From: Nocardiopsis suaedae
GTDB lineage: Bacteria > Actinomycetota > Actinomycetes > Streptosporangiales > Streptosporangiaceae
DNA length: 64,000 nt
Reading direction: 5' to 3'
Assembly: GCF_027706745.1 (NCBI RefSeq)
Contig: NZ_JAQFWP010000006.1
Span: 85,605 to 149,604 of the forward strand
The position numbers and the translations under genes are program-made. Of this stretch, positions 1 to 64,000 are shown one piece after another. Position 1 is the stretch's first letter. Each line of letters begins with the position of its first letter. The notes below the pieces were generated by a model that had not been told where the DNA came from, did not search any database, and worked only from the letters and a program-made list of their open reading frames with translations.

Positions 1-2
1 AC

Positions 3-272
3 GCGGCGCTCGGCGCGGCACAGGAGGCCCGGGCCGACATGGAGACGGCCCGGGTGCTCGCCCTCAGGGGCGGGCTGGAGGCCCTGCGCGGCCGACGGGG
101 ACTGGCGGTGCGGCACCTGACCGAAGCACTGACCACCTATAGGCGGCTCGGGGCGGTGGAGTCCGAAGGGATCGAGCGCCGACTGGCCGAGCTCGGACAG
201 GAGGACGAGGGCGGGGAACGCTCCGGCCCAGGGGAGGAAGGGGAGGAACAGGGCGGAACGTCCACGGCGTGA
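3..272 (+). CDS. TPR-like protein, C-terminal fragment (5' end outside window)
   Basis: This is the last 89 codons of a gene that begins before the window. The frame is open from base 3 to a TGA at 270-272. Residues run through two amphipathic helices of TPR type, with small residues at regular spacing and LTEALTTYRRLG as the clearest stretch, then an acidic Glu/Gly-rich tail. A TPR array ending this way is common in LuxR/LAL or SARP-type regulators and in CHAT/TPR proteins of actinomycetes, but the fragment is too short to choose. Its last 209 bases lie antisense to the end of the minus-strand frame at 64-729, so at least one boundary in this overlap may be wrong. Confidence 0.55.
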   Translation, partial: AALGAAQEARADMETARVLALRGGLEALRGRRGLAVRHLTEALTTYRRLGAVESEGIERRLAELGQEDEGGERSGPGEEGEEQGGTSTA

Positions 273-729
273 GGCCGCCGCCCGGCGGCGCCGCCCACGC
301 CAGCGCTGCCGGATCGAGCCCTGCGGCGAGCCAGGTGTGCAGCAGGGACAGCAGGGGAGCGGCCTCGTCGGGGCGGAGGCGGCCCTCGATGCGCACGGGC
401 GGGCGTCCGCGCAGCGCCACGTGCCACCCGCCGTCCGCAGGGGCGGCGGCCACGGCGGCCCCGGGCCAACGGTCGAGCACGCCGCAGGGATCGGGCCCGC
501 ATCCCCGTCCCGCCCCACCCTCGGTGAAGGTGAGCACGTCGCCCGGCCCCAGCGGGAGCCCGGGGCCGACCCGGTCGGCGTGCACCCACACGTGGTCGTC
601 GACGAAGGGGGCCGGGCGCGGGGAGGACGCCGCCGGGGCGGGCAGCAGGACCCCGCGCACCCGGCGCAGCTCGGCCGCCGGCTCGGCCGCCGGCTCGGCC
701 GCCGGCTCGGCGGTCGGCCGCCCGCTCAC
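64..729 (-). CDS. Hypothetical protein, translationally coupled to upstream transferase-like gene
   Basis: A 221-residue frame with a GTG start at 729 overlapping the TGA of the upstream gene in the arrangement GTGA, so translation is probably coupled. The N-terminus carries four Ala-Glu-Pro-Ala units, from a 12-bp tandem repeat, followed by a folded-looking part of about 110 residues with the motif FVDDHVWVHADRVGPG and a paired-Cys stretch (GRGCGPDPCG). I do not recognise a family. The last 70 or so residues are Pro/Arg-rich, low in information, and antisense to a plus-strand TPR gene, so the real protein may end near base 270. It probably serves the same pathway as the transferase-like gene before it. 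Confidence 0.5.
   Translation of the reverse strand: MSGRPTAEPAAEPAAEPAAELRRVRGVLLPAPAASSPRPAPFVDDHVWVHADRVGPGLPLGPGDVLTFTEGGAGRGCGPDPCGVLDRWPGAAVAAAPADGGWHVALRGRPPVRIEGRLRPDEAAPLLSLLHTWLAAGLDPAALAWAAPPGGGLTPWTFRPVPPLPPLGRSVPRPRPPVRARPVGARSLRTPPPRAAYRWSVLRSGAAPPVPVGRAGPPARP
670..717. repeat. Four tandem 12-bp units (AEPA coding repeat)
   Basis: Three exact copies of CTCGGCCGCCGG and a fourth with two changes. Read on the minus strand they encode repeated Ala-Glu-Pro-Ala near the N-terminus of the 64-729 protein. This is probably a slippage-prone linker. Confidence 0.8.
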
Positions 730-2003
730 CGTGGGCCCCCGGCCGGGTGCGGGCCGTCCAGCGGCGGCATCGGCACCGGGACCGGCGGCGGCGCGGCCGA
801 TGGCGGGCAGTCCGGTTCGTCCAGGCCCAGCAACCGGTACATGGCGGCGCGCAGCCGGGCCGCTGCCCGGCCCGGCGCGGACGTGAGCTGGGAGGCGTAC
901 CAGCCGCCGCGCTCGGGGGCGTGGGCGTCGAGCGCCGCCCGCACCTGCGGCAGCAGCGGCCGCTCCGGGGCGAGGCGCGGGGCCGCGCACCCGAGCAGGT
1001 CGGTGTGCGAGCCGGGGAGGACCTCGTCCCCGGAGTAGGAGGCCACCAGGACCGGGCGCCCCTGGGCGGCGGCGTAGTAGGTGACCGAGCCGTAGTCGCC
1101 CACGACCGCGTCGGCGGCGATGACGGCGGCCTGCCACCCCTGTTCGGGAGGGAGCAGGACCATGCCGCGCCGCTGGGCCCCCGACAGCCAGGAGCGGACC
1201 TGGCGGCGCCCGTGCCAGGCGAAGACGGCGGGGTGGGTGACGGCGGCCGTGCGCACCCCGGCCCCGGCGGCCTCGGCGGCCAGCCGCTCGGGCAGGCGCG
1301 GGTGGGCGCCGAGCAGGGAGTGCGGGCCGTGCGTGGACGACAGCACCACCAGCAGGTCGCCGGGGGAGGCCCCCAGGGCGCGCCGGTAGCGCTCGCGCAG
1401 GGCGCGCCCGGCGGTGATGCGGTCGTGGCAGGGGTCGCCGACGACGCGCACGACCTCGGCGGCGGCCGGGGCCGCCGAGGCGAACAGGTTCCGCAGGCGC
1501 TCGTGGGCGACCCCCAGGACGCTGGGCAGGACGCGCCCGTGGGTGATCAGGCCCCCGGCGGGCGAGCCGCTGGCGGGCCGGGGCGCGGCGGGGCCGTGGC
1601 CGCCGACCCGGGGCATCAGGCGGCCGGGACCCGAGCCGTGCGGGAGGGCGAGGACGGGGGCGGCGACGTCCTGGAGTCCGCCGAGGTTGGCCGACAGCGC
1701 CAGGTCGAAGCGGTGCTTGCGGACCTCGTCCCAGGGCACGGCGATGCCGTCGAGGTGCCGGATGTGCTCGGCGCCGGTCGCGGCGTAGGGGGAGGTCGGC
1801 GGGCAGGTGTAGAAGACCTGGACCCGGTGGTCGGTCTCGATCAGGGGCAGGACGTCGGCCAGGCGGTTCCCCGCGGTGGCGTGGTGCACCAGGACGAGGA
1901 CGGAGCGCTGGGGGGACCAGGTGGCGCGGTCGGCCTGGTTGATCAGGAAGGGGCCGTCGGCGGCGTACGGTCCGGGAGCAGGGGCCGGAGAGGGGAGCGT
2001 CAT
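726..2003 (-). CDS. CDP-glycerol glycerophosphotransferase-like / glycosyltransferase-like protein
   Basis: 425 residues from the ATG at 2003. The N-terminal half has SVLVLVHHATAGNRL followed by a Rossmann-like region. The C-terminal half holds VVGDYGSVTYYAAAQGRPVL, the acceptor-site motif (GDYGS followed by a hydrophobic strand) seen in CDP-glycerol:poly(glycerophosphate) transferases and UDP-GlcNAc 2-epimerase-like GT-B folds. Members in actinomycetes are often labelled only as hypothetical. A cytoplasmic or membrane-associated role in cell-envelope polymer synthesis is an inference from the fold. The Pro-rich C-terminal tail overlaps the next gene by four bases (GTGA). The long leader of about 790 bp contains a copy of the repeated intergenic element. 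Confidence 0.65.
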   Translation of the reverse strand: MTLPSPAPAPGPYAADGPFLINQADRATWSPQRSVLVLVHHATAGNRLADVLPLIETDHRVQVFYTCPPTSPYAATGAEHIRHLDGIAVPWDEVRKHRFDLALSANLGGLQDVAAPVLALPHGSGPGRLMPRVGGHGPAAPRPASGSPAGGLITHGRVLPSVLGVAHERLRNLFASAAPAAAEVVRVVGDPCHDRITAGRALRERYRRALGASPGDLLVVLSSTHGPHSLLGAHPRLPERLAAEAAGAGVRTAAVTHPAVFAWHGRRQVRSWLSGAQRRGMVLLPPEQGWQAAVIAADAVVGDYGSVTYYAAAQGRPVLVASYSGDEVLPGSHTDLLGCAAPRLAPERPLLPQVRAALDAHAPERGGWYASQLTSAPGRAAARLRAAMYRLLGLDEPDCPPSAAPPPVPVPMPPLDGPHPAGGPR

Positions 2004-2324
2004 GGGGCCTCCGAGCTTCTCTGCAGATCCGATGACCGCCCCAGCATGCGGGGGCGCCCTTGACGCGGCGCCTGCAGGGCGCAGGGGAGGACCTTGCAGA
2101 GGGCTTGCAGGGAGGTGGACGGCAGCGTGTACGCGCAGGCGGAGGGGCTTGCGGAGTGTCCCGATCCGGCCAGGGGAGAGCGGGGCTGCGGCCGATAGGG
2201 GGCCTGAGGGCCTGTCATGGAGTCCGCCCGCCTGGCCTCTCCATTTCGGCGGAGCTTCGCCCGACTCCGGGCAGGACCGGGGCGCGTAGGGCCGAGCGCC
2301 CCGAGAGTGATGCGACAGCCGCCG

Positions 2325-2402
2325 GAGCGCGCTTGGGGCGGAAGGCCGGGGACCTCTGCCAGCGCGCTTGCCGGGCGATGCCATAGATCTACGCCATAAA
2401 GC
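2325..2402 (+). repeat. Dispersed structured intergenic repeat, copy A (78 nt)
   Basis: Starts with GAGCGCGCTTGGGGCGGA, then CTCTGCCAGCGC after 11 nt, then GATGCCATAGATCTACGCCA and TAAAGC after another 11 nt. Boxes and spacers match copy B exactly in length. AGCGCGCT occurs twice and, being self-complementary, can close a stem. The downstream hairpin present in copies B and C is not visible here. Confidence 0.8.
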
Positions 2403-2597
2403 ACCGGGATGGTTTGTATCAACTCAATCCCCTGCAAATCGCCCCGCTTCGACCAGAGCCGCGTTCCCCGGTTCAACACTGCGATGCACCACAAGGCCAC
2501 GAGGGTGACGGAGCCGGTCCGGCCACCCCGCCTCACCGGCCCACTTCCGGGCCGGTGAGAACCCCTATGACCCGCCGTGCGCGTATTCCGCCCCTCC

Positions 2598-2609
2598 GCA
2601 CACGTGTGC
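2598..2609. promoter_or_regulatory. Perfect 12-bp palindrome upstream of EAL-type gene
   Basis: GCACACGTGTGC, fully self-complementary, 187 bp before the GTG of the EAL-type gene and within an AT-richer patch. Possible operator; the binding protein is unknown. Confidence 0.35.
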
Positions 2610-2795
2610 TAACCTTCCGCGTCCGATTGGCGTACTCGGTGTAGGCGAATCCCTTGTGTCCTCCCCCGTTCCCGGGCCGACCCGGGGTCGGGCGCCCGAC
2701 CGCCCCATTAATCCGAGGAGATCTGGGCGCGAAGTCCCGCTGAATTCTCGGCCGGGGCGGCTGACTGCGGTCCGCCCGGGGCTCAGGATGAACCT

Positions 2796-3932
2796 GTGCC
2801 TTCTCCGACTTCGGCTCGCACCACCGGCCCCCAACAGGCCGTCGCCCGTCCCGAGGCCCCTCCCGTCTACCGTCCCGTCGTCGACCTCGAGTCCGGGGTG
2901 GTCCTGGCCGTGGAGGCGGAGGCCGCATCGGCGACGGCGCCGTCCGACGACTCCGCCGCCCATGCCGAGCGGCTCATCCGGCTCGCGCGCCGGGTCGCCT
3001 CCGACGAGGCGCTGCTGCCGCTGATCCTGCCCGTGCCCGCCGCCGCGGCGGCCGCCTCCCCCGACGTGACCGGGCAGCTCGAACTGGTGCTGCGGCGCAC
3101 CGGACGCCGCCCGCGCGACATCACCGTCATGCTCGGCCCCGACCTGGCCGAGCTGCCCCGCGCCGCCGCGGTGCGGGCCGCCTCGCACGTGCGCGACTCC
3201 GGCTTCCGGTGCGCCTTCGCCACCGCCGCGGTCCCCGTGGACGTCATCCTGGACCAGGCCCCGTTCCTGATGCGCCTGCCGCGCAACCTCGTCTCCGGAC
3301 TGCCGGGCGACGAGCGCAGCGCGGCCGTGGTCGAGGGCATGGCCCGCATCGCCCGCAGTGCCGGGGTGTACCCGATGGCGCCGGGCATCTCCTCGGTCGA
3401 CCAGCTCGCGGCGCTGCGCGAGGCCGGGGTGCGCCTGGGGTACGGCCCGCTCTTCGCCGACGACTCCTGGACGCCGGGGGCCAAGGTGCGCCCGCTGCCC
3501 GAGATCCCTCCCGGCCGGGGCGGCGGCGGGCAGGAGGGGCCGCCGGTGTCGACCTTCATCGGGCCGCCGGTCGCCCTGGAACAGGACGCGACGGCGGCGG
3601 AGGTGCTGGACGCCTTCACCAACGACCCGGTGCTCAACTCGATCATCCTGCTGGACCACCGGGAGCGCCCGGTCGCCCTGCTGGACCGGTCGCGGTTCCT
3701 GCTGTCGGTGTCGGGCCCCTACGGGCACGCGCTGCACGCCGCCCGCCCCGCGCGGCGGCTGGCCGACCCGCCCAAGACGGTGCCGCTGCACACCACCGCC
3801 ATGGAGGCCCTGCGCGCCGCGGGCGCCTCGGGCGAGCGCGTCCACGACGACCTGGTGGCGGTGAACGCCTTCGGCCAGGCGGTGGGCGTGGTGGCGGTGG
3901 GCGACGTGATCGCCGCGCTCTCCCGGGGGTGA
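2796..3932 (+). CDS. Degenerate EAL-domain protein with C-terminal CBS-like domain
   Basis: 378 residues, GTG start at 2796. Residues about 25-230 follow the EAL phosphodiesterase layout (YRPVVDLESGVVLAVEA at the position of the canonical Y-Q-P-I-V-D...E-A-L motif), but EAL reads VEA and the metal-binding residues expected later are not evident. It is probably not an active c-di-GMP phosphodiesterase and may be a binding or scaffold domain. After a Gly-rich linker (about 235-250), residues 255-375 resemble the CBS-pair module found C-terminal to EAL or GGDEF domains, with ALLDRSRFLLSVSGPYGHAL as the clearest signature. No membrane segment, so cytoplasmic. The function is inferred from the domain layout only. 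Confidence 0.7.
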   Translation: MPSPTSARTTGPQQAVARPEAPPVYRPVVDLESGVVLAVEAEAASATAPSDDSAAHAERLIRLARRVASDEALLPLILPVPAAAAAASPDVTGQLELVLRRTGRRPRDITVMLGPDLAELPRAAAVRAASHVRDSGFRCAFATAAVPVDVILDQAPFLMRLPRNLVSGLPGDERSAAVVEGMARIARSAGVYPMAPGISSVDQLAALREAGVRLGYGPLFADDSWTPGAKVRPLPEIPPGRGGGGQEGPPVSTFIGPPVALEQDATAAEVLDAFTNDPVLNSIILLDHRERPVALLDRSRFLLSVSGPYGHALHAARPARRLADPPKTVPLHTTAMEALRAAGASGERVHDDLVAVNAFGQAVGVVAVGDVIAALSRG

Positions 3933-4069
3933 GGGAGGGGCGGCGCGGAGCCGCCGACCGGAGCCCGGCGCATTCGGCGTACCCGTTGGGGCCGGATTGG
4001 CGTCGATGGCGCGATCGGTGGGGTACCTGTCGTTGACGCCATCCGGCGGCCCCGGGCACCTTTGACCGC

Positions 4070-5050
4070 GTGAACGAGCACCGTGTCGTCTTCCTCCTCT
4101 TCGAGGGCTTCCAGACCCTGGACCTGACCGGCCCCTGGGAGGTCTTCCGCTGCGCCGGGCACCGCGACGGCGCCTACGCCTGCCGCACCGTGGCCCGCAC
4201 CGCGGGCGCGGTCGCCTCCGGCAGCGGGCTGCCCGTGCACGCCGCCCGCGGGGTGGCGGGGCCGGGCGCCGCGGACCCCGCCGACGCGGACACCCTGGTG
4301 GTCGTCGGCGGGAACGGCGTCGACGCGGCCTGCCGGGACGAGGCCCTGGTGCGGTGGACGGCCGAGGCCGGGGCGCGCGCCCGGCGGGTCGTCTCGGTGT
4401 GCAGCGGGGCGTTCCTGCTGGCCGCCGCCGGCCTGTTGGACGGTCGGCGGGTGACCACGCACTGGCGCCGCGCCGCGCAGTTGGCCCGCGCCCACCCGGA
4501 GGTGCGGGTCGACGCCGACCCGGTGTTCATCAGGGACGGGCGGATCTGGACCTCGGCCGGTGTGACGGCGGGCATGGACCTGGCGCTCGCGCTGGTGGAA
4601 GAGGACCACGGGCGGGACGTCGCGCACGAGGTCGCCCGGGAGCTGGTGCTGTTCCTGCGCCGCCCGGGCAGCCAGTCGCAGTTCAGTGTGCCCCTGTGGT
4701 CGCGCCAGCCCTCCACCGACCCGGTGCGCGAGGCGGTGCGGGCGGTCCACTCCCGCCTGGACGCGCGGCACACGGTGGAGTCGCTGGCGGAGAGGGCGGG
4801 GCTGAGCCCGCGCCACTTCCAGCGGCGCTTCGCCGCCGAGATCGGGGTGGGGCCGGCCGAGTTCGTGGAGCGGGTGCGGGTGGAGGCGGCGCAGCGCGTG
4901 CTGGCCGAGGGCGGGGACCCGGTGGAGGCGGTGGCCCGCAGGTGCGGGTTCGGCAGCGCCGAGACGCTGCGCCGCGCGTTCCAGCGCCGGGTGGGCGTGG
5001 CGCCCTCGGAGTACAGAAGCCGATTCGGACAGATGAAGGAGGACGCATGA
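4070..5050 (+). CDS. GlxA-family transcriptional regulator (DJ-1/PfpI domain + AraC HTH)
   Basis: 326 residues, GTG start at 4070. Residues 1-190 form a DJ-1/PfpI (class I glutamine amidotransferase-like) domain, with LFEGFQTLDLTGPWEVF near the start and the nucleophile-elbow Cys in VVSVCSGAFLLAAAG. Residues about 215-320 are an AraC/XylS double helix-turn-helix (SLAERAGLSPRHFQRRF and VARRCGFGSAETLRRAFQRR). Family members sense small metabolites through the DJ-1 domain and activate neighbouring genes. The stop overlaps the ATG of the next gene, itself a DJ-1 protein, in ATGA, so the two are co-translated and the neighbour is a natural target or partner. Confidence 0.9.
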   Translation: MNEHRVVFLLFEGFQTLDLTGPWEVFRCAGHRDGAYACRTVARTAGAVASGSGLPVHAARGVAGPGAADPADADTLVVVGGNGVDAACRDEALVRWTAEAGARARRVVSVCSGAFLLAAAGLLDGRRVTTHWRRAAQLARAHPEVRVDADPVFIRDGRIWTSAGVTAGMDLALALVEEDHGRDVAHEVARELVLFLRRPGSQSQFSVPLWSRQPSTDPVREAVRAVHSRLDARHTVESLAERAGLSPRHFQRRFAAEIGVGPAEFVERVRVEAAQRVLAEGGDPVEAVARRCGFGSAETLRRAFQRRVGVAPSEYRSRFGQMKEDA

Positions 5051-5667
5051 CGGCTTACGGCCTGCTGGTGTTCGACCGTGCGGAGGAATTGGACTTCGTC
5101 GGCCCGTGGGAAGTGTTCGGAGTTTCGTCGATGCTCCGGGACGGGGCGGACTCGCTGGAGCTGATCGCCGAGCGGGAGGGGCCCATTCGCTGCAACAAGG
5201 GCCTGCGGGTGGTGCCGGACCGGGTGTTCGGCGACTCCGGGGGCGGTCGGCCGGAGGGGCTGGACGTGCTGCTGGTGCCCGGCGGGAACGGGACGCGCAC
5301 CGAGGTCGGAAACGACCGGCTGATCCGCTGGCTGGCCGAGGAGGCCGGGCGCGCGGAGTGGGTGGTGAGCGTGTGTACGGGGTCGCTTCTGCTGCACGAG
5401 GCCGGCCCGGCGAAGGGGAAGCGGGTGGCCACGCACTGGTCCTTCGAGGAGGGGCTGGAGGCGCGCGGGGGAGTGACGGTGGTGCGCGACGCCCGCTATG
5501 TGGTCGACGGGAACCTGGTGACGAGCCAGGGGGTCTCGGCGGGGATCGACATGGCGCTGTGGCTGGTGGGCCGCCTGCACGGCCGCGACCACGCGCGACA
5601 GGTGCGCCGGTACATGCAGTACGAGCCCGCCCCGCCGTACATGGCGGACGAGCCCTTGGCGTGGTGA
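5047..5667 (+). CDS. DJ-1/PfpI family protein (isonitrile hydratase-like)
   Basis: 206 residues, starting inside the stop of the GlxA-type regulator (ATGA). A single DJ-1/PfpI domain with LVFDRAEELDFVGPWEVFG, the glycine-rich turn LLVPGGNGTR, the catalytic-elbow Cys in VVSVCTGSLLLHEAG, and ATHWSFEEGLEARGG, as in isonitrile hydratases and related stand-alone DJ-1 enzymes. It resembles the N-terminal domain of the regulator before it, suggesting duplication. Likely a cytoplasmic hydratase or hydrolase whose substrate is also what the regulator senses; that link is inference from coupling. Confidence 0.85.
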   Translation: MTAYGLLVFDRAEELDFVGPWEVFGVSSMLRDGADSLELIAEREGPIRCNKGLRVVPDRVFGDSGGGRPEGLDVLLVPGGNGTRTEVGNDRLIRWLAEEAGRAEWVVSVCTGSLLLHEAGPAKGKRVATHWSFEEGLEARGGVTVVRDARYVVDGNLVTSQGVSAGIDMALWLVGRLHGRDHARQVRRYMQYEPAPPYMADEPLAW

Positions 5668-5847
5668 GAGGGTCGGGGCGGCGTCGTCCGGGGGCGGCGG
5701 CGATCCCGGCGCGGGGTGGTGCGGGGACTCGCGGTGCCCGGTAATGCGCTGGATCGGCACGGGCGGAGCGGGTTAGGTTGCCGGGGCGCCGCAGCGCGCG
5801 GGCGCCGCCGGGCGCACCTTTCACAACGTTCGCGAGGAGACCACCAC

Positions 5848-6795
5848 ATGACCACGCTGGGAAACTCCGGCTTGGAGATCCACCCCGTCGTCCTGGGCGG
5901 CAACACCTTCGGCTGGACCAGCGACGAGAAGGAGTCCCACCGCGTCCTGGACGCGTTCCTGGACGCGGGCGGGACCCTCGTCGACACCGCCGATTCGTAC
6001 TCCGCCTGGGTCGAGGGGAACGAGGGAGGGGAGTCCGAGCACGTCATCGGCTCCTGGCTGGCCGGTCGTGGCCGCCGTGACGACGTGCTCATCGCAACAA
6101 AAGTAAGCCAGCACCCCGAATTCCGAGGATTGGCCGCTTCCAACGTCAAGGCCGCCGCCGAGGCCTCGCTCAAGCGCCTCGGGACCGACTGCATCGACAT
6201 CTACTATGCGCATTTCGATGACGCCGGCACTCCGCTGGAGGACACCGTCGGGGCCTTCGACGCTCTGGTGAAGGAGGGCAAGGTCCGGTACGTCGGCGTC
6301 TCCAACTACGGCCCGGACCGCCTTCGCCGCTGGCTGGAGATCGCCGAGGGGATCGGAGCCGCCCTGCCGGTGGCCCTGCAGCCGCACTACAGCCTGGTCC
6401 ACCGGAAGACCGTCGAGCCCGAGCTGCGCGACATCGCCCTTGGTGCCGGGATGGGCATGCTGCCCTACTGGGCGCTGGCGGCCGGGTTCCTGACCGGCAA
6501 GTACCGCACCGAGGCCGATCTGGAGGGGCGGGCGCGCGCAGGGAGCGTCGGCCGGTACATGGGGCCCGAAGGGCTGGCGGTCGTGGACCGGCTCGTGGAG
6601 ATCGCCGACGCCCACGGCGTCGCCCCGGCGACGGTCGCGCTGGCGTGGGTGCTGGGACGTCCGGGGATGGCGGGCGTGCTCGCCAGCGCCCGCACCACCG
6701 AGCAGCTCCCCGCGCTCATGGACGCGGCACGGGTGTCGCTGAGCGAGGACGAGGCGGCCGCGCTCACGCGGGCCTCGGACGCCGTGGGGGCCTGA
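5848..6795 (+). CDS. Aldo/keto reductase
   Basis: 315 residues, ATG at 5848 behind GAGGAGA. Typical AKR TIM-barrel: GGNTFGW near the N-terminus, the Asp/Tyr pair in VDTADSYSAW, Lys in LIATKVSQHP and His in IDIYYAHFDD (the catalytic tetrad positions), then VRYVGVSNYGPDRLRRW and the C-terminal NADPH-binding part (VALAWVLGRPGMAGVLASAR). It should reduce a carbonyl or oxidise an alcohol with NADPH in the cytoplasm; the substrate cannot be told. A stand-alone gene with about 180 bp of leader after the DJ-1 pair. Confidence 0.9.
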   Translation: MTTLGNSGLEIHPVVLGGNTFGWTSDEKESHRVLDAFLDAGGTLVDTADSYSAWVEGNEGGESEHVIGSWLAGRGRRDDVLIATKVSQHPEFRGLAASNVKAAAEASLKRLGTDCIDIYYAHFDDAGTPLEDTVGAFDALVKEGKVRYVGVSNYGPDRLRRWLEIAEGIGAALPVALQPHYSLVHRKTVEPELRDIALGAGMGMLPYWALAAGFLTGKYRTEADLEGRARAGSVGRYMGPEGLAVVDRLVEIADAHGVAPATVALAWVLGRPGMAGVLASARTTEQLPALMDAARVSLSEDEAAALTRASDAVGA

Positions 6796-7140
6796 ATCCC
6801 GCGCGAAGGGTCGGCGGGTGGGCCCCGGAAGGGGAGAACCGCAATACCGGTCGCTTTCCCGATAGGTCTGCAGAGATCCGCCCGCCGCTCCTCGTTGCTC
6901 GATTCCTTTCTCGATGAACGTGCGGTGAGAGGTGATTCCGCTCGTCTCTGATTTTCGGGACCCTGGGGGGAGACTGGTGGTATTCCTGCTGGTGGAAGCG
7001 GTAGGAAAAGTGCTGGCCTATTGCGGACAGCGTCCCGCCCTGCCGTTTTGGAATCGGTGGTCCAGGGGGCCCATTGCATGGTGTTCGCAGGCGGATATGA
7101 ATGCGGTGGGCGGCGTCGTTTCCGAGCGACCGGAGGAATC
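6796..7140 (+). promoter_or_regulatory. Leader of ricin-type lectin gene, no gene seen
   Basis: 345 bp of lower GC than its surroundings, especially 6840-7080, with no frame that looks coding. It probably contains the promoter and a long 5' untranslated leader for the lectin gene at 7141. Confidence 0.4.
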
Positions 7141-7557
7141 ATGGCACTGATCCAGCAGGGCGAGTACCTGATCAGGTGCGCCGCGAACGACCTGTACATC
7201 GACCTGAGCGGCGGCAGCGCCGACCCGGAGACGCCGATCATCGGCTGGCACCTCCACAAGGGCACCAACCAGCGGTGGGACGTGCAGCAGAAGAGCCTCA
7301 ACGTGTTCACCATCCGCAGCATGGTGGGCGAGGCGTTCTTCGGGCTGAGCGGCCTGAAGGTCTTCCCGCCGCTCATCGCGGCCCAGTCCTTCCCCGAGGC
7401 CTGGTCGGTCGAGCCGGTGGGCGAGGGCAAGTACCGGATCCACTTCCTGTACATCGACGCCGTGGTGACCCTGCCCGAGGACCGGGAGGGCACCCAGTTC
7501 GTCCTGCAGCCGTGGCGCGGGGAGAACCGCCAGATGTTCATCTTCGAGAACGCCTGA
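7141..7557 (+). CDS. Ricin B-type beta-trefoil lectin domain protein
   Basis: 138 residues from ATG 7141 with GGAGGAATC immediately upstream. A single beta-trefoil: YLIRCAANDLYIDLSGGS, the QRWDV motif (Q-x-W signature, in GTNQRWDVQQ) and a last repeat FVLQPWRGENRQMFIFENA. There is no signal peptide or membrane segment, so unlike most actinomycete ricin-type lectins it seems to stay in the cytoplasm or leave by a non-Sec route. The length suits one trefoil domain and nothing else. Single-domain trefoils can bind sugars or inhibit proteases; neither can be decided from sequence. A GC-rich hairpin follows 65 bp after the stop. Confidence 0.75.
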   Translation: MALIQQGEYLIRCAANDLYIDLSGGSADPETPIIGWHLHKGTNQRWDVQQKSLNVFTIRSMVGEAFFGLSGLKVFPPLIAAQSFPEAWSVEPVGEGKYRIHFLYIDAVVTLPEDREGTQFVLQPWRGENRQMFIFENA

Positions 7558-7621
7558 CCTGTCGCGGCCGACAGGGCGCCGGTGCCCGTCCCCGGAACCT
7601 CCGGGGTGCGGACCGGCGCAG

Positions 7622-7654
7622 GGGTCCGCCTCCGGGATCGCCGGGGGCGGACCC
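7622..7654 (+). terminator. Hairpin after lectin gene
   Basis: GGGTCCGCC pairs with GGCGGACCC across a 15-nt loop, 65 bp after the lectin stop. A probable transcription terminator; no T-run follows. Confidence 0.5.
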
Positions 7655-8068
7655 TCGCCTTCGTCGGGGGCGGCGGGGCCCAGGTCGTCGGAGAGCGGAA
7701 GCGGGGGAGGGCAGGCGGAGGGTGGGGCCTGCGGATGTGCTCACGGGGAAGGGGCGTCGTGCGTCCGGATGATTCCCGCTTGCGGCCTTGCGGGGCGCTC
7801 CTGTGCGCTCGAGCGGACGGTCAGAGCCGTTCGATCACGTGCAGCCACACCCACTGCGTGGAAGCGGCCGCTGCCGTGGCGTGGTAGGCGAGCATCACAG
7901 CGATCATCAGCACGACGTTGTGCCCCATTTCCGGTGTCGGGTCGGTTCCCCCCTCAGGGGGCGGCGAGATCGAGATGATCTTCGCGGCGAAACCCTACCG
8001 GCGGCGGGTCGGCTCATGGGCAGAAACGATGAGATCTGTCCCTATAGGGGGATCTGCCCAGGTCAACG
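7655..8068. other. Intergenic region between lectin and SARP genes
   Basis: 414 bp between convergent genes. Apart from the small minus-strand frame at 7821-7928 it holds a short palindrome around 8042 (CCCTATAGGGG). Longer frames on either strand read as Arg/Pro-rich shadow sequence. Confidence 0.4.
7821..7928 (-). CDS. Possible 35-residue hydrophobic peptide downstream of SARP regulator
   Basis: ATG at 7928 (minus strand), TGA at 7821-7823. Residues 4-22 are a hydrophobic stretch starting NVVLMIAVMLAYHA and the end is QWVWLHVIERL. The composition (Met, Val, Trp, Ile; few Arg or Pro) differs sharply from random frames at this GC. A GGGGGGA stretch lies 13 nt upstream of the ATG. It sits 140 bp downstream of, and in the same direction as, the large SARP regulator, much as the small gene afsS follows afsR in Streptomyces, though it shows no likeness to AfsS. 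A small membrane or signalling peptide is possible; chance cannot be excluded. Confidence 0.35.
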   Translation of the reverse strand: MGHNVVLMIAVMLAYHATAAAASTQWVWLHVIERL

Positions 8069-11000
8069 CTACACGATCTCCTCCTGGGGGGTGCTGTCCC
8101 CTGTGCGGGGGAGTGGCACGTTCAGCGCTGCGACGGGCGCGCCGCAGTCCCCCTTCCCTCGAGCCGTTCCCGACCGCTCTCGGGCCCGGGCGGCGGCGTC
8201 GAACAGTGCTTGGGAGCGCTCCGCGTCACCGCGCCGGTGCGCCACGTGTCCGAGGGCGGTCAGAGCGTGTGCACGCGCTTCGGACGTGGGCGACCGATGA
8301 AGCGCCTGCTGCATGTGGACCTCCGCCTCCTCGAAGTCACGAAGGGCCGCGTACGCCTCGCCCAGCCCCATGAGGATGGCGGGCATGTCGGCAGGGGCGT
8401 CTGTCGCCGACGCGAGGTCCTGAGCCTTGGCGAAAGCGCTCAAGGCGGTCGTGGGCTGTCCCAGGCGCAGGCGGGTGTGCGCCGAATGCGCCAGTGCGGC
8501 GATCTCAGTGGTGGTGTCGCCGATCGCCCGCGCCGTCTCCAGGGCATCCTGGAAGCACTCGAGGGCCAGTGAAAGCTCGCCCCGGTCGGCATGGAGTTCG
8601 CCGATGTTGCAGCGCATCCGCATGGCGTCACCGCGCCGCCCGGCCTCCTCCGCGAGCCTGAGGGCCTCCTCTCCGAGACGCAGGGCCTCGGCCGGCTTCC
8701 CGATCTGGGCCATCACTCGGGCCATGTTCCCCGTCACCATCATGATCGAGGCCTGGTCGCCGACGGCCTCGTAGAGGGTGAGGGCTTCGTGGAACGAACC
8801 GAGCGCCTGCGCCGGTGCGCCGCGTACGCTGTGGCCGATCGCCGCGAAATGGAGTGACTGGGCGACCGTCGGTACGTGCCCCTCGTGTCGGGCCACCGCC
8901 AGCGCCTCTTCGATGCAGGGAAGTGCGGCGTCCGCGTGCCCGGCGAGGCTGAGCGCGAGGCCCTGGGCGCTCAGGGCCTGGGCCCGGGTGACCTCGTCCC
9001 CGCAGGTCGATGCCTGATCTATGGCCGCCAGCGAAGTGGCGGCGACCCGGCTCAGACGCTCGGCCCTCAAATGGGCCGCGACGAGCTCGTTCAACGCGTG
9101 CGCGTACCCCACCGCGTCCCCTCGGTCGCGGAAGGTTCGGGCCGCTCCCTGGAAGGCCGTGGCCTCGCGGTCGGGTGCGCCCGAGGTGGACAGGAACCCC
9201 GCCAGGCGCAGGGCCAGCTCCGCCCGGTGCCAGGCGAACGCCTCGCCCTCCGATGCCGGGTGGGCGCCCCCGGAGCCCGGCAGCAGGTCCAGCAGGGTTC
9301 CCCGCTCGGCCGCGAACCACGCGTCGGCCTCGTCCGGCCCGGCGAACCCCGGCGCCTCCACCGGCGCCCCCGGGCGGGCCGGGCGGCGGTGGCGGTGCGG
9401 GAACCGCGCCCGGTCGGCGGCGTCGGCCGCCGCGAGCCACTGGTCGAACACGCGCGAGAGCACCGCGTGCTCCTCCAGCGCCCCCAGCTCCTCCTGCGCC
9501 GTGCGCCGGGCGAAGTCCGCGGTCAGCGCGTGCAGGCGCCAGCGCCCCGGCGGCCCCGGCTCCTCCACCAGCGAGCGCTCCGACAGCAGCTCCAGGACCG
9601 GCTCGGCCTCCCGCGCCGTCGCACCGATCGCCGCTGCGGCGGCGTGGGTGCCGAACGCGGTGGACGGAAGAAGGCCGAGCCGGACGAACGCGGCCCGCGC
9701 CGGCGGGGGCAGGCCCTGTGCGCTCGCGGCCAGGGCCGCGGCGACCGGGCCGGTGAACCGGGGCGCCGCCTCGTCGAGCCGCTCGACCAGGTGCGCCAGC
9801 GGCCACGCCGGGTGCGCGTGCCGCCACCAGGACGCCAGCAGCCGCAGCGGGTGCGGCAGCCGGTCCATCCTGCGCGCCAGCGCCGACAGCCCCGGCCCGT
9901 CGGCGCGCGGGTCGCACCCGGTGATCGCGGCCACCAGCCCCACGGCCTCCTCCGGGGCGGGCGCGACCAGCCCCAGCGCGCGCGAACCCTCCAGCGACGC
10001 CATGCGGATGCGGGAGGTCACCAGGGCGGCGCTGTGCCGCCCCCCGGGCAGCAGCGGGCGCACCTGCTCGGGGTCGGCGGCGTCGTCGAGCACGGCCAGG
10101 AGCCGCAGCGGCGCGGTCAGGGTGCGCCACAGCCGCGCCCGCGCCTCGGTCCCCTCGGGGAGATCGGCGGCGGGCACGCCGAGCTGCCCGAGCATCTCGT
10201 GCAGCGCCTCGGCGGGGTCGCGGGGCGGCCGGTCGGTCCCGGAGCCGTGCAGGTCGACCAGGAGGCGCCCGTCGGGGAACTCGGGGCTCAGGCCGTGCGC
10301 GGCGCGGCACACCAGGGCGGTCTTGCCCACCCCGGGCATGCCCGACACGACCACGGCCGCCGCGCCCGCGCGCAGGTCGGCGGCGATGCGCTCCAGCTCG
10401 GCCGCGCGCCCGTGGAAGTCGTGCAGGTCCCGGGGGAGGGTGTCCGGGGGAGGGGCGGGCGCCGCCCCGGAGGGCGGTGCGCCGGTCGGCGGCGCCGCGG
10501 GCGCCCCCTGGGCGTTCCCGCCGTCCCGGCCCCGGCCGCCCTCGGCCTCGCACAGCAGGTGCCGCAGGGCCGCTCCCGGGGCGACCCCCTGCTCGTGCAG
10601 GTGCTCGGCCAGGCGGCGGCACACCCCCGCCGCCTCGGCGCGGTGCCCGGCCCGCAGCAGGGCGGTGGCCAGGTTGAGGGCGACGGGCTCGCTGCCGGGG
10701 TGGAGGCCGGCCTCGGCGTGCAGCGCGTCGAGCAGGTCGCGCGGGTCGCGGCCGCTCTCCAGCAGCAGCCGCCCGTGGTCGGCCGCGGCGTCGCGGCGCG
10801 CCAGCACCATGGCCTCGCGGCGCCGGAGCGCCCAGTCGCCCGAGAGGCCGGTGAGGGGCGTGCCCCGCCACAGCCCCAGCGCCTCTTCCAGAAGCTCCAG
10901 GGCCGGCTCCCGCTCACCGGCCCGTTCGCGGGCGCGCGCCGCGCGGCACAGCCGCCGGAACCGCGGCCAGTCGACGGCGTCGGCGCCCAGGTCCAGGCGG

Positions 11001-11263
11001 TAGTGGCCGCTTTCGCACACCAGGGCGGCGCGGTCGGCCCCGGCGGCCTCCAGGTGGCGCCGCGTGCGGGACATGTAGCTGTCGAGAGTGGAGAGGGCGC
11101 CGATCCCGCCATTCCAAACGAGTTCGACGATCGATTCTCTAGAGAGCGGCCGCCCTTCTTCCAATGCCAGCAGGACGGCGATTTCGAGTTGTTTTCCCGA
11201 CCCCAGTGGGAAGTCGCGGCCGTCGCGCACCAGCCGGACCGGGCCCAGGACTCTCAGCTCCAC
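8069..11263 (-). CDS. AfsR/SARP-family transcriptional regulator with NB-ARC and TPR domains
   Basis: 1,064 residues. I chose the GTG at 11263 because AAGGAGGT lies just upstream and translation then begins directly at VELRVLGPVRLVRDG, the usual first strand of a SARP winged helix. Domains: OmpR-like DNA-binding (about 1-95, with SYMSRTRRHLE as recognition region), bacterial transcriptional activation domain (95-245), a Pro/Ala linker, NB-ARC STAND ATPase (from about 295, Walker A GMPGVGKTALV, Walker B LLAVLDDAAD), then TPRs from about 700 to the end. Proteins of this layout activate secondary-metabolism or development genes, using ATP and TPR-bound signals. No biosynthetic cluster is adjacent, so it is either pleiotropic or orphan. 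A small peptide frame lies downstream. Confidence 0.92.
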   Translation of the reverse strand: MELRVLGPVRLVRDGRDFPLGSGKQLEIAVLLALEEGRPLSRESIVELVWNGGIGALSTLDSYMSRTRRHLEAAGADRAALVCESGHYRLDLGADAVDWPRFRRLCRAARARERAGEREPALELLEEALGLWRGTPLTGLSGDWALRRREAMVLARRDAAADHGRLLLESGRDPRDLLDALHAEAGLHPGSEPVALNLATALLRAGHRAEAAGVCRRLAEHLHEQGVAPGAALRHLLCEAEGGRGRDGGNAQGAPAAPPTGAPPSGAAPAPPPDTLPRDLHDFHGRAAELERIAADLRAGAAAVVVSGMPGVGKTALVCRAAHGLSPEFPDGRLLVDLHGSGTDRPPRDPAEALHEMLGQLGVPAADLPEGTEARARLWRTLTAPLRLLAVLDDAADPEQVRPLLPGGRHSAALVTSRIRMASLEGSRALGLVAPAPEEAVGLVAAITGCDPRADGPGLSALARRMDRLPHPLRLLASWWRHAHPAWPLAHLVERLDEAAPRFTGPVAAALAASAQGLPPPARAAFVRLGLLPSTAFGTHAAAAAIGATAREAEPVLELLSERSLVEEPGPPGRWRLHALTADFARRTAQEELGALEEHAVLSRVFDQWLAAADAADRARFPHRHRRPARPGAPVEAPGFAGPDEADAWFAAERGTLLDLLPGSGGAHPASEGEAFAWHRAELALRLAGFLSTSGAPDREATAFQGAARTFRDRGDAVGYAHALNELVAAHLRAERLSRVAATSLAAIDQASTCGDEVTRAQALSAQGLALSLAGHADAALPCIEEALAVARHEGHVPTVAQSLHFAAIGHSVRGAPAQALGSFHEALTLYEAVGDQASIMMVTGNMARVMAQIGKPAEALRLGEEALRLAEEAGRRGDAMRMRCNIGELHADRGELSLALECFQDALETARAIGDTTTEIAALAHSAHTRLRLGQPTTALSAFAKAQDLASATDAPADMPAILMGLGEAYAALRDFEEAEVHMQQALHRSPTSEARAHALTALGHVAHRRGDAERSQALFDAAARARERSGTARGKGDCGAPVAALNVPLPRTGDSTPQEEIV

Positions 11264-11601
11264 CCTACCTCCTTCGGGTGCTGCTCCCCGGGGTGGTGAG
11301 TGTGCCCCGAAAGCCGGTCGGGAGAACCGGCCGAAATCTGCCACCAGGGATTACCGCGGCCTCCGCGGCGGCATTATGGGCATTGACCTGCGGCCCGGCC
11401 GTGCGGGCGGTCCCGAGCCGGCCACGGCCGGGTACACGAACGCATCCCCGGGGGAATACCGGGCCGAAGGGCCCGCCCCGGGAATACGGCATCTGCAATT
11501 GCAGGTGAATGCGAATATGCGCGGGCATCGGCCGTGCGCATTCGCCGGACACGCCGGTCCCCTGGCACGGGACCGGGGCCGGGTGGGGCAGTCTTGGGGG
11601 C
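11264..11601. promoter_or_regulatory. Divergent promoter region of SARP and flippase-like genes
   Basis: 338 bp between divergent starts. The part 11470-11530 is AT-richer and contains a 12-bp perfect palindrome, CTGCAATTGCAG (11493-11504). A SARP or other dimeric regulator could act here on both genes; this is inference. Confidence 0.4.
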
Positions 11602-13992
11602 GTGAGAACGGCAGCCGATCGCCCCGACCGGGGCGCAGACGAGGTACTGGGACCCATTCCGCCGCCCGTGCGGCGCCCCACCGACCTGCTGGTGGGCACG
11701 GCCGGGGCGGTGGCGGTCGCGGCGGTGCTCGGGCTGGTCTCCCTGGCCGGCGACGGGCAGGGCGCGGCCCCGGACGAGCTGCGCTCCCTGCTCCCGCCCT
11801 CGCTGCTGGCCCTGGTGGCCGCGGCCGCCAACATCGCGGTGCTGGTGCTGGCCGCGGTGGCCGCCGTGGAGCGGCTGATCCGCCGCGCCGGGCGCGACCT
11901 GGTGCGCGGCCTGGCCGCCGCCGCGTTCTCCTACGGCGCCACCGAGGCCGTCAACGCGGCCGTGCTGGCCCTGTCCGGCCCCACGGGGCCGCCCGAGGCG
12001 CTGTCGGCCGGAGCGCACACGTGGCTGCTCGGCGGCCCCGCGCACGCCTACCTGGCCGCCGCCATGGCCTACACCGCCGCGGTGGGCCCGGTGCGCCTGG
12101 CCCGGGTGCGCGGCGGGCTGTGGGCCGGGATCGCCGCCACCGCCGCCGCCGTGCTGCTGGCCGGGGTGGCCACGGTCCCCGCGCTGGCCCTGACCGCGCT
12201 GCTGGGCGCCACCGGCGCCGCCCTGGCGGGGTTCGCCGTGGGCGCGGCGCGCCCGGAGTCGCTGACCGGGCCGATGGTGGAGGAGCTGCGGCGCTTCGGC
12301 CTGGAGCCGCTCACCCTGGCCCCGGCCGGGACCGACGGGGAGGGCAACCGCCGCTTCACCGCCGATACCCCCTCCCGGCGCCTGGACCTGGTGCTGATGC
12401 GCGCCGACGACACCGTGCAGGCCCTCAAGCGGCTGGGCGGGATGGTGCTGCTGCGCGGCCCGGTCGCCCCGCCCGTGCGCCTGGGCCTGTCGCGCCGGCT
12501 GGAGCACGCCGCGGTGATGGGGTGGGCCGCCCGCGCGGCCGGGGCGTGCGTCCCCGACGTGCTGGGCATCGGCGACGTGGGCGCCGGGTCGGCGGTGCTG
12601 ATCCGCGAGTACGCGCCCGTGCGGACCCTGGAGGAGGTGCGGGAGGAGGAGCTGACCGACGCGGCCCTGGAGGGGCTGTGGCGGGAGCTGGCGCTGCTGC
12701 ACCGCAACCGCATCGCCCACGGCTCGATCGGCGGGGACACCGTGGGCTGGAGGACCGGCGGCCGCCCCGCCTTCACCGGGCTGTCCGGGGGATCGGTGGC
12801 CGCCGCGCCGCTCAAGGCCTCTCTGGACACCGCGGCGCTGCTGACCGCGGTGGCGCTGCGCACGGGCGCCGAGCGGTCGGTACGGGCCGCGGTCGCGGTG
12901 CTGGGGCTGGAGGCGGTGGCGGGCGCCCTGCCCCTGCTGCAGCCCGCCGGGATGCCGCTCGGCCTGCGAAGACGCCTGCGCGGGCACCCCGGGGTGCTCG
13001 GGGAGGTGCGCGCGCGCATCACCGGCCTGGCCCCCGAGGCCCCGGCCCGCCCCGCCCGGCTGGAGCGCATGCGCCCGCGCACCGTGGTCAGCGCCGCCGT
13101 GGCCACCGTGGTGGCGCTGGTGCTGGCCAACCAGCTGGCCGGGGTCGACCTGACCACCGTCGCGGCGGCCGACGCCGGGTGGGCGGCGGCCGCCTTCGCG
13201 GCCGCGACGGCCTGCATGGTCGCGGCCGCCCTGGCGCTGATGGGCTTCGTGCCGATCCGGCTGAACCTGTGGACCACCGTGCTGGTGCAGTACGCCGGGT
13301 CCTTCATCCGCATCGCCGCCCCCGCGGGGCTGGGGTCGCTGGCGATCAACACCCGCTACGTCACCTGCCAGGGCGCCTCGGCGGGGCTGGCGATCTCGGC
13401 GGTGGGCCTGTCCCAGGCGGTGGGGCTGCTCACGCATGTGCCGCTGCTGCTGGTCAGCGCCTACCTGACCGGTACCGGCACCGACCGGTTCACCGACTTC
13501 TCGCCGTCGCCGACGCTGGTGGCCGTGGTGCTGGTGCCGGCCGCCGGGGTGGCGGCGGTGCTGCTGGTCCCGCGGCTGCGCGGGCTGGTGGTCGAGCGGG
13601 TGCGGCCCTACTTCCAGGGCGTGGTGCCCCAGCTGCTCGACCTGCTGCAGCGGCCCCGGCGGCTGGCCATGGGGGTGGGCGGCACGCTGCTGCTGACGGC
13701 GGGGTTCGTGGGGAGCCTGTACTTCTCCGTGCTGGCCTTCGGCGGGCAGGCCGACCTGGCGGCGGTGGCGGTGGTGTTCCTGGCCGGGAACGCGCTGGGC
13801 TCGGCCGCCCCGACGCCGGGCGGGCTGGGCGCGGTGGAGGCGGCCCTGCTGACGGGGCTGTCGACGGTGGCGGGGCTGCCGGTGGCGGTCGGGCTGCCGG
13901 CGGTGCTGCTGTTCCGGGTGCTGACGTTCTGGTTCCCGGTCCTGCCCGGGTGGGGGGCCTTCCACCTGCTGCAGAGGTGGAAGGCGATCTGA
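11602..13992 (+). CDS. Flippase-like (LPG synthase TM / UPF0104) membrane protein with internal kinase-like domain
   Basis: 796 residues from the GTG at 11602. An N-terminal block of about six hydrophobic segments (residues 25-240) is followed by a soluble part (about 255-480) resembling an ABC1/RIO-type kinase: LVLMRADDTVQALKRL, VLIREYAPVRTLEEV and RNRIAHGSIGGDTVGW at the position of the family's HGDLHPGN loop, with the catalytic Asp replaced by Ser. The C-terminal 300 residues are the YbhN/AglD-like lysylphosphatidylglycerol-synthase TM domain, with SFIRIAAPAGLGSLAINTRY and APTPGGLGAVEAALL. Members are thought to move lipid-linked molecules across the membrane. The kinase module is likely non-catalytic. 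Confidence 0.8.
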   Translation: MRTAADRPDRGADEVLGPIPPPVRRPTDLLVGTAGAVAVAAVLGLVSLAGDGQGAAPDELRSLLPPSLLALVAAAANIAVLVLAAVAAVERLIRRAGRDLVRGLAAAAFSYGATEAVNAAVLALSGPTGPPEALSAGAHTWLLGGPAHAYLAAAMAYTAAVGPVRLARVRGGLWAGIAATAAAVLLAGVATVPALALTALLGATGAALAGFAVGAARPESLTGPMVEELRRFGLEPLTLAPAGTDGEGNRRFTADTPSRRLDLVLMRADDTVQALKRLGGMVLLRGPVAPPVRLGLSRRLEHAAVMGWAARAAGACVPDVLGIGDVGAGSAVLIREYAPVRTLEEVREEELTDAALEGLWRELALLHRNRIAHGSIGGDTVGWRTGGRPAFTGLSGGSVAAAPLKASLDTAALLTAVALRTGAERSVRAAVAVLGLEAVAGALPLLQPAGMPLGLRRRLRGHPGVLGEVRARITGLAPEAPARPARLERMRPRTVVSAAVATVVALVLANQLAGVDLTTVAAADAGWAAAAFAAATACMVAAALALMGFVPIRLNLWTTVLVQYAGSFIRIAAPAGLGSLAINTRYVTCQGASAGLAISAVGLSQAVGLLTHVPLLLVSAYLTGTGTDRFTDFSPSPTLVAVVLVPAAGVAAVLLVPRLRGLVVERVRPYFQGVVPQLLDLLQRPRRLAMGVGGTLLLTAGFVGSLYFSVLAFGGQADLAAVAVVFLAGNALGSAAPTPGGLGAVEAALLTGLSTVAGLPVAVGLPAVLLFRVLTFWFPVLPGWGAFHLLQRWKAI

Positions 13993-14476
13993 GGCAGGCC
14001 GAGGTGAGGGGCGCATCACACCGTTCCCGCGGGGCTGCGCCGTGTGCGGGGGAGTGCGTGCGGAGGGACGGGCCGCCTTCGAGCGCGCTTGGGGCGGACG
14101 CATGATGTGCTCTGCCAGCGCTCTGCAACGGGGATGCCATAGATCTACGCCATAAAGCCGGGAGTGGTGGCGCTTCACACCCCAAGACCACAGCGGAGCG
14201 GCTCCGCCGCACTGACCTCCCACACCGGCCCCCGCAAGGGGGCGGACCTCGGCGGGCCGTGTCCTCTGGAGTGATGGAGCATTCGGCGGCCGCGGCCGCC
14301 GACCGCCTACGGCCTTCGGCCGTCCCCCGACAGGCGTTCCGCCGGTGCGGACCCGCTCGGCGAACGGCGGGCGCCGACAGCGGGGGCTCGGCCTGTGCGG
14401 GCCCACTGTCGGCGCCCTCAAAGGAGCGGTCTGCCGCCGCCCCCGCGGCCCGGTCCGGGCCCGGAGGCGTCCGCGG
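13993..14476. other. Intergenic region, 484 bp, with repeat copy B
   Basis: Downstream of the flippase-like gene and of the minus-strand L32 gene. It contains copy B of the structured repeat (14081-14212) and a small ACGGCC-TTC-GGCCGT hairpin (14309-14323). No coding frame is convincing. Confidence 0.6.
14081..14212 (+). repeat. Dispersed structured intergenic repeat, copy B (132 nt)
   Basis: The first 78 nt match copy A in every box and spacer length: 18 of 18 identical in the first box, 12 of 12 in the second, 26 of 26 in the core ending ATAAAGC at 14158. After 33 nt comes the hairpin sequence CAGCGGAGCGGCTCCGCCGC (14191-14210), shared with copy C at the same distance. Confidence 0.85.
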
Positions 14477-14644
14477 TCACGGCAGGGGGATCAGCCCGCG
14501 CCGGTAGGCCGCGGCCTGGCGCCGCGGGACCAGGGCGGTACGGCCGCCGACGGTGACCTCGATCAGGTCCGGCACGGCGGCCCGCCACTGTGAGCGGCGC
14601 TTGCGGGTGTTGGAGCGGGACATCTTGCGCTTGGGCACGGCCAT
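14477..14644 (-). CDS. rpmF: 50S ribosomal protein L32, cysteine-free paralogue
   Basis: 55 residues from ATG 14644. [20 protein letters not shown] is the conserved bL32 N-terminus. The zinc-ribbon cysteines of the standard form are absent; there is no Cys in the whole protein, so this is the zinc-independent (C-minus) version. It is the last of three C-minus ribosomal genes on this strand, 100 bp after the L31 gene. In actinobacteria such sets replace zinc-binding paralogues when zinc is scarce and are controlled by Zur; a Zur-like box lies before the first gene. Confidence 0.93.
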
Positions 14645-14744
14645 GGGTGGCGGTCGGCCTTTCGTTCGGGCCCCGCCGGGCGGCACGGGTCGGCCCGGTG
14701 CCGGGGCGGGGCGATCGGATCGGGTGCGGGTGCTTGGGCCCGTG

Positions 14745-14990
14745 TCAGGAGCGGCCGTAGCGCTGCTTGAAGCGCTCGACCCGTCCGGCGGTGTCGACCA
14801 CGCGCCCCCTGCCGGTGTAGAAGGGGTGGCTCGCGCTGGAGATCTCCACGTCGACGACCGGGTAGGTGTTGCCGTCCTCCCAGGTGACGACCTGGTCGGA
14901 GGTGACGGTCGAGCGGGTCAGGAAGGCCATGTCCCCCGCCTTGTCGCGGAAGACGACGGGCCGGTACTCGGGGTGGATTCCGGGTTTCAC
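14745..14990 (-). CDS. rpmE2: 50S ribosomal protein L31 type B
   Basis: 81 residues from ATG 14990. [20 protein letters not shown], then a [10 protein letters not shown] motif near residue 55, are diagnostic of the type B bL31 that lacks the CxxC zinc site; no Cys is present. Its length is usual for the family (type A is shorter). It lies 73 bp after the L33 gene and before L32, so it is probably co-transcribed. It binds the 50S subunit at the central protuberance in place of zinc-binding L31 under zinc limitation, which is established for the family. Confidence 0.95.
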
Positions 14991-15063
14991 TGGTGTCCTT
15001 CTCTCGTGGCGTCGGCGCCGCGGGGCGCCGGGGCTGTCCGGGGCGGTCCGGGTCCGGGGCCGC

Positions 15064-15228
15064 TCAGCGGTCCTCGCGGAACTCGGTGTGCCGCCTGATG
15101 ACCGGGTCGTACTTGCGCAGCACGAGGCGGTCGGGCGTGTTGCGGCGGTTCTTGCGGGTGACGTAGGTGTAGCCGGTCCCGGCCGTCGAGCGGAGCTTGA
15201 CGATGGGCCGGGCGTCGCTGCGCGCCAT
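15064..15228 (-). CDS. rpmG: 50S ribosomal protein L33, cysteine-free paralogue
   Basis: 54 residues from ATG 15228, with GGAGG (minus strand) just upstream. [20 protein letters not shown] is the conserved bL33 core; the four zinc-ligand cysteines are missing, so it is the C-minus form. First gene of the L33-L31-L32 set and directly behind a Zur-like palindrome at 15266-15286. Together they provide zinc-free ribosomal proteins so that zinc can be released from ribosomes. Confidence 0.95.
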
Positions 15229-15265
15229 GGCGGGCCTCCTCGGGGTGTCTGCGGTCGTTATAAGC

Positions 15266-15286
15266 GAATGATAACCGTTTTCATTC
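15266..15286 (-). promoter_or_regulatory. Candidate Zur box
   Basis: GAATGATAACCGTTTTCATT followed by C forms an inverted repeat, GAATGA-AAC/GTT-TCATTC, with one mismatch pair, 38 bp before the L33 start. AT-rich palindromes with AATGA/TCATT arms are typical of actinobacterial Zur operators. It lies between L33 and the divergent MarR gene and may affect both. Confidence 0.7.
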
Positions 15287-15402
15287 CCGATGGTGGCAGG
15301 CCGCCCGGAGGCCGGGCCGCGTGGTTTCTCCCCTCCCGCACGGTGGTGGGAGGATCGAGGGGGCGCGAGCGCACGGGCGTACCGGCCCGCTGGAGCAGGA
15401 AG

Positions 15403-15855
15403 GTGGAGGGCGTGGCCGCAGACAGGACCGCCGAGCAGGCCTGGGAGTCGCTGGCACGGGCTCACGTGGCGCTCATGCGGCGCTTCCAGGTCGATTTCCG
15501 CGGCGCCGAGGTCAGCATGCGGGAGTACGACGTCCTGCTGACCCTGGCCCGCTGCCCCTACGGCGGGGCGCGGCTGTGCGAGCTGAACGACAGGGTGCTG
15601 CTGGACCAGTCCTCCATCAGCCGCCTGGTGGAGCGCATGGACGGCGACGGGCTGGTCGAGCGCGGCCCCGACCCCGATGACCGGCGGGGCACCCGGGTGC
15701 GCCTGACGGAGGCGGGCCGGGCGGTGCTGCGCCGTATCGGCCCCAGGCACGCCGCCGCGATCGCCGAGTCCCTGGGCGGCGTACTGACCAAGGAGGAGCT
15801 GGTCACCCTGCGCGGCCTGGCCGACAAGCTGCTGAAGGCCCAGACCGAGGGGTAG
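15403..15855 (+). CDS. MarR-family transcriptional regulator
   Basis: 150 residues if the GTG at 15403 is used (GGAG seven bases upstream); a GTG at 15412 would give 147 but has its ribosome site too close. Winged helix-turn-helix of MarR type: [20 protein letters not shown], recognition helix around [13 protein letters not shown], and the wing [16 protein letters not shown]. It is divergent from the zinc-free ribosomal genes across the Zur-like box. Probably a repressor responding to small phenolic or oxidising ligands; its target is unknown. Confidence 0.85.
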
Positions 15856-15884
15856 GCGGCCTGCGGCGTCGGCGCGCCTCGGCG

Positions 15885-16292
15885 GGCCGCGCTTGGATCG
15901 GCCTGATCGGCGGTAGCGACGGCCGCGCGTATCTGGTGGCTCGCCGCAATCGGCGGACCGGCGAGATCGCCTACCACCTGAACTGGGCGCCGGCCCCGGC
16001 CCCGGTCCCGCTCCAGCCCCTGGTCACCGTCGCCGGAATGCGCTGGAGGATCGAAGAATCGTTCCAGGGCGCGAAGGAACTCGCCGCGCTCGACGAACAC
16101 CGGGGCCGCACTTGGACCTCCTGGCGCCGGTGGGCCACCCTCGCCATGCTCGCCTACGCTTTCCCCGCCATCACCCGCACCACCCAGGACACCGGGTGGG
16201 GACATCGCCTCCGCCGGTCGATCTGGCGACGACGCCCCCAGGCCACCGCCAAGCGGCTGCACTACCGGCGACGACTCGCCCTTGCCGCATGA
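15885..16292 (+). pseudogene. IS701-type transposase, C-terminal relic
   Basis: Frame open from about 15885 to TGA at 16290-16292. [35 protein letters not shown] and TLAMLAYAFPAI are the catalytic-Glu (DDE) and following region of IS701-family transposases. The N-terminal two thirds, including the first two catalytic Asp residues, are missing, and the sequence begins abruptly 30 bp after the MarR stop. No terminal inverted repeats are evident. A dead insertion-sequence remnant. Confidence 0.8.
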
Positions 16293-16319
16293 AGGCCCGA
16301 ACCTGCAGCTGCAAATACC

Positions 16320-16839
16320 CCGGTGGCGATCACCGCAGACCGGATAATGGCGTTGTCGAAGGCGGCGCAGTGCTTCGCAGTGACGCCTCATATTGTCGCC
16401 GGTCGAAAACGAACGGACCCAATCCCCCAAGGAGCCCAGGATTCCCGCATTCCGTTGAAGAACCCCGACCAGGTCACGCTCGTATCGGTCACATCGACAC
16501 GCGCGGAAAGCGGCCAGCAGCCCCATAGCCCGCATGGGCAGCCGAGCAGCACCGTGTCACCGTCGTCGTAGTAAGACAGCTCCGGCTCCCCCGAGAAAGT
16601 ACAGGCTCGGCCAGAAGACCCCATCCAACGAGTCCAGGCCGACGTAACCCCCGGGGGGAAGGCGCCTCATCCTCGTCACCGTCGACCTCCGCCAATGCCA
16701 ACGGACGCTCGATTGGACGCGCCAACCCCTGCGGCCGCACCCCATCGATCGAGATTGCCAACCGCGGTGCCCTTGGTCCCTCAGACTCAGGAGCATCGGC
16801 GGCTTCGACTACGAACTCGATCCTGTTCACCGGCCCCAC
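16320..16839 (-). pseudogene. Hypothetical gene broken by several frameshifts
   Basis: Reading the minus strand, a protein-like sequence jumps between frames: it starts NRIEFVVEAADAPE (frame from 16839), continues PPGGYVGLDSLDGVFWPS in a second frame near 16650, then GEPELSYYDDGDTVLLGCPC and GLWGCWPLSARVDVTDTSVT in a third, and ends FVFDRRQYEASL in yet another near 16400. Each segment has ordinary, non-Arg/Pro-rich composition and they join in sensible order, so this was one gene of about 150 codons with two or three indels. I do not know its function. It lies beside a transposase relic, in a decaying patch. Confidence 0.7.
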
Positions 16840-16882
16840 CTCAGCTGCTCAACGCGTGAAACCTGACCCTGCAGCCGGAGTA

Positions 16883-19213
16883 CTAGGCCGCCCCCGCCTC
16901 CTTCTCCTCCCTGCGCAGGAACGCGGCGGTGGAGGACCCCTCCGCCTCGGCGAGGTCGGCGGGGGAGCCTTCGAACACCACACGGCCCCCGTGGCGGCCG
17001 CCGCCGGGGCCCATGTCGATCACGTGGTCCGCGCGGCGCACCAGGTCCAGGTCGTGTTCGACCACGACGACCGTGTTGCCCGCGTCCACCAGCCGGTCCA
17101 GCAAAGCGGCCAGCCCCTCCACATCGGCCGGGTGCAGCCCGGCGGTCGGCTCGTCGAACACGTACAGCGCCCCCGACTCGCCCAGGTGCCGGGCCAGTTT
17201 GAGGCGCTGGCGCTCGCCCCCGGACAGGCTCGCCAGCTCCCGGCCCAGCGTCAGGTGGTCCAGCCCGACCTCCTCCAGCCGCGCCAGGCGCCGCCCGATG
17301 CCCGCGTCCTCCAGGAGCGCCGCGGCCTCGGCCGCCGTGGCGTCGAGCATCTGCGCGACGGTGCGCCCGGCCAGCCGGTGCTCCAGCGCCTCGGGGCGGA
17401 ACCGCAGGCCTCCGCACGCCTCGCACTCCGACACCACCGGGTCCATGAACGCCAGGTCCGTGGTGACGGTGCCGCGCCCCTTGCAGCGCGTGCAGGCGCC
17501 CGCGGAGTTGGCGCTGAACAGGGAGGGGGCGGCCCCCGATGCGTCGGCGAACAGGCGGCGGATGCGGTCCATCACCCGCAGGTGGGTGGCCACGGTCGCG
17601 CGGGGCGAGGCGGGGATGGGGGACTGGTCGACCACCACGGCCCCGGGGTGGCGCCGCTCCAGCTCGCGCACCAGTGACGACTTGCCCGACCCGGCCACGC
17701 CGGTGACGGCGGTCAGCACCCCCGCGGGCACATCGGCGCTCACCCCGTCCAGGTTGTTCAGGCGCGCGTCCTCGATGCGGTAGGCCCCCGACGGTGAACG
17801 CACGTCCTTCTTGAGCGGCGCGGGCGCGCGCAGCGCCTCCCCGGTGGCGGTGGCGGCGCCCTCCAGGGCCGACGGGGGTCCGGCGAACACCACGCGCCCG
17901 CCCGCGGCCCCGGCGCCGGGGCCCATGTCGATGACGTGGTCGGCGGCGCGCACCACCTGCCGGTCGTGTTCGACCACCAGCACGGTGTTGCCCTCCTCGC
18001 GCAGCTCGTGGAGGAGCCCGATGAGCCGGTGCACGTCGCGCGGGTGCAGCCCGCGGGAGGGCTCGTCGAACACGTAGGCCATCCCGGCCAGCCCCGTGCC
18101 CAGGTGGCGCACGACCTTGAGGCGCTGGGCCTCGCCGCCCGACAGGGTGCCCGACTCCCGGTCCAGGCGCAGGTAGCCCAGGCCCACGCGTTCGATGCGG
18201 CGCAGGGCGGCCAGGGCCTCGCCGGCCACGGCGGCGGCCACCGGGTCGGTCAGCCCGGCCAGTACACCGGCCAGGTCGGGCACCTCCAGGGCGCACATGT
18301 CGGCGATGCCCATGCCGGCCAGGCGGGAGGCGCGGGCGGCGGCGTTGAGGCGGGCGCCCCGGCACTGGGGGCACCGGCCCTCGTGCACGGCGGCGAGGGC
18401 GGCCCGGCGGTCGCGTCCGCGCAGGCGGGACTGGTCGCGGTTGAGCCAGCGGCGCTCCAGCACGGGCACCAGGCCCTCGTAGGCGTTGCGGTAGGTGCCG
18501 TTGGGGCCGCGGCGCGTCACGCGGAACCCGCCTCCGTTGAGCAGGAGTTCGCGCTCTTCGGCGGTGAAGGCGCCGACCGGCTTGTCGGGGTCGAACAGGC
18601 CGGATTCGGCGTAGATCTGCCAGGTGGCGGTGCCCACGGCGGCGATGGGGGCCAGGATGGCGCCCTGGTTGAGGGACAGGGCCGGGTCGAGCACGCGGTC
18701 GGGGTCGACGCGCACGGTGCGCCCCAGGCCCTGGCATTCGGGGCACATTCCGGCGGGGTCGTTGAAGGAGTAGGCGGTGGACTCCCCGGCCGAGGGGGCG
18801 GCGCAGCGCGAGTAGAGCACCCGAAGTGCGGCGTGCACGCCGGTCATGGTGCCGACGGTGGAGCGGGAGTTGGCCGCGGGGGCGCCCTGGTCGACGACGA
18901 CGGCCGGGGGGAGTCCGCGCACGGCGTCGGCGGCGGCGCGGGTGTTCTTGGGCAGGCGGTTGCGCAGGAAGCCGGGGAAGGTCTCGTTGAGGCGGCGCCC
19001 GGCCTCGGCCGCGATGACGCCGTGGACGAGGGAGGACTTGCCCGACCCGGAGACGCCGGTGACGGCGGTCACGGCGCCTTTGGGGACGCGGGCGTGCACG
19101 CCTTTGAGGTTGTTGTGGCGCGCACCGGCGACCAGGACGGCCTGCAGGTGCTCGTGTGGGCCCCAGTCGGGCGGGGTGTCGCCGGTCTCCTGGTCCTGGG
19201 CGCGGGTGGTCAT
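16883..19213 (-). CDS. UvrA-like ABC excision protein (UvrA2 / drug-resistance type)
   Basis: 776 residues from ATG 19213, with GAGG eight bases upstream. Two ABC modules, each with Walker A (GVSGSGKSSLV, GVAGSGKSSLV) and signature (LSGGEAQRLKV, LSGGERQRLKL), plus four Cys pairs (CPECQGLG, CPQCRGAR, CTRCKGRG, CEACGG). It is about 170 residues shorter than housekeeping UvrA (about 950), which fits UvrA2/DrrC-type proteins that lack the UvrB-binding region and confer resistance to DNA-binding drugs. It is transcribed divergently from a TetR regulator with an AT-rich operator between them, suggesting inducible expression. Confidence 0.88.
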   Translation of the reverse strand: MTTRAQDQETGDTPPDWGPHEHLQAVLVAGARHNNLKGVHARVPKGAVTAVTGVSGSGKSSLVHGVIAAEAGRRLNETFPGFLRNRLPKNTRAAADAVRGLPPAVVVDQGAPAANSRSTVGTMTGVHAALRVLYSRCAAPSAGESTAYSFNDPAGMCPECQGLGRTVRVDPDRVLDPALSLNQGAILAPIAAVGTATWQIYAESGLFDPDKPVGAFTAEERELLLNGGGFRVTRRGPNGTYRNAYEGLVPVLERRWLNRDQSRLRGRDRRAALAAVHEGRCPQCRGARLNAAARASRLAGMGIADMCALEVPDLAGVLAGLTDPVAAAVAGEALAALRRIERVGLGYLRLDRESGTLSGGEAQRLKVVRHLGTGLAGMAYVFDEPSRGLHPRDVHRLIGLLHELREEGNTVLVVEHDRQVVRAADHVIDMGPGAGAAGGRVVFAGPPSALEGAATATGEALRAPAPLKKDVRSPSGAYRIEDARLNNLDGVSADVPAGVLTAVTGVAGSGKSSLVRELERRHPGAVVVDQSPIPASPRATVATHLRVMDRIRRLFADASGAAPSLFSANSAGACTRCKGRGTVTTDLAFMDPVVSECEACGGLRFRPEALEHRLAGRTVAQMLDATAAEAAALLEDAGIGRRLARLEEVGLDHLTLGRELASLSGGERQRLKLARHLGESGALYVFDEPTAGLHPADVEGLAALLDRLVDAGNTVVVVEHDLDLVRRADHVIDMGPGGGRHGGRVVFEGSPADLAEAEGSSTAAFLRREEKEAGAA

Positions 19214-19241
19214 TGGTCGCACCTCTCTCCGTCGTTCGGCT

Positions 19242-19275
19242 AAAGCTAATAGCTATAGCTAATGCTATAACCGAT
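19242..19275. promoter_or_regulatory. AT-rich operator/promoter between uvrA-like and tetR genes
   Basis: Contains the palindrome TAGCTATAGCTA (19250-19261) and overlapping repeats of GCTAT/ATAGC in otherwise GC-rich DNA. Probably bound by the adjacent TetR protein to control both divergent genes; inferred from position. Confidence 0.6.
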
Positions 19276-19290
19276 AGTAGAATCCCCGCC

Positions 19291-19977
19291 GTGACATCCT
19301 TCGCCGACGACATCGAGGCGGGCGGCACCGACCGGCGCTCGCGGCGCCGCGCCGAGACCAAGGCCGAGATCCTGCGGCTGGCCGTGGAGGAGATGGCCGA
19401 GCACGGCGCGGCCGGGCTGAGCATGTCCCGGGTGGCCCGGCGGCTGGGGGTGCAGCCGCCGTCGCTGTACAAGTACTTCGACTCGCGCATGGCCCTCTAC
19501 GACGCGCTGTTCGGCATCGGCCAGCGGCGCTACCTGCGCACGGCCCGGCGGGCGGCCGAGCAGGCGCCGCCGGGGCTGGCGGGGTTCGCCCCGGTGCTGC
19601 GGGCCGGTGCGCGCTGGTCGGCCGAGAACCCGGTGCTGGCCCAGCTGATGTTCTGGCGCACGGTGCCCGGATTCGCCCCCTCCGAGCAGGCCTACGCCCC
19701 GGCGCTGGAGCTGCGGCGCGACTGGGCGGCGCGGGCGGGCGCGGCGGTGGAGCGCGGCGAGCTGGGCGCCGGGGCCGCCGGGGAGGAGGGGCTGGACCTG
19801 CTGGCCTCGCTGATCGCGGGCATGGTGTCGATGCAGTTGAGCAACGAGCCCGGCGCCGGGTTCGAGGGGAGCCGCTTCCTGCGGCACGTGGACCGCATCC
19901 CGGCCCTGTTCGCCGCGGCCTACCCGCCTCCGGGGGCGGAGGAGGCGGCGCGCGAAAAAAGAGCGCGCACAACTTGA
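19291..19977 (+). CDS. TetR-family transcriptional regulator
   Basis: 228 residues from the GTG at 19291. N-terminal helix-turn-helix at residues 20-70 (AETKAEILRLAVEEMAEHGA, MSRVARRLGVQPPSLYKYF), then an all-helical ligand-binding domain resembling the TetR C-terminal type with MFWRTVPGFAPSEQAYAP. Divergent from the UvrA-like gene, with its start only 77 bp away, so it most likely represses that gene and itself. The inducer would be a planar or DNA-binding compound if the UvrA-like protein is a drug-resistance type. Confidence 0.88.
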   Translation: MTSFADDIEAGGTDRRSRRRAETKAEILRLAVEEMAEHGAAGLSMSRVARRLGVQPPSLYKYFDSRMALYDALFGIGQRRYLRTARRAAEQAPPGLAGFAPVLRAGARWSAENPVLAQLMFWRTVPGFAPSEQAYAPALELRRDWAARAGAAVERGELGAGAAGEEGLDLLASLIAGMVSMQLSNEPGAGFEGSRFLRHVDRIPALFAAAYPPPGAEEAAREKRARTT

Positions 19978-19997
19978 TTGCACACAACCTAATAGGT
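19974..19997 (+). promoter_or_regulatory. Candidate OhrR operator
   Basis: TTGATTGCACACAA is followed at once by the 11-bp palindrome ACCTAATAGGT (19987-19997), 35 bp before the ohrR start and in the only AT-rich patch there. Autoregulated OhrR operators sit in this position in other actinobacteria; the exact motif is not a textbook match. Confidence 0.45.
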
Positions 19998-20032
19998 AGA
20001 TTCGCATCCGAACGAGGAGGACGGTCCCGACC

Positions 20033-20536
20033 ATGCCCGACGACCAGCCGCGCGACCCGCTCTCGCTGGACGCCCAGCTCTGCTTCACCGTGTACGCGGC
20101 GTCGCGGGCCCTCACCGGCCTGTACCGGGACCTGCTGGCCGACCTGGGCCTGACCTACCCGCAGTACCTGGTGATGCTGGTGCTGTGGGAGCGCGGCCCG
20201 GTCCCGGTCAAGGAGCTGGGCGCGGCCCTGCGCCTGGACTCGGGCACCCTCTCGCCGCTGCTGCGCCGCCTGGAGGCGGCCGGCCTGGTGGGCAGGGAGC
20301 GCTCGGGCTCCGACGAGCGGGTGGTCCGCGCCGTGCTGACCGAGCGCGGCGCCGCCATGCGCGAGCGGGCCGAGCGCATCCCCGAGCGGGTGCTGTGCGC
20401 CACCGGGCTCGACGGGCAGGAGGCGCGCACCCTGCGCGCCCTGCTGGACCGGGTCACCTCCTCGCTCGGCGCCGACGCGCCGCCCCCGGGCGCGGCGTCG
20501 GCGTGCCAACCGCCACCACAGGAGGATCGAGCATGA
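20033..20536 (+). CDS. ohrR: Organic hydroperoxide sensor, MarR-family repressor OhrR
   Basis: 167 residues from ATG 20033 behind CGAGGAGGACGG. The N-terminus has LDAQLCFTVYAASRALTGLY, which places the reactive Cys exactly as in OhrR proteins, and a winged helix with LTYPQYLVMLVLWERGPVPV and DSGTLSPLLRRLEAAGLV. A second Cys (ERVLCATGL) could form the disulfide of two-Cys OhrR. On oxidation by organic peroxides it leaves its operator and derepresses itself and ohr. The stop overlaps the ohr start (ATGA), confirming co-translation. Confidence 0.92.
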   Translation: MPDDQPRDPLSLDAQLCFTVYAASRALTGLYRDLLADLGLTYPQYLVMLVLWERGPVPVKELGAALRLDSGTLSPLLRRLEAAGLVGRERSGSDERVVRAVLTERGAAMRERAERIPERVLCATGLDGQEARTLRALLDRVTSSLGADAPPPGAASACQPPPQEDRA

Positions 20537-20955
20537 ACGTGCTGTACACCGCCAAGGCCAGTGTCTCCGGCGAGGGCCGCAAGGGCGCCGGGAAGACCGA
20601 CGACGGCCGCCTGGACGTGGAGCTGTCGGTGCCCAAGGGCCTGGGCGGCGACGACGGCCCGGGCACCAATCCCGAGCAGCTCTTCGCGGTGGGCTACGCC
20701 GCCTGCTTCCACGGCGCCCTGAAGAAGGTCGCCCGCGAGGCCAAGGTCGACGTCGAGGGCTCCACCATCGACTCGGAGGTGGCCATCGGCAGCGGCGACG
20801 ACGGCTTCGGCCTGGCCGTGCAGCTGAAGGTCACCATCCCGGGACAGGACCAGGCCGGTGCGCAGAAGCTGGCCGACGCCGCCCACCAGGTGTGCCCCTA
20901 CTCCAAGGCCACCCGCGGCAACATCGAGGTGACGGTCACCGCCGCCGGCGCCTGA
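20533..20955 (+). CDS. ohr: Organic hydroperoxide reductase Ohr
   Basis: 140 residues starting inside the ohrR stop. OsmC/Ohr fold with both peroxidatic-site cysteines: GYAACFHGALKKVA and AAHQVCPYSKATRGNIEV. The length matches Ohr (about 140). It reduces fatty-acid and other organic hydroperoxides to alcohols using lipoyl-type or small-thiol reductants in the cytoplasm. A strong hairpin ends the operon 12 bp after the stop. Confidence 0.95.
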   Translation: MNVLYTAKASVSGEGRKGAGKTDDGRLDVELSVPKGLGGDDGPGTNPEQLFAVGYAACFHGALKKVAREAKVDVEGSTIDSEVAIGSGDDGFGLAVQLKVTIPGQDQAGAQKLADAAHQVCPYSKATRGNIEVTVTAAGA

Positions 20956-20967
20956 GGCGCGGTGAAG

Positions 20968-21006
20968 GCGGAGGGGCCGGGAACGCACGCGCCCCGGCCC
21001 CTCCGC
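20968..21006. terminator. Bidirectional terminator between ohr and EamA permease
   Basis: GCGGAGGGGCCGGG pairs perfectly with CCCGGCCCCTCCGC (14 bp, 11-nt loop) between two convergent stops (20955 and 21021). Confidence 0.75.
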
Positions 21007-21020
21007 TCGTCCCCGGCCGA

Positions 21021-21965
21021 TCAGGGGCCGGAGGGCGCCGCGGGCGCCGGGGCCGGGTCGGGGGCCCGGACCCCTGTGGGCGCGGCCGAGCCGCGGGCCA
21101 GCGCCATCGCGGTGACCGCGGCCAGGACGACGGCCATGCCCGCCCACTGCGACCAGGCCGGCGCGGCGCCCAGCAGTGCCACCCCCACCACCGCCGAGAC
21201 CAGGGGGAAGGACAGCTCGGCCAGGGTGGCCCGGCTGGCGGCGGTGCGGCCCAGCCCCCAGTAGTACAGCGACAGGGCGGCCAGGCCGGGGATGAGCGCC
21301 AGCGCGAGCAGCAGCGGCACCTGGGCGGCGCCCACGGCCAGGGACGAGCCGGTGGCCGCGCAGATGCCCAGGGCGACCGGCAGGGCGATGGTGAAGCGGA
21401 CCGTGGTCACGTGCACGGGCGAGAGCGCCGCCCCGGCCAGTCGGCCCAGCACGGTGCCGCAGGCCCACAGCAGCGCCGCTCCCAGGGCCAGTGCGGCGCC
21501 CTTGGCGTTGGACACCGACACCGCCAGGGGGTCGGGGAAGGCCAGCAGCCAGGCCCCGGCCAGGGCGGGCACGGCGTAGAGCGCGAAGCGCGGGCGCAGC
21601 CGCTCGCCGAGCACCAGCACCGCCAGCACGATGGCGAACAGCGGCTGCATCTTCTGCAGCACCTGCGGGGTGATGGGGTCGCCGGTGGTGAACGCGAGCG
21701 TGAACAGGGTGGTGGCGCCCGCCGAGGACCCGCCGCCGACCACCGCCATGGCCAGCACGGTGCGCCGCCCGGCGGCGGCCAGCGCGCGGAAGGCGGGGAG
21801 GATCCAGGGGCTCAGGCACAGCGCGATGATCGCGTGCTCGTAGAAGACGATGGTGGGCGCGGGCAGCACGGCCGAGAGCGGTTCGCGCATCAGCGCCGAG
21901 GTGCCCCACAGCCCGGCGGCGATGGCCACCGCCCACATCCGGTCCCCGTGCCGTGCCGAAATCAC
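21021..21965 (-). CDS. EamA-type (DMT superfamily) permease
   Basis: 314 residues, GTG at 21965 with GGAGGAA upstream. About ten hydrophobic helices arranged as two EamA repeats (residues 12-140 and 155-290); the family hallmark is visible as PQVLQKMQPLFAIVLAVLVL at the end of repeat one and LAELSFPLVSAVVGVALLG in repeat two. Such carriers export amino acids, nucleosides or drugs. The C-terminal tail is Pro/Ala-rich and cytoplasmic. Convergent with ohr and divergent from the Uma2 relic; no partner gene suggests the substrate. Confidence 0.85.
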   Translation of the reverse strand: MISARHGDRMWAVAIAAGLWGTSALMREPLSAVLPAPTIVFYEHAIIALCLSPWILPAFRALAAAGRRTVLAMAVVGGGSSAGATTLFTLAFTTGDPITPQVLQKMQPLFAIVLAVLVLGERLRPRFALYAVPALAGAWLLAFPDPLAVSVSNAKGAALALGAALLWACGTVLGRLAGAALSPVHVTTVRFTIALPVALGICAATGSSLAVGAAQVPLLLALALIPGLAALSLYYWGLGRTAASRATLAELSFPLVSAVVGVALLGAAPAWSQWAGMAVVLAAVTAMALARGSAAPTGVRAPDPAPAPAAPSGP

Positions 21966-22114
21966 GTCCGGTTCCTCCCTCAGAGTCGGAAATCCGGGTG
22001 AATCCTCCCATCGACGGGGCGGTGGGCGCGCGCAAAGGCCGGCGAATTCGGGGAAGACGCCAGGCGGTCGTACGCGCGTGCGAATACTGGTCTCCCTGAA
22101 CGAGAGGAGGCAGT

Positions 22115-22766
22115 ATGACTGTCATGAGCACTCGGGAGACGGGGACCGGTCGGCTCACCGTGGACGACCTGGCGCGGATGCCGGACGACGGCAGCAAGTA
22201 CGAGCTGGTCGACGGGCGGCTTGAAGTGACTCCCGCTCCTGTTTTCGACCACTCGCGTGTCGAAGGGCGTCTGCAGACATTCCTGGGGAATCTTGCCCCC
22301 GATGGATTCGAGGTCCTTCCCGATCCAGGGATGAACCTCCACGGCGACCGGAGCCGCCACCGGCGCCCCGACCTCGTCGTGATCCGGGAAGGGGAGGAGA
22401 CGCGACCCTAACCTCACTCGCCCGCCGGTGCTGGCGGTGGAGGTGCTCTCTCCCGAAAGCGTCCTGCGCGACACGCACCGCAAGCGCGTCGAGTACGCCG
22501 AGTTCGGCATCGAGTCCTACTGGATCGTCGTCCCCTCGATCGAGAAGACCGCCGTTTTCGAGATGCGCCTTGATCACGGCGCCTACCGGGACGTCCAGGA
22601 GGTCCCCGACACCGACGTGTTCGAGACTGAGGTGCCCTTCCCCGTCCGCCTCGTCCCCCGCTGGCTCACTGCCGACGGCCCCTGGAGGCGCTGTATCGGG
22701 GGCGAGGAGGCAGGGGACCGGGCCGAGCGGTCTGCAGAGGCCCAGGTGACCACCGAGGACACCTGA
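22115..22766 (+). pseudogene. Uma2-family (PD-(D/E)XK) endonuclease-like gene with frameshift
   Basis: Starts ATG 22115 (GAGGAGG upstream). TVDDLARMPDDGSKYELVDG and PDPGMNLHGDRS lead to RPDLVVIREGEE, the first catalytic Asp region, then a stop at 22409-22411. The other half continues in a different frame: TRPPVLAVEVLSPESVLRD (second catalytic Glu) and YAEFGIESYWIVVPSIEKTA to 22766. One missing or extra base near 22400-22410 explains this. Uma2 genes are abundant in actinomycetes and of unknown biological role. Either a recent pseudogene or a base-call error. Confidence 0.8.
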
Positions 22767-22781
22767 CCCTCGACACGGCGA

Positions 22782-22814
22782 AGGGCGGCCGGGGCTCTGC
22801 GCCCCGGCCGCCCT
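22782..22814. terminator. Bidirectional terminator between Uma2 relic and CorC-type gene
   Basis: Perfect 14-bp stem AGGGCGGCCGGGGC/GCCCCGGCCGCCCT with a 5-nt loop, 15 bp after the plus-strand stop and 26 bp after the minus-strand stop. Confidence 0.8.
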
Positions 22815-22840
22815 CGTCCTGCCGCCTCACCGCGCCCCGG

Positions 22841-23893
22841 TCAGGCGCGCGGCTCCAGCAGCAGCAGCCGGTCCAGCATGTCCTGCATGGTCACCAGCCC
22901 CAGCAGGCGCGGACGCGACCGCTTGGCCTCGGCCGAGCCCGGTGCGGCCTCGGTGCCCTCGACCAGCACCAGGTGGCTGCGGGTCTCGCGCATGATGCCC
23001 AGCGCCGCGTAGATCGGCGTGGCCGCCGCCAGCGTGGGCACCGGCCGCATCAGGTCGGCCGCGGTGGTGCCCCGCGGGCTGGTCAGCGCGTCGCGCACGT
23101 GCGCCACGCCCAGCGGGCGGCCGCCGTCCAGCACCACCAGGCGCAGGTGCCCCGACTCCCGGGAGACCCGCTTGACCTCCTCGAGGTCGGCCTTCGGCCC
23201 CACTGCGGCCATCTCCGCCAGCGGGGTCATCACCTCGGCCAGCGGCCGGGCGTTGACCTCCAGGGCGGTGGCCAGCTGCTCGCGGCGCTCCTCGTCCAGC
23301 GCCCCGGCCTTGGCCGAGTGGTCGACCAGCTCGCGCAGGTCGTCGGGGCCGTGCCCGCCGGCGACCTCGTCCACCGCCGAGACCCCCACCAGGTGCAGGC
23401 ACTTGTTGGCCATCCCGTTGAGCAGCACCAGCGCCGGGCGGGTGAGCCACATGAACGCCCGCATCGGGACCGCCAGCAGCGTCGCCGACTTCTCCGGGTG
23501 CGAGATCGCCCAGGACTTGGGCGCCATCTCGCCCACCACCAGGTGCAGGAAGGTCACCACGACCAGGGAGAGCACGTAGGCCAGGGTGTAGGCCACCGCG
23601 TCGGGCATCCACCCGTGGAACAGCGGCTCCATCAGGTGCTTGACCGCGGGCTTGGAGATGGCGCCCAGGGCCAGCGTGCACAGGGTGATGCCCAGCTGGG
23701 ACCCGGCCAGCAGCAGGGACAGGTCCCGGGCGCTGCGCAGCGCGGCCCGCGCCGACACGCTCTTCTCGGCCGCCTCCTCCAGGCGGTAGCGGCGCGCGGC
23801 CACCAAGGCGAACTCGATGGCCACGAAGAACGCGCTGAGGGCGATGATGACGACCGTCAGGGACAGGGCCAGGACGGGGTTCATGTCGCTCAT
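22841..23893 (-). CDS. CNNM/CorC-type membrane protein (DUF21 + CBS pair), short form
   Basis: 350 residues from ATG 23893, whose ATG overlaps the TGA of the upstream gene. DUF21 transmembrane domain at 1-180 (about four helices, LSAFFVAIEFALVAARRYRL, then VVGEMAPKSWAI at the family's E-x-x-P-K motif), followed by a CBS pair at about 200-340 (MTPLAEMAAVG, YAALGIMRETRSHLVLVEG). It lacks the C-terminal CorC_HlyC domain of its partner. Homologues carry or regulate Mg2+/Co2+ or protect from high Mg. The two different-length partners in one operon suggest a heterodimer. Confidence 0.88.
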   Translation of the reverse strand: MSDMNPVLALSLTVVIIALSAFFVAIEFALVAARRYRLEEAAEKSVSARAALRSARDLSLLLAGSQLGITLCTLALGAISKPAVKHLMEPLFHGWMPDAVAYTLAYVLSLVVVTFLHLVVGEMAPKSWAISHPEKSATLLAVPMRAFMWLTRPALVLLNGMANKCLHLVGVSAVDEVAGGHGPDDLRELVDHSAKAGALDEERREQLATALEVNARPLAEVMTPLAEMAAVGPKADLEEVKRVSRESGHLRLVVLDGGRPLGVAHVRDALTSPRGTTAADLMRPVPTLAAATPIYAALGIMRETRSHLVLVEGTEAAPGSAEAKRSRPRLLGLVTMQDMLDRLLLLEPRA

Positions 23894-25278
23894 GCGCTCA
23901 CCTCCCGCTGGTGGCCGTCACCGGCCGGGGCGCCCTCGGCCAGCTCCAGGCGGACGGTCTCGGGCACGTGCCGGTCCACGCCCTCCACGGTGAGCCGGAC
24001 CGAGCGCTCGGGCTCGTCGTCCTCGGCACCGGGGTGGCGGGGCAGCTCCACGGTGACCGCGTCGCCGGACTCGGGCAGGCGCCGCAGCTCGGCGATGACC
24101 AGTCCGCCGATGGTCTCGTAGTCCCCGTCGGGCAGGTCGTGGCCGAGCAGGCGCTCGACCTCGTCGACGTGCGCGGCGCCCGGCAGCAGCCAGCTGCCGT
24201 CCTCGCCCACACGCGCGTCGCCCTCGTCCTCGGGGTCGTGCTCGTCGGCGATCTCGCCCACCAGCTCCTCGGCCAGGTCCTCGGTGGTGACGACCCCGGC
24301 CAGGCCGCCGTACTCGTCGACCACGCAGGCGAACTCCTCGCCCGCGTCGCGCAGCCGGTCGAGCACCTCGGGCAGCGCCAGCGAGGCCGGGACCAGCACC
24401 GCCTGGCGCTGCACGTCCTTGACCAGGACCGTGTCCAGGTCGGCGTCGCCCAGGGCGAGCACGTCGCGCAGGCACACCACGCCGGTGACGTCGTCGACGT
24501 CGTCGCCCATCACCGGGAAGCGGGAGTGGCCCACGGCCATCAGCTCCACCACCCGGCTGACCGGGTCGGCGGCCTGCACGGTGCTCACGTGCGGGCGCGG
24601 GATCATGGCGTGCTCGGCGGTGCGGTCGTGGAAGTCCAGCGTGCGGTCCAGCAGGGTGGACAGCTCGGCGGTCAGGTCGCCGCTCTCGCGGGACTCCTCC
24701 ACGATCTTCTCCAGGTCGGCCGGGGTGGCCGCGTGCTGGACGTCCTCGACCGGCTCGATGCGCACCGCCTTGAGCAGCAGCACCGCCGCCTGGTCGAACA
24801 GGCGGATGATCCACCCGAACAGGCGCAGGTAGATGCCGGTGGACAGGGCCAGCCAGCGGGCCACCGGCTCGGGCCGGGCGATCGCCAGGTTCTTGGGGAA
24901 CAGCTCACCGAAGACCATCTGCACCACGGTGGAGAACAGCAGGGCCAGGGCCGTGCCGATCGCCAGGCCGGTCCCGGCCGGGACGCCCGCCACCCCCAGC
25001 AGGTCCCCGAGGCCGGCGCCGAGCAGGGGCTCGGCCACCGACCCGACCAGCAGGCCGGTGACGGTGATGCCCAGCTGCGCCCCGGAGAGCATGAAGGAGG
25101 TGCGGCCGGTGATGTTCAGGGCCCGCTTGGCACCGGTGTCGCCCTGGGAGGCGCGCGCCTTGAGGCGGGAGCGGTCCACGGCCATGTAGCCGAACTCTTG
25201 GGCGACGAAGTAGCCGGTCGCCAGGGTGATCAGCATGATCACCAGCACTCCGAGGAGGATGCTCAGCAGGATGCTCAC
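23890..25278 (-). CDS. CNNM/CorC-type membrane protein (DUF21 + CBS pair + CorC_HlyC)
   Basis: 462 residues, GTG at 25278. DUF21 domain (1-185; ATGYFVAQEFGYMAVDRSRL, FGELFPKNLAI), CBS pair (about 205-330; MIPRPHVSTV, AGEEFACVVDEYGGLAGVVT), then the C-terminal CorC_HlyC domain (about 345-440; LPDGDYETIGGLVIAELRRLP). The length and order match full-size hemolysin C/CorC family proteins (about 430-460). First of a coupled two-gene operon. The 5' leader contains a 10-bp-stem hairpin that could act on expression. Confidence 0.92.
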   Translation of the reverse strand: MSILLSILLGVLVIMLITLATGYFVAQEFGYMAVDRSRLKARASQGDTGAKRALNITGRTSFMLSGAQLGITVTGLLVGSVAEPLLGAGLGDLLGVAGVPAGTGLAIGTALALLFSTVVQMVFGELFPKNLAIARPEPVARWLALSTGIYLRLFGWIIRLFDQAAVLLLKAVRIEPVEDVQHAATPADLEKIVEESRESGDLTAELSTLLDRTLDFHDRTAEHAMIPRPHVSTVQAADPVSRVVELMAVGHSRFPVMGDDVDDVTGVVCLRDVLALGDADLDTVLVKDVQRQAVLVPASLALPEVLDRLRDAGEEFACVVDEYGGLAGVVTTEDLAEELVGEIADEHDPEDEGDARVGEDGSWLLPGAAHVDEVERLLGHDLPDGDYETIGGLVIAELRRLPESGDAVTVELPRHPGAEDDEPERSVRLTVEGVDRHVPETVRLELAEGAPAGDGHQREVSA

Positions 25279-25589
25279 CGGGCACGCTCCATGGGCGTGC
25301 GGGGGAGGCGGCCGGGCAGGGCGCGGCGCACGGCCTCGGAGCTCTCACTCCCGGTGCGCGCGCCCGATGGTGATGGCGGTTCCTCGGGTTCGGGGGTGCA
25401 GCGCCCTGTCAGCGGGAGGGCGCTGCCGGTACTTCGGGACGGGTCCACGTGTCCTCTCTCAGATCGGTGCGGGTACTACGAGGATACGAACAGCGGGTCG
25501 GAGAAATTCCCTGGCGCCGGCGGTTGAATCCGACCGGGGCGGCCGAATTTCGTGGCGGCCCCACCTGCGCGGACGCGCGGATCGGGCCC
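25279..25589 (-). promoter_or_regulatory. Leader of CNNM/CorC operon, 311 bp
   Basis: Between the operon start and the end of the minus-strand SpoU gene. It holds the hairpin GCAGCGCCCT/AGGGCGCTGC (25398-25426, 9-nt loop), about 120 nt upstream of the start codon, and an AT-richer patch at 25460-25560 likely to contain the promoter. I could not match a known metal riboswitch. Confidence 0.4.
25398..25426 (-). promoter_or_regulatory. Leader hairpin upstream of CNNM/CorC operon
   Basis: Perfect 10-bp inverted repeat in the transcribed leader or promoter region. It could be a terminator for the SpoU side or an attenuator; no T-run seen. Confidence 0.4.
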
Positions 25590-26189
25590 TCAGTCGCGGG
25601 TGGCGGGCGCCCCGGCGCCGGGCGCACCGGGCGCCTCGTGGGCCCCAGGGGCCTCGGGGCCGGAGGCGGCCCACTCCCGGCGCCGGGCCTCGGCCAGGGC
25701 GATGGAGGCGGCGACCGCCACGTTGAGCGAGCCCACCCGGCCCACCTGCGGGATGTAGGCGGTGGCGTCGGCGGCGGCCAGCAGGGTGGGGGAGCAGCCG
25801 TGGTCCTCGGCGCCCAGGGCGATGCACACGTCGCCCTCCAGGGGGGCCTCGTGCAGCGCCATGGCGCCCTCGGCCAGCTCCAGGGCCACCACGCGGAACC
25901 CGGCCTCGCGGGCGGCGCGCGCCGCCTCGGCTCCGGTGCGGGTGCGCTCCAGGCGCAGCTTGGCCTCCGAGCCCAGGGCGGTCTTGCCGACCTGGGGGTG
26001 GGAGGGGTCGGCGGTGTTGCCGGCCAGCCAGGCCGCCTCCACGCCGAACACGGCGGCGGTGCGCAGGATCGAGCCCAGGTTGAAGGGCTGGGTGACGGAC
26101 TCGGCGATCAGGGCCAGGCGGCCCTCGGTGCGGCGGCGCCAGAGGCGGTTGAGGCGCTTGACGTCGGTGGGGCGGAGCTGTCTGCTCAC
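25590..26189 (-). CDS. SpoU/TrmH-family RNA 2'-O-methyltransferase
   Basis: 199 residues, GTG 26189. SPOUT trefoil-knot methyltransferase with its three motifs: motif 1 LIAESVTQPFNLGSILRTAA (Asn-x-Gly...Arg), motif 2 VCIALGAEDHGCSP, motif 3 IPQVGRVGSLNVAVAASIAL. It transfers methyl from SAM to a ribose 2'-OH of tRNA or rRNA. The N-terminal extension (RLNRLWRRRTEGRLA) resembles TrmH (Gm18 tRNA) proteins more than RlmB. An Ala/Pro/Gly tail of 25 residues is disordered. 147 bp downstream of the RsmC-like gene, same strand. Confidence 0.88.
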   Translation of the reverse strand: MSRQLRPTDVKRLNRLWRRRTEGRLALIAESVTQPFNLGSILRTAAVFGVEAAWLAGNTADPSHPQVGKTALGSEAKLRLERTRTGAEAARAAREAGFRVVALELAEGAMALHEAPLEGDVCIALGAEDHGCSPTLLAAADATAYIPQVGRVGSLNVAVAASIALAEARRREWAASGPEAPGAHEAPGAPGAGAPATRD

Positions 26190-26336
26190 CTGTGCTCGGG
26201 TTTCCTCGTCGAAGTCGTGCGGTCCGGGGCGGCCGGTCGGCCCCCCGCAGGTGCGGTAGGCGCAAGGATAGCCGCCCGTCGGCGTCCGGCGCCGGTCGGC
26301 TGCGCCGGGCGGGGTGGGGCGGAGCGGGCGGCGCCC

Positions 26337-26966
26337 TCAGGGGCGGGCGACGCGCAGCACCCGGTACCCGGCCCGGGAGGCGGCGCGGGCGGTGGGCCAG
26401 CCCTGCTCCTCCAGCCAGCGGTGCAGCGAGTCGGCGCCCAGGTTGCGCTGGACCACCAGGTGGGCCGAGGCGCCGGGGGCCAGGCGGGGCAGCCAGCACC
26501 CCAGCAGGGCGTGCAGGGCGGGCTTGCCGATGCGGATGGGCGGGTTGGACCACAGGGCGTCGAACGGACCCTGCTCGGGGCCCGGCCCAGGGCCGGGGGA
26601 GGCGGCTGCGCCGGCCGCCGCGACCTGCAGGAACTCGGCGTTGTCCAGCCCGGCGGTGCGGGCGTTGCGCGCGGCCAGCTCGACGGCGCGCGCGTTCACG
26701 TCCACCCCCAGCACGCGGGCGCCCGGCGCCCGGGCGGCCATGGCCAGCGCCACCGGCCCGTACCCGCAGCCCAGGTCGAGCAGGCGCCCGGCGCCGGGCG
26801 GGGCGGGCACCGACTCCAGCAGCACCCGGGTGCCCAGGTCGACCTTGCCGGGGGAGAAGACCCCGCTGTCGGTGTCCAGCCGCAGGTGCAGGTCGGGCAG
26901 GACCAGGTCGACGCTTCCGGGGCGGCTCGCCGCGCCCGGGGAGGGGGCGAAGTAGTGCTCTGACAC
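26337..26966 (-). CDS. RsmC-like SAM methyltransferase (small-subunit rRNA m2G family)
   Basis: 209 residues, GTG 26966. Class I Rossmann fold: SPGKVDLGTRVLLESVPAPP, motif I LLDLGCGYGPVALAMA, acidic motif II VLGVDVNARAVELAARN, and the catalytic NPPY-type tetrapeptide as SNPP in ALWSNPPIRIGKPALH, which marks base N-methylation (m2G/m6A). The length equals the single-domain actinobacterial RsmC/YbiN homologues, not the duplicated enterobacterial RsmC. Divergent from an SDR gene with an inverted-repeat operator between them. Confidence 0.88.
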   Translation of the reverse strand: MSEHYFAPSPGAASRPGSVDLVLPDLHLRLDTDSGVFSPGKVDLGTRVLLESVPAPPGAGRLLDLGCGYGPVALAMAARAPGARVLGVDVNARAVELAARNARTAGLDNAEFLQVAAAGAAASPGPGPGPEQGPFDALWSNPPIRIGKPALHALLGCWLPRLAPGASAHLVVQRNLGADSLHRWLEEQGWPTARAASRAGYRVLRVARP

Positions 26967-27037
26967 GCGACGACGCTACCACCAGGGCGGACACGGCCCC
27001 GCCGGGCGGCGCGGGGCGGGGGAGGGGCGTATCACAA

Positions 27038-27051
27038 ACCGAGCGGTCGGT
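27038..27051. promoter_or_regulatory. ACCGA-N4-TCGGT inverted repeat in divergent promoter
   Basis: Perfect 5-bp arms around GCGG, next to AT-richer TATCACAAA, 58 bp before the SDR start and 72 bp from the methyltransferase start. It resembles operators of TetR regulators of lipid or acyl-CoA genes; no such regulator is adjacent. Confidence 0.45.
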
Positions 27052-27108
27052 AGTGTTGGGGCGGACCCGGCCGCGCCCCGCGGCCCCACCGTGCGAAAGG
27101 ACCCCCAC

Positions 27109-27864
27109 GTGCAGCGATTCACCGGCAAGACCGCCGTCGTCACCGGCGCCAGCCGCGGCATCGGGCTGGCCGCCGCCCGCCGCATCGTCGACGAGGGCGG
27201 CCGCGTGGTCATCACCGCCCGCACCCCCGAACCGCTGGAGAAGGCCGCGGCCGAGCTCGGCGGCCCCGAGCACGCCCTGGCCGTGCCCGGCAAGGCCCAC
27301 GACCCCGGGCACCGCGACCAGGCGGTGGCCCGCGCCCTGGAGGCCTTCGGGTCGCTGGACGTCCTGGTCAACAACACCGGCATCAACCCGGTCTTCGACG
27401 CCCTGGTCAACGTCGAACCCGCCACCATGGCCAAGATCTTCGAGGTCAACGTCACCGCGGCCGCCTCCTGGACGGCCGCCGCGCACGCGGCCTGGATGAA
27501 GGAGCACGGCGGCGCGGTGGTCAACGTCGCCTCCCTGGCCGGACAGCACCCCTCGCCCGGCATCGCCGCCTACGGCGCCAGCAAGGCGGCGCTGATCAAC
27601 CTCACCCGCCAGTTCGCCTACGAGCTGGCCCCGGCCGTGCGGGTGAACGCGGTGGCGCCCGCGGTGGTCAAGACCGACTTCGCCCAGGCCCTCTTCGCCG
27701 ACAACGAGGACGAGGTCACCAAGGGCTACCCGCTGGGCCGCCTGGGGGTGCCCGCCGACGTGGGCGCCGCCATCGCCTTCCTGGCCTCCGAGGACGCCTC
27801 CTGGGTGACCGGCCAGACCATCACCCTGGACGGCGGCCGCACCCTGGGCGCCGGAGTGGAGTGA
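27109..27864 (+). CDS. Short-chain dehydrogenase/reductase (FabG-like)
   Basis: 251 residues. I use the GTG at 27109 (AAAGGA seven bases upstream) rather than 27091. Classical SDR: TGASRGIG cofactor loop (residues 12-19), NNTG at about 86-89 (usual NNAG), catalytic Ser in NVASLAG, Tyr-x-x-x-Lys in YGASKAAL, and the C-terminal SWVTGQTITLDGGRTLG. An NAD(P)H-dependent 3-oxoacyl reductase or alcohol dehydrogenase is likely. The upstream inverted repeat suggests control by a TetR-type regulator. A strong hairpin follows 40 bp after the stop. Confidence 0.9.
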   Translation: MQRFTGKTAVVTGASRGIGLAAARRIVDEGGRVVITARTPEPLEKAAAELGGPEHALAVPGKAHDPGHRDQAVARALEAFGSLDVLVNNTGINPVFDALVNVEPATMAKIFEVNVTAAASWTAAAHAAWMKEHGGAVVNVASLAGQHPSPGIAAYGASKAALINLTRQFAYELAPAVRVNAVAPAVVKTDFAQALFADNEDEVTKGYPLGRLGVPADVGAAIAFLASEDASWVTGQTITLDGGRTLGAGVE

Positions 27865-27904
27865 GCACCGCCCCCGCAGGCGCCCCGGCCGCCCCGTGAC
27901 CGCA

Positions 27905-27942
27905 CCGCGGCCCCCGCCCGCACCGCGGGGGCGGGGCCGCGG
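27905..27942 (+). terminator. Terminator after SDR gene
   Basis: CCGCGGCCCC-C-GCCC folds on GGGCGGGGCCGCGG with one bulge. Confidence 0.6.
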
Positions 27943-28108
27943 CGAGGCGTCCGCCACCCCGCCCGCGCGCCGAGGCGCCCACGCCCCCGTGCCCACGGGA
28001 GTCCCCGCAGGTCGCACCGGCCGACCCGGTGCCGGACCGGGCATTGCAATAGCGCGCCCGTCCAAGGAAGATGGGGTTAATCGGACATCTCGCAATCAGG
28101 GAGGCCCG

Positions 28109-28318
28109 ATGAGAGCACGTGTCGGAGACCTGCTGGTCGTTGAGGGCCGGCGCGAGGACACCGGCCGCAAGACGGGGGTCGTCACCGAGGTCCGAGGGGC
28201 GGAGGGGGCTCCGCCCTACCAGGTCCGGTGGGTGGACGAGGACCAGGACGTGCTCGTCTACCCCGGCCCCGACGCCCACATCGAGGGCGCCCGCGAGGAC
28301 GGGGGGCCCACAGGCTGA
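28109..28318 (+). CDS. DUF1918 domain protein
   Basis: 69 residues from ATG 28109 (AGGGAGG upstream). MRARVGDLLVVEGRRED, followed by TGVVTEVRGAEGAPPYQVRW and DEDQDVLVYPGPDAHI, is the DUF1918 SH3-like barrel, a small actinobacterial protein of unknown function that often neighbours DUF1876 proteins, as here. Cytoplasmic; the charged surface suggests nucleic-acid or protein binding, but this is inference. Confidence 0.88.
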   Translation: MRARVGDLLVVEGRREDTGRKTGVVTEVRGAEGAPPYQVRWVDEDQDVLVYPGPDAHIEGAREDGGPTG

Positions 28319-28377
28319 CGGTGGGCCCCGCCGGGGGCGAGCAAGGACACGGGGAAGGACACTGGGGGGTGGCCTTC

Positions 28378-28653
28378 ATGCACACCATGAAGCGCTGGAA
28401 CATCGAGATCATGCTCTCCGAGGAGAGCGAGGGCGAGCAGGCCCGCACCTGGGCCGACGCCGGACTGCACGCCGAGGACGGCACCGACCTGCACGGCCGG
28501 GGGATGGCGCGCAAGCACCCGGCCGACTCCGACGCCCCGGAGATCGGCGAGGAGCTCGCCGTCTCGCGCGCGCTCGCCGACTTGGCCCGCCAGCTCAGGC
28601 AGGTCGCCGCCGAGGACATCTCCGACAACACCGGGGCCCCCTGGCGCCCGTGA
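28378..28653 (+). CDS. DUF1876 (dsRBD-like) domain protein
   Basis: 91 residues from ATG 28378; nine codons in there is KRWNIEIMLSEE, the conserved start of DUF1876, then DLHGRGMARKHPAD and EIGEELAVSRALADLARQLR. The family has an alpha-beta fold likened to double-stranded RNA-binding domains and is common in actinomycetes as stress-induced small proteins. It lies 59 bp after the DUF1918 gene, probably in the same transcript. Function not known. A 9-bp-stem hairpin follows the stop. Confidence 0.85.
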   Translation: MHTMKRWNIEIMLSEESEGEQARTWADAGLHAEDGTDLHGRGMARKHPADSDAPEIGEELAVSRALADLARQLRQVAAEDISDNTGAPWRP

Positions 28654-29002
28654 GACCGCACCGACCAGCGCCCGGCCCCATGGCGCCGGGCGCCTTCATG
28701 CCGCCGCCGTCCGCGCGGCACGGAACACGGCCCCGCCCAGGCGCGAACGCCTGTGGCCTTCGCCACCGGAACCCCCCGGCGGTGTGCGGCCCCCGCACCC
28801 CGCCGAACGGCCCCGGGCGGCCTCCGTCCGCCGCCCCGACCGGCCCGGAAACCCCGGCCCTGCACCGCCGGACGCCCGACCGCCCCGGCCGCCCGCCCCT
28901 GCCCCGACGGGCCGCGGCGGCGACCGCGCGGCCGGATGTGGACGCCCTCTGTCACCGACTTCTCCACCGCACCGTGACCAACCTGATGCAGACTCAGCGC
29001 TC
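28654..29002 (+). other. Intergenic region, 349 bp
   Basis: Contains the hairpin at 28668-28693 and otherwise very GC-rich DNA with no believable frame. The last 60 bp are AT-richer and should hold the promoter of the APC permease. Confidence 0.4.
28668..28693 (+). terminator. Terminator after DUF1876 gene
   Basis: GCGCCCGGC/GCCGGGCGC, perfect 9-bp stem with an 8-nt loop, 15 bp after the stop. Confidence 0.6.
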
Positions 29003-30247
29003 ATGACCACCCGAACCGGAACGCAGGGTGCCTCCACGGTCCTCACCGGCGCCGCCGCACTGGCCGGCGCCGGGGTCTTCGCCGTGCTCGCACCCGCCGC
29101 GGACGAGGCGGGGACCTGGCTGACGGCCGCGGTGCCCCTGGCCGCCGCCGTCGCCCTGTGCACCGCGGTGTCGACCGCCCGCCTGGCCTCCGCCCACCCG
29201 GGCACCGGCGGCGCGCGCGTCTACGCCCGCGAACGGCTCGGCGACCCCTGGGGGGCCATCGCCGCCTGGGCCTGGGCCGTGGGCACCACCGCCGCGGCCG
29301 CCGCCGCGGCGCTGGCCCTGGCCGAAAACCTGGCGCCCGAGCGGGGGCGCTCGGCCGCCATGGCCGCCCTGGCCGTGGCCGCCGCCCTGGCATGGGCCGG
29401 GCCGCGGGCGCGCCGCTGGGCCGGGCGCCTGGCCCTGGCCACGGGGGTCCTGGCCGTGGCCGCCCTGGTCGCCGCCGCCTGGACCGCGGGCACGGCCGAC
29501 CCCGACCGGCTGCAGCTCGACGGCGCCTGGCCCGGCTCCTTCGGCGCCCTGGGAGCGGCCGGGACGCTCTTCCTGGCCTTCGCCGGGACGGTGCGCATCG
29601 CCGAGGCCGCCCCACGGCCCCGGCAGGGCGCCGTCCCCGTCGTGCCCGCGTTCGCCCTGGCAGGGGTGGCGTTGCTGTACCTGACCCTCGGGGCCTGGGC
29701 CGTCGCCGTGCTGGGCCCCTACCGGGCGGGCTTCGGCGCCCCCGTGGTCGACGCCGTCGCGGCCTCGGGCCGACCGGCCCTGGGGGCGGCCGCCGTCGCC
29801 GCCGCGGCGGCCGTGGCGAGCCTGGGCGCCGGGGCGGTGCTGCTCTCCTCAGCGGCCCGCGCGGCCGGGGTCCTGGCCCAGGAGCGGGCCCTGCCCGCGG
29901 TGCTGGAGGGGCCGACGCGCTCCTGGGCGGCCACGGCGGTGGCCGCGGGGGCGGCGGTCGCGGTGCTGGAGCCCGCGACGGCGGTGGGCATCGCCGCCTT
30001 CGCCCTGCTCGCCTACCACCTGCTGGCCAATGCCTCGGCTCTGCGCCTGGGCGCCGATGAGGACCGCCCGCCGCTGCTGGTGGCCCTGGGAGGCCTGGCC
30101 GGGTGCGTGGTGCTGGGGCTCAGCCTGCCGCTGCCGACCGTGGTGATGGCGCTGGCGGCGGTCGGTTCGGCCGCGGCGGTGTGGCTGGCCAGGCTCCATC
30201 TGAACACCGCCGCCGGGGTGCTCGGGGAGAAGCAGCACACCGAATGA
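29003..30247 (+). CDS. APC-superfamily amino-acid permease, divergent
   Basis: 414 residues from ATG 29003. About eleven or twelve hydrophobic helices; TM1 has the APC Gly-rich unwound segment as GAAALAGAGVFAVLAP, and later VYARERLGDPWGAIAAWAWA and GAVLLSSAARAAGVLAQERA match conserved helix 2-3 and cytoplasmic-loop positions (the latter like FAxARDGxLP of the family). It is extremely Ala-rich and slightly short (family about 450), with no soluble tail. Likely imports an amino acid or related amine; the substrate is not predictable. Stand-alone. Confidence 0.8.
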   Translation: MTTRTGTQGASTVLTGAAALAGAGVFAVLAPAADEAGTWLTAAVPLAAAVALCTAVSTARLASAHPGTGGARVYARERLGDPWGAIAAWAWAVGTTAAAAAAALALAENLAPERGRSAAMAALAVAAALAWAGPRARRWAGRLALATGVLAVAALVAAAWTAGTADPDRLQLDGAWPGSFGALGAAGTLFLAFAGTVRIAEAAPRPRQGAVPVVPAFALAGVALLYLTLGAWAVAVLGPYRAGFGAPVVDAVAASGRPALGAAAVAAAAAVASLGAGAVLLSSAARAAGVLAQERALPAVLEGPTRSWAATAVAAGAAVAVLEPATAVGIAAFALLAYHLLANASALRLGADEDRPPLLVALGGLAGCVVLGLSLPLPTVVMALAAVGSAAAVWLARLHLNTAAGVLGEKQHTE

Positions 30248-30366
30248 CGGCGCGGGCGGTGCCCGGCATGCCGGGGGAACGGCCCTGACGCGGGGCGGCG
30301 ACGGCGCAGGTCGGCGGCCAGAGGCGCTGCATTGTCGGCCGTGCGGCGTGCGCGTGGTCACCGGGG

Positions 30367-30762
30367 ATGGCGGCGACGGCGCGCGGCGAGTGGGCCGGTT
30401 CGGCCGCGGCGATGGCCGAGACCTCCAACGAGATCGGCAACGTCCTGGGGATCGCCCTGCTGGGGTCCCTGGCGGCGCTGATCTTCCGGTCGCTGGGCCC
30501 GGACCTGGCGCCCACGCTGAACGAGACCGCGGAGCTGCCCGGGGTGGGCGCGGCGGCGCCGGCCCAGGCCGAGTCGGCGTTCATGGCCGGGCCGCACGCG
30601 GTGGCGGTCGTGGCGGGGCTATTGCACGCGGGGCTGGGGGCGCTGGCGCTGCGGTGGCTCCCGAAGGGGCGAACGGCCCCTGAGGGGCAGGCCGAGCCGG
30701 GGGAGGGGAGCGGCGGCGCGGACGCGTCCCAGGCCCTGGAGGGAGTGCGGGGCGTGCGCTGA
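30367..30762 (+). pseudogene. MFS drug transporter (DHA2/EmrB type), C-terminal relic
   Basis: 131 codons remaining. SAAAMAETSNEIGNVLGIAL is the conserved segment of 14-TM EmrB/QacA-type exporters (near TM11), followed by two hydrophobic helices and a hydrophilic tail. The preceding 350-plus residues that form the pump are missing, and the relic begins about 120 bp after the permease gene with no clear start or ribosome site. A truncated gene, probably left by deletion. Copy D of the structured repeat follows at 30905. Confidence 0.7.
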
Positions 30763-30904
30763 CGGACGACGTGTTGCGCCGTGGTTCCGGCGCCCCGCGC
30801 ACCACTGCGGGCGGCGCCTTCGGGCGAGGGGAGGGGGGACCGCGGGGGCGCCCTATGGGGGCCACCGGGGGCGCGCCGTTAGGAGGGCGGAAAGGAGAAC
30901 CGCG

Positions 30905-30981
30905 GCGCGCGCTGGGGAGGATGTGCGGGCTCGTTCTCCCAGCGCGCGGGAACGGCGGTCCCGTAATCTACGTTATAAAGC
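30905..30981 (+). repeat. Dispersed structured intergenic repeat, copy D (77 nt, diverged)
   Basis: Same order of boxes as copies A-C. GCGCGCTGGGGAGG near the start and CTCCCAGCGCGC 18 nt later form a perfect outer stem (GCGCGCTGGG/CCCAGCGCGC), and the core reads ATCTACGTTATAAAGCC with one base deleted before it. Pairing kept despite sequence change supports a folded element. Confidence 0.65.
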
Positions 30982-31019
30982 CAGAGGTGGAGTGACATCC
31001 TTCACTCTTCACCACACAT

Positions 31020-31051
31020 AAAAAAATCGCGCCGCTCCGCGGCACGCGATT
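31020..31051 (-). terminator. Intrinsic terminator of NUDIX-HAD operon
   Basis: Read on the minus strand: AATCGCG...CGCGATT stem with an inner CCG/CGG, then seven T. A classical rho-independent terminator, about 200 nt after the NUDIX stop. Confidence 0.75.
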
Positions 31052-31254
31052 ACCCCGCACCGGGTCCCATGCAGGCCTGCCGCCGCCCGAAGGCGGGCAG
31101 GACGCCGACCGGGCAGGAAGGCGCGCCCCGGCGGGGCAAGACACCGCGGACCTGCGCCGACGCCCCATGGGCGCTCTCAGAAGCCGCAGGAGCCCCACCC
31201 GGCCCACGGCATTTCTCGGACCCAACAAGGCGCACAGGGCCCGCACAGGCCCAC

Positions 31255-32076
31255 TCAGGCCCCGCTCGCGCCCTCCGGGGCCTCAGGGGAGCGGGACAGC
31301 AGGCCCAGCCCCCGCCGCGCCGTCGCCGACAGCGCCAGGTGCGGCAGGTCCTCGGGCAGGAACCAGGCGCAGTCGGACGTGGAACCGCCCACCTCCAGCA
31401 CCCGCGGCTCACCCGGCTCGGCCACATGGGCGTGGAAGAACACCCACACCCCGTAGATCTCGGTCTCCTCGGCCTCGGGCCCGCGCACCCCGCTGCTGTG
31501 GTGGTGCACCACGCCCACCATGGCGCCCACCCCCGCGTCCTGGCCGGTCTCCTCGGCCACCTCGCGGCGCAGCGCGGCGCGCACCTGCTCACCGTGGTCG
31601 ACCCCGCCGCCCGGCAGGTGCCAGGTGCCCTCGCCCGGGAACCCCTCGGCGATGCGCGACAGCAGCAACCGCCCCGCCGGATCGGTGACCAGCCCGTAGC
31701 CGCCCAGCCGCCGCAGCGACGGGCCCGGCCGCGGCGGCTCCTCGGCCGCCAGCTCGGCCGCCGACGGCAGGAGGCCGCCCGGGGGCCAGGCGGCACCGGG
31801 GCCGGTGCCGCCTTCGCGGACCGCCGCATACGGGGCGAACAGCAGCCGGTCCACGTGCATGTCCACTGGGCCCTCGGGTCCCTCCAGCGCCACCAGCTCG
31901 GCGCGCACGTCCAGCGCCTCCAGGCGCGCGTGCCCGTCCAGCCCGGCCGAGAGCCGCGCCGCCTGTACCGGGTCCTGCCCGAACAGCAGCCGCGCACCGC
32001 GCTCGGCCCCGGCCACGTGCACCGCGGTCCGGCGCACGCGGCGCGCGCCGGGGCGCCCGAAGGCGCCGCCGCTCAC
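31255..32076 (-). CDS. NUDIX hydrolase
   Basis: 273 residues, GTG at 32076 overlapping the HAD gene's TGA (GTGA). The C-terminal half (about 125-265) is a NUDIX domain: [13 protein letters not shown] leads into [10 protein letters not shown], together the G-x5-E-x7-R-E-x2-E-E-x-G box, complete. The N-terminal 115 residues form a second, unrecognised domain, with [20 protein letters not shown] and RLLFAPYAA, possibly a pre-NUDIX domain as in some actinomycete fusions. Hydrolyses a nucleoside-diphosphate-linked substrate; coupling to a HAD phosphatase suggests stepwise dephosphorylation. Confidence 0.85.
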
Positions 32077-32792
32077 CGCAGCTCCGGCGCGGTGACCAGG
32101 CCCACCAGGTCGCCCAGCCCTCCGATCACCCGCACGTCCTGCTGGTCGCGGTGGGCGCCGCGCCGGTCCACCAGCAGCGGGCGCATGCCCCCGGCCGCCG
32201 CCCCCAGGGCGTCGGCGTGCACCTGGTCGCCCACGTGCCAGCACATCTGCGGGTCCACCCCCATCTGGCGGGCCGCGGCGTGGAAGATCCGCGGGTCGGG
32301 CTTGCCCGCCCCGGCCGTGTCGGCGCACACCACGGCCCGGAAGTGCCCCGTCAGGCCCATCCGGTCCAGCTTCTGGCGCTGCAGCTCCTCCACCCCGTTG
32401 GTGATCACCCCCAGGCCGATGCCGGCCTGGGCCAGCTCGGCCAGGGCCGGGGCCACGTCCGGGAAGGCCTGCCAGGCGCCGCTGTGCGCCTCCAGGTACT
32501 GGCGGTACAGGTCGTCGCAGGCCTGGTCGGGCACCGAGGAGTGGCCGGCCTGCACCGCCAGCGCGCGGACGCGCTCGCGGCGCTGCTCCTGAAGGCCCAT
32601 CCGCCCGTCGATGTAGGCGCCGAAGGAGATCTCGGTCTGAACCTCCCACAGGGTGCGGGCGGCGTTGTAGTCGGGGTGCCCGAGCCGGTCCATCAGGGTG
32701 CGCAGGCCCGCGTCGCTGGCCGCCCTATCGTCCAGCAGGGTGTCGTCCAGGTCGAAGAAGATCACCGCGGGCGCGGTGGCGGTATCCGGCAT
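32073..32792 (-). CDS. HAD-superfamily hydrolase
   Basis: 239 residues from the ATG at 32792 (an ATG three codons earlier is possible). Motif [12 protein letters not shown] (nucleophile and acid Asp), motif II VITNG, motif III Lys in [11 protein letters not shown], motif [16 protein letters not shown]: complete, subfamily I with an alpha-helical cap at about 20-95. Length and cap type resemble YjjG-like nucleotidases and phosphoglycolate-type phosphatases. Overlaps the NUDIX gene by four bases. Confidence 0.9.
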
Positions 32793-32945
32793 CGTTCCCA
32801 TTCTCTTGTGACTCGGCTTTCGCGCGAAAGCTCAACGGTCAGCGGCAAACAGGGCTACGTTACCGGTCGAACTGGGACGATGCGCCACCGGCGACCGCAT
32901 TGCGGGACGGCTCCGGCGCCGCGGGCCGCATGCGGCCGCCACCGC

Positions 32946-33896
32946 TCAGGGGACCCGCTGGCCCCACAGCAGCGACGCGGCGGCGGCCAGCGCCCCCAGC
33001 AGCACCGCGGCGCGCACCCACCACACCACGTTCTCCTGGTATTCGATCTCACTCCCCAGCGAGGAGCCGATGTCCTCGTACACCTTGCTGAGCTCGGTCT
33101 CGGACTCGGCCTCGTAGAAGTAGCCGCCGGTGTCGTCGGCCAGGCGCTCCAGCGCCTCCTTGTCGATGTTGGCCTCCACCGGCTCGCCGTTGATCTCCAC
33201 CAGCGCGGTGCCGCTGCCGAAGGCGATCGTGGACACCGGCACCTCGGCCTCGGCCGCCGCCCGCGAGGCCGAGGCCACCGGCCGGCCGCTGGTGTTCTCC
33301 CCGTCCGAGAGCAGCACGATCGCCGAGGGCGGCGGCTCCTCGCCCGATTCGGAGTCGAAGGACTCGATGGACTGCAGCGAGGCGAACACCCCCTCGCCGA
33401 TGGCGGTGCCGGGGGAGATCTGCAGGTTCTGGATGGAGTCGGCCACCGCCTGGTGGTCCTGGGTGGGCGAGGCCACCACCCCGGCGGTCGCCGAGAAGCT
33501 CACCAGCCCCACGTTGAACCGGTCGGGCAGCGACTCCACGAACCCCACCGCCGACTCCTTGGCGGCGCTGATCCGGTCCGGGTCGACGTCGTTGGCCACC
33601 ATGGACGGCGACACGTCGATGGCCACCATGATGGTGGCGCGCTCGCGCGGCACCTCTACCGGCATGGCCGGGCGCCCCATGGCCACCGCCAGCACCAGCA
33701 TCGTCGCCAGGAACAGCGCCGCGCCCACGTGCCGCTGCCAGCCCGGCCGCGCCGGGGCCACCCGGTCCAGCAGCGCCAGGTTGGTGAAGCGCGCCGCCTG
33801 GGCGCGGCGCCGCAGCTGGACCCAGACATAGGCGGCGGCCAGCACGGCGACGACCACCAGCGCCGCGGCCATCCAGCCGGGGGACAGCAGGTTCAC
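32946..33896 (-). CDS. VWA-domain membrane protein (BatA-like)
   Basis: 316 residues from ATG 33896. Two N-terminal hydrophobic helices (residues 8-25 and 57-75), a von Willebrand A domain at 85-280 with the MIDAS motif DVSPSM (D-x-S-x-S) and LLSDGENTSG, and a C-terminal helix at 290-310. This is the Aerotolerance BatA/BatB layout. It binds a divalent metal and probably a partner on the periplasmic or membrane face. It is the last gene of a MoxR-DUF58-VWA operon, in which the MoxR ATPase is thought to act as chaperone for the VWA partner. Confidence 0.9.
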   Translation of the reverse strand: MNLLSPGWMAAALVVVAVLAAAYVWVQLRRRAQAARFTNLALLDRVAPARPGWQRHVGAALFLATMLVLAVAMGRPAMPVEVPRERATIMVAIDVSPSMVANDVDPDRISAAKESAVGFVESLPDRFNVGLVSFSATAGVVASPTQDHQAVADSIQNLQISPGTAIGEGVFASLQSIESFDSESGEEPPPSAIVLLSDGENTSGRPVASASRAAAEAEVPVSTIAFGSGTALVEINGEPVEANIDKEALERLADDTGGYFYEAESETELSKVYEDIGSSLGSEIEYQENVVWWVRAAVLLGALAAAASLLWGQRVP

Positions 33897-33918
33897 GGCA
33901 TCGTCCTTTCGTCGCTGT

Positions 33919-34905
33919 TCAGCGGGGCCGGGCCGGGGTGTGGCGGGCCAGCCGGTGGGCGGTGGTGCGCTGGGAGACCACGAACCGGGCCATGTCCACC
34001 ACCCAGTCCCGGTCGGTGCGCAGCACCACGTGCGGCACCCCGGTGCGGCGCAGCGCCGCGGCCACCGCCTCGCGCTGGGCGCGGGCGGCGGCGCGGTAGC
34101 GCTCGCGCACCGCCGGGGTGATCTTGACGGCGCGGGCGCGCCCGGTCTCGGGGTCGGCCAGCTCGGCCCAGCCCACGTCGGGCACGTCCAGCTCGCGCGG
34201 GTCGAGCACCTCCACGGCGAGCACCTGGTGGCGGGCGGCCAGCCGCCGCATGGGCCGCTCCCAGGGCGCCTCGGCGCCGCCGGGCGGGGTGTCGAGGAAG
34301 TCGGAGACGACCACGCGCAGGCCGCGGCGGATCTGCGAGCGGGCCAGCTCCTCCACGGCCGCGGCCAGGTCGGCGCGGCCGGCGGCGGCCCCGCCCGGCC
34401 CGGCGTCGCCGCGGGGGGCGGCGGCCACGGTGGCCATCAGGGTGGTCAGCGCCGAGCGGCCCGAGCGGGCGGGCCAGCGGCGCACCCGCCCGCGGTGCAG
34501 GAAGTAGGCGCCGAAGCGGTCGCCGACCTTCTGGGTGAGCACGGTGACGGCGGCCAGGGCGCCCACGGCCACGTCGCGCTTCTCGCACCCGGCGGTGCCG
34601 AAGTCCATGCTGGGGGACAGGTCCAGCAGGGTCCAGGTCTCCAGTTCGCGGTCGGCGACCTGGTCGCGCACGTGCGGCACGGTGGTGCGGGCGGTGACCG
34701 CCCAGTCCATGTGCCGCACGTCGTCCTCGCCGGGCAGGTAGCGGCGGGCCTCGGCGGGCTCGCTGCCCGGCCCCTGGCGCAGCCCCAGGTGCTCTCCGTG
34801 CAGTAGGCCCTCCATGCGGCGCACGATGCGCAGGTCCAGGTGGCCCAGGGCCTCGTGGGCGCGCGGGTCCAGCAGGGGCGCCGGTCGGCGGGGCGGGGCG
34901 GCCAC
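33919..34905 (-). CDS. DUF58 domain protein (MoxR-associated)
   Basis: 328 residues, GTG 34905, 3 bp after the MoxR stop. The DUF58 core is clear: GPGSEPAEARRYLPGEDDVR and DWAVTARTTVPHVRDQ, then TWTLLDLSPSMDFGTAGCEK, which is a degenerate VWA MIDAS (D-L-S-P-S-M). No transmembrane helix. DUF58 proteins always accompany MoxR ATPases and are thought to be clients or adaptors for cofactor insertion or complex assembly; the mechanism is not known. Confidence 0.9.
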   Translation of the reverse strand: MAAPPRRPAPLLDPRAHEALGHLDLRIVRRMEGLLHGEHLGLRQGPGSEPAEARRYLPGEDDVRHMDWAVTARTTVPHVRDQVADRELETWTLLDLSPSMDFGTAGCEKRDVAVGALAAVTVLTQKVGDRFGAYFLHRGRVRRWPARSGRSALTTLMATVAAAPRGDAGPGGAAAGRADLAAAVEELARSQIRRGLRVVVSDFLDTPPGGAEAPWERPMRRLAARHQVLAVEVLDPRELDVPDVGWAELADPETGRARAVKITPAVRERYRAAARAQREAVAAALRRTGVPHVVLRTDRDWVVDMARFVVSQRTTAHRLARHTPARPR

Positions 34906-34908
34906 GGC

Positions 34909-35988
<1,080 letters not shown>

Positions 35989-36238
35989 TCGTCCAGCCTT
36001 TCCGTCGGCGCCCCCCGGGGGGCGCCGGTGCCGTCCTCGCCGCCCGGCGTGTCGGGCCGCTGTCGCGCCGGCCGGGCGGCCGCATAGCATTGGGCCCGCG
36101 TTCCCTGACTTCCCCTCCGTGCGGCGGTTGGATTCCGCACGGAGAGTCGGGAATGCTCACACATCGGCGATGCTACCGCCGCGCGGGCGGTTCGGGGCGC
36201 CCTGGACCGGGCGCGGCGGGGTCGGATGAGGTTCGGGG

Positions 36239-37018
36239 GTGCGCGTGGACGCGGGAGGCGGACTGCACGAGGGCGACCCGCGCCAGCTGGGCGGGTACCG
36301 TCTGCGCGCACGCCTGTCGTCCTCGCCCGAGGGCACGGTGTACGCGGCCGTGGACTCCCGCGGCGACCCGGTCGAGGTGGTGCTGCTCAGCGAGGGGGCC
36401 GCGGGCGACGGGCAGGCGCGCGAGCGGTTCCGCGCGGCGGTGGCCGGCGGGCGGAAGGGGGATGGGCCCCGGGTGCTGTCCTCCAGCACGCGCGCCTCGG
36501 CGGCGGCGTGGGCCGCGGTGGCCCCGGGCGGGGGCGGAGCGGGCGCGCTGCTGGAGACGGTCTCGGGCGGTGCGGGGCGGGTGCGCTCGGGCGCCGCGCC
36601 GTCGCTGCAGCCGCACTGGTCGGCGCGCACGGCCCCGGCGTCGGGGCGGTGGTTCTGGCCGCTGCCGGGCGGCGGCGGGCAGGCGGCGGCCCCGCGCGCC
36701 AACCGTGCGGTGGTGGTGGGCATGGTGCTGTTGCTGCTGCTGGCCGTGCTGTTGGCGGTGCTGCTGTACTTCTGGCTGTCGCTGCTGTCCCAGCAGGCCG
36801 GGGCGCAGGCCGAGCCGTCGCCCTCGCCCTCGTCCAGCCCGAGCGGGTCCCCTTCGCCGTCGCCGTCCCCCTCGCCGTCGGAGTCGGGGGAGGGGGACGG
36901 GCCGAGCGAGGGGCCCACCTCCTCGCCGTCGGAGGACCCCTCCTCGGACGTGCCCGAGGCGCCGCTGGACGACGACGACCTGTCCACCCTGCCGCAGGAC
37001 CCCCAGACCCTGACCTGA
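36239..37018 (+). CDS. Single-pass membrane protein with kinase-N-lobe-like domain and Ser/Pro tail
   Basis: 259 residues from GTG 36239. Residues 18-55 (LGGYRLRARLSSSPEGTVYA) look like the first strands and Gly loop of a Ser/Thr kinase, but the loop lacks its glycines, the VAVK Lys is not evident, and there is no catalytic lobe. One hydrophobic helix lies at about 160-182 (VVVGMVLLLLLAVLLAVLLY), then an extracytoplasmic Ser/Pro repeat (SPSP) and an acidic tail. I read it as a membrane-anchored protein with a remnant or minimal kinase-like fold. Divergent from the MoxR operon by about 250 bp. Confidence 0.6.
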   Translation: MRVDAGGGLHEGDPRQLGGYRLRARLSSSPEGTVYAAVDSRGDPVEVVLLSEGAAGDGQARERFRAAVAGGRKGDGPRVLSSSTRASAAAWAAVAPGGGGAGALLETVSGGAGRVRSGAAPSLQPHWSARTAPASGRWFWPLPGGGGQAAAPRANRAVVVGMVLLLLLAVLLAVLLYFWLSLLSQQAGAQAEPSPSPSSSPSGSPSPSPSPSPSESGEGDGPSEGPTSSPSEDPSSDVPEAPLDDDDLSTLPQDPQTLT

Positions 37019-37173
37019 CCGGGCACTGCGCCCCCGCCGTTCCGGGGACCTTGGTCCGTGCGCGGCCAGGGGCCCTTTCCGCGCCGGGGGCGCCGGGCTA
37101 GCGTCTGCCGCATCCGCGGGGCGCGCACCCGGCCGTGGGCGGCTGGGCCCCGTTCGGTGGGGAAGGGGGCGTG

Positions 37174-38178
37174 ATGCTCGGCGGCCGTTCCCCGGCCCGG
37201 GCGGCCGCCGCAGGTGCGACCGCCGCGCTGCTGGCCGCGTCGTCGGCGGCGGCCCTGATGGTGGGCGAGTACCCGGTCGCCTGGCGCGAGCTGGCGCGGG
37301 CGCTGGCCGCCCCGGGCGGGCAGCCGGGGTCGGTGGGGTTCATCGTGTGGGAGCTGCGGGTGCCGCGCCTGGTGGCCGGGGCGGCCGCGGGGGCGGTTTT
37401 CGCCGCGGCGGCGGTGCTGCTGCAGGGGGCCTGGGGGAGCCGCGCCCTGGACGTGCGCCTGCTGGGCATGGGCGGGGGAGCGGTGCTGGGGGCGGTGCTG
37501 GCCGGGCCGGTGGGGCAGGCGGGTCCCGGGGAGCGCGCGGCCGCGGCGGTGGCGGGGGCGCTGGCGGCCGGGGCCCTGGTGACGGTGGTGCTGCGGCGTG
37601 CGGGCGCCGGGTGGGGCCCGGGGCGGCGGGCGGTGGCGGGCGCGTCGGCGGATGCGGTGCTGACCGCTGCCGCGGTGGCGGCCGCGGTGCGCGCGGCCGG
37701 GGGGTGGGAGGCGGCCTGGCCGGGTCTTGCCTGGGTGGCGGTCGGGACGCTGTCGGGGGCTTTGGAGCAGGTGCTGGTGCTGGGGGTGCTGTGCGCGGGG
37801 GCGGTGGCGGCGGTGCTGGTGCTGTCGGCCCCGGGCGGGCCGGGTGGCGGGCCGTGGGCGGCCGTGGTGCCGGCGGCGGTGCTGTGCGGGCTGGGGACGG
37901 CGCTGGCGGGACCGCTGCTGCTGGCGGGGCTGCCTGGGGCCGTGGCGGGGGCCTGGATCGGCCGGGGGCGCCCGGCGCGGTCGGTGGCGGCGGCCGTGCC
38001 GGTGGGGGCGTGCACGGTCCTGGTGTGCGATGTGGTGCTGCGGTCGGCGGGGGAGTGGGCCGAGCCCGCGGTGGGGTTGGCGACCGGGGCGGTGGGGGCG
38101 GTGGTCCTTGCGGCCGCGGCGGCCGTGGGGAGGGCACCGGGGGCGCGGAGGAGTGAGCCCAGGGAAGCGGTGCGGTAG
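37174..38178 (+). CDS. FecCD-type permease-like membrane protein
   Basis: 334 residues (ATG 37174, GGAAGG seven bases before; GTG 37171 also possible). About nine hydrophobic helices. VGEYPVAWRELARALAA and VWELRVPRLVAGAAAGAVFA, then AAVLLQGAWGSRALDVRLLG, follow the FecCD/BtuC fold (R-L-P-R-x(7)-G, A-G-x-x-x-Q, N-P-L-A-x-P-x-x-L-G), but the N-P-L-A part is lost. Such permeases normally pair with an ATPase and a binding protein for siderophores; none is nearby, so it is either an orphan half-transporter or repurposed. Extremely Ala/Gly/Val-rich. Confidence 0.65.
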   Translation: MLGGRSPARAAAAGATAALLAASSAAALMVGEYPVAWRELARALAAPGGQPGSVGFIVWELRVPRLVAGAAAGAVFAAAAVLLQGAWGSRALDVRLLGMGGGAVLGAVLAGPVGQAGPGERAAAAVAGALAAGALVTVVLRRAGAGWGPGRRAVAGASADAVLTAAAVAAAVRAAGGWEAAWPGLAWVAVGTLSGALEQVLVLGVLCAGAVAAVLVLSAPGGPGGGPWAAVVPAAVLCGLGTALAGPLLLAGLPGAVAGAWIGRGRPARSVAAAVPVGACTVLVCDVVLRSAGEWAEPAVGLATGAVGAVVLAAAAAVGRAPGARRSEPREAVR

Positions 38179-38210
38179 CTCCCTTGAGGGGGGGCGCGGC
38201 GTCTGCGTCC

Positions 38211-38342
38211 CAGCGCGCTTGCGGCGAAGGTGCGGCGGGTCCCGTCAGCGCTCTATGAATCCCCTGCCATAGATCTACGTCATAAAGCCAGGAGTGTCGT
38301 GTTCCACCGCTTCACAAACACAGCGGAGCGGCTTCGCCGCAC
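38211..38342 (+). repeat. Dispersed structured intergenic repeat, copy C (132 nt)
   Basis: AGCGCGCTT box, CAGCGC box and core CCATAGATCTACGTCATAAA are spaced exactly as in copies A and B. The hairpin CAGCGGAGCGGCTTCGCCGC at 38321-38340 is 33 nt after the core, as in B. It sits 33 bp after the FecCD-like stop and 70 bp before the coiled-coil gene. Confidence 0.85.
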
Positions 38343-38411
38343 CAACCGTCCAAAGATCATCCAGTGCAAAGAGGGCGGGTGCGTTACCCGCTATGGAAGG
38401 ATCTGCGTCCC

Positions 38412-39068
38412 ATGAGTCTGGGAAAGTGGCTGAACCCTGCGGCGTGGGGGCGACCGCGCGACTTCGAGTCCCGTCTGGCCTCCCTGCAACCGGAGTTGCA
38501 CCGCCACCGCCAACGCGCGGCCGAAGCCCGGCAGAACGGAGGCACCGACCTGCGCTGCCTGCTGGCCGAGGCCGAATACGAGCGGGCCGAACTCGTCAAG
38601 ACCATCGCCCACCGGGCCGGGCGCCTGGGCGTGGACTGGTCCGAGCAACACGACGGCCTGCTACTGGACCTGGTCGAGGTCGACGCCCGCACCGGGCAGT
38701 CCACCGCCCTTGAGACGCTGCGCGGCGACCTTCTGGGCCTCATCGAGGACGGCCGCGCCCACGACGCCAAGCAGAAGGCGCGCGAGGCCCTCGACCGCGC
38801 CCAGACCGAGCGCCGCGATGCCGAGAAGGCGCGCGAGGACGAACGCTCCATGGCCAAGTGGCAGGAGAAACGCGGCGAGATGATCGACCTGATGGCGACC
38901 CGCGCCAAGGAACTGGAGTCCTCGGGCCGCCTCGACGCGGTGGCCGAGTGGGAGCGGCAGCAGGAGAAGACGGTCCAGCAGCTCCTGTTCATGGACCGCA
39001 CGGTGGGCATGGACAGCGACGCCGATTCGATCCGCGAGGAGCTCCGCCGCCGCATCGCCGAACTCTGA
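38412..39068 (+). CDS. Coiled-coil hypothetical protein
   Basis: 218 residues from ATG 38412; GGAAGGATC lies about ten bases upstream. Rich in Glu, Arg, Ala and Gln with heptad-like helices through most of its length (residues 90-200, e.g. AREALDRAQTERRDAEKARE), no hydrophobic segment and no known domain. Base composition is less extreme than neighbours. A soluble, elongated coiled-coil protein is predicted; function unknown. Its transcript may begin within or pass through repeat copy C. Confidence 0.75.
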   Translation: MSLGKWLNPAAWGRPRDFESRLASLQPELHRHRQRAAEARQNGGTDLRCLLAEAEYERAELVKTIAHRAGRLGVDWSEQHDGLLLDLVEVDARTGQSTALETLRGDLLGLIEDGRAHDAKQKAREALDRAQTERRDAEKAREDERSMAKWQEKRGEMIDLMATRAKELESSGRLDAVAEWERQQEKTVQQLLFMDRTVGMDSDADSIREELRRRIAEL

Positions 39069-39267
39069 GCCGCCCGTCGGCGGGCGGTCTCCGACCATCC
39101 GCCGACGGCGTGCCCGTGTCCGCACGGACCACCCCACAGCGCCCCAGAGGCGCCTCGACGGGGCGACCCGAAAAACCGGTGGAGCACTGCCGCTCCCGCC
39201 GGTAGCGTCCCCGACCGCCCGCGCACACCACCGGGCGGACAAGACGCACAGCAGGCAGGAGCGCACC

Positions 39268-40113
39268 GTGGACGAACACCCCACCCACCCCCACGACCCC
39301 GTCCCCGAACGCCCGGTGCGCCCCCTGCAGGGCCGCACCGCCCTGGTCACCGGAGTCAGCAGGCACGACGGCATCGGATACGCCGTCGCCCGCCGCCTCG
39401 CCTCCTACGGCGCCTCGGTCTTCTGCCACCACCACCGCCCCCACGACACCGAGCAGCCCTGGGGCTCCGACGACACCGACGCCGTCCTGCAAGGGGTGCG
39501 CGACGCCCGCACCGACCCCCAGGCCCGCGTCGAGGGCGCCGGAGCCGACCTGGCCGCCCCCGGGGCCCCGCATGAGCTGTTCGAGGCCGCACACGCGTCG
39601 CTGGGGCACGTCGACGTCCTGGTGTGCAACCACGCCCGCTCGGGCGGCGACGCCGACCTGGCCGGGGTCAGCGAGGCCATGCTTGACGGCCACTGGGCCG
39701 TGGACGCGCGTTCGCCGCTGCTGCTGGCCCAGGCTTTCGCCACCGCGCACGACGGCCGCCCCGGGGGCAGGATCGTGTTCATGACCTCCGGGCAGGGGCA
39801 GGGCCCCATGCCCGGTGAGGTCGCCTACGCCGCCGCCAAGGGCGCGCTGGCGGCCATCACCCTGACCGTCGCCGACGAGCTGGCCGAACGCGGCATCACC
39901 GTCAACACGGTCAACCCCGGGCCGGTGCAGACGGGGTACATCCCCCGGGAGGCCGAGCGCGCCCTCATGCACAAGCTGCCCATGGGGCGCCTGGGCCGGC
40001 CCGATGACCCGGCCCGGCTGATCGCGTGGCTGGCCACCGACGAGTCGCGCTGGATCACCGGGCAGGTCCTCAACAGCGAGGGCGGGTTCGCGCGCTGGCG
40101 CGACCCGGCCTGA
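39268..40113 (+). CDS. SDR-family oxidoreductase
   Basis: 281 residues, GTG 39268 with AGGAGC upstream. SDR with a variant cofactor loop, TGVSRHDGIGYAVARRLA, as in the FabI-like/extended loops of actinomycete SDRs; VCNHARSGG replaces the NNAG strand; catalytic Ser in VFMTSGQGQGPM and Tyr-x3-Lys in YAAAKGAL; C-terminus GQVLNSEGGF. The first 18 residues are Pro/His-rich and disordered. Substrate unknown. Confidence 0.87.
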   Translation: MDEHPTHPHDPVPERPVRPLQGRTALVTGVSRHDGIGYAVARRLASYGASVFCHHHRPHDTEQPWGSDDTDAVLQGVRDARTDPQARVEGAGADLAAPGAPHELFEAAHASLGHVDVLVCNHARSGGDADLAGVSEAMLDGHWAVDARSPLLLAQAFATAHDGRPGGRIVFMTSGQGQGPMPGEVAYAAAKGALAAITLTVADELAERGITVNTVNPGPVQTGYIPREAERALMHKLPMGRLGRPDDPARLIAWLATDESRWITGQVLNSEGGFARWRDPA

Positions 40114-40291
40114 GCGCGCGGGGCGCGGCCGCGCCCGGCGGGCGGCCGGGCCCTGATTGGCGGGGCGCCCGGCGAGGTAGGACACCCACGAGCGCGCGGG
40201 AGCGCGCCGGACAGTCAGGACCGCAGCGGCGACGAGATCGGGCCGGGCGGCGGGGGAGGGCCCTGCCGTGCGGCCTCGGAGGCGATGGGCG

Positions 40292-40624
40292 ATGGCAGTA
40301 CTGGACGAGAAGCAGATCACCGACGGGCTGGAGCTGCTGGAGGGGTGGGAGTGGCACCCCGAGGACGCCGAGATCCGCCGGACGGTGGTGATGCCGGACT
40401 TCATGTCGGTGGTCCATCTGGTGGAGGGCATCGCGCACGCGGCGGAGCAGGCCGGGCACCACCCGGACATGGACATCCGGTACAACCGGCTGACGCTGCA
40501 CCAGACGACGCACGCGGCGGGCGGGGTGACGGAGGCGGACTTCGCGCTGGCGGCCCGGATGGACGAGCTGATCGCCGACGCCCAGCCGCGCGGGGGGAGA
40601 GGCGAGGGGCCCGAGGGCGGCTGA
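40292..40624 (+). CDS. 4a-hydroxytetrahydrobiopterin dehydratase (pterin carbinolamine dehydratase)
   Basis: 110 residues from ATG 40292 (GGAGG nine bases upstream; an upstream start would add eight residues). The catalytic signature HAAEQAGHHPDMDIRYNRLT and HQTTHAAGGVTEADFALAAR gives the conserved His-His-Pro and Thr-His. It dehydrates 4a-carbinolamine pterin after aromatic amino-acid hydroxylase turnover or serves as a molybdopterin-side enzyme; no hydroxylase gene is nearby. The length is usual for the family. Confidence 0.9.
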   Translation: MAVLDEKQITDGLELLEGWEWHPEDAEIRRTVVMPDFMSVVHLVEGIAHAAEQAGHHPDMDIRYNRLTLHQTTHAAGGVTEADFALAARMDELIADAQPRGGRGEGPEGG

Positions 40625-40916
40625 GCGCCTCGGATCAGTGATCGCGGGGACCCCGGGGCGTGGCGGGCGTTCTCGAGCTCCGGGCCCTCCCTGCGAGGGC
40701 GGGCGGGTGAGCGGGTACCCCGCTTCAGGGCCCCGGCCGGGCGCCGGGCCGCCGGGTGGGCGCATGGTCACCCGCGCTCGTGGCGGCCGCCGCCCCGGTG
40801 CGCCCTTCTCGGCGATGATCTCGACAGGAGTGCTGTCATTCCGGCGGTTTTGACAGCACCATTGTCGAGATCATCGCCGAGGGGCGCGGACGACCACACA
40901 CCCGCCCCGGCCACCC
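40625..40916. other. Intergenic region with long hairpin
   Basis: 292 bp between convergent stops; only the inverted repeat at 40808-40881 stands out. Confidence 0.5.
40808..40881. repeat. 31-bp-arm imperfect inverted repeat
   Basis: Left arm from CTCGGCGATGATCTCGACA to GTGCTGTCA (40808-40838); right arm is its complement in 28 of 31 positions (40851-40881); loop of 12 nt. The only mismatches are a central GGA against CAT. Far longer than the GC-rich terminators elsewhere in the window and of mixed composition. It may be a MITE-like element or a strong bidirectional terminator. Confidence 0.8.
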
Positions 40917-42512
40917 CTACCCCCGGCTGCGCGGCCCCAGGCGCGAGCGGCGGATCTTGCCCGAAGGGGACTTGGGCAGCTCCTCCACGAAGTCGATCGT
41001 GCGCGGGTAGGCGTGCTCGGCGAACCGCCCCCGCACCAGCTCCCGCAGCTTCTCGGCCAGCTCCGGGCCCGCCTGGGCCCCGTCGGCCAGCACCACGGTG
41101 GCCGCCACCGTCTGGCCGCCCGTCCCGTCCGGGGCGCCGTAGACCGCCGCCTCCACCACGTCCGGGTGCTCCAGCAGCGCCGTCTCCACATCCCCTGGAA
41201 CGATCCGGTACCCCGAGGCCAGGATGGCCTCCTCGTCGCGCGAGGAGAAGAAGAAGCACCCCTCCCGGTCGCGCACCGCCGTGTCCGCGGTGACGAACCA
41301 GCGCCCGTCCGGCGTCAGGCGCGCCTTGGGGTCGCCTGCGTACCCGCCGAACCAGTACGCCGCGCTCTCCCGGGCGTCCACGGCCACCCGACCCAGAACC
41401 CCCGGTGCGGCCTCCACGTCGTCGAAGGGGTCGAGCACCGCCACCGACCACCCCGGAAGGCTCGTGCCCTGGGACCCCGGCGGCACCTCCACGGCCGCGT
41501 CCGGGTGCTGGTGCTGGCCCACGCACACCCCCAGCTCGGCCTGCCCGTAGTGGTCGCGCACCGGCGCGCCGAACACGTCTCCGGCCCAGTCCACCACCCC
41601 CTCGGGCAGCGGTTCGCCCGCGCTCGACAGTCGGCGCACCGCCACCTCCGGCGGCAGTGTCTTGACGGTCGAGCGCAGCGTCCGGTACAGGGTCGGGGCC
41701 GCCACCAGGTTGGTGACCCGCTGTTCGGCCAGCACGTCCAGCACCAGCTCCGGGTCGGCGCCGGCGCGCAGCTGCAGCCCGGCGTGCCCGGCCAGCAGGG
41801 GGGCCACCAACCCGAAGTACAGCCCGTAGTGCCAGCTGGGGTCGTGGGTGTTCCAGTACACGTCGTCCTCGGCGACGTCCAGGCCGTACCGGAAATGGGA
41901 GTGGAAGGCGGCCAGGGCCCGCACCGGCACCTCGAACCCGCGGGGCACGCCGCCGGGGCCGGGGGAGTACAGGTGCAGGAACGGCGCCGATCCCCCCACG
42001 GCCTCGGCCCGGGGCACGGGCCCGGCGCCCGCGGCGAGCCCGTCCAGGGTCAGGTCCCCGGCCAGGCCGCCGGGGCCGGCCACGGCCACCCGCCAGGGGC
42101 CCGCGTCCTGCAGCTTGTGGCGGACGCGCTCCTCGCACACCACCAGGCGGGCGCGCGCTCCGGCCAGGCGGGTGCCGATCGCCGCGGGTGCCAGCGCGGT
42201 GAGCAGCGGGACGTGCACGGCGCCCAGCCGCCATGCGGCCATGGCGGTGGCCGCCAGGTCGAAGCCGCGGTCCAGCAGGGTGGCCACCCGGTCGCCGCGG
42301 CCGATGCCCAGACGCGCCATGCCCGCGGCCAGGCGGCCCGACCGCCGGGCCAGGTCGGCGAAGGTGTGCACCGCGGGCTCCAGGTCCTCGCCGATCTCGG
42401 TGACGGCGACGGCCGAGCCCGGGTGCCGGTCGCAGAGCAGGTGGGCCACCGATGCGGTCGGGGCGTCGTACGTGGCCAGCCAGTCGTGTACCTGCTGCGC
42501 CGGGGTGGGCAT
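40917..42512 (-). CDS. AMP-dependent acyl-CoA synthetase-like protein with altered core motif
   Basis: 531 residues from ATG 42512 (GAGGA upstream). ANL-superfamily fold: AHLLCDRHPGSAVAV start, VYWNTHDPSWHYGLYFGLVA, SSAGEPLPEGVVDWAG, GQAELGV (usual Y-G-Q-T-E), GRWFVTADTAVRD (motif for ribose-binding Asp) and PKSPSGKIRRSRLG with the catalytic C-terminal Lys. The phosphate-binding motif, normally T-S-G-T-T-G-x-P-K-G, reads YSPGPGGVPRG: all Ser/Thr after the first position and the Lys are changed. Either a weak enzyme or one using other chemistry. Divergent from a GNAT-like acyltransferase 128 bp away. Confidence 0.85.
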   Translation of the reverse strand: MPTPAQQVHDWLATYDAPTASVAHLLCDRHPGSAVAVTEIGEDLEPAVHTFADLARRSGRLAAGMARLGIGRGDRVATLLDRGFDLAATAMAAWRLGAVHVPLLTALAPAAIGTRLAGARARLVVCEERVRHKLQDAGPWRVAVAGPGGLAGDLTLDGLAAGAGPVPRAEAVGGSAPFLHLYSPGPGGVPRGFEVPVRALAAFHSHFRYGLDVAEDDVYWNTHDPSWHYGLYFGLVAPLLAGHAGLQLRAGADPELVLDVLAEQRVTNLVAAPTLYRTLRSTVKTLPPEVAVRRLSSAGEPLPEGVVDWAGDVFGAPVRDHYGQAELGVCVGQHQHPDAAVEVPPGSQGTSLPGWSVAVLDPFDDVEAAPGVLGRVAVDARESAAYWFGGYAGDPKARLTPDGRWFVTADTAVRDREGCFFFSSRDEEAILASGYRIVPGDVETALLEHPDVVEAAVYGAPDGTGGQTVAATVVLADGAQAGPELAEKLRELVRGRFAEHAYPRTIDFVEELPKSPSGKIRRSRLGPRSRG

Positions 42513-42640
42513 CGGTGGGCGTCCTCGATTTCTACGGGATTGGGATGTTGGTGGCGTTCGGTATAAGAGTATGCCTTGGTGTGTGATGGTGCCCTCATCC
42601 ACGGGGGCCCACGCCCGAGCCCGGGGAGGGGACAGGCCCG

Positions 42641-43675
42641 ATGCACGACCACCCGACGCCCGACACCGGCGCCCTGTGCGAACGCCACGGCCTGGACGCC
42701 GGCACCGCCCGGTGGTTGGAGGCCGCGGCCCGTCTGCCGCACCCCTCGGGCAAGGGCGCCGCCGACCCCCTGACCGCCGACCCCGGGCCGCTGCTGGAGC
42801 CCTTCGCCCTCGACGCCGACGACCGCGCCGAGGTGCTCGCCGCCTGGCCGGACGCCGCCTGGCCGCCCGGGCTGCTGTACCTGGTCGAGCGCATGGCGGC
42901 GCGCGCGGCCGCCGATGCGGGCACGGCCCCTGAGTGGCGGGACTGGCCGGCGCTGCAGGGCGCCGGGGACGTGCGGGCCCGGTGCGCGCCCATCGTCGCC
43001 TTCGCGGTGTCGCTGCCCTGGTACCTGCGGCGGCAGCGGTCCCTGGGGGTGCCCGACGAGGTCACCTTCGCCACCCTGCGCGACGTGGGGCGCCAGGTGG
43101 CGGCCAACCGCCGCATGTTCGGCGGCGTCGGCCTGGAGGCCGCCGGGTGGGTGGGCGTGCAGTTCCGGTCGGGCCTGTACGAGCTGGGGCGGCTCCAGTA
43201 CGAGCCCAACCGGCTGGCCAACCAGGCCTCGGTGCGCTGGTTCGACGATGACCACGCCCGCGCGCTGGGGCGCGCGGACCTGTACCCGGGGCGGCCGTGC
43301 CTGCGCATCCACATCCCGACGGGGCCGCCTTTGGAGGCCGAGGCGGTGCGGGGCTCGCTCAAGCGCGCCCGCCCCTTCTTCCGGGGTGTTCTGGGGGAGG
43401 ACTACCCGGTGGCCACGTGCTCGTCGTGGCTGCTGGACCCGCAGCTGCTGCAGGAGCTGGGCGGCGGCAACATCGCCCGGTTCCAGGAGCTGTTCACGCT
43501 GGTGGAGGCGCCTGCCCCCGGTGATGCGGACGTGTTCCGCTTCGTGCACAACCGCCCTGACACCGACCCCGGGCGCGCCTGCCGCGCCACCCGGCTGCAC
43601 CGCGTCACCGCCGACCATGTGGCGGCCGGGGGGCACTGGCATGTGCGCACGGGGTGGCTGGACCTGCCCGAGTGA
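42641..43675 (+). CDS. GNAT-like acyltransferase (NAT_N + GNAT_C type)
   Basis: 344 residues from ATG 42641 behind GGGGAGGGGA. An N-terminal helical part (1-120) and a GNAT-like C-terminal part with GLYELGRLQYEPNRLANQAS, RIHIPTGPPLEAEAVRGSLK and SWLLDPQLLQELGGGNIARF, as in the actinomycete 'acyltransferase domain-containing' proteins with an N-acyltransferase N-terminal domain and GNAT-like C-terminal domain. It would move an acyl group from acyl-CoA to an unknown amine or alcohol. Divergently paired with the acyl-CoA ligase-like gene, which could supply its acyl donor; that link is inference from position. Confidence 0.75.
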   Translation: MHDHPTPDTGALCERHGLDAGTARWLEAAARLPHPSGKGAADPLTADPGPLLEPFALDADDRAEVLAAWPDAAWPPGLLYLVERMAARAAADAGTAPEWRDWPALQGAGDVRARCAPIVAFAVSLPWYLRRQRSLGVPDEVTFATLRDVGRQVAANRRMFGGVGLEAAGWVGVQFRSGLYELGRLQYEPNRLANQASVRWFDDDHARALGRADLYPGRPCLRIHIPTGPPLEAEAVRGSLKRARPFFRGVLGEDYPVATCSSWLLDPQLLQELGGGNIARFQELFTLVEAPAPGDADVFRFVHNRPDTDPGRACRATRLHRVTADHVAAGGHWHVRTGWLDLPE

Positions 43676-43803
43676 CACCGGAGCCTGTCGGGCGGTGGGG
43701 CGCTAGCAGGACCACGAGCCGCAAGACGCGTAGATCCGAAGTGCCCGATGGGTTCGCCAGCTGGCAGGCATCATGGGAGTCCAACCTTGAGGGAGAACTG
43801 CCA

Positions 43804-44190
43804 GTGATACTCAACTGTTGTGACACCGTGTGCGTCGAAGTGGGCATCACGGCGTCGGCGGAAGAGCTGAACCGTCTGGCAGATGCGGTGGCCAAGGGTG
43901 AAGGGCTGCTCAGCTCCACGGCGCCGGCCGCTGACGCCCTCGCGGGGGTCGAGGTCAAGAAGACGCCCGGCCCCGGGGTCCTCATCCACCTTGATTCCGA
44001 GCGGCACATCCTTGTGATCAGCGGTGACGCCGCAGGAAGGGCGGTGCTCGCGGACAATGTACGCGACATGGCCTCAGCCGAGGGCGGAGGCCACCTCCAC
44101 ATCGACTACCACCCCGGGCACTTCTACCTCGCGGAAGGGTCTGTGCCGTTGGTGGTCAATAGTCCGCACGGAGGCATGCCGACCCGGTGA
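43804..44190 (+). CDS. Imm32-like putative immunity protein
   Basis: 128 residues; I choose GTG 43804 (GGGAGAA eight bases upstream) because the codons before it read as unstructured. Sequence: VEVGITASAEELNRLADAVA in the first half and HLHIDYHPGHFYLAEGSVPL near the C-terminus. The last motif resembles the Imm32 family of polymorphic-toxin immunity proteins. No toxin gene is adjacent. Of lower GC than neighbours, so perhaps acquired. An alternative is a free-standing homologue without immunity function. Confidence 0.6.
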   Translation: MILNCCDTVCVEVGITASAEELNRLADAVAKGEGLLSSTAPAADALAGVEVKKTPGPGVLIHLDSERHILVISGDAAGRAVLADNVRDMASAEGGGHLHIDYHPGHFYLAEGSVPLVVNSPHGGMPTR

Positions 44191-44303
44191 AGTGTCCGCG
44201 TAGCGCAGCCAGCGAGCCTCAGAGCGGAAGGCGCTGAGCAGCGGCGGCCTGCCGAGGCATCGGGTTTCTCCGACCTCGTCGTCGATCTTCACCTACAGCG
44301 CGG

Positions 44304-44527
44304 TCAATCGGATCCACTCGTCCAGGGGCCGCGCTGCACAGCCTTCCTGCGCTGCGCGTACTGCACGCCCGCGATACAGGACCACACCATCAGGGCCGCC
44401 GCCCCCACCCCATAGCCCGCGGCCCGGACCACTGCACCGGCGCATAGGCGGCGACCAGGACACCGCAGGAGACGACCGCGGCCGCCCCGATGTGCGCCGG
44501 GCGCCGGGGCGGGCCCGGCGCGTCCCG
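44304..44527 (-). pseudogene. Possible small two-helix membrane protein with frameshift
   Basis: Minus strand directly after the arginase-family stop: HIGAAAVVSCGVLVAAYA in one frame, then GAVVRAAGYGVGAAALMVWS and CIAGVQYAQRRKAVQRG in another, ending at TGA 44304-44306. Together they resemble a small membrane protein with two hydrophobic helices and a basic tail, split by one indel near 44410. No good start codon is visible. Uncertain. Confidence 0.35.
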
Positions 44528-44528
44528 C

Positions 44529-45359
44529 TCACACCGCCGGATCGCACAGCCCCAGAGCCGACAACAGCACGTTCAACCGCTTGGGATCGTGCTCGATCAC
44601 CGGGACGTACTCGCACACCCCGATCCCCACCACCGTGTGGTGCCGCGCCAGCGCCGACAGCACCCGGGCCACCGCCTCCACCGGCGGCCCGCCCTGCTCC
44701 GGGCACGCCACCGCCGGGACCTCCGCCGGGTCGCACACGTCCACGTCCAGGTGCACGTACGCCGGGCTCCCGGCCGTGCGCCGGGACGCCACACCCTCCG
44801 GGTCGGCCACCACCGCCTCGGTACCGGCCACCGCCAGCCCCCGCTCCCGCACCACCTGCGCCTCGGCCGGGTCGAAGGAGCGCGTCCCCACCAGCGTCAC
44901 GTCCCGCGCCGCCAGCGCCGCACCGCCGCCCGTCAGCCGCTCGTGGCCCTCGCCCAGCAGCGCCCGCAGCACCATCCCGTGCGCCCGCCCCGACGGCGAG
45001 GACTCCGGGGTGTTCAGATCCGGGTGGGCGTCCACCCAGTAGCACGACATCCCGGGGTACCGGGCCGCCAAGTGCTGCACCGCCGCCAGGTCCGAGGCGC
45101 AGTCGCCCCCCAGCGTCAGGATCCGCGCCGGGTCCCGCCGCACCAGCCGGTCCCGGATCCGGCGCTGTGTCTCGGCCACCGTCTCCAGGTTCAGCACACC
45201 GCCGGCCACCTGACGGGGGCCGTCGGTCACCGAGATGTGCAGCCGACTGCCGCCCGAGGGCACCTGGCGCGCCAGCGCCGCCGACCCCGGCGCCACCCGC
45301 ACGTCATCGCCGCCCTGCCACAGCGGCACCACCAGATCGACATCGCGCTGCCAGACCAT
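44529..45359 (-). CDS. Arginase/agmatinase-family (ureohydrolase) protein
   Basis: 276 residues from ATG 45359. All metal-binding motifs of the ureohydrolase fold are present: ILTLGGDCASDLAAV (G-G-D-x), SCYWVDAHPDLNTPESSP (D-A-H-x-D), and YVHLDVDVCDPAEVPAV (D-x-D-x-x-D-P). GGDCASD replaces the usual GGDHS, with Cys at the position of the first metal-ligand His; GGDC/GGNC variants are seen in other ureohydrolase-like proteins. The SSPSGRAHGM loop is typical. Substrate (arginine, agmatine, guanidino acid) uncertain. Confidence 0.85.
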   Translation of the reverse strand: MVWQRDVDLVVPLWQGGDDVRVAPGSAALARQVPSGGSRLHISVTDGPRQVAGGVLNLETVAETQRRIRDRLVRRDPARILTLGGDCASDLAAVQHLAARYPGMSCYWVDAHPDLNTPESSPSGRAHGMVLRALLGEGHERLTGGGAALAARDVTLVGTRSFDPAEAQVVRERGLAVAGTEAVVADPEGVASRRTAGSPAYVHLDVDVCDPAEVPAVACPEQGGPPVEAVARVLSALARHHTVVGIGVCEYVPVIEHDPKRLNVLLSALGLCDPAV

Positions 45360-45454
45360 GGACCCACCCTAGGGGCGGGGGACCGCGCCCGCACCGGATC
45401 CGCCGCGATCGGCACGCGACCGGCAATGGCCAACCCCGGCCGTCAACCCGCGCC

Positions 45455-46642
45455 CTACCCTGGGCCGCGCCGGGCGCCCAGGCCCTGGGCCGGCGCGCCG
45501 CCGCTCCGGGCGGCCGCGGCCACCGCCCGCTCCAGCGGCCCCTTGCCGAACCGGCGCCGCCACGCCCAGGCCCCGGCCACCGCCGCGACGGCGAACGCCT
45601 CGGCCAGCAGCGGCGCCTGGCCCCACCCGGCCGCGCGCACCCCCCAGATGCCCAGGACGTGCGCCACGTACACCGTCAGCGACATCGCGCCCACGGCGGC
45701 CATGGGTGCCAGCGCGCGCGGGGCCCGGTCGGCCGCCTCCAGGCACAGCGCCACGACGGCCATGCCCACCCCTGCCGACCCGGCGATCTCGAAGGTGGTC
45801 CCGCTGTGCGGGACGCTCGTCAGCAGCCAGGCGGGGCCCTCCAGCGGGACCGCGCCGTGGAAGTAGGAGTGCGCCCCCACCCGCGCCGCCACGCCGGGGG
45901 AGGCCAGCGCCCACAGCGCCGCCTGGGCCCCGCCGTACCCGGCGGCCGCCAGCGCCGCGCCCCAGGCGGCCATGCGCGCCCGCACCCGCCCGTCGGCCAG
46001 GTCCAGGCGGCCCAGCGCCACCCCGGCGAGCACGTAGGGCAGGAACGACACCGCGGGGAACATGCCCGTCAGCAGGAAGGGGGCCGCGCCGGTGGAGAAC
46101 AGCGCCGTGTGGGCCCACCCGTCGCCGGAGAGCCCTTCCAGGCCCGAGCGGGCCAGGTAGGACACCTGCGGCCCGGCCAGCGCCCACACCGCGGCCACGG
46201 TGAACAGGCGGCGCGGGGCCATGCCGAGGAAGGGCAGCGCCAGCAGCAGGAAACCGCCGTAGTGGGCGATGATGATCGCCACCGGGGTGTCCAGCCGGAT
46301 CAGCGCCAGCCCGATGGCGGCCAGGCACCCGGCGCGCACGGCGATGCGGCGCCGGGCCGCCGCCAGCGGGGCGCCCGAGGGGATCTGCGCGCGGCCGCTC
46401 ATCATCGCCAGCGCGACCCCGGCCAGCAGCGCGAACAGGGCGGAGGAGCGGCCGTGGGAGGCGACGCGTACGGCCTCTTGGAGGGGTTCGGGGGTGAAGG
46501 GGGCGCCCAGGTGGACGGTGAACATCGCCAGGACTGCCAGAGCGCGCGCCAGGTCGAGCCCGTGGAGCCTGCGGGGTGCGGCGCTGCGGGCGGATGCGGG
46601 AGCGGCCGAGGCAGGGGCGGGGGAGGTGACGGCGGTGGTCAA
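45455..46642 (-). CDS. DUF418/HGSNAT-like membrane acyltransferase, paralogue 1
   Basis: 395 residues if TTG 46642 is the start (GGAAGG eight bases upstream); an ATG at 46762 would add a 40-residue Pro-rich tail. Around ten hydrophobic helices. LHGLDLARALAVLAMFTVHL at the N-terminus is the HGSNAT/DUF1624-like signature with its luminal His; SVPHSGTTFEIAGSAGVGMA and VGAMSLTVYVAHVLGI are DUF418-like. It probably moves an acetyl or acyl group across the membrane to a surface glycan or lipid. A second copy of the same family lies at 49638-51044 in the opposite direction. Confidence 0.8.
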   Translation of the reverse strand: MTTAVTSPAPASAAPASARSAAPRRLHGLDLARALAVLAMFTVHLGAPFTPEPLQEAVRVASHGRSSALFALLAGVALAMMSGRAQIPSGAPLAAARRRIAVRAGCLAAIGLALIRLDTPVAIIIAHYGGFLLLALPFLGMAPRRLFTVAAVWALAGPQVSYLARSGLEGLSGDGWAHTALFSTGAAPFLLTGMFPAVSFLPYVLAGVALGRLDLADGRVRARMAAWGAALAAAGYGGAQAALWALASPGVAARVGAHSYFHGAVPLEGPAWLLTSVPHSGTTFEIAGSAGVGMAVVALCLEAADRAPRALAPMAAVGAMSLTVYVAHVLGIWGVRAAGWGQAPLLAEAFAVAAVAGAWAWRRRFGKGPLERAVAAAARSGGAPAQGLGARRGPG

Positions 46643-46978
46643 GCGCGGGCCTTCCTGGCCGTGCGGGGCAGGCCGGGGCGTTCGAGCGGGGAGCGGGGCG
46701 GGGCCCGTGGAGCGCGGGACAGGGCGGCACGGACGGCACGGAAACGGCAAAGGGCGCGTCATGCCGCCGTCAAGGGTAGGCGGCCCCGCAGGGGAGGGGA
46801 AGGCGCTGACCGGGCCGGGCCGCCGGGGGAGAGGCGTCGGGACACGGCGCACCACCGCGGTTCCGCGACCGGCGCGGCCCCAACGGGGCAGGGCAGGAGT
46901 GAGGGGAATCACCCTGCCGATGACCTGCGGATTCGCCGCCGTGCGGGCAGGGCGCCGCCGCGCTGCGAGGATGCCGTC
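46643..46978. promoter_or_regulatory. Divergent intergenic region
   Basis: 336 bp between divergent starts; no gene recognised. The 46900-46970 part should hold the promoter of the 46979 gene. No clear operator seen. Confidence 0.4.
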
Positions 46979-47308
46979 ATGCCTGGATACATGATCACCA
47001 CGGCGGACGGCTCCGACTGGCCGGTCGTGCACCGGGGGGACTTCGAAGCCGTCCTCCATCCCCGTTCGCTGGAGTGCGCGGCAGTCGAACCAGACGAGGA
47101 CGAGGATGGAGGCGGGGCGCAGGGCGACCACGTGTTCCGCGCGAGCGGCGCCCTGGTCACGGCGTCCTGGGAGCTCGCCGGTGTCTGGTCCGTGCACATC
47201 GAGGGCGCTGCGGAGCCTGGGACGGCCGAGTCGATCGTGTCGGAGATGGCCCGGCAGCTCGGGGAGGCGACAGGGCAGGCCGCCCGCCACCACCGGATCG
47301 TTGACTGA
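46979..47308 (+). CDS. Small acidic hypothetical protein
   Basis: 109 residues from ATG 46979 (GAGG eight bases upstream). Sequence YMITTADGSDWPVVHRGDFE, an acidic DEDEDGGG loop, ASWELAGVWSVHIEGAAEPG and a helical C-terminus. It reads as a compact alpha-beta protein. The size and lack of a known family would fit an immunity protein, but I cannot place it. Stand-alone. Confidence 0.6.
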   Translation: MPGYMITTADGSDWPVVHRGDFEAVLHPRSLECAAVEPDEDEDGGGAQGDHVFRASGALVTASWELAGVWSVHIEGAAEPGTAESIVSEMARQLGEATGQAARHHRIVD

Positions 47309-47536
47309 GCCGACGGGCGCGGCGCTCCACACACGCCAGGGGAGGGGAGTGCCCTGGCCGCGTCCCCTGGCGCGGTGCGGTGTCTCAGCGGCCTCAGGCT
47401 GATTGCGTCCGTCGCCCGGGCGAACGACGCCGGGGCCATGATCCGCGGGAGGCCGACAGTGTCATGGCGGGCTCGGGGGCGGCCGAAGCCGACCGAGCGC
47501 GGCGGCCAGGGGGCGCGTCAACACTAGGCTCGGGCG

Positions 47537-48292
47537 ATGGAACGCCGAACCGAGACCCCCGAGACCTCCGCCCGGGTCAACGACTACGACGGTTTCGCCG
47601 AGGCCTACGCGGCCGAGAACGAGAACAACCTGATGAACGCGCGCTACGAGCGGCCCGCGGTGCTCGCCCTTGCCGGGGATGTCGCCGGACGCCGGATCCT
47701 GGACGCCGGCTGCGGCGCGGGCCCTCTGGCCGCCGCCCTTCGCGACCGCGGCGCCCACGTCACCGGCATCGACGCCAGCGCCGGGATGCTGGCCCTGGCC
47801 CGGCGGCGCCTCGGCACCGGCACGGATCTGCGCCTGGCCGACCTGAGCGACCCGCTGCCGTTCGACGACGGCTCCTTCGACGACGTCGTCGCCTCACTGG
47901 TGCTGCACTACCTGCGGGACTGGGGGCCGACACTGGCCGAGATGCGGCGCGTGCTCAGGCCCGGCGGCCGACTGATCACCTCGGTGCACCACCCGCTCGT
48001 GGACTACCTGCTGCAGGAGCCCCGGCCCGACTACTTCGCGACGAGCAGCTACGACGACGAGTTCACGGTGGGCGGGCGGAAGGTCCCGATGAGGTTCTGG
48101 CGCAGGCCGCTGCACGCGATGACCGACGCCTTCACCGCCGCGGGGTTCGGCATCACCGCGATCAGCGAGCAACGGCCCGACCCGACAGACCATGAGCTGT
48201 TGCCCGCGGGGGTCGGCGACGTGGTGGCCCGGATCGGCTTCCTCTTCTTCGTCCTACAGGCGCCGACGGCGCCCACCGGGGCGGGCGGGTAG
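47537..48292 (+). CDS. Class I SAM-dependent methyltransferase
   Basis: 251 residues from ATG 47537. Methyltransf_11/25 fold: NDYDGFAEAYAAENENN at the N-terminus, motif I RILDAGCGAGPLAAAL, motif II VTGIDASAGMLALARRR, post-motif II LADLSDPLPFDDGSFDDVVA, motif III VLRPGGRLITSVHHPLVDYL. UbiE/BioC-like size and layout; the His-His-Pro segment and the following aromatic stretch form the substrate cap. Substrate unknown, probably a small molecule. No partner gene in the same direction. Confidence 0.88.
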   Translation: MERRTETPETSARVNDYDGFAEAYAAENENNLMNARYERPAVLALAGDVAGRRILDAGCGAGPLAAALRDRGAHVTGIDASAGMLALARRRLGTGTDLRLADLSDPLPFDDGSFDDVVASLVLHYLRDWGPTLAEMRRVLRPGGRLITSVHHPLVDYLLQEPRPDYFATSSYDDEFTVGGRKVPMRFWRRPLHAMTDAFTAAGFGITAISEQRPDPTDHELLPAGVGDVVARIGFLFFVLQAPTAPTGAGG

Positions 48293-48317
48293 GTGCGTGC
48301 TCGGCCGCTGAGGGCGG

Positions 48318-48616
48318 TCAGGCGCTCGTGGTCTCGAGGGCGTCGGCGCGCCGGTCGAGGTCGGCGGCCTCGCGCATCAGTGCGGGGTCGTCGGGGCGCT
48401 GGGGAGGGCGAGACGGTAGGCCAGGTTCCGGATGCGCACCGGCAGGTGCCCGTCGGCGATGTTCGGGCACGGCTCGCGCACCGGGGACAGGAGGGCGTCG
48501 GCGAAGGCCATCCGCTCGACGAGGTAGTGCTCGCGGTGTTCCAGCGTGCAGGGGGGTGTGGGGCGGTACTCGTCGCCGTACAGGCAGTGGGCGTGCTCGG
48601 TGAGCGTGCTGTTCAT
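48318..48616 (-). pseudogene. Small hypothetical gene, probably frameshifted
   Basis: ATG 48616 opens a frame with normal composition (HCLYGDEYRPTPPCTLEHRE, REPCPNIADGHLPVRIRNLA) that turns into PSAPTTPH and stops at 48377. In the next frame the same place continues RPDDPALMREAADLDRRADA to a stop at 48318. The two halves join smoothly after YRLALP, so one indel near 48400 is likely. A short actinomycete protein of unknown role; either a pseudogene or base error. Confidence 0.6.
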
Positions 48617-48835
48617 CGTCCGTACGCGGGTGCGGGCCGTGGGTGCCTGTCTGTCCGATGTTCACACCGGGGACGGGCCGTAGCGCTGGGACGCGTCCGA
48701 GTGATGTCGCGGTCGTGGGCGGGGTGCGGGGACGAGGTGACCGTGGCCGCGTGTGGGGGCGGGGCGGAGAGGGGCGCGTGCGCTCGTGTGACGAGTGGGC
48801 GCCGTCGGCGCGGGGAGGGGGCTCCAGAACTCTAC

Positions 48836-48854
48836 TTGACATAATGCTGATTAT
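48836..48854. promoter_or_regulatory. AT-rich palindrome with -35-like hexamer
   Basis: TTGACATAATGCTGATTAT: TTGAC overlaps ATAAT-GCTG-ATTAT inverted repeat in a >70% GC surround. Confidence 0.4.
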
Positions 48855-49407
48855 CGGCGCTTCGGGGGCCGGGCCGGAAGAGGGGTTTCCCGGGCGGCCG
48901 GCGGCCTGTGCGCGGGTGTGCTGTCGGCTGTGGCCGCCGTCCCGCTTCGGCCTCTGGCCGTCCGTCGACGGGCGGGCCGGCGCCAGGGCGCTTGCAGCGG
49001 GCCAGGTCGGCCCGTCCAGCGGACGCGCCCCTGAGACTGCGGGCGCTCGGGCGCTCGGCGGAGGACGCGGCCGGATGGCCGCGTCCCGGGTGGACCGTCC
49101 GGGCCGGTCGGCGGCCCTCGGCGTCGAGGCGCCTTCGCCGAGATCGCCGCAGAGTGGGCGCGACGCCTTCGGGGTGATGTCTGTGCAGGTCACGGCGGTT
49201 CTGTGCTCCCGGCTCACCTGCCGGTTCCCGCCTGTTCGGCCTCCCCGGGGCTCCGTCCCGGTCGCACGCCCCCGCCCTGCGGGCTGCCGCCTCGGCCGAA
49301 CTCCCCTCCGAGGGTGCCGACGGGCGCCGTGTGCGCGGGTAAACAGGGCTCCAAGGGCCGGGATCGCCGCCGGTGCCCCGGTTCCGTCCCGTCGGGGAGT
49401 GATCCGT

Positions 49408-49439
49408 GTTTCATGCATAAAGTGCGTTATGCACGAAAC
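49408..49439. promoter_or_regulatory. 13-bp inverted repeat, probable operator
   Basis: GTTTCATGCATAA and TTATGCACGAAAC around AGTGCG, complementary in 12 of 13 positions, with a TTGACT hexamer 15 bp later. Dimeric-regulator binding site by form; regulator unknown. Confidence 0.55.
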
Positions 49440-49637
49440 TGGGGCAATCTTGACTTAGTGCCTAAAGGGCTCAAATCCGGCACGTCGGCCGTCCGGCCGG
49501 GCCCACCGCCAGCGGTAGGACGCGCCGCCCCGCCTCCGCGTTGTCCCCGCGGCGCCGCTGCGGTGCCTCCCGGCCACAAGCGGTCACAACCCGCCCATCC
49601 CCCTGCATTCCGCTCCCCGGCGCGCGATGCTCGAAGG

Positions 49638-51044
49638 GTGTCGAACAGCATCAGCCCCTCCCCTCGCGACGGCGCGGCCGAGACCGCCGCCGACCCGATC
49701 GACAGCGCCCGCGGCGCCTCCGCCGCCGGGACCGCCCCGTCCGCGCCCGCCGCCCCGTCCGGGCGGGCGGACGCGCAGCCCTCCCCCGCCGCCGAGCGCT
49801 CCGGCGGCCCGGGCCCCGGCGAGCGCTCCGAGGGCGCGGGGGCCGCGAAGAAGGCCGCCGACCGCCTGGTGGGCATCGACGTGGCCCGCGGCCTGGCCGT
49901 GCTGGGCATGTTCGTGGTGCACGTGGGGGTGGGCTGGACGCTGGCCGACGGCAGCAACGCCCTGTACGGGCTGGTGTCGGGCCGCTCGGCCGCACTGTTC
50001 GCCCTGCTGGCCGGGGTGTCGATCGCGCTGCTGTCGGGTGGGCCCACCCCCAGGGCCGGCCACGACATGGGGGTGGCGCTGTGGCGGGTGGTCATCCGCG
50101 GGCTCATCATGCTGCCGGTGGGCACCCTGCTGACGATGACCGGCACCCCGGTGTCGGTGATCCTGGCCTACTACGCGGTGTTCTTCGTGCTGGCGGCGCC
50201 GCTGATGAGCGAGCGGTGGAAGATCGTGGCCGGCACGGCGGCGGTGCTGGGCGTGCTGGGCCCGGTCGTCTCGTTCTACGTGCGGGGGCTGATGGCCGAG
50301 GGCGGACCGCTGCGGGGGCCGGTGGCGGCGGTGAACTCCTATGACCCGCTGGTGGCGCTGGCCGACGACGGGGTGGTGAACTTCCTGCTGACCGGCGCCT
50401 ACCCGGCCATCACCTGGATGCCGTTCGTGTTCGCCGGGATGGCGATCGGGCGGCTGCGGCTGCGCCGCCGGGCCGTGCAGTGGTCGCTGGTGGGCGTTGG
50501 CGCGGGGCTTGCGGCGGTGGCCTACACGGCGTCCTGGGCGGCGCTGGCGCTGGGCGGGCGCGCGCGGCTGGAGGCGTCGTTCGACGCGGAGGCCGTGGCG
50601 GGCCACGGCGGGGCCTCCAGCGTGGCCGAGGCGCTGCGGGTGGGGTTCCCGGGGACGGTGCCGGTGAACGACTGGGCGTGGCTGCTGGTGTCGGCGGGGC
50701 ACAGCGGGACGCCGTTCGAGGTGTTCGGTGCCGGGGGGATCGCGATCGCGGTGCTGGGGCTGTGCCTGATCGTGGCCCCCTACCTGCGGTGGGCGGTGTA
50801 CCCGCTGGCGGCGGTGGGGGCGCTGGCGCTGACCACGTACGTGGGGCATGTGCTGGTGATCCGGCTGGCCGAGTCGGGGCTGGTGGACGGGACGCCGCTG
50901 GGGTTCGTCTCGGACCGGCTGGACCTGACGGTGCTGGTGGGGGCGCTGGTGTTCGCGACGGTGTGGCGGCTGCTGGTGCGGCGCGGTCCGCTGGAGGGGC
51001 CGCTGCACGTGGTGTCGATGTGGGCGGCCAAGCGTATTCCGTGA
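49638..51044 (+). CDS. DUF418/HGSNAT-like membrane acyltransferase, paralogue 2
   Basis: 468 residues with GTG 49638. A disordered Ala/Ser/Pro/Gly N-terminus of about 75 residues, then the same fold as paralogue 1: RLVGIDVARGLAVLGMFVVH (with the conserved His), GLVSGRSAALFALLAGVSIA, AGHSGTPFEVFGAGGIAIAV and ALALTTYVGHVLVIRLAESG. About ten helices. Likely acylates a surface polymer or lipid from a cytoplasmic acyl-CoA. The two copies share family motifs but differ throughout, so the duplication is old. An operator-like repeat lies 200 bp upstream. Confidence 0.8.
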   Translation: MSNSISPSPRDGAAETAADPIDSARGASAAGTAPSAPAAPSGRADAQPSPAAERSGGPGPGERSEGAGAAKKAADRLVGIDVARGLAVLGMFVVHVGVGWTLADGSNALYGLVSGRSAALFALLAGVSIALLSGGPTPRAGHDMGVALWRVVIRGLIMLPVGTLLTMTGTPVSVILAYYAVFFVLAAPLMSERWKIVAGTAAVLGVLGPVVSFYVRGLMAEGGPLRGPVAAVNSYDPLVALADDGVVNFLLTGAYPAITWMPFVFAGMAIGRLRLRRRAVQWSLVGVGAGLAAVAYTASWAALALGGRARLEASFDAEAVAGHGGASSVAEALRVGFPGTVPVNDWAWLLVSAGHSGTPFEVFGAGGIAIAVLGLCLIVAPYLRWAVYPLAAVGALALTTYVGHVLVIRLAESGLVDGTPLGFVSDRLDLTVLVGALVFATVWRLLVRRGPLEGPLHVVSMWAAKRIP

Positions 51045-51180
51045 GGTGCGCGGCCGGGCCGGTGGTCGTGGGCGGCGGGGCGGGGCGCGTGGCGTCCCGC
51101 CCCTCGTGCGTCGTGGGCGGGTGCGCCCCGCTCCCCTGCCCCGGCCTGCGGGGTGCGGTGGAGCGGTTGTGCGGGGGCGG

Positions 51181-51207
51181 TCGAACAGCGGTGGGCGGGT
51201 TGTTCGA
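51181..51207. promoter_or_regulatory. TCGAACA-N13-TGTTCGA inverted repeat
   Basis: Perfect 7-bp arms, 55 bp upstream of the recombinase ATG. The arms equal actinobacterial LexA half-sites, but the gap is 13 nt instead of about 4, so I do not call an SOS box. Confidence 0.45.
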
Positions 51208-51261
51208 AAACGCCCGGGGCCGATGTGGTGGCAGGGGGCGGGATCGGGGAGGGTTGGGGGC

Positions 51262-52422
51262 ATGAGCACTGCGGAGTTCGATGGAGGTTCCGTGCGGTCG
51301 GCCGCCCCGGGCCCCGGTCCGGATCCGGTCCCCTCCCCCGGCGGCGGGGCGCGGGAGGGGGCCCCGGAGGGGCGCCGGGCCCTGGACGCGGTGGAGGACT
51401 ACCTGGTGGCGCGGATGGCGGCCAAGCCGTCGCCGCACACGGTGGCGGCCTACCGGCGCGACCTGCGCGGGGTCGTGGCGTGCGCGGCGCGGCCGCTGGG
51501 CCGGGAGCCGGGCCGGGTGGGGCTGGCCGAGCTGGACGCGCAGGTGATGCGCCGGGCGTTCGCGGACTTCGCGGCCGAGCGGGCGCCGTCCAGTGTGCTG
51601 CGGGCCTGGTCGACGTGGAACGGGTTCTTCGGGTTCTGGGTGGCCGAGGGGGCTCTGGCGGGCAATCCGATGCAGGCGGTGGGGCGTCCGCGGCTGCGGC
51701 AGGGCGAGCCCAAGCCGTTGATGGGCGAGGACACGCCGGAGCGGCTGCTGGAGGCGTTGGCGGCGGGGTGCCGGCGGGCGCGGGACCCCTGGCCCGAGCG
51801 GGATCTGGCGGTGATGGCGCTGGCGCTGCTGACGGGGCTGCGGTCGGCGGAGATGCTGGGGCTGCGGGTGGACTCGGTGAGCGGTCGGCCGGGTGAGCGG
51901 CGGGTGCGGGTGGTCGGCAAGGGGGGCCGGACGCGGTCGCTGCCGATCGAGCCGCCGTTGGAGGCGCTGGTGGAGGCGTATCTGCGGTCGCGGGAGGCGC
52001 GGTTCGGGGTGCGGGTGCGGGGCGGGGACCCGCTGCTGGTGGACAACCGGGGCGAGGGGCTGCGGCGGGGCGGTCTGCAGTACCTGGTGCGGCAGTGCTA
52101 CAAGCACGCGGGGGTGCACGACCGGGTGGCGCGGGGGACGCTGGTGCACGCGCTGCGGCACACCTTCGCCACGCGGCTGGCCGAGGACGGGGCGTCGGTC
52201 ACCGAGATCATGCGGCTGCTGGGGCATACGTCGTTGACGTCGTCGCAGTCCTACATCGATGTGACGGCGTCGGCGCAGCGGGAGGCGGCGCGGTCGAACC
52301 GGACCTATGGGGTGCTGCGCCGGCTGTCGGAGGGGTCCGGGGAGGACGGGGGCGGTGGCGGGGCGGTGCCGGGCCCGGAGGCCGGGGCGGGTGTCGGCGG
52401 CGGCGGGGCGGGGGCGCACTAG
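51262..52422 (+). CDS. Tyrosine recombinase/integrase (XerC-like)
   Basis: 386 residues from ATG 51262. SAM-like N-terminal domain about 40-130 (ALDAVEDYLVARMAAKPSPH), catalytic domain 160-350 with complete residues: Arg in LLTGLRSAEMLGL, Lys in VVGKGGRTRSLP, His-x-x-Arg in LVHALRHTFATRLAE, His in LLGHTSLTSSQSY and the nucleophile Tyr in SYIDV. Longer than housekeeping XerC/XerD (about 300) because of disordered N- and C-terminal Gly/Pro regions. Possibly an active chromosomal-dimer or mobile-element recombinase; no att site recognised. Confidence 0.88.
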   Translation: MSTAEFDGGSVRSAAPGPGPDPVPSPGGGAREGAPEGRRALDAVEDYLVARMAAKPSPHTVAAYRRDLRGVVACAARPLGREPGRVGLAELDAQVMRRAFADFAAERAPSSVLRAWSTWNGFFGFWVAEGALAGNPMQAVGRPRLRQGEPKPLMGEDTPERLLEALAAGCRRARDPWPERDLAVMALALLTGLRSAEMLGLRVDSVSGRPGERRVRVVGKGGRTRSLPIEPPLEALVEAYLRSREARFGVRVRGGDPLLVDNRGEGLRRGGLQYLVRQCYKHAGVHDRVARGTLVHALRHTFATRLAEDGASVTEIMRLLGHTSLTSSQSYIDVTASAQREAARSNRTYGVLRRLSEGSGEDGGGGGAVPGPEAGAGVGGGGAGAH

Positions 52423-52439
52423 GGTGTGGGCCTGTGCCT

Positions 52440-53231
52440 ATGGAGATCTCGACGGTGAACGTGAACGGGTTGCGGGCGGCGGCGCGCAAGGGGTTCGTGG
52501 AGTGGTTGGCGTCCACGGGGGCCGATGCGGTGTGCCTGCAGGAGGTGCGGGCGGTGCCCGAGCAGCTGCCGCGGGAGGTGGCCGCGCCGCCGGGGTGGCA
52601 TGCGGTGGTGGTCCCGGGCGCTGTGAAGGGGCGTGCGGGGGTGGCGGTGTATTCGCGTGCGGACCCGGACGGGGTGCGGGTGGGGTTCGGCGCCGAGGAG
52701 TTCGCGGGGTCGGGCCGGTATGTGGAGGTGGACCTGGGGGCGGTGACGGTGGCGAGCCTGTACCTGCCCTCGGGTGAGGTGGGCACGGCGCGGCAGGAGG
52801 AGAAGGAGCGGTTCATGGGGGCGTTCCTGCCCTATCTGGTGCGGCGGCGGGCCGAGGTGGAGGCGGCCGGTCGGGACCTGGTGGTGTGCGGGGACTGGAA
52901 CATCGCGCACCGGGAGGGGGATCTGAAGAACTGGCGGGGCAACCGGCGCAGTTCGGGGTTCCTTCCCGAGGAGCGGGCGTGGTTGTCGCGGGTGTTCGAC
53001 GAGGCGGGGTATGTGGATGTGGTGAGGGCTTTGCATCCGGATCAGGCGGGTCCGTATTCGTGGTGGTCCTACCGGGGCCGGGCCTTCGACAACGATGCGG
53101 GGTGGCGGATCGACTACCAGGTGGCCACTCCGGGGCTGGCGGCGCGGGCGGTGTCGGCGCGTGTGGAGCGGGCGGCCTCGCATGATGGGCGCTGGTCGGA
53201 CCATGCGCCGGTGACGGTGGCGTATTCGTGA
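52440..53231 (+). CDS. xth: Exodeoxyribonuclease III (AP endonuclease)
   Basis: 263 residues from ATG 52440 (a GTG two codons earlier is possible). EEP-fold nuclease: ISTVNVNGLRAAARKGFVEW, catalytic Glu in AVCLQEVRAVPEQLP, GRYVEVDL, the DxN pair in LVVCGDWNIAHREGDLKNW, and the terminal SDHAPVTVAY. It cleaves DNA at abasic sites and removes 3' nucleotides in base excision repair. Lies 17 bp after the recombinase, probably co-transcribed. Confidence 0.93.
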   Translation: MEISTVNVNGLRAAARKGFVEWLASTGADAVCLQEVRAVPEQLPREVAAPPGWHAVVVPGAVKGRAGVAVYSRADPDGVRVGFGAEEFAGSGRYVEVDLGAVTVASLYLPSGEVGTARQEEKERFMGAFLPYLVRRRAEVEAAGRDLVVCGDWNIAHREGDLKNWRGNRRSSGFLPEERAWLSRVFDEAGYVDVVRALHPDQAGPYSWWSYRGRAFDNDAGWRIDYQVATPGLAARAVSARVERAASHDGRWSDHAPVTVAYS

Positions 53232-53278
53232 TGGTGCTGGTGTCGGTTCGGGCCGTGTGAAGGGGTGGGTTGTCGGTC

Positions 53279-54055
53279 ATGGGTGTTCCGGTCGTGCTGG
53301 TGCACGGGTTGCGGGTGTCGGGGAGCATGTGGCGTGCGCAGGTGGAGTTCCTGCGGGAGCAGGGGCGCGAGGTGGTGGCGCCGGATCTGCCGGGGCACGG
53401 TGAGCGGCGGGGTGAGGACTTCTCGCTGGGGCGTGCGGTGGACGCGGTGCTGGACGCGGTCGACGGGGTCGGCGGGCGTTGCCTGCTGGTGGGGTTGAGC
53501 CTGGGCGGGTTCGTGTCGATCGCGGCGGCGGCGGCGAGTCCGGGGCGGGTGGCCGGGCTGGTGGCGGCGAGCTGTACGGCGCGTCCGGCGCAGTCGTTGG
53601 CGCAGGTGTACCGGATTCCGGCGGCGTTGTTGGAGGTGCTGCCGGACAAGGGGTTGTCGGTGAACGAGCGGTTCCACCGGTTGACGCTGCCCGATGAGGG
53701 GGCCGATGCGGTGTTGGACGGCGGTCTGGCGATGGAGGCGGCGCGGTCGGTGATCGATGAGATCGCGGACATGGACGTGCTGGGGGCGCTGGGGGCGTAT
53801 CCGGGGCCGGTGTGGTTGGTGAACGGTGCGCGGGACCATTTCCGGATCCATGAGAAGCGGTTCATGGACGCGTGTGCGGAGGGGCGGCTGGTGAACGTGC
53901 CGCGGGCGGGGCACATGGTGAGTCTGGACCAGCCGGTGAACTTCTCGCGGCTGGTGGCCGATGCGGCCGATGTGGTGGATGTGCGGGAGGCGCGCCGTGC
54001 GGTGGAGGGCGGTGGGGAGCAGGCGCGTGTGCTGGAGGGGCCTGCGCCGGGGTGA
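53279..54055 (+). CDS. Alpha/beta hydrolase
   Basis: 258 residues from ATG 53279 (TTG 53270 is an alternative with a better-placed AAGGGG). VPVVLVHGLRVSGSMWRAQV (oxyanion hole His-Gly), PDLPGHGERRGE, nucleophile Ser in LLVGLSLGGFVSIAAA (G-L-S-L-G), Asp in WLVNGARDHF and His in VPRAGHMVSLDQP give a full triad. Typical of esterases/lactonases in actinomycetes; substrate unknown. A classical terminator with six T follows. Confidence 0.88.
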   Translation: MGVPVVLVHGLRVSGSMWRAQVEFLREQGREVVAPDLPGHGERRGEDFSLGRAVDAVLDAVDGVGGRCLLVGLSLGGFVSIAAAAASPGRVAGLVAASCTARPAQSLAQVYRIPAALLEVLPDKGLSVNERFHRLTLPDEGADAVLDGGLAMEAARSVIDEIADMDVLGALGAYPGPVWLVNGARDHFRIHEKRFMDACAEGRLVNVPRAGHMVSLDQPVNFSRLVADAADVVDVREARRAVEGGGEQARVLEGPAPG

Positions 54056-54078
54056 GGTGCGCGGGGTGTTCGCGTGGT

Positions 54079-54108
54079 GAGGGGCGGCTTTCGGGCCGCC
54101 TCTTTTTT
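54079..54108 (+). terminator. Rho-independent terminator after hydrolase gene
   Basis: GGGGCGGC-TTTCGG-GCCGCCTC, then TTTTTT, 24 bp after the stop. Confidence 0.85.
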
Positions 54109-54228
54109 GGTGCCTTGGCGGTGGTGTCGGTGGTTTTCCTGTGGCGGAGGGGGCGGGGCTGTAGTTTCACGTCGTCCGTCCTGCTGGATTCCCCCTGTGC
54201 TGGGCGGACCCGTGAGTATGATGAAAGT

Positions 54229-54525
54229 ATGAGCGAGGTGAAGAAGCGCGTGACGGTGACGTTGGACCCCGAGCTGCTGGCGTGGGCCGAGCGGCTCGTG
54301 GAGTCGGGAGAGGCGCGGTCGGTGTCGGCCGTGGTCAACGATGCGATGGCCGACAAGGTGCGCAGGCAGGCGAACGCGGGCATCCTCATCGAGGAGGACA
54401 TGCAGGAGGCGCGTCGGCGCGACCCCGAGGAGTTCGAGCGCGCCATGGAGTGGGCGCTGGAGGTCACCGGCGGTCCCCTGCCCGAGCGCGAGGGCGAGGG
54501 CGCGGACGGCGAGGCGGCGGCGTGA
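54229..54525 (+). CDS. Ribbon-helix-helix antitoxin-like protein
   Basis: 98 residues from ATG 54229. KKRVTVTLDPELLAWAERLV at residues 5-24 is a ribbon-helix-helix strand-helix, followed by SVSAVVNDAMADKVRR (second helix). The C-terminal half is helical and acidic, as in VapB/Axe-type antitoxins that wrap a toxin. The stop overlaps the next start (GTGA), and the following gene encodes a PIN-like protein, so the pair reads as a type II toxin-antitoxin operon; RHH proteins normally autorepress their promoter. Confidence 0.85.
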   Translation: MSEVKKRVTVTLDPELLAWAERLVESGEARSVSAVVNDAMADKVRRQANAGILIEEDMQEARRRDPEEFERAMEWALEVTGGPLPEREGEGADGEAAA

Positions 54526-54923
54526 TCGGAGGCAAGATCCTGACGGCCTCGGCGCTGTCGTCGTGGTTCGACGGCTCGGTGTACATGGCGGCGCTCGTGG
54601 GCGTGGCCAAGCGCAAGGTGATCCCCCTGCACGTGCCCACGCTGGCGCTGGTCCAGGCGCTGGACGCGCTGTCGGAGCGGCGCTTGGAGGCGGTCGCGGC
54701 GCGTCTGGACGCGCCGGTGTTCACCTTCGGCGAGGTGGGGCGCGGCGTGGCCGAGGGGGTCGCGCGCCTGACCGCCCGTTGGGAGCGTGAGCGGTTGTCC
54801 ACCGCCGATGCCCATGTGATCTGGGCGAGTGCCGGCTACGAGGGGTGGCCGGTGGTGGTGTCCCATGGGGCCGAGGCGTGGAAGACGCGGCTGCCCGGTA
54901 CCCCGATCGAGGTGGTGCCCTAG
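54522..54923 (+). CDS. PIN-like toxin (VapC-type) with substituted first acidic residue
   Basis: 133 residues, GTG 54522 in the antitoxin's stop. KILTASALSSWFDGSVYMAA aligns with the start of PIN domains but has Thr where the first metal-binding Asp stands (usual D-T/A-S-A-L). The later acidic centre is kept in RLSTADAHVIWASAGYEGWP, with the PIN C-terminal strand VVVSHGAEAW following. The length is usual for VapC (about 130). If the missing Asp is real, the ribonuclease may be inactive or use another residue. Ends at a strong hairpin. Confidence 0.75.
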   Translation: MIGGKILTASALSSWFDGSVYMAALVGVAKRKVIPLHVPTLALVQALDALSERRLEAVAARLDAPVFTFGEVGRGVAEGVARLTARWERERLSTADAHVIWASAGYEGWPVVVSHGAEAWKTRLPGTPIEVVP

Positions 54924-54961
54924 CGGGCGGCGCCCGGCGACCAGGGGCCGGGGGGCGAGGT

Positions 54962-54989
54962 GGGGCCGGAGAGGGCGCTCTCCGGCCCC
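54962..54989 (+). terminator. Terminator after toxin-antitoxin operon
   Basis: Perfect 12-bp stem GGGGCCGGAGAG/CTCTCCGGCCCC with a 4-nt loop, followed by GTCCTTTCG. Confidence 0.75.
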
Positions 54990-55207
54990 GTCCTTTCGCG
55001 CGAGGGGCCGCTGCGGGGGTGCCCGGCCGGGGACGCTCGGGCGTCACGGGGGTGAACCCTGAGGTCCCGGGCGTGGAAAAGTCGCCGGGATTGGCCGAAA
55101 CGGCCCCGGAGAGGGGCCCAGGGTCGCTACTTTCGGTTCTGGCGGGGGCACGGTGCGTCCGCGCTCCGCCGGGACGCTGTCGGTGACGACGGGGCGGTGA
55201 TGAGGCC

Positions 55208-55465
55208 TTGAGCGCACGCGAGGATCTTCTGTCGGCTTTGGACCAGGGGTGGTTGAGCGACGCCCACGCCTACCTGGCGCTCAAGCCGCTGTGGCGGGAC
55301 GGGCGCATCACGCGGCCGGGCGGCAGGTCGCGCCAGCACATCCTGCTGGCCAAGGAGACGCTGCGCACGGCGGCGCGCAGCGGGCTGCTGACCGAGGAGG
55401 AGGCCGAGCACGCGCTGCGGCCGCTGCGGCCGGACGGCGAGGGGGCCGAGGGCGCGGCGGGGTGA
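55208..55465 (+). CDS. Small helical hypothetical protein
   Basis: 85 residues, apparently from TTG 55208 since no ATG or GTG lies upstream in frame. SAREDLLSALDQGWLSDAHA, WRDGRITRPGGRSRQHILLA and SGLLTEEEAEHALRPLRPDG suggest three helices with no membrane or known domain. A weak ribosome site (GAGG) is near. Composition supports coding, but its role is unknown. Confidence 0.6.
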   Translation: MSAREDLLSALDQGWLSDAHAYLALKPLWRDGRITRPGGRSRQHILLAKETLRTAARSGLLTEEEAEHALRPLRPDGEGAEGAAG

Positions 55466-55585
55466 GGGCGGGCCCACCGCGGGGCGGCTCCCGGGGATGA
55501 CCTTGCTCACTTCCGGGGGCGGGCGCGGCCGCTTCGGGGCCCCGGTGCGGTGCCCGGGCGGCTGCACGGCGTAGCCTCGTGGGCT

Positions 55586-57130
55586 GTGACCTCGCACGAT
55601 GAATCCCCCGACCGGGGGGCGACGACGACCTCTTCCGCTGACGGCAAGGGCAGGCCGGGCCTGGCGCACACGCTGCGCCGCCGCCACATGGCGATGATCG
55701 CCATCGGCGGTTCGGTGGGCGCGGGCCTGTTCATCGGCTCGGGCGCGGTGATCCACGCCGCCGGGCCGGCGGCCGTGGTCTCCTATGCCATCGCCGGTGC
55801 GCTGGTGCTGCTGACGCTGCGCGCGCTGGGCGAGATGGTGGTGGCGCGGCCGGCCTCGGGCTCCTTCTCCGACTACGCGCGCCTGGCCCTGGGGCCGCGC
55901 GCCGGGTTCGCCATCGGGTGGCTGTACTGGTGGATGTACTCGGTGCTGGTGGCGGCCGAGGCGGTGGCCGGCGCGGCGATGCTCTCGGGGTGGATCCCCT
56001 TGCAGGGGTGGCTGCTGTCGCTGCTGCTGCTGGTGGTGATGACCGGGGCCAACCTGATCTCGGTGCGGGTGTTCGGCGAGACCGAGTCGCTGTTCTCCCT
56101 GGTGAAGGTGGCCACGATCGTCGGGTTCCTGGTGCTGGGCGGGCTGTACGCGCTGGGGCTGTGGCCCGGCGGCGCGGGGATGACGCTGTCCAACCTGTGG
56201 GCGCACGGCGGTTTCGCGCCCAACGGGTGGGCGGCGGTGCTGGCCGCCGTGGTGGTGGTGCTGTTCTCCTTCGGGGGCGTGGAGATCGTGACGATCGCCG
56301 CCGGGGAGAGCGACGAGCCCGAGCAGGGGGTGGCGCGGGCCACGACGAACGTGCTGTGGCGGATCGCGCTGTTCTACATCGCCTCGATCCTGGTGGTGGT
56401 GGCGGTGGTGCCCTGGGACACCGCCGAGCTGCTCAAGAGCCCCTTCGTGTCGGTGATGGAGACGGTGGGGGTGCCCGCGGCGCCGCTGGTGATGGAGGTG
56501 GTGGTCTTCATCGCGGTGCTGAGCGTGCTGAACGCCGCGCTGTACACCTCCTCGCGGATGCTGCACGTTCTGACCCGGCAGGGGGACGCCCCGCGGGCGC
56601 TGGCGTCGGTGACGCGGCGCGGGGTCCCGGCGCGGGCGATCCTGCTGGGCACGTGCGTGGGGTACGCCTCGGTGGTGGGCAACTACCTGTGGGGCGATGC
56701 GGTGTTCGGGTTCCTGGTGGCCTCGATCGGCGCGATCCTGCTGGTGCTGTTCCTGGTGATCGTGGCCTCCCAGCTGGTGATGGGGGCGCGGCTGCGGCGT
56801 GAGGAGCCCGAGCGGCTGCGTTTCCGCATGTGGGGGTTCCCGTACCTGTCGTGGGCGGTGCTGGTGGCGCTGGTGGCGGTGCTGGGGGCGATGGCGGTGC
56901 TGCCGGACCAGCGCACTCCCCTGGTGGCGACGCTGGTGTCGGTGGCGGTGGTGCTGGTGGCCTACGAGGCGCGCCGGAGGTGGGGGGCGGCTCCGGTGAG
57001 TTCGGAGCCGCTGTACACCCGGGCCGACGGGCGCGGCGCGGCCTCCGGTGGCGGCGGCGCGCCCGGTGACGGGGTCGGTGACGGTGGCCGGGGCGGCGAG
57101 GAGGCGCCGGGCGGCCGGTCGGCCGAGTAG
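55586..57130 (+). CDS. Amino-acid permease (APC superfamily, AAT/GABA-permease type)
   Basis: 514 residues from GTG 55586. Twelve hydrophobic helices after a 30-residue Ser/Thr-rich N-terminus. AAT-family signatures: RRRHMAMIAIGGSVGAGLFI (TM1, G-G-x-I-G-x-G-L-F), ALRALGEMVVARPASGSFSD, NVLWRIALFYIASILVVVAV and YTSSRMLHVLTRQGDAPRAL. GABA, aromatic or basic amino-acid uptake by proton symport. An extra 50-residue Gly-rich cytoplasmic tail is unusual but low-complexity. Terminated by a GC hairpin 30 bp after the stop. Confidence 0.93.
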   Translation: MTSHDESPDRGATTTSSADGKGRPGLAHTLRRRHMAMIAIGGSVGAGLFIGSGAVIHAAGPAAVVSYAIAGALVLLTLRALGEMVVARPASGSFSDYARLALGPRAGFAIGWLYWWMYSVLVAAEAVAGAAMLSGWIPLQGWLLSLLLLVVMTGANLISVRVFGETESLFSLVKVATIVGFLVLGGLYALGLWPGGAGMTLSNLWAHGGFAPNGWAAVLAAVVVVLFSFGGVEIVTIAAGESDEPEQGVARATTNVLWRIALFYIASILVVVAVVPWDTAELLKSPFVSVMETVGVPAAPLVMEVVVFIAVLSVLNAALYTSSRMLHVLTRQGDAPRALASVTRRGVPARAILLGTCVGYASVVGNYLWGDAVFGFLVASIGAILLVLFLVIVASQLVMGARLRREEPERLRFRMWGFPYLSWAVLVALVAVLGAMAVLPDQRTPLVATLVSVAVVLVAYEARRRWGAAPVSSEPLYTRADGRGAASGGGGAPGDGVGDGGRGGEEAPGGRSAE

Positions 57131-57160
57131 AGGAGCCTGCCGGCCACCTGGCCGGGTTCG

Positions 57161-57187
57161 CGGGGGCGGCGCCGGGCGCCGCCCCCG
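57161..57187 (+). terminator. Terminator after amino-acid permease
   Basis: CGGGGGCGGCG/CGCCGCCCCCG, 11-bp perfect stem, 5-nt loop, 30 bp after the stop. Confidence 0.75.
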
Positions 57188-57516
57188 TTCGTCGTTTCGG
57201 GAGGGAGGGTGGGCCGTCGGGGCCCCTCTCCCCCGCCGGGAGCCGCGTCCGGCGGGGGCGGTCTCCGCACCTCCCCTTCGCCGTTCGCCCGCGGCGCGGC
57301 GTCGGCGTGGGCGGGTGCGGTTGAGCCGGGGCGGGCACCGGGGGCTGGACAGCGCGTTCTCCGGGATCCGGATGGTGCGGGTGCGCCATGACGAGCGCGT
57401 GCGCGCGTTCGTGCGCCGGGTGTTCGGGGCGGTGCGCGCCGACAGGGCCGCGCGCCGGCCGGTGAGCGGCGAGCGCTGGCGTGGTCGCGGGCCGAAAACG
57501 ATCGGAGGAACTCGCC
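57188..57516. other. Intergenic region between permease and ankyrin genes
   Basis: 329 bp between convergent genes, after the permease terminator. I see nothing I can support as a gene or site. Confidence 0.4.
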
Positions 57517-57945
57517 CTAGTCCTGGGCGCCCTTGCCGAACAGGTCCAGGAACTCCTGCTTGTCGAACATGCGCGCCGCCTCGACGGCCGAGGGGGTGCC
57601 CGCGGCGGGGTCGGCGCCGTGGCGGACCAGGATCCGCACGACCTGGTCCTCGCCCTTGAAGACCGCTCCGGCCAGGGGCGACTGGCCGCGGTCGTTGAGG
57701 CTGTCAGGGTCGGCGCCCCTCTCGCACAGGGCCTGCACCGCCTCAGGGTGGCCGTGGTAGGCGGCCAGCATCACCAGGGTGTCGCCCTTGTCGTTGGTCA
57801 GGTCCACCGGTACGCCCGCGTCCAGGTAGGCGCACAGGGCTCCGCTGTCGCCGGTGCGCGCGAAGTTGAACACGCGGGTGGCCAGTTCGATCACGTCAGG
57901 GTCCTCGGCGGGGTCCGGGCCGGTCCGCTGCTGGTCGTCGCTCAC
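57517..57945 (-). CDS. Ankyrin-repeat protein
   Basis: 142 residues, GTG 57945 (another GTG two codons earlier). Three to four ankyrin repeats from about residue 30: SGALCAYLDAGVPVDLTNDK, DTLVMLAAYHGHPEAVQALC and SPLAGAVFKGEDQVVRILVR each show the T-x-L-x-x-A-x-x-x-G/K-x-x-x-V pattern. No signal or membrane helix, so a cytoplasmic protein-binding module. Partner unknown. Small stand-alone ankyrin proteins of this size are frequent in actinomycetes, often near catalase or permease genes. Confidence 0.87.
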   Translation of the reverse strand: MSDDQQRTGPDPAEDPDVIELATRVFNFARTGDSGALCAYLDAGVPVDLTNDKGDTLVMLAAYHGHPEAVQALCERGADPDSLNDRGQSPLAGAVFKGEDQVVRILVRHGADPAAGTPSAVEAARMFDKQEFLDLFGKGAQD

Positions 57946-58730
57946 GCCCACCAGCCTAAAGGCGCCGGGGGCGGGTGCCTGGTGGGCGCGGCCGGGAGCG
58001 GGTCGGCCGTGTCGGGTGGTGCAGGGCGGTGCCGCCCGGAGGCGGGTGTTGCGGTGGGGCGCTTCGGCGGTCTTCTCGTTCGGCGACCGCGATGCGCATC
58101 CGGGCGCGGGCGCCGGCCGCGTGCGGCGTGCGGGGTCCCCCGGCGTGTCCGGGCCGTGGTCGGCCGGCGGCATTCCCGTCGGCCGCGACGACGCGCACTC
58201 GGTCGTGTGCGGCGTGCGGAGATCGGTCAGGGGCGGCGTCGTCGGGTCACTCCCGGTGGGGCGGGAGTTATGGCACGGCCCAGGCGCCGCCGAGACGGCG
58301 CCTGGGCGCGCGCGGGGTGGTCGGGCCGGTCCCGGGGGCACCGGCGTCCGGGTCGGGACCTTCGGCGGCCGAAGTGGGGACTTGTGGCCCCGGTCCGGCC
58401 GCCGTGCGTGGGCCGGGTGGCGGGCGCGGCGCGGACCGGCCGCCCTCCCCTGTTGTGAGCTGGGATTCTTTCGTGCGCGGGCGGGTGGTGCGGTGGTCGC
58501 GGGGTGCGGAGGGCGTGCGTTCGCTCCAGGGGGCCGGACCCCCGGCGGCGGCTACTGTGCGTGTTTTTCCCGGGGGTGGGGCCGTGGGCGTCAGCGGCGG
58601 CCCAGCGGGCGATCGGGGGTGGGCGCGGGGGCGCGGAGGCCGGGTGCGCCGATCACTCCGGGTGTCCGAGATGCCCAGGTGGCGGCAATTGTCGCTATGG
58701 TGCAGGCTCGACTTCGAGAGGAGCTGTTCG
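57946..58730. other. 785-bp divergent intergenic region with isolated hairpin
   Basis: Between divergent ankyrin and membrane-protein genes. It contains a perfect 12-bp-stem hairpin (58278-58307) with no gene on either side that it would obviously terminate. AT-richer DNA near 58450-58490 and 58680-58710 may hold the promoter of the 58731 gene. Open frames here look like noise. Confidence 0.5.
58278..58307. terminator. Isolated terminator-like hairpin
   Basis: GCCCAGGCGCCG-CCGAGA-CGGCGCCTGGGC, perfect 12-bp stem, more than 300 bp from the nearest gene. Confidence 0.5.
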
Positions 58731-59246
58731 GTGCGACACGTCGTCGGATTCTTCGTCGGTCTCCTCCTCGCCCCCGTGGTCGTGCTCGGCGTCGGGTGGG
58801 CCCAGCCCCGCCTGGCCGCGCTCAACGGGGCCGGGGGGACCTTCGCCGACACCGCGGGCGCGGTCACCGTCGCCGGTCTGGGGGGCGTGGCCCTGGTCGT
58901 CGCGGTGACGCTGGTCGGGCCCCGGCTGACGCCCATGCTGCCCGGGATCGCCGGGCTGACCCTGATGGCCGCCAGCGCCGTGGCGGTCCTGCGGCCGGGG
59001 CTGGCCGACCGGGTCCCCGCGTGGGTGCCGGGCCAGGAGGGGGCGGTGCAGCTGCTGGGGCTGGGGGTGTTCCTGCCGCTGGCGGTGCTGATGGTGGCGC
59101 CCATGCTGGTGCCCTCGCGCTGGGTGCGCGAGGAGCCGGGCGGCGTGAGCCCGGACGAGTACTTCGACGGGCTCTACGACGAGGACTACGAGGACGACGG
59201 GGACGACGGGGACTCGCCCCGCTCCCGGCGCCGCCACGCGGCCTGA
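58731..59246 (+). CDS. Small membrane protein with acidic C-terminal tail
   Basis: 171 residues from GTG 58731 (GAGAGGAGC eight bases upstream). Four hydrophobic helices at about 4-22, 43-62, 67-90 and 108-130 (VGFFVGLLLAPVVVLGVGWA, LGLGVFLPLAVLMVAPMLV), then an acidic Asp/Glu/Tyr tail (SPDEYFDGLYDEDYEDDGDD) ending in Arg/His residues. No family recognised; membrane topology should put the tail in the cytoplasm. Stand-alone. Confidence 0.8.
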   Translation: MRHVVGFFVGLLLAPVVVLGVGWAQPRLAALNGAGGTFADTAGAVTVAGLGGVALVVAVTLVGPRLTPMLPGIAGLTLMAASAVAVLRPGLADRVPAWVPGQEGAVQLLGLGVFLPLAVLMVAPMLVPSRWVREEPGGVSPDEYFDGLYDEDYEDDGDDGDSPRSRRRHAA

Positions 59247-59899
59247 GAAGGACGGGCGGCGGCGGTGCGGTGCCGCGCCCCGGAGCCGGCGCAGGCCGGG
59301 CCGACGGGCGGGTGAGGCCCGTCCCTGTCCGTCCGGGACGCCTGCCCGGGCGACGGGAGCCGTGCGGGATCGCGTGGGGCACCGGCCGGCCCGCACCGCT
59401 CCCCCGGACCGTGTGGGCCGGGACGGTTCGGCGGAGCGGTCTGCCCGCGCCGTTGTGGGGAGCGGGCGCCGCGCTCCGGCGCCGCCCCTGGCCCCTGCCG
59501 CCGTCCGTGGGTGCTCCGGGGGGCATCGCGTGCCCCACGCCGCGTTCTCGCCGCTCGGCGGCGCGGGCGCGCCGCCCCCCACCTCCGGGAGACGCAGCGG
59601 CCGTGCGAGGGAGGCGCCTGGACGCCGTTCGCGACGGCCCTGGTCCGGGCGACACGGCCCGGGTGCGGGGGTCGGGCACGATGCCTCCGGGGCGCCTGCG
59701 GCGCCCCGGTACGCCTGGACCTGCTCCAAGACCGCCCGGCGGCCCGTGTGCCCAGAGACCGGGACCCCGCCCCGGCGGCCGACGCCCGACGGCAAGGCAC
59801 AGCGCCTCCACCGGCCTGCGAGGTGTGGGGACGGGCGTGGGCCCGCCCCCACACCTCACAGGCCGGACACCGCGCCGTGGATCCCCGTCGGCCGGAACC
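59247..59899. other. 653-bp intergenic region between convergent genes
   Basis: Highly GC-rich. The end carries a large hairpin (59811-59866). The rest reads as noise in all frames; no gene called. Confidence 0.45.
59811..59866. terminator. Long bidirectional terminator hairpin
   Basis: CCGGCCTGCGAGGTGTGGGG pairs with CCCCACACCTCACAGGCCGG in 19 of 20 positions, and the loop holds an inner CGGGC/GCCCG. 33 nt after the stop of the 595-residue minus-strand gene. Confidence 0.75.
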
Positions 59900-61687
59900 T
59901 CACCGCCAGGTGGGGCCCCAGCCGGACCTCTTGGAGACCCCCGGCGGCAGCGGCGGCAGGATGCGTTTGCCGGGCGGCCCCTGGTCGGGCTCCTCCTCGG
60001 CCTGGGAGGCGCGCTCCTGGTCGTAGGCGCGCAGCATCTCCTCGGTCAGCACAGGGATCTGCTCGGTCGCCGCGGCCTGGGGCTCGGGAGCGGACTCAGG
60101 ATCGGGTTCGGACTCGGGGGCCGGTGCGTCCGGCTCCTCCGGCGGCTCCCCGCCCTCGTCCTCGCGGGCATCGGCGTGGCCGGACAGGGAGGGCACCGGC
60201 ACCGGGTCGGGGGCGCGGTCCCACTCGGGGGCCGCCGGATCCTCCCGCGGGCCATGGCCGTAGCCGGGCCAGGGGCCCAGCCCCGACTCGATGGGGCCGC
60301 TCCCCGGCAGCGTGACCTCGGCGGAGGGCCAGGGGCCGGAGTCGGCATCGGAGCGGGCGCCGCCGTCGGCAGGGGCGTCGGCGGCGGGGGCCGGGGGCGT
60401 TTCCACGGGCGGATCGGCACTGCCCTGGCCGGCCGCGGCCGGTCCGGCGGTGTCGGCGGCGGGTTCGGCGGCGGCCGTGAGCCCGGCGGCGGGTTCGGGG
60501 GCGCGGTCCCACCCGGGGGCCGCGGCGCCCTCCCCGCCCGCGGAGGGGGCGGGCGGCGGGGGTGCCGCCGCGGCCGCCGGGCGCTCGAAGGCCGAGAAGG
60601 TGCCCGAGGCGGTGTCGGCGGGCGCGGACGCGCGGGCCCACCACTGCTCGGCCTCCTCGGTGCCGAGCTCGGTGTCGACCTCCAGCCAGCCGTTCACCTG
60701 GGGGTGGCGCCTGCGGGCGCTCCACGAGCGCGGGAAGGGCTGGGCGTCCAGTACCAGCACGTGCTCGCCGTCGTGGGTGGGGATGTCGGCGGGCACGCCC
60801 TCGTTCCACACCCACGAGCCGTCCAGCGCCACCAGGTTCCACCAGCCCTTGACCGGGCCGGCCGCCGGGTCGGGCTCGGCGTCGCGGAAGGCGGCGGTCC
60901 AGCGCTCGTCGGGGCGGTGCCCGGGCAGGCCCTGGCCCTGCTCGCCCACCAGGGCGTCGGCGAGCAGGGTGTGCAGCTGGAAGTTGTCGCCGATGCCCTC
61001 GAAGAACACGCGGAAGGCGCGGCCGGTGGCCCGGTCCAGGACCAGTGCGGAGGTGGCGCCGGTCATGCGCAGCAGGGCGCGCATCTCGGTGAACTCCTCC
61101 AAGGCGGCGGAGAGCTGGTTGGAGATGGCGATCAGCTCGGCGCCCAGGGCGGTGTCGGCGCGCACGGCGGCGCGTACGCGGTGGTCGGCGAGCATGGTGG
61201 CCGCGGCCAGGGCGTGGCGGCGGATGGTCCACCAGCAGATGGTGGCGGTGGCGGCGGTCTCGCCCAGGTCCTCGGCGACGGTCTGTTCGGCCTGGGCGGT
61301 GACCTCGTCGGGGTCGGGGACGTCTCCGGCGCCTGCGGCGTTCCAGGCGTGCAGGAAGACGGCGGCGCCCTGGCCCATGGTGCGCAGCAGGCGCACGACG
61401 GTGGTGCCGGTCTCCCCGGGTATGGCGCCCGACTCCACCAGCGCTCCGGCCACCACGCACAGGTCGGCGGTGATCCCGGGTCCGGTGTGGCCGCCGGACA
61501 GCAGGGTGCCCAGGGCCTCCAGCGCCAGTTCCCGCTCTTCGGCGGGGACGTGGTGGGCCAGGTTGTAGACGCGGTGCACCGCTTCGGGGAAGCGTTCGGT
61601 GTCCGAGGCGACGGAAGCGTCGATCAGCTCCTGGAATGCCGCGCGAAACTCATCGATCACCCGCAAATGGTCGCACATATCGGACAC
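59900..61687 (-). CDS. Hypothetical acidic protein in operon with tyrosine recombinase
   Basis: 595 residues (GTG 61687; ATG 61678 three codons in is possible). Residues 1-340 form a helical and mixed fold I do not recognise (EEFTEMRALLRMTGATSALV, FFEGIGDNFQLHTLLADALV, GWWNLVALDGSWVWNEGVPA), residues 350-560 are Ala/Pro/Glu-rich disorder, and the last 25 are Arg/Pro. The start is 7 bp after the recombinase stop, so the two are co-transcribed. The folded part has Trp-rich motifs unlike typical phage proteins. Function unknown. Confidence 0.75.
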   Translation of the reverse strand: MSDMCDHLRVIDEFRAAFQELIDASVASDTERFPEAVHRVYNLAHHVPAEERELALEALGTLLSGGHTGPGITADLCVVAGALVESGAIPGETGTTVVRLLRTMGQGAAVFLHAWNAAGAGDVPDPDEVTAQAEQTVAEDLGETAATATICWWTIRRHALAAATMLADHRVRAAVRADTALGAELIAISNQLSAALEEFTEMRALLRMTGATSALVLDRATGRAFRVFFEGIGDNFQLHTLLADALVGEQGQGLPGHRPDERWTAAFRDAEPDPAAGPVKGWWNLVALDGSWVWNEGVPADIPTHDGEHVLVLDAQPFPRSWSARRRHPQVNGWLEVDTELGTEEAEQWWARASAPADTASGTFSAFERPAAAAAPPPPAPSAGGEGAAAPGWDRAPEPAAGLTAAAEPAADTAGPAAAGQGSADPPVETPPAPAADAPADGGARSDADSGPWPSAEVTLPGSGPIESGLGPWPGYGHGPREDPAAPEWDRAPDPVPVPSLSGHADAREDEGGEPPEEPDAPAPESEPDPESAPEPQAAATEQIPVLTEEMLRAYDQERASQAEEEPDQGPPGKRILPPLPPGVSKRSGWGPTWR

Positions 61688-61694
61688 GGTCGGA

Positions 61695-63041
61695 TCACAG
61701 CCCGAGGCGGGTCACGGCGTTGTCTTCCAGCGGATTCGCGGTGCGGATGTAGGTGTGGACGGTGCGGGGGTTGGTCCAGCGGCCCTGGCGCATGATCTCG
61801 CGGTCGGCGGCGCCGGACAGGGCGGCCTGGGTGGCGAATCCGGCGCGCAGGGAGTGGCCGCCGAAGGCGTCGGGGTCGAGTCCGGCGCGGTGGGCGTAGC
61901 GCTTGACGAGTTCGGCGACGGCGCGTCCGGAGACGGGGCGGTCGCCGATGCGGCCGTGCCGGTCGACGGGCGGGAAGAGGGGGCGGGCGGTGCCGTCGGC
62001 CAAGTCGGTGCCGGTCCAGGTGTGGCAGCGGTGGGGGGTGCGGGGGTCGTGTTCGCGTTCGGCGGATTCGGCCAGGGCGGTGCGCAGGGCGCGGGTTCCG
62101 CCGTCGCGCAGGGCGGTGCGCAGGTCGGCCCAGTCGGCGAAGGCGCACACCGGGCAGGTGGGGCGGTGGCGGCCGCGGGGCAGGGCGACCTGGTGGTCGT
62201 GGCGGGCCTCCTGGTCGGTCTTGGTGGCGTGCAGGCGAAGCACGAGCAGGGGGTCGCCGGTGCGGGGGTCGGTGCCCACGGCGGTGTCGTCGAAGGTGAG
62301 GGCGGCCAGTTCGCTGCGGCGCAGGGCGCCGGCGAATCCGGTGAGCAGCAGGAGGGTGTCGCGGGCGCGGGCGGCGCCGGTGGGGTGGCCGGGTTCGGGG
62401 CGGTGGTCGAGCAGGGTGGTCAGGGTGTGCAGGAGGACGGGGCGTTTGCGGCGGGGGGCGGTGCGGCGCCGTCGGCGGATGCCGCGCAGGGTGAGGCGTA
62501 CGACGTCGGCGCGGGTGGGCGAGGGCAGGCCGTGGGCGCCGTGGACGGCGGCGATGGCGGCGGCCTTGCGCTCCAGGGTGGAGGGGGACAGGGCCCAGCG
62601 GTCGGGGTCGTCGGCGCGGACGGTGTCGGCGGCGGCGGCGAGGTAGACGGCGACGTCGACGGGGTCGGCGGGCAGGCTGGTGCGGTGTTCGGCCAGGCAC
62701 CAGGCGGTGAAGGCGACCCAGTCGGTGCGGTAGGCGCGCAGGGTGTTGGGCGATTGGGCGGAGGTGAGGTAGCGGGCCAGGGCGCCGGCCTGGTCGGCGT
62801 CGAAGCGGCGGCGGACCTGGTCCAGGGCGCGTTCGTCGACCAGGACGCTGTGGTCGACGTGGCGGAGGCGGGCGCGGACCTCGGCGGGGACGGGGAGCGC
62901 GTCGGCGGCGTCGGGGTGTTCGGTGTGTTCGTCCTCGGGGCGGCCGGTGCCGTCGTCGGGGCCGGCCGGGCCGGTGGGGCCGGGGCCGCCGCCGGGGGCG
63001 GGGTCCGTGTGCCGGTGGTGGTCTGGTGTCGTTGCGCCCAC
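61695..63041 (-). CDS. Tyrosine recombinase/integrase
   Basis: 448 residues, GTG 63041. A disordered 50-residue N-terminus; SAM-like domain about 55-165 (LTSAQSPNTLRAYRTDWVAF); catalytic domain 210-440 with Arg in GFAGALRRSELAALTFDD, Lys in LHATKTDQEARHD, His-x-x-Arg in GGHSLRAGFATQ, Trp in QGRWTNPRTVHTYIRT in place of the second His, and the nucleophile Tyr in the same motif. A Cys pair (PTCPVCAFADW) inserts a small extra loop. It belongs to the large actinomycete integrases of plasmid and mobile-element type. No att site or tRNA seen nearby. Confidence 0.85.
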   Translation of the reverse strand: MGATTPDHHRHTDPAPGGGPGPTGPAGPDDGTGRPEDEHTEHPDAADALPVPAEVRARLRHVDHSVLVDERALDQVRRRFDADQAGALARYLTSAQSPNTLRAYRTDWVAFTAWCLAEHRTSLPADPVDVAVYLAAAADTVRADDPDRWALSPSTLERKAAAIAAVHGAHGLPSPTRADVVRLTLRGIRRRRRTAPRRKRPVLLHTLTTLLDHRPEPGHPTGAARARDTLLLLTGFAGALRRSELAALTFDDTAVGTDPRTGDPLLVLRLHATKTDQEARHDHQVALPRGRHRPTCPVCAFADWADLRTALRDGGTRALRTALAESAEREHDPRTPHRCHTWTGTDLADGTARPLFPPVDRHGRIGDRPVSGRAVAELVKRYAHRAGLDPDAFGGHSLRAGFATQAALSGAADREIMRQGRWTNPRTVHTYIRTANPLEDNAVTRLGL

Positions 63042-63102
63042 GGTGGTCCATGATGGCGTATTCGGGGCGGCGGGCGGTACGGGCGCGCCGCGGGGGCGGG
63101 GG

Positions 63103-63579
63103 TCAGGCGGACAGGCCGCCGCGCAGGGCGTCGATGATCTGGGCGGGGCCGGCGAGGGTGAACACGGCGATGGCCGAGGCGGCGGTGGCCAGGGTGAACA
63201 GGCCCGCGGCGATCTTGCGGCGCAGCAGGGCGGCGGTGGCGGCGCCGGCGGCGGGGACGGCCAGGGCGCAGGTGACCATGCCGACCAGGTACCAGGCGGT
63301 GGCGCGCAGGGAGGGTTCGGCGGACCGCTGGGGGTCCATCATGGCCAGGCCTTCGGCCAGGATGAGCAGGAAGAACAGGGCGGTGCCGCCGAGCCAGGCC
63401 AGGGTGAGCAGGGTCCACAGGGCGATGGGCCAGCGGGGCTTGGGCTCGTCGAGGCGGACCGGGGTGCGGCGGCGCGAGGGGGCCTCGGCCGTGCGGGTGC
63501 CGCCCGCCGGGGCGGGGCCGGGCGCGGCGGGGGCGGCGGCCGTATTGCGTTTGTTCTTGTGCTTCTTCTTGGGCGACAC
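63103..63579 (-). CDS. Small membrane protein with Lys-rich N-terminus
   Basis: 158 residues, GTG 63579. KKKHKNKRN start, Ala/Pro linker, then three or four hydrophobic helices (IALWTLLTLAWLGGTALFFL, YLVGMVTCALAVPAAGAATA, IAAGLFTLATAASAIAVFTL). No family recognised. Same direction as the recombinase (62 bp before it) and as the next small membrane gene, so possibly one transcript. Confidence 0.75.
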   Translation of the reverse strand: MSPKKKHKNKRNTAAAPAAPGPAPAGGTRTAEAPSRRRTPVRLDEPKPRWPIALWTLLTLAWLGGTALFFLLILAEGLAMMDPQRSAEPSLRATAWYLVGMVTCALAVPAAGAATAALLRRKIAAGLFTLATAASAIAVFTLAGPAQIIDALRGGLSA

Positions 63580-63645
63580 GTCCCCTCCCCCGGGTGCCGG
63601 TGGTCGTGTGCGGGTCGGCGCCCAGCCTAGGCGGTGGCCGGGCGC

Positions 63646-63975
63646 TCAGGCGCCGGGTGCCAGGTGGACGGCGGCGATGAAGACGGGCGGCCAGGCCAGC
63701 AGGGCCAGGCACCACAGGGCGGCGCGGCGGTCGCCGGCCACGGTGGTGATGGCGGCGGCCAGCAGGGGCAGTCCGGCCGAGGCGGCGAAGCCCAGGGTGT
63801 ACCACTCCGAGGCCGAGTCGGTGTCGGCCGATACGCCGTTGACGTAGCCGAATGGGCCCAGAACCAGGGCGGCCACGGCCAGGACGGCGGCGACGATGCG
63901 GATTCCGGCGGGGTGGCGGGTGTTGGTGCCGGCGGTCAGGCGGCGGGGGCGGTCGCCGTTGTCTGTGGGACGCAC
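63646..63975 (-). CDS. Small membrane protein
   Basis: 109 residues from GTG 63975. Hydrophobic helices at 27-47, 61-78 and 85-104 (VAAVLAVAALVLGPFGYVNG, YTLGFAASAGLPLLAAAITT, ALWCLALLAWPPVFIAAVHL) with a soluble DTDSASEW loop between the first two. It resembles DUF4190-type small actinomycete membrane proteins in layout only. 66 bp upstream of the next small membrane gene; probably co-transcribed. Confidence 0.7.
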   Translation of the reverse strand: MRPTDNGDRPRRLTAGTNTRHPAGIRIVAAVLAVAALVLGPFGYVNGVSADTDSASEWYTLGFAASAGLPLLAAAITTVAGDRRAALWCLALLAWPPVFIAAVHLAPGA

Positions 63976-64000
63976 GGTGTCGCGGGTGCCTTTCAGGCGG

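What the first reader, a model, noticed from the sequence alone, without database searches (positions are those of the whole stretch)
2325..38342. Four-copy structured intergenic repeat in one orientation
The core CCATAGATCTACG-Y-CATAAAGC occurs at 2381, 14138 and 38267, with a diverged copy at 30960, always on the plus strand and always between genes. Copies A (2325-2402) and B (14081-14158) match in all three boxes with identical 11-nt spacers; copy C (38211-38288) keeps the same spacing. The two AGCGCGCT-type boxes can pair, and in copy D the pairing is retained with a changed sequence (GCGCGCTGGG/CCCAGCGCGC). The protein frame on the reverse strand changes amino acid at the variable position, so the conservation is at nucleotide level. 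I know of no named element with this layout.
Basis: seen in the sequence. Interest (0 to 1): 0.75.

Follow-up and report, generated by a model that had tools for sequence, protein, structure and literature searches.

The report
A third bacterial replication fork trap
A 17-base sequence that occurs four times in this stretch of an actinobacterial chromosome lies beside the predicted end point of chromosome copying and points at it, as do all 132 copies mapped in 14 genomes (this one included); the copies likely work as one-way stop signs for the copying machinery, which would make them a third, unrelated system of that kind with a still unknown binding protein.

Summary
The four-copy repeat is real, but not a structured RNA. 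Its heart is a polar 17-bp DNA site, RATCTACNNYRTAAAGS. The window holds a predicted dif site (48834-48861) 10.6 kb beyond the last copy, so it covers the replication terminus; all four copies lie on one side of dif and point at it. In 14 genomes (own window included) 132 of 132 mapped sites point toward dif. In a class sample the site occurs in 39 of 41 genomes of the family and 0 of 353 of other families. Base-composition skew jumps at the innermost site at 11 boundaries in six genomes, on both gene strands; at three boundaries, this window's included, it jumps at dif instead, and one of two predictions made in advance failed that way. Tus has no match in 12 genomes, RTP none over its cut-off. 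The layout matches published fork traps, known only with Tus and RTP. Best reading: Ter-like sites of a third, independently evolved fork trap, protein unknown. Fork arrest itself is inferred.

The parts
2386..2402 (+). Ter-like site A, GATCTACGCCATAAAGC, 46.5 kb from dif
14142..14158 (+). Ter-like site B, GATCTACGCCATAAAGC, 34.7 kb from dif
30965..30981 (+). Ter-like site D, AATCTACGTTATAAAGC, 17.9 kb from dif
38272..38288 (+). Ter-like site C, innermost recognised site, GATCTACGTCATAAAGC, 10.6 kb from dif
48834..48861 (-). Predicted dif site (28 bp; core 48836-48854)
   Evidence: 0 mismatches to the core pattern; sequence; by hand 23 of 28 letters equal the suggested Frankia alni dif printed in PMC3025954 (passage), the differences being the first two bases and the central spacer
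51046..52422 (+). Xer-type tyrosine recombinase about 2.2 kb from dif, with a best match 3-4 kb from dif in G022, G025 and G185
   Evidence: Pfam Phage_integrase 2.3e-23; NCBIfam XerC 3.5e-46 but below that model's cut-off; reciprocal best matches
2325..2368 (+). Genus-specific upstream boxes of copy A (GAGCGCGCTTGGGGCGGA, CTGCCAGCGCGCT); role unknown
   Evidence: folding no better than shuffles
14081..14124 (+). The same boxes in copy B
38211..38228 (+). Diverged first box of copy C (3 mismatches)
30907..30947 (+). Inverted boxes of copy D (GCGCGCTGGG / CCCAGCGCGC)
   Evidence: sequence; z -1.89

Best explanation
The four copies are polar 17-bp sites (RATCTACNNYRTAAAGS) that in this actinobacterial family flank the predicted dif site from both arms of the chromosome, all pointing at it, and they likely act as Ter sites: bound by a still unidentified protein, they would let replication forks into the terminus and block forks trying to leave it. 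Shown: sequence, polarity, flip at the terminus, concentration near dif, restriction to one family within the sampled class, conservation at matching loci in several genera, and a strand-specific composition jump at the innermost sites in most boundaries tested. Inferred: a dedicated binding protein (it may be a dimer, since the core TACRNYGTA is palindromic and only the flanks AATC and AAGG break the symmetry), and polar fork arrest with the GTAAAGG end as the blocking face. Also inferred: the jump records forks that fuse at the innermost barrier and prime extra DNA synthesis back into the trap, leaving single-stranded DNA that mutates C to T.
For: Polarity: 132 of 132 sites in 14 genomes point to dif; 77 of 132 lie within 10% of a half-chromosome of dif (positions; dif; dnaA). 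Specificity: 39 of 41 genomes of the family and 0 of 353 of other families of the class. Footprint: the two largest GC-skew up-steps fall 0.8-5.9 kb from the two innermost sites, 10 of 10 boundaries in G022, G154, G162, G172 and G185. Of two boundaries predicted in advance for G076 the left one met the prediction and the right one did not. Third-position skew 0-20 kb inside is +0.30 on one gene strand and +0.56 on the other, against -0.14 and +0.07 in the 20 kb outside. The GC-skew reversal lies at 0.36-0.62 of the interval between innermost sites in six genomes, while dif lies at 0.02-0.04 or 0.81-0.97. Published fork traps have the same layout: PMC6549158, PMC10331603, passages seen.
Against: No binding protein was found; Tus has no match and RTP none over its cut-off. 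No fork-arrest data exist. In this window, in G151 (right side) and on the right side of G076 the main skew step lies at dif, 10-26 kb inside the innermost recognised site, so there dif or an unrecognised site marks the boundary; G151's left side shows only a small step 6.7 kb from its site, and G025's boundary could not be tested by the step scan. PMC3025954 (passage) cites a proposal that replication generally terminates at dif, which those three boundaries would fit. Sites 1-2 Mb from dif would rarely meet an outgoing fork. No opposing site is visible in this window, because its contig ends 15 kb past dif.
Confidence: 0.82

Rival explanations
1. The sites guide a DNA translocase (FtsK/KOPS-like) or another segregation machine toward dif, without stopping forks.
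For: They point to dif in all 132 mapped cases. Octamers that impose chromosome architecture (AIMS) are proposed in PMC5993296 (start of abstract in search listing). At three boundaries the skew step lies at dif.
Against: Only 6-15 sites per genome within one mismatch (26 genomes), 17 bp long, and dense only near the terminus. The skew footprint starts at the innermost site rather than at dif at 11 boundaries, and the skew reversal lies mid-interval, not at dif.
Confidence: 0.08
2. The sites bind a terminus-organising or regulatory protein (MatP-like or an ordinary repressor); polarity is a by-product.
For: Palindromic core TACRNYGTA; several copies lie 3-281 nt upstream of genes, repeatedly of the same families (read by eye, names recalled: a TPR protein, a HipA-like kinase, a Ser/Thr kinase).
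Against: The neighbours look unrelated in function and all four gene arrangements occur; an operator would not be expected to flip strand at the terminus in every mapped genome.
Confidence: 0.07
3. Structured RNA element.
For: Boxes can pair in copies A, B and D; the 70 nt downstream of D (z -4.63) and of two genus copies (L412 -3.19, L413 -3.13) fold well.
Against: Upstream folds of A and B are no better than shuffles and copy C does not pair; six of nine downstream folds are within 1.1 sd of shuffles; the loci of other genera that I printed show the core without the boxes.
Confidence: 0.02

Closest known systems
Tus-Ter replication fork trap (Escherichia coli and relatives)
   Same: Several polar sites on both arms pointing to dif, dif between the innermost sites and next to one of them, innermost sites outside reading frames (PMC6549158, PMC8347550, PMC10331603; passages seen). 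One variant of the core here, TACGTTGTAAAG, recalls the GTTGTAA of E. coli Ter (recalled from memory, not from a call).
   Different: No Tus match in 12 genomes; the site is a 17-bp sequence with a palindromic middle; in a different phylum.
RTP-ter fork trap (Bacillus subtilis)
   Same: Polar sites around the terminus; a dimer-friendly palindromic middle.
   Different: No RTP match over the cut-off in 12 genomes. In 11 of 12 a weak hit exists; in the two loci where I could read the gene (G154, G022) it looks PadR-like (name recalled), and it lies 1.3 Mb or more from dif in the seven genomes G022, G025, G076, G154, G160, G185 and G189 (positions; genes). RTP ter sites consist of two half-sites (PMC10331603); here there is one 17-bp core.
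KOPS / AIMS oligomers
   Same: Motifs tied to chromosome arms and the terminus.
   Different: Octamers (AIMS length from the listing) at high density (recalled); here 17 bp and 6-15 per genome.

Membership tests
Replication fork trap (general layout) | Several non-palindromic sites on both arms point toward dif | tested here: met
   132 of 132 in 14 genomes; both arms seen in 13 of 14, the window shows one arm only
Replication fork trap (general layout) | dif lies between the innermost sites | tested here: met
   13 of 13 genomes with both arms; dif predicted by sequence, with one mismatch in G022 and G076
Replication fork trap (general layout) | Polar arrest of forks | not testable with these tools
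   Only an indirect composition footprint
Tus-Ter | Tus protein (PF05472) | tested here: not met
   0 of 12 genomes; E. coli control rings
RTP-ter | RTP protein (PF02334) | tested here: not met
   0 of 12 over the cut-off, 11 of 12 with a weak hit; B. subtilis control rings
Tus-Ter and RTP-ter | Terminator gene with a ter site in its promoter | tested here: inconclusive
   Genes near sites clustered and judged by eye; a MarR/OhrR-like gene recurs in G022 and G025 but no DNA-binding gene recurs more widely
KOPS-like translocase guide | Short motif at high density (recalled) | tested here: not met
   17 bp, 6-15 sites per genome within one mismatch
Structured RNA | Stable, conserved secondary structure | tested here: not met
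   z about 0 upstream in A and B, +1.5 in C; no Rfam hit

The most novel reading that the evidence does not exclude
A third, independently evolved bacterial replication fork trap, shared by most sampled members of one actinobacterial family, built on an undescribed polar 17-bp Ter site and an unknown terminator protein, whose innermost barriers leave a sharp strand-specific mutation footprint written by extra DNA synthesis after fork fusion at the barrier.
Probability: 0.7. Interest if true: 0.92.

Novelty: new variant of a known kind. Interest (0 to 1): 0.87.

Why it matters
[quoted passage not shown] PMC10331603 (passages) weighs several possible benefits of the traps. A third, independent invention would show that such traps are selected for, give a new DNA barrier protein to find, and offer a natural record of termination in the DNA itself, because base composition changes within a few kilobases of the innermost sites at most boundaries tested. 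Seven searches of the held open-access library (the lists of 30, 49 and 50 were cut) listed no title that reports a fork trap in actinobacteria; most subscription papers are missing from that library.

Tried and rejected
Structured RNA: folding and Rfam. OhrR/MarR as the binder: in G022 and G025 a site lies next to an OhrR-like gene (name recalled), but each promoter also carries TTGTGCACAA, which I read as its own operator. RTP-like weak hit: present in 11 of 12 genomes and far from dif where measured. A small gene next to the innermost site in G025, G154 and G185 is pterin-4a-carbinolamine dehydratase (Pfam on the window's homologue). The conserved 259-aa gene at 36239 looks like a membrane protein and has no Pfam or NCBIfam match. 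Gene strand as the cause of the skew: excluded.

Full report
Observation. The core ATCTACGYYATAAAGC occurs exactly four times in the window, all on the + strand, against 0.04 expected. In the whole genome (6.97 Mb, 139 contigs) six places match within two mismatches: the four here, plus C19 and C82 with AAAGG in place of AAAGC.

Widening the site. Searches in the genus (6 genomes) and family (120 and 341 genomes) showed that the site is wider than the first pattern; RATCTACNNYRTAAAGG, with one mismatch allowed, matches 26 of 26 genomes of 7 genera. The reversed control pattern gave few or no matches in each search. A weight matrix from 134 instances in fetched loci (picked by the pattern, so biased) has strong letters outside the variable middle, and weak preferences for A/T just before the core and T about seven bases after it. 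The middle TACRNYGTA is a palindrome; the flanks AATC and AAGG make the site polar. In a class-wide sample AATCTACNNYGTAAAGG occurs in 39 of 41 genomes of the family and 0 of 353 genomes of other families.

Position. In contigs that hold a whole or nearly whole chromosome the strand flips once, + then - along the coordinates apart from circular wrap. A dif-like sequence lies inside the flip interval. Counting sites in 14 genomes whose dif was located (own window included), 132 of 132 point toward dif. In nine genomes with dnaA on the same contig, dif is 0.40-0.53 of the circle from dnaA. 77 of 132 sites lie within a tenth, and 127 of 132 within a half, of a half-chromosome of dif. The sites are not independent, because some are inherited (for example between gcvP and a TPR gene, or between a NUDIX and a kinase gene, in several genera, names recalled), so no coin-toss probability is claimed. 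Some sites with mismatches may be chance, yet they too point the right way.

The window itself. dif is at 48834-48861 on the - strand. Sites A, B, D and C lie 46.5, 34.7, 17.9 and 10.6 kb to its left and point to it. Nothing comparable scores to its right, but the contig ends with the window, 15 kb past dif. A Xer-type recombinase gene starts about 2.2 kb from dif, and its best matches in G022, G025 and G185 also lie 3-4 kb from dif.

Footprint. In six genomes with both arms fetched the reversal of GC skew lies at 0.36-0.62 of the interval between the innermost sites, while dif lies near one end. In G022, G154, G162, G172 and G185 the two largest up-steps of GC skew lie 0.8-5.9 kb from the two innermost sites, 10 of 10 boundaries. 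Averaged over these ten, GC skew is about zero outside and about +0.3 a few kilobases inside, AT skew moves the opposite way, and both fade over tens of kilobases. The shift is present at all codon positions and strongest at the third, for genes on either strand, so it is mutational in kind and not a matter of gene direction. I wrote down a prediction for G076, from another genus, before looking: steps at both innermost sites and not at dif. The left boundary met it (step at 2638.4 kb with an 8-kb span, site at 2638.3 kb). The right one did not: the largest step was at dif, 21 kb inside the site, with a second zone of skew ending near the site. In G151 (right side) and in this window the step is also at dif rather than at the innermost site; G151's left side has only a small step 6.7 kb from its site. 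G025 shows higher skew inside its one fetched boundary but could not be scanned for a step. These exceptions are unexplained: a degenerate site may be missed, or dif may itself mark where synthesis ends in some genomes, as has been proposed in general (cited in PMC3025954, passage).

Mechanism. The published description of fork traps fits point by point: several non-palindromic ter sites around the terminus, pointing to dif, bound by a protein so that only forks coming from dif are blocked (PMC6549158, passages), with dif between the innermost sites (PMC10331603 and PMC8347550, passages). I infer the same here. The footprint also suggests what follows: a fork that has crossed the trap stops at the far innermost site; the other fork runs into it; extra synthesis then starts from the fusion point back into the trap, leaving long single strands that mutate. 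Over-replication after fork fusion is discussed for E. coli in PMC10331603 (passages); its link to this skew is my inference.

What is missing. The protein. Tus has no match in 12 genomes. RTP has none over its cut-off; the weak match in 11 of 12 reads as PadR-like in the two loci where I saw the gene, and lies 1.3 Mb or more from dif in the seven genomes named under Closest known systems. Genes beside sites were clustered without a convincing DNA-binding candidate.

Verdict. The finding is real and leads to something larger than reported: the terminus of an actinobacterial chromosome with a set of Ter-like sites for which my searches found no description. That the sites are polar terminus markers is close to certain; that they arrest forks is likely but untested.

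Noticed in passing
48000-64000: GC skew rises to about +0.28 and AT skew falls to about -0.28 from dif rightward to the contig end; in this genome the step is at dif, not at the innermost recognised site.
   Followed up: partly
59900-63975 (-): A gene group with a second tyrosine-recombinase-like protein (61695-63041) and proteins without Pfam or NCBIfam match (59900-61687, 63103-63579); best matches lie about 13-24 kb from dif in G022, G025 and G185.
   Followed up: partly
45455-47332 (-) and 49203-51044 (+): Two acyltransferase/DUF418-like membrane protein genes in opposite orientation on either side of dif.
   Followed up: no
L396, L399, L425, L437, L458, L460, L495, L504: A site 110-128 nt before the same TPR-like gene in several genera (in L495 the crude gene call overlaps it), even about 0.9 Mb from dif in G154; gcvP-like gene upstream in L425, L437, L458, L460 and L495, another gene in L396 and L399.
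   Followed up: partly
14197-14211 and 38327-38341; L412, L413: A short hairpin sequence AGCGGCTNCGCCGCA follows several genus copies about 40 nt after the core; with one mismatch allowed it occurs in the window only after copies B and C, and may be a transcription terminator guarding the site.
   Followed up: partly
L445, 1319-1335 (+) and about 1501-1517 (-): Two sites only about 165 bp apart and facing each other in G145 (one of them with a mismatch), which would be a very narrow trap if both are real.
   Followed up: no
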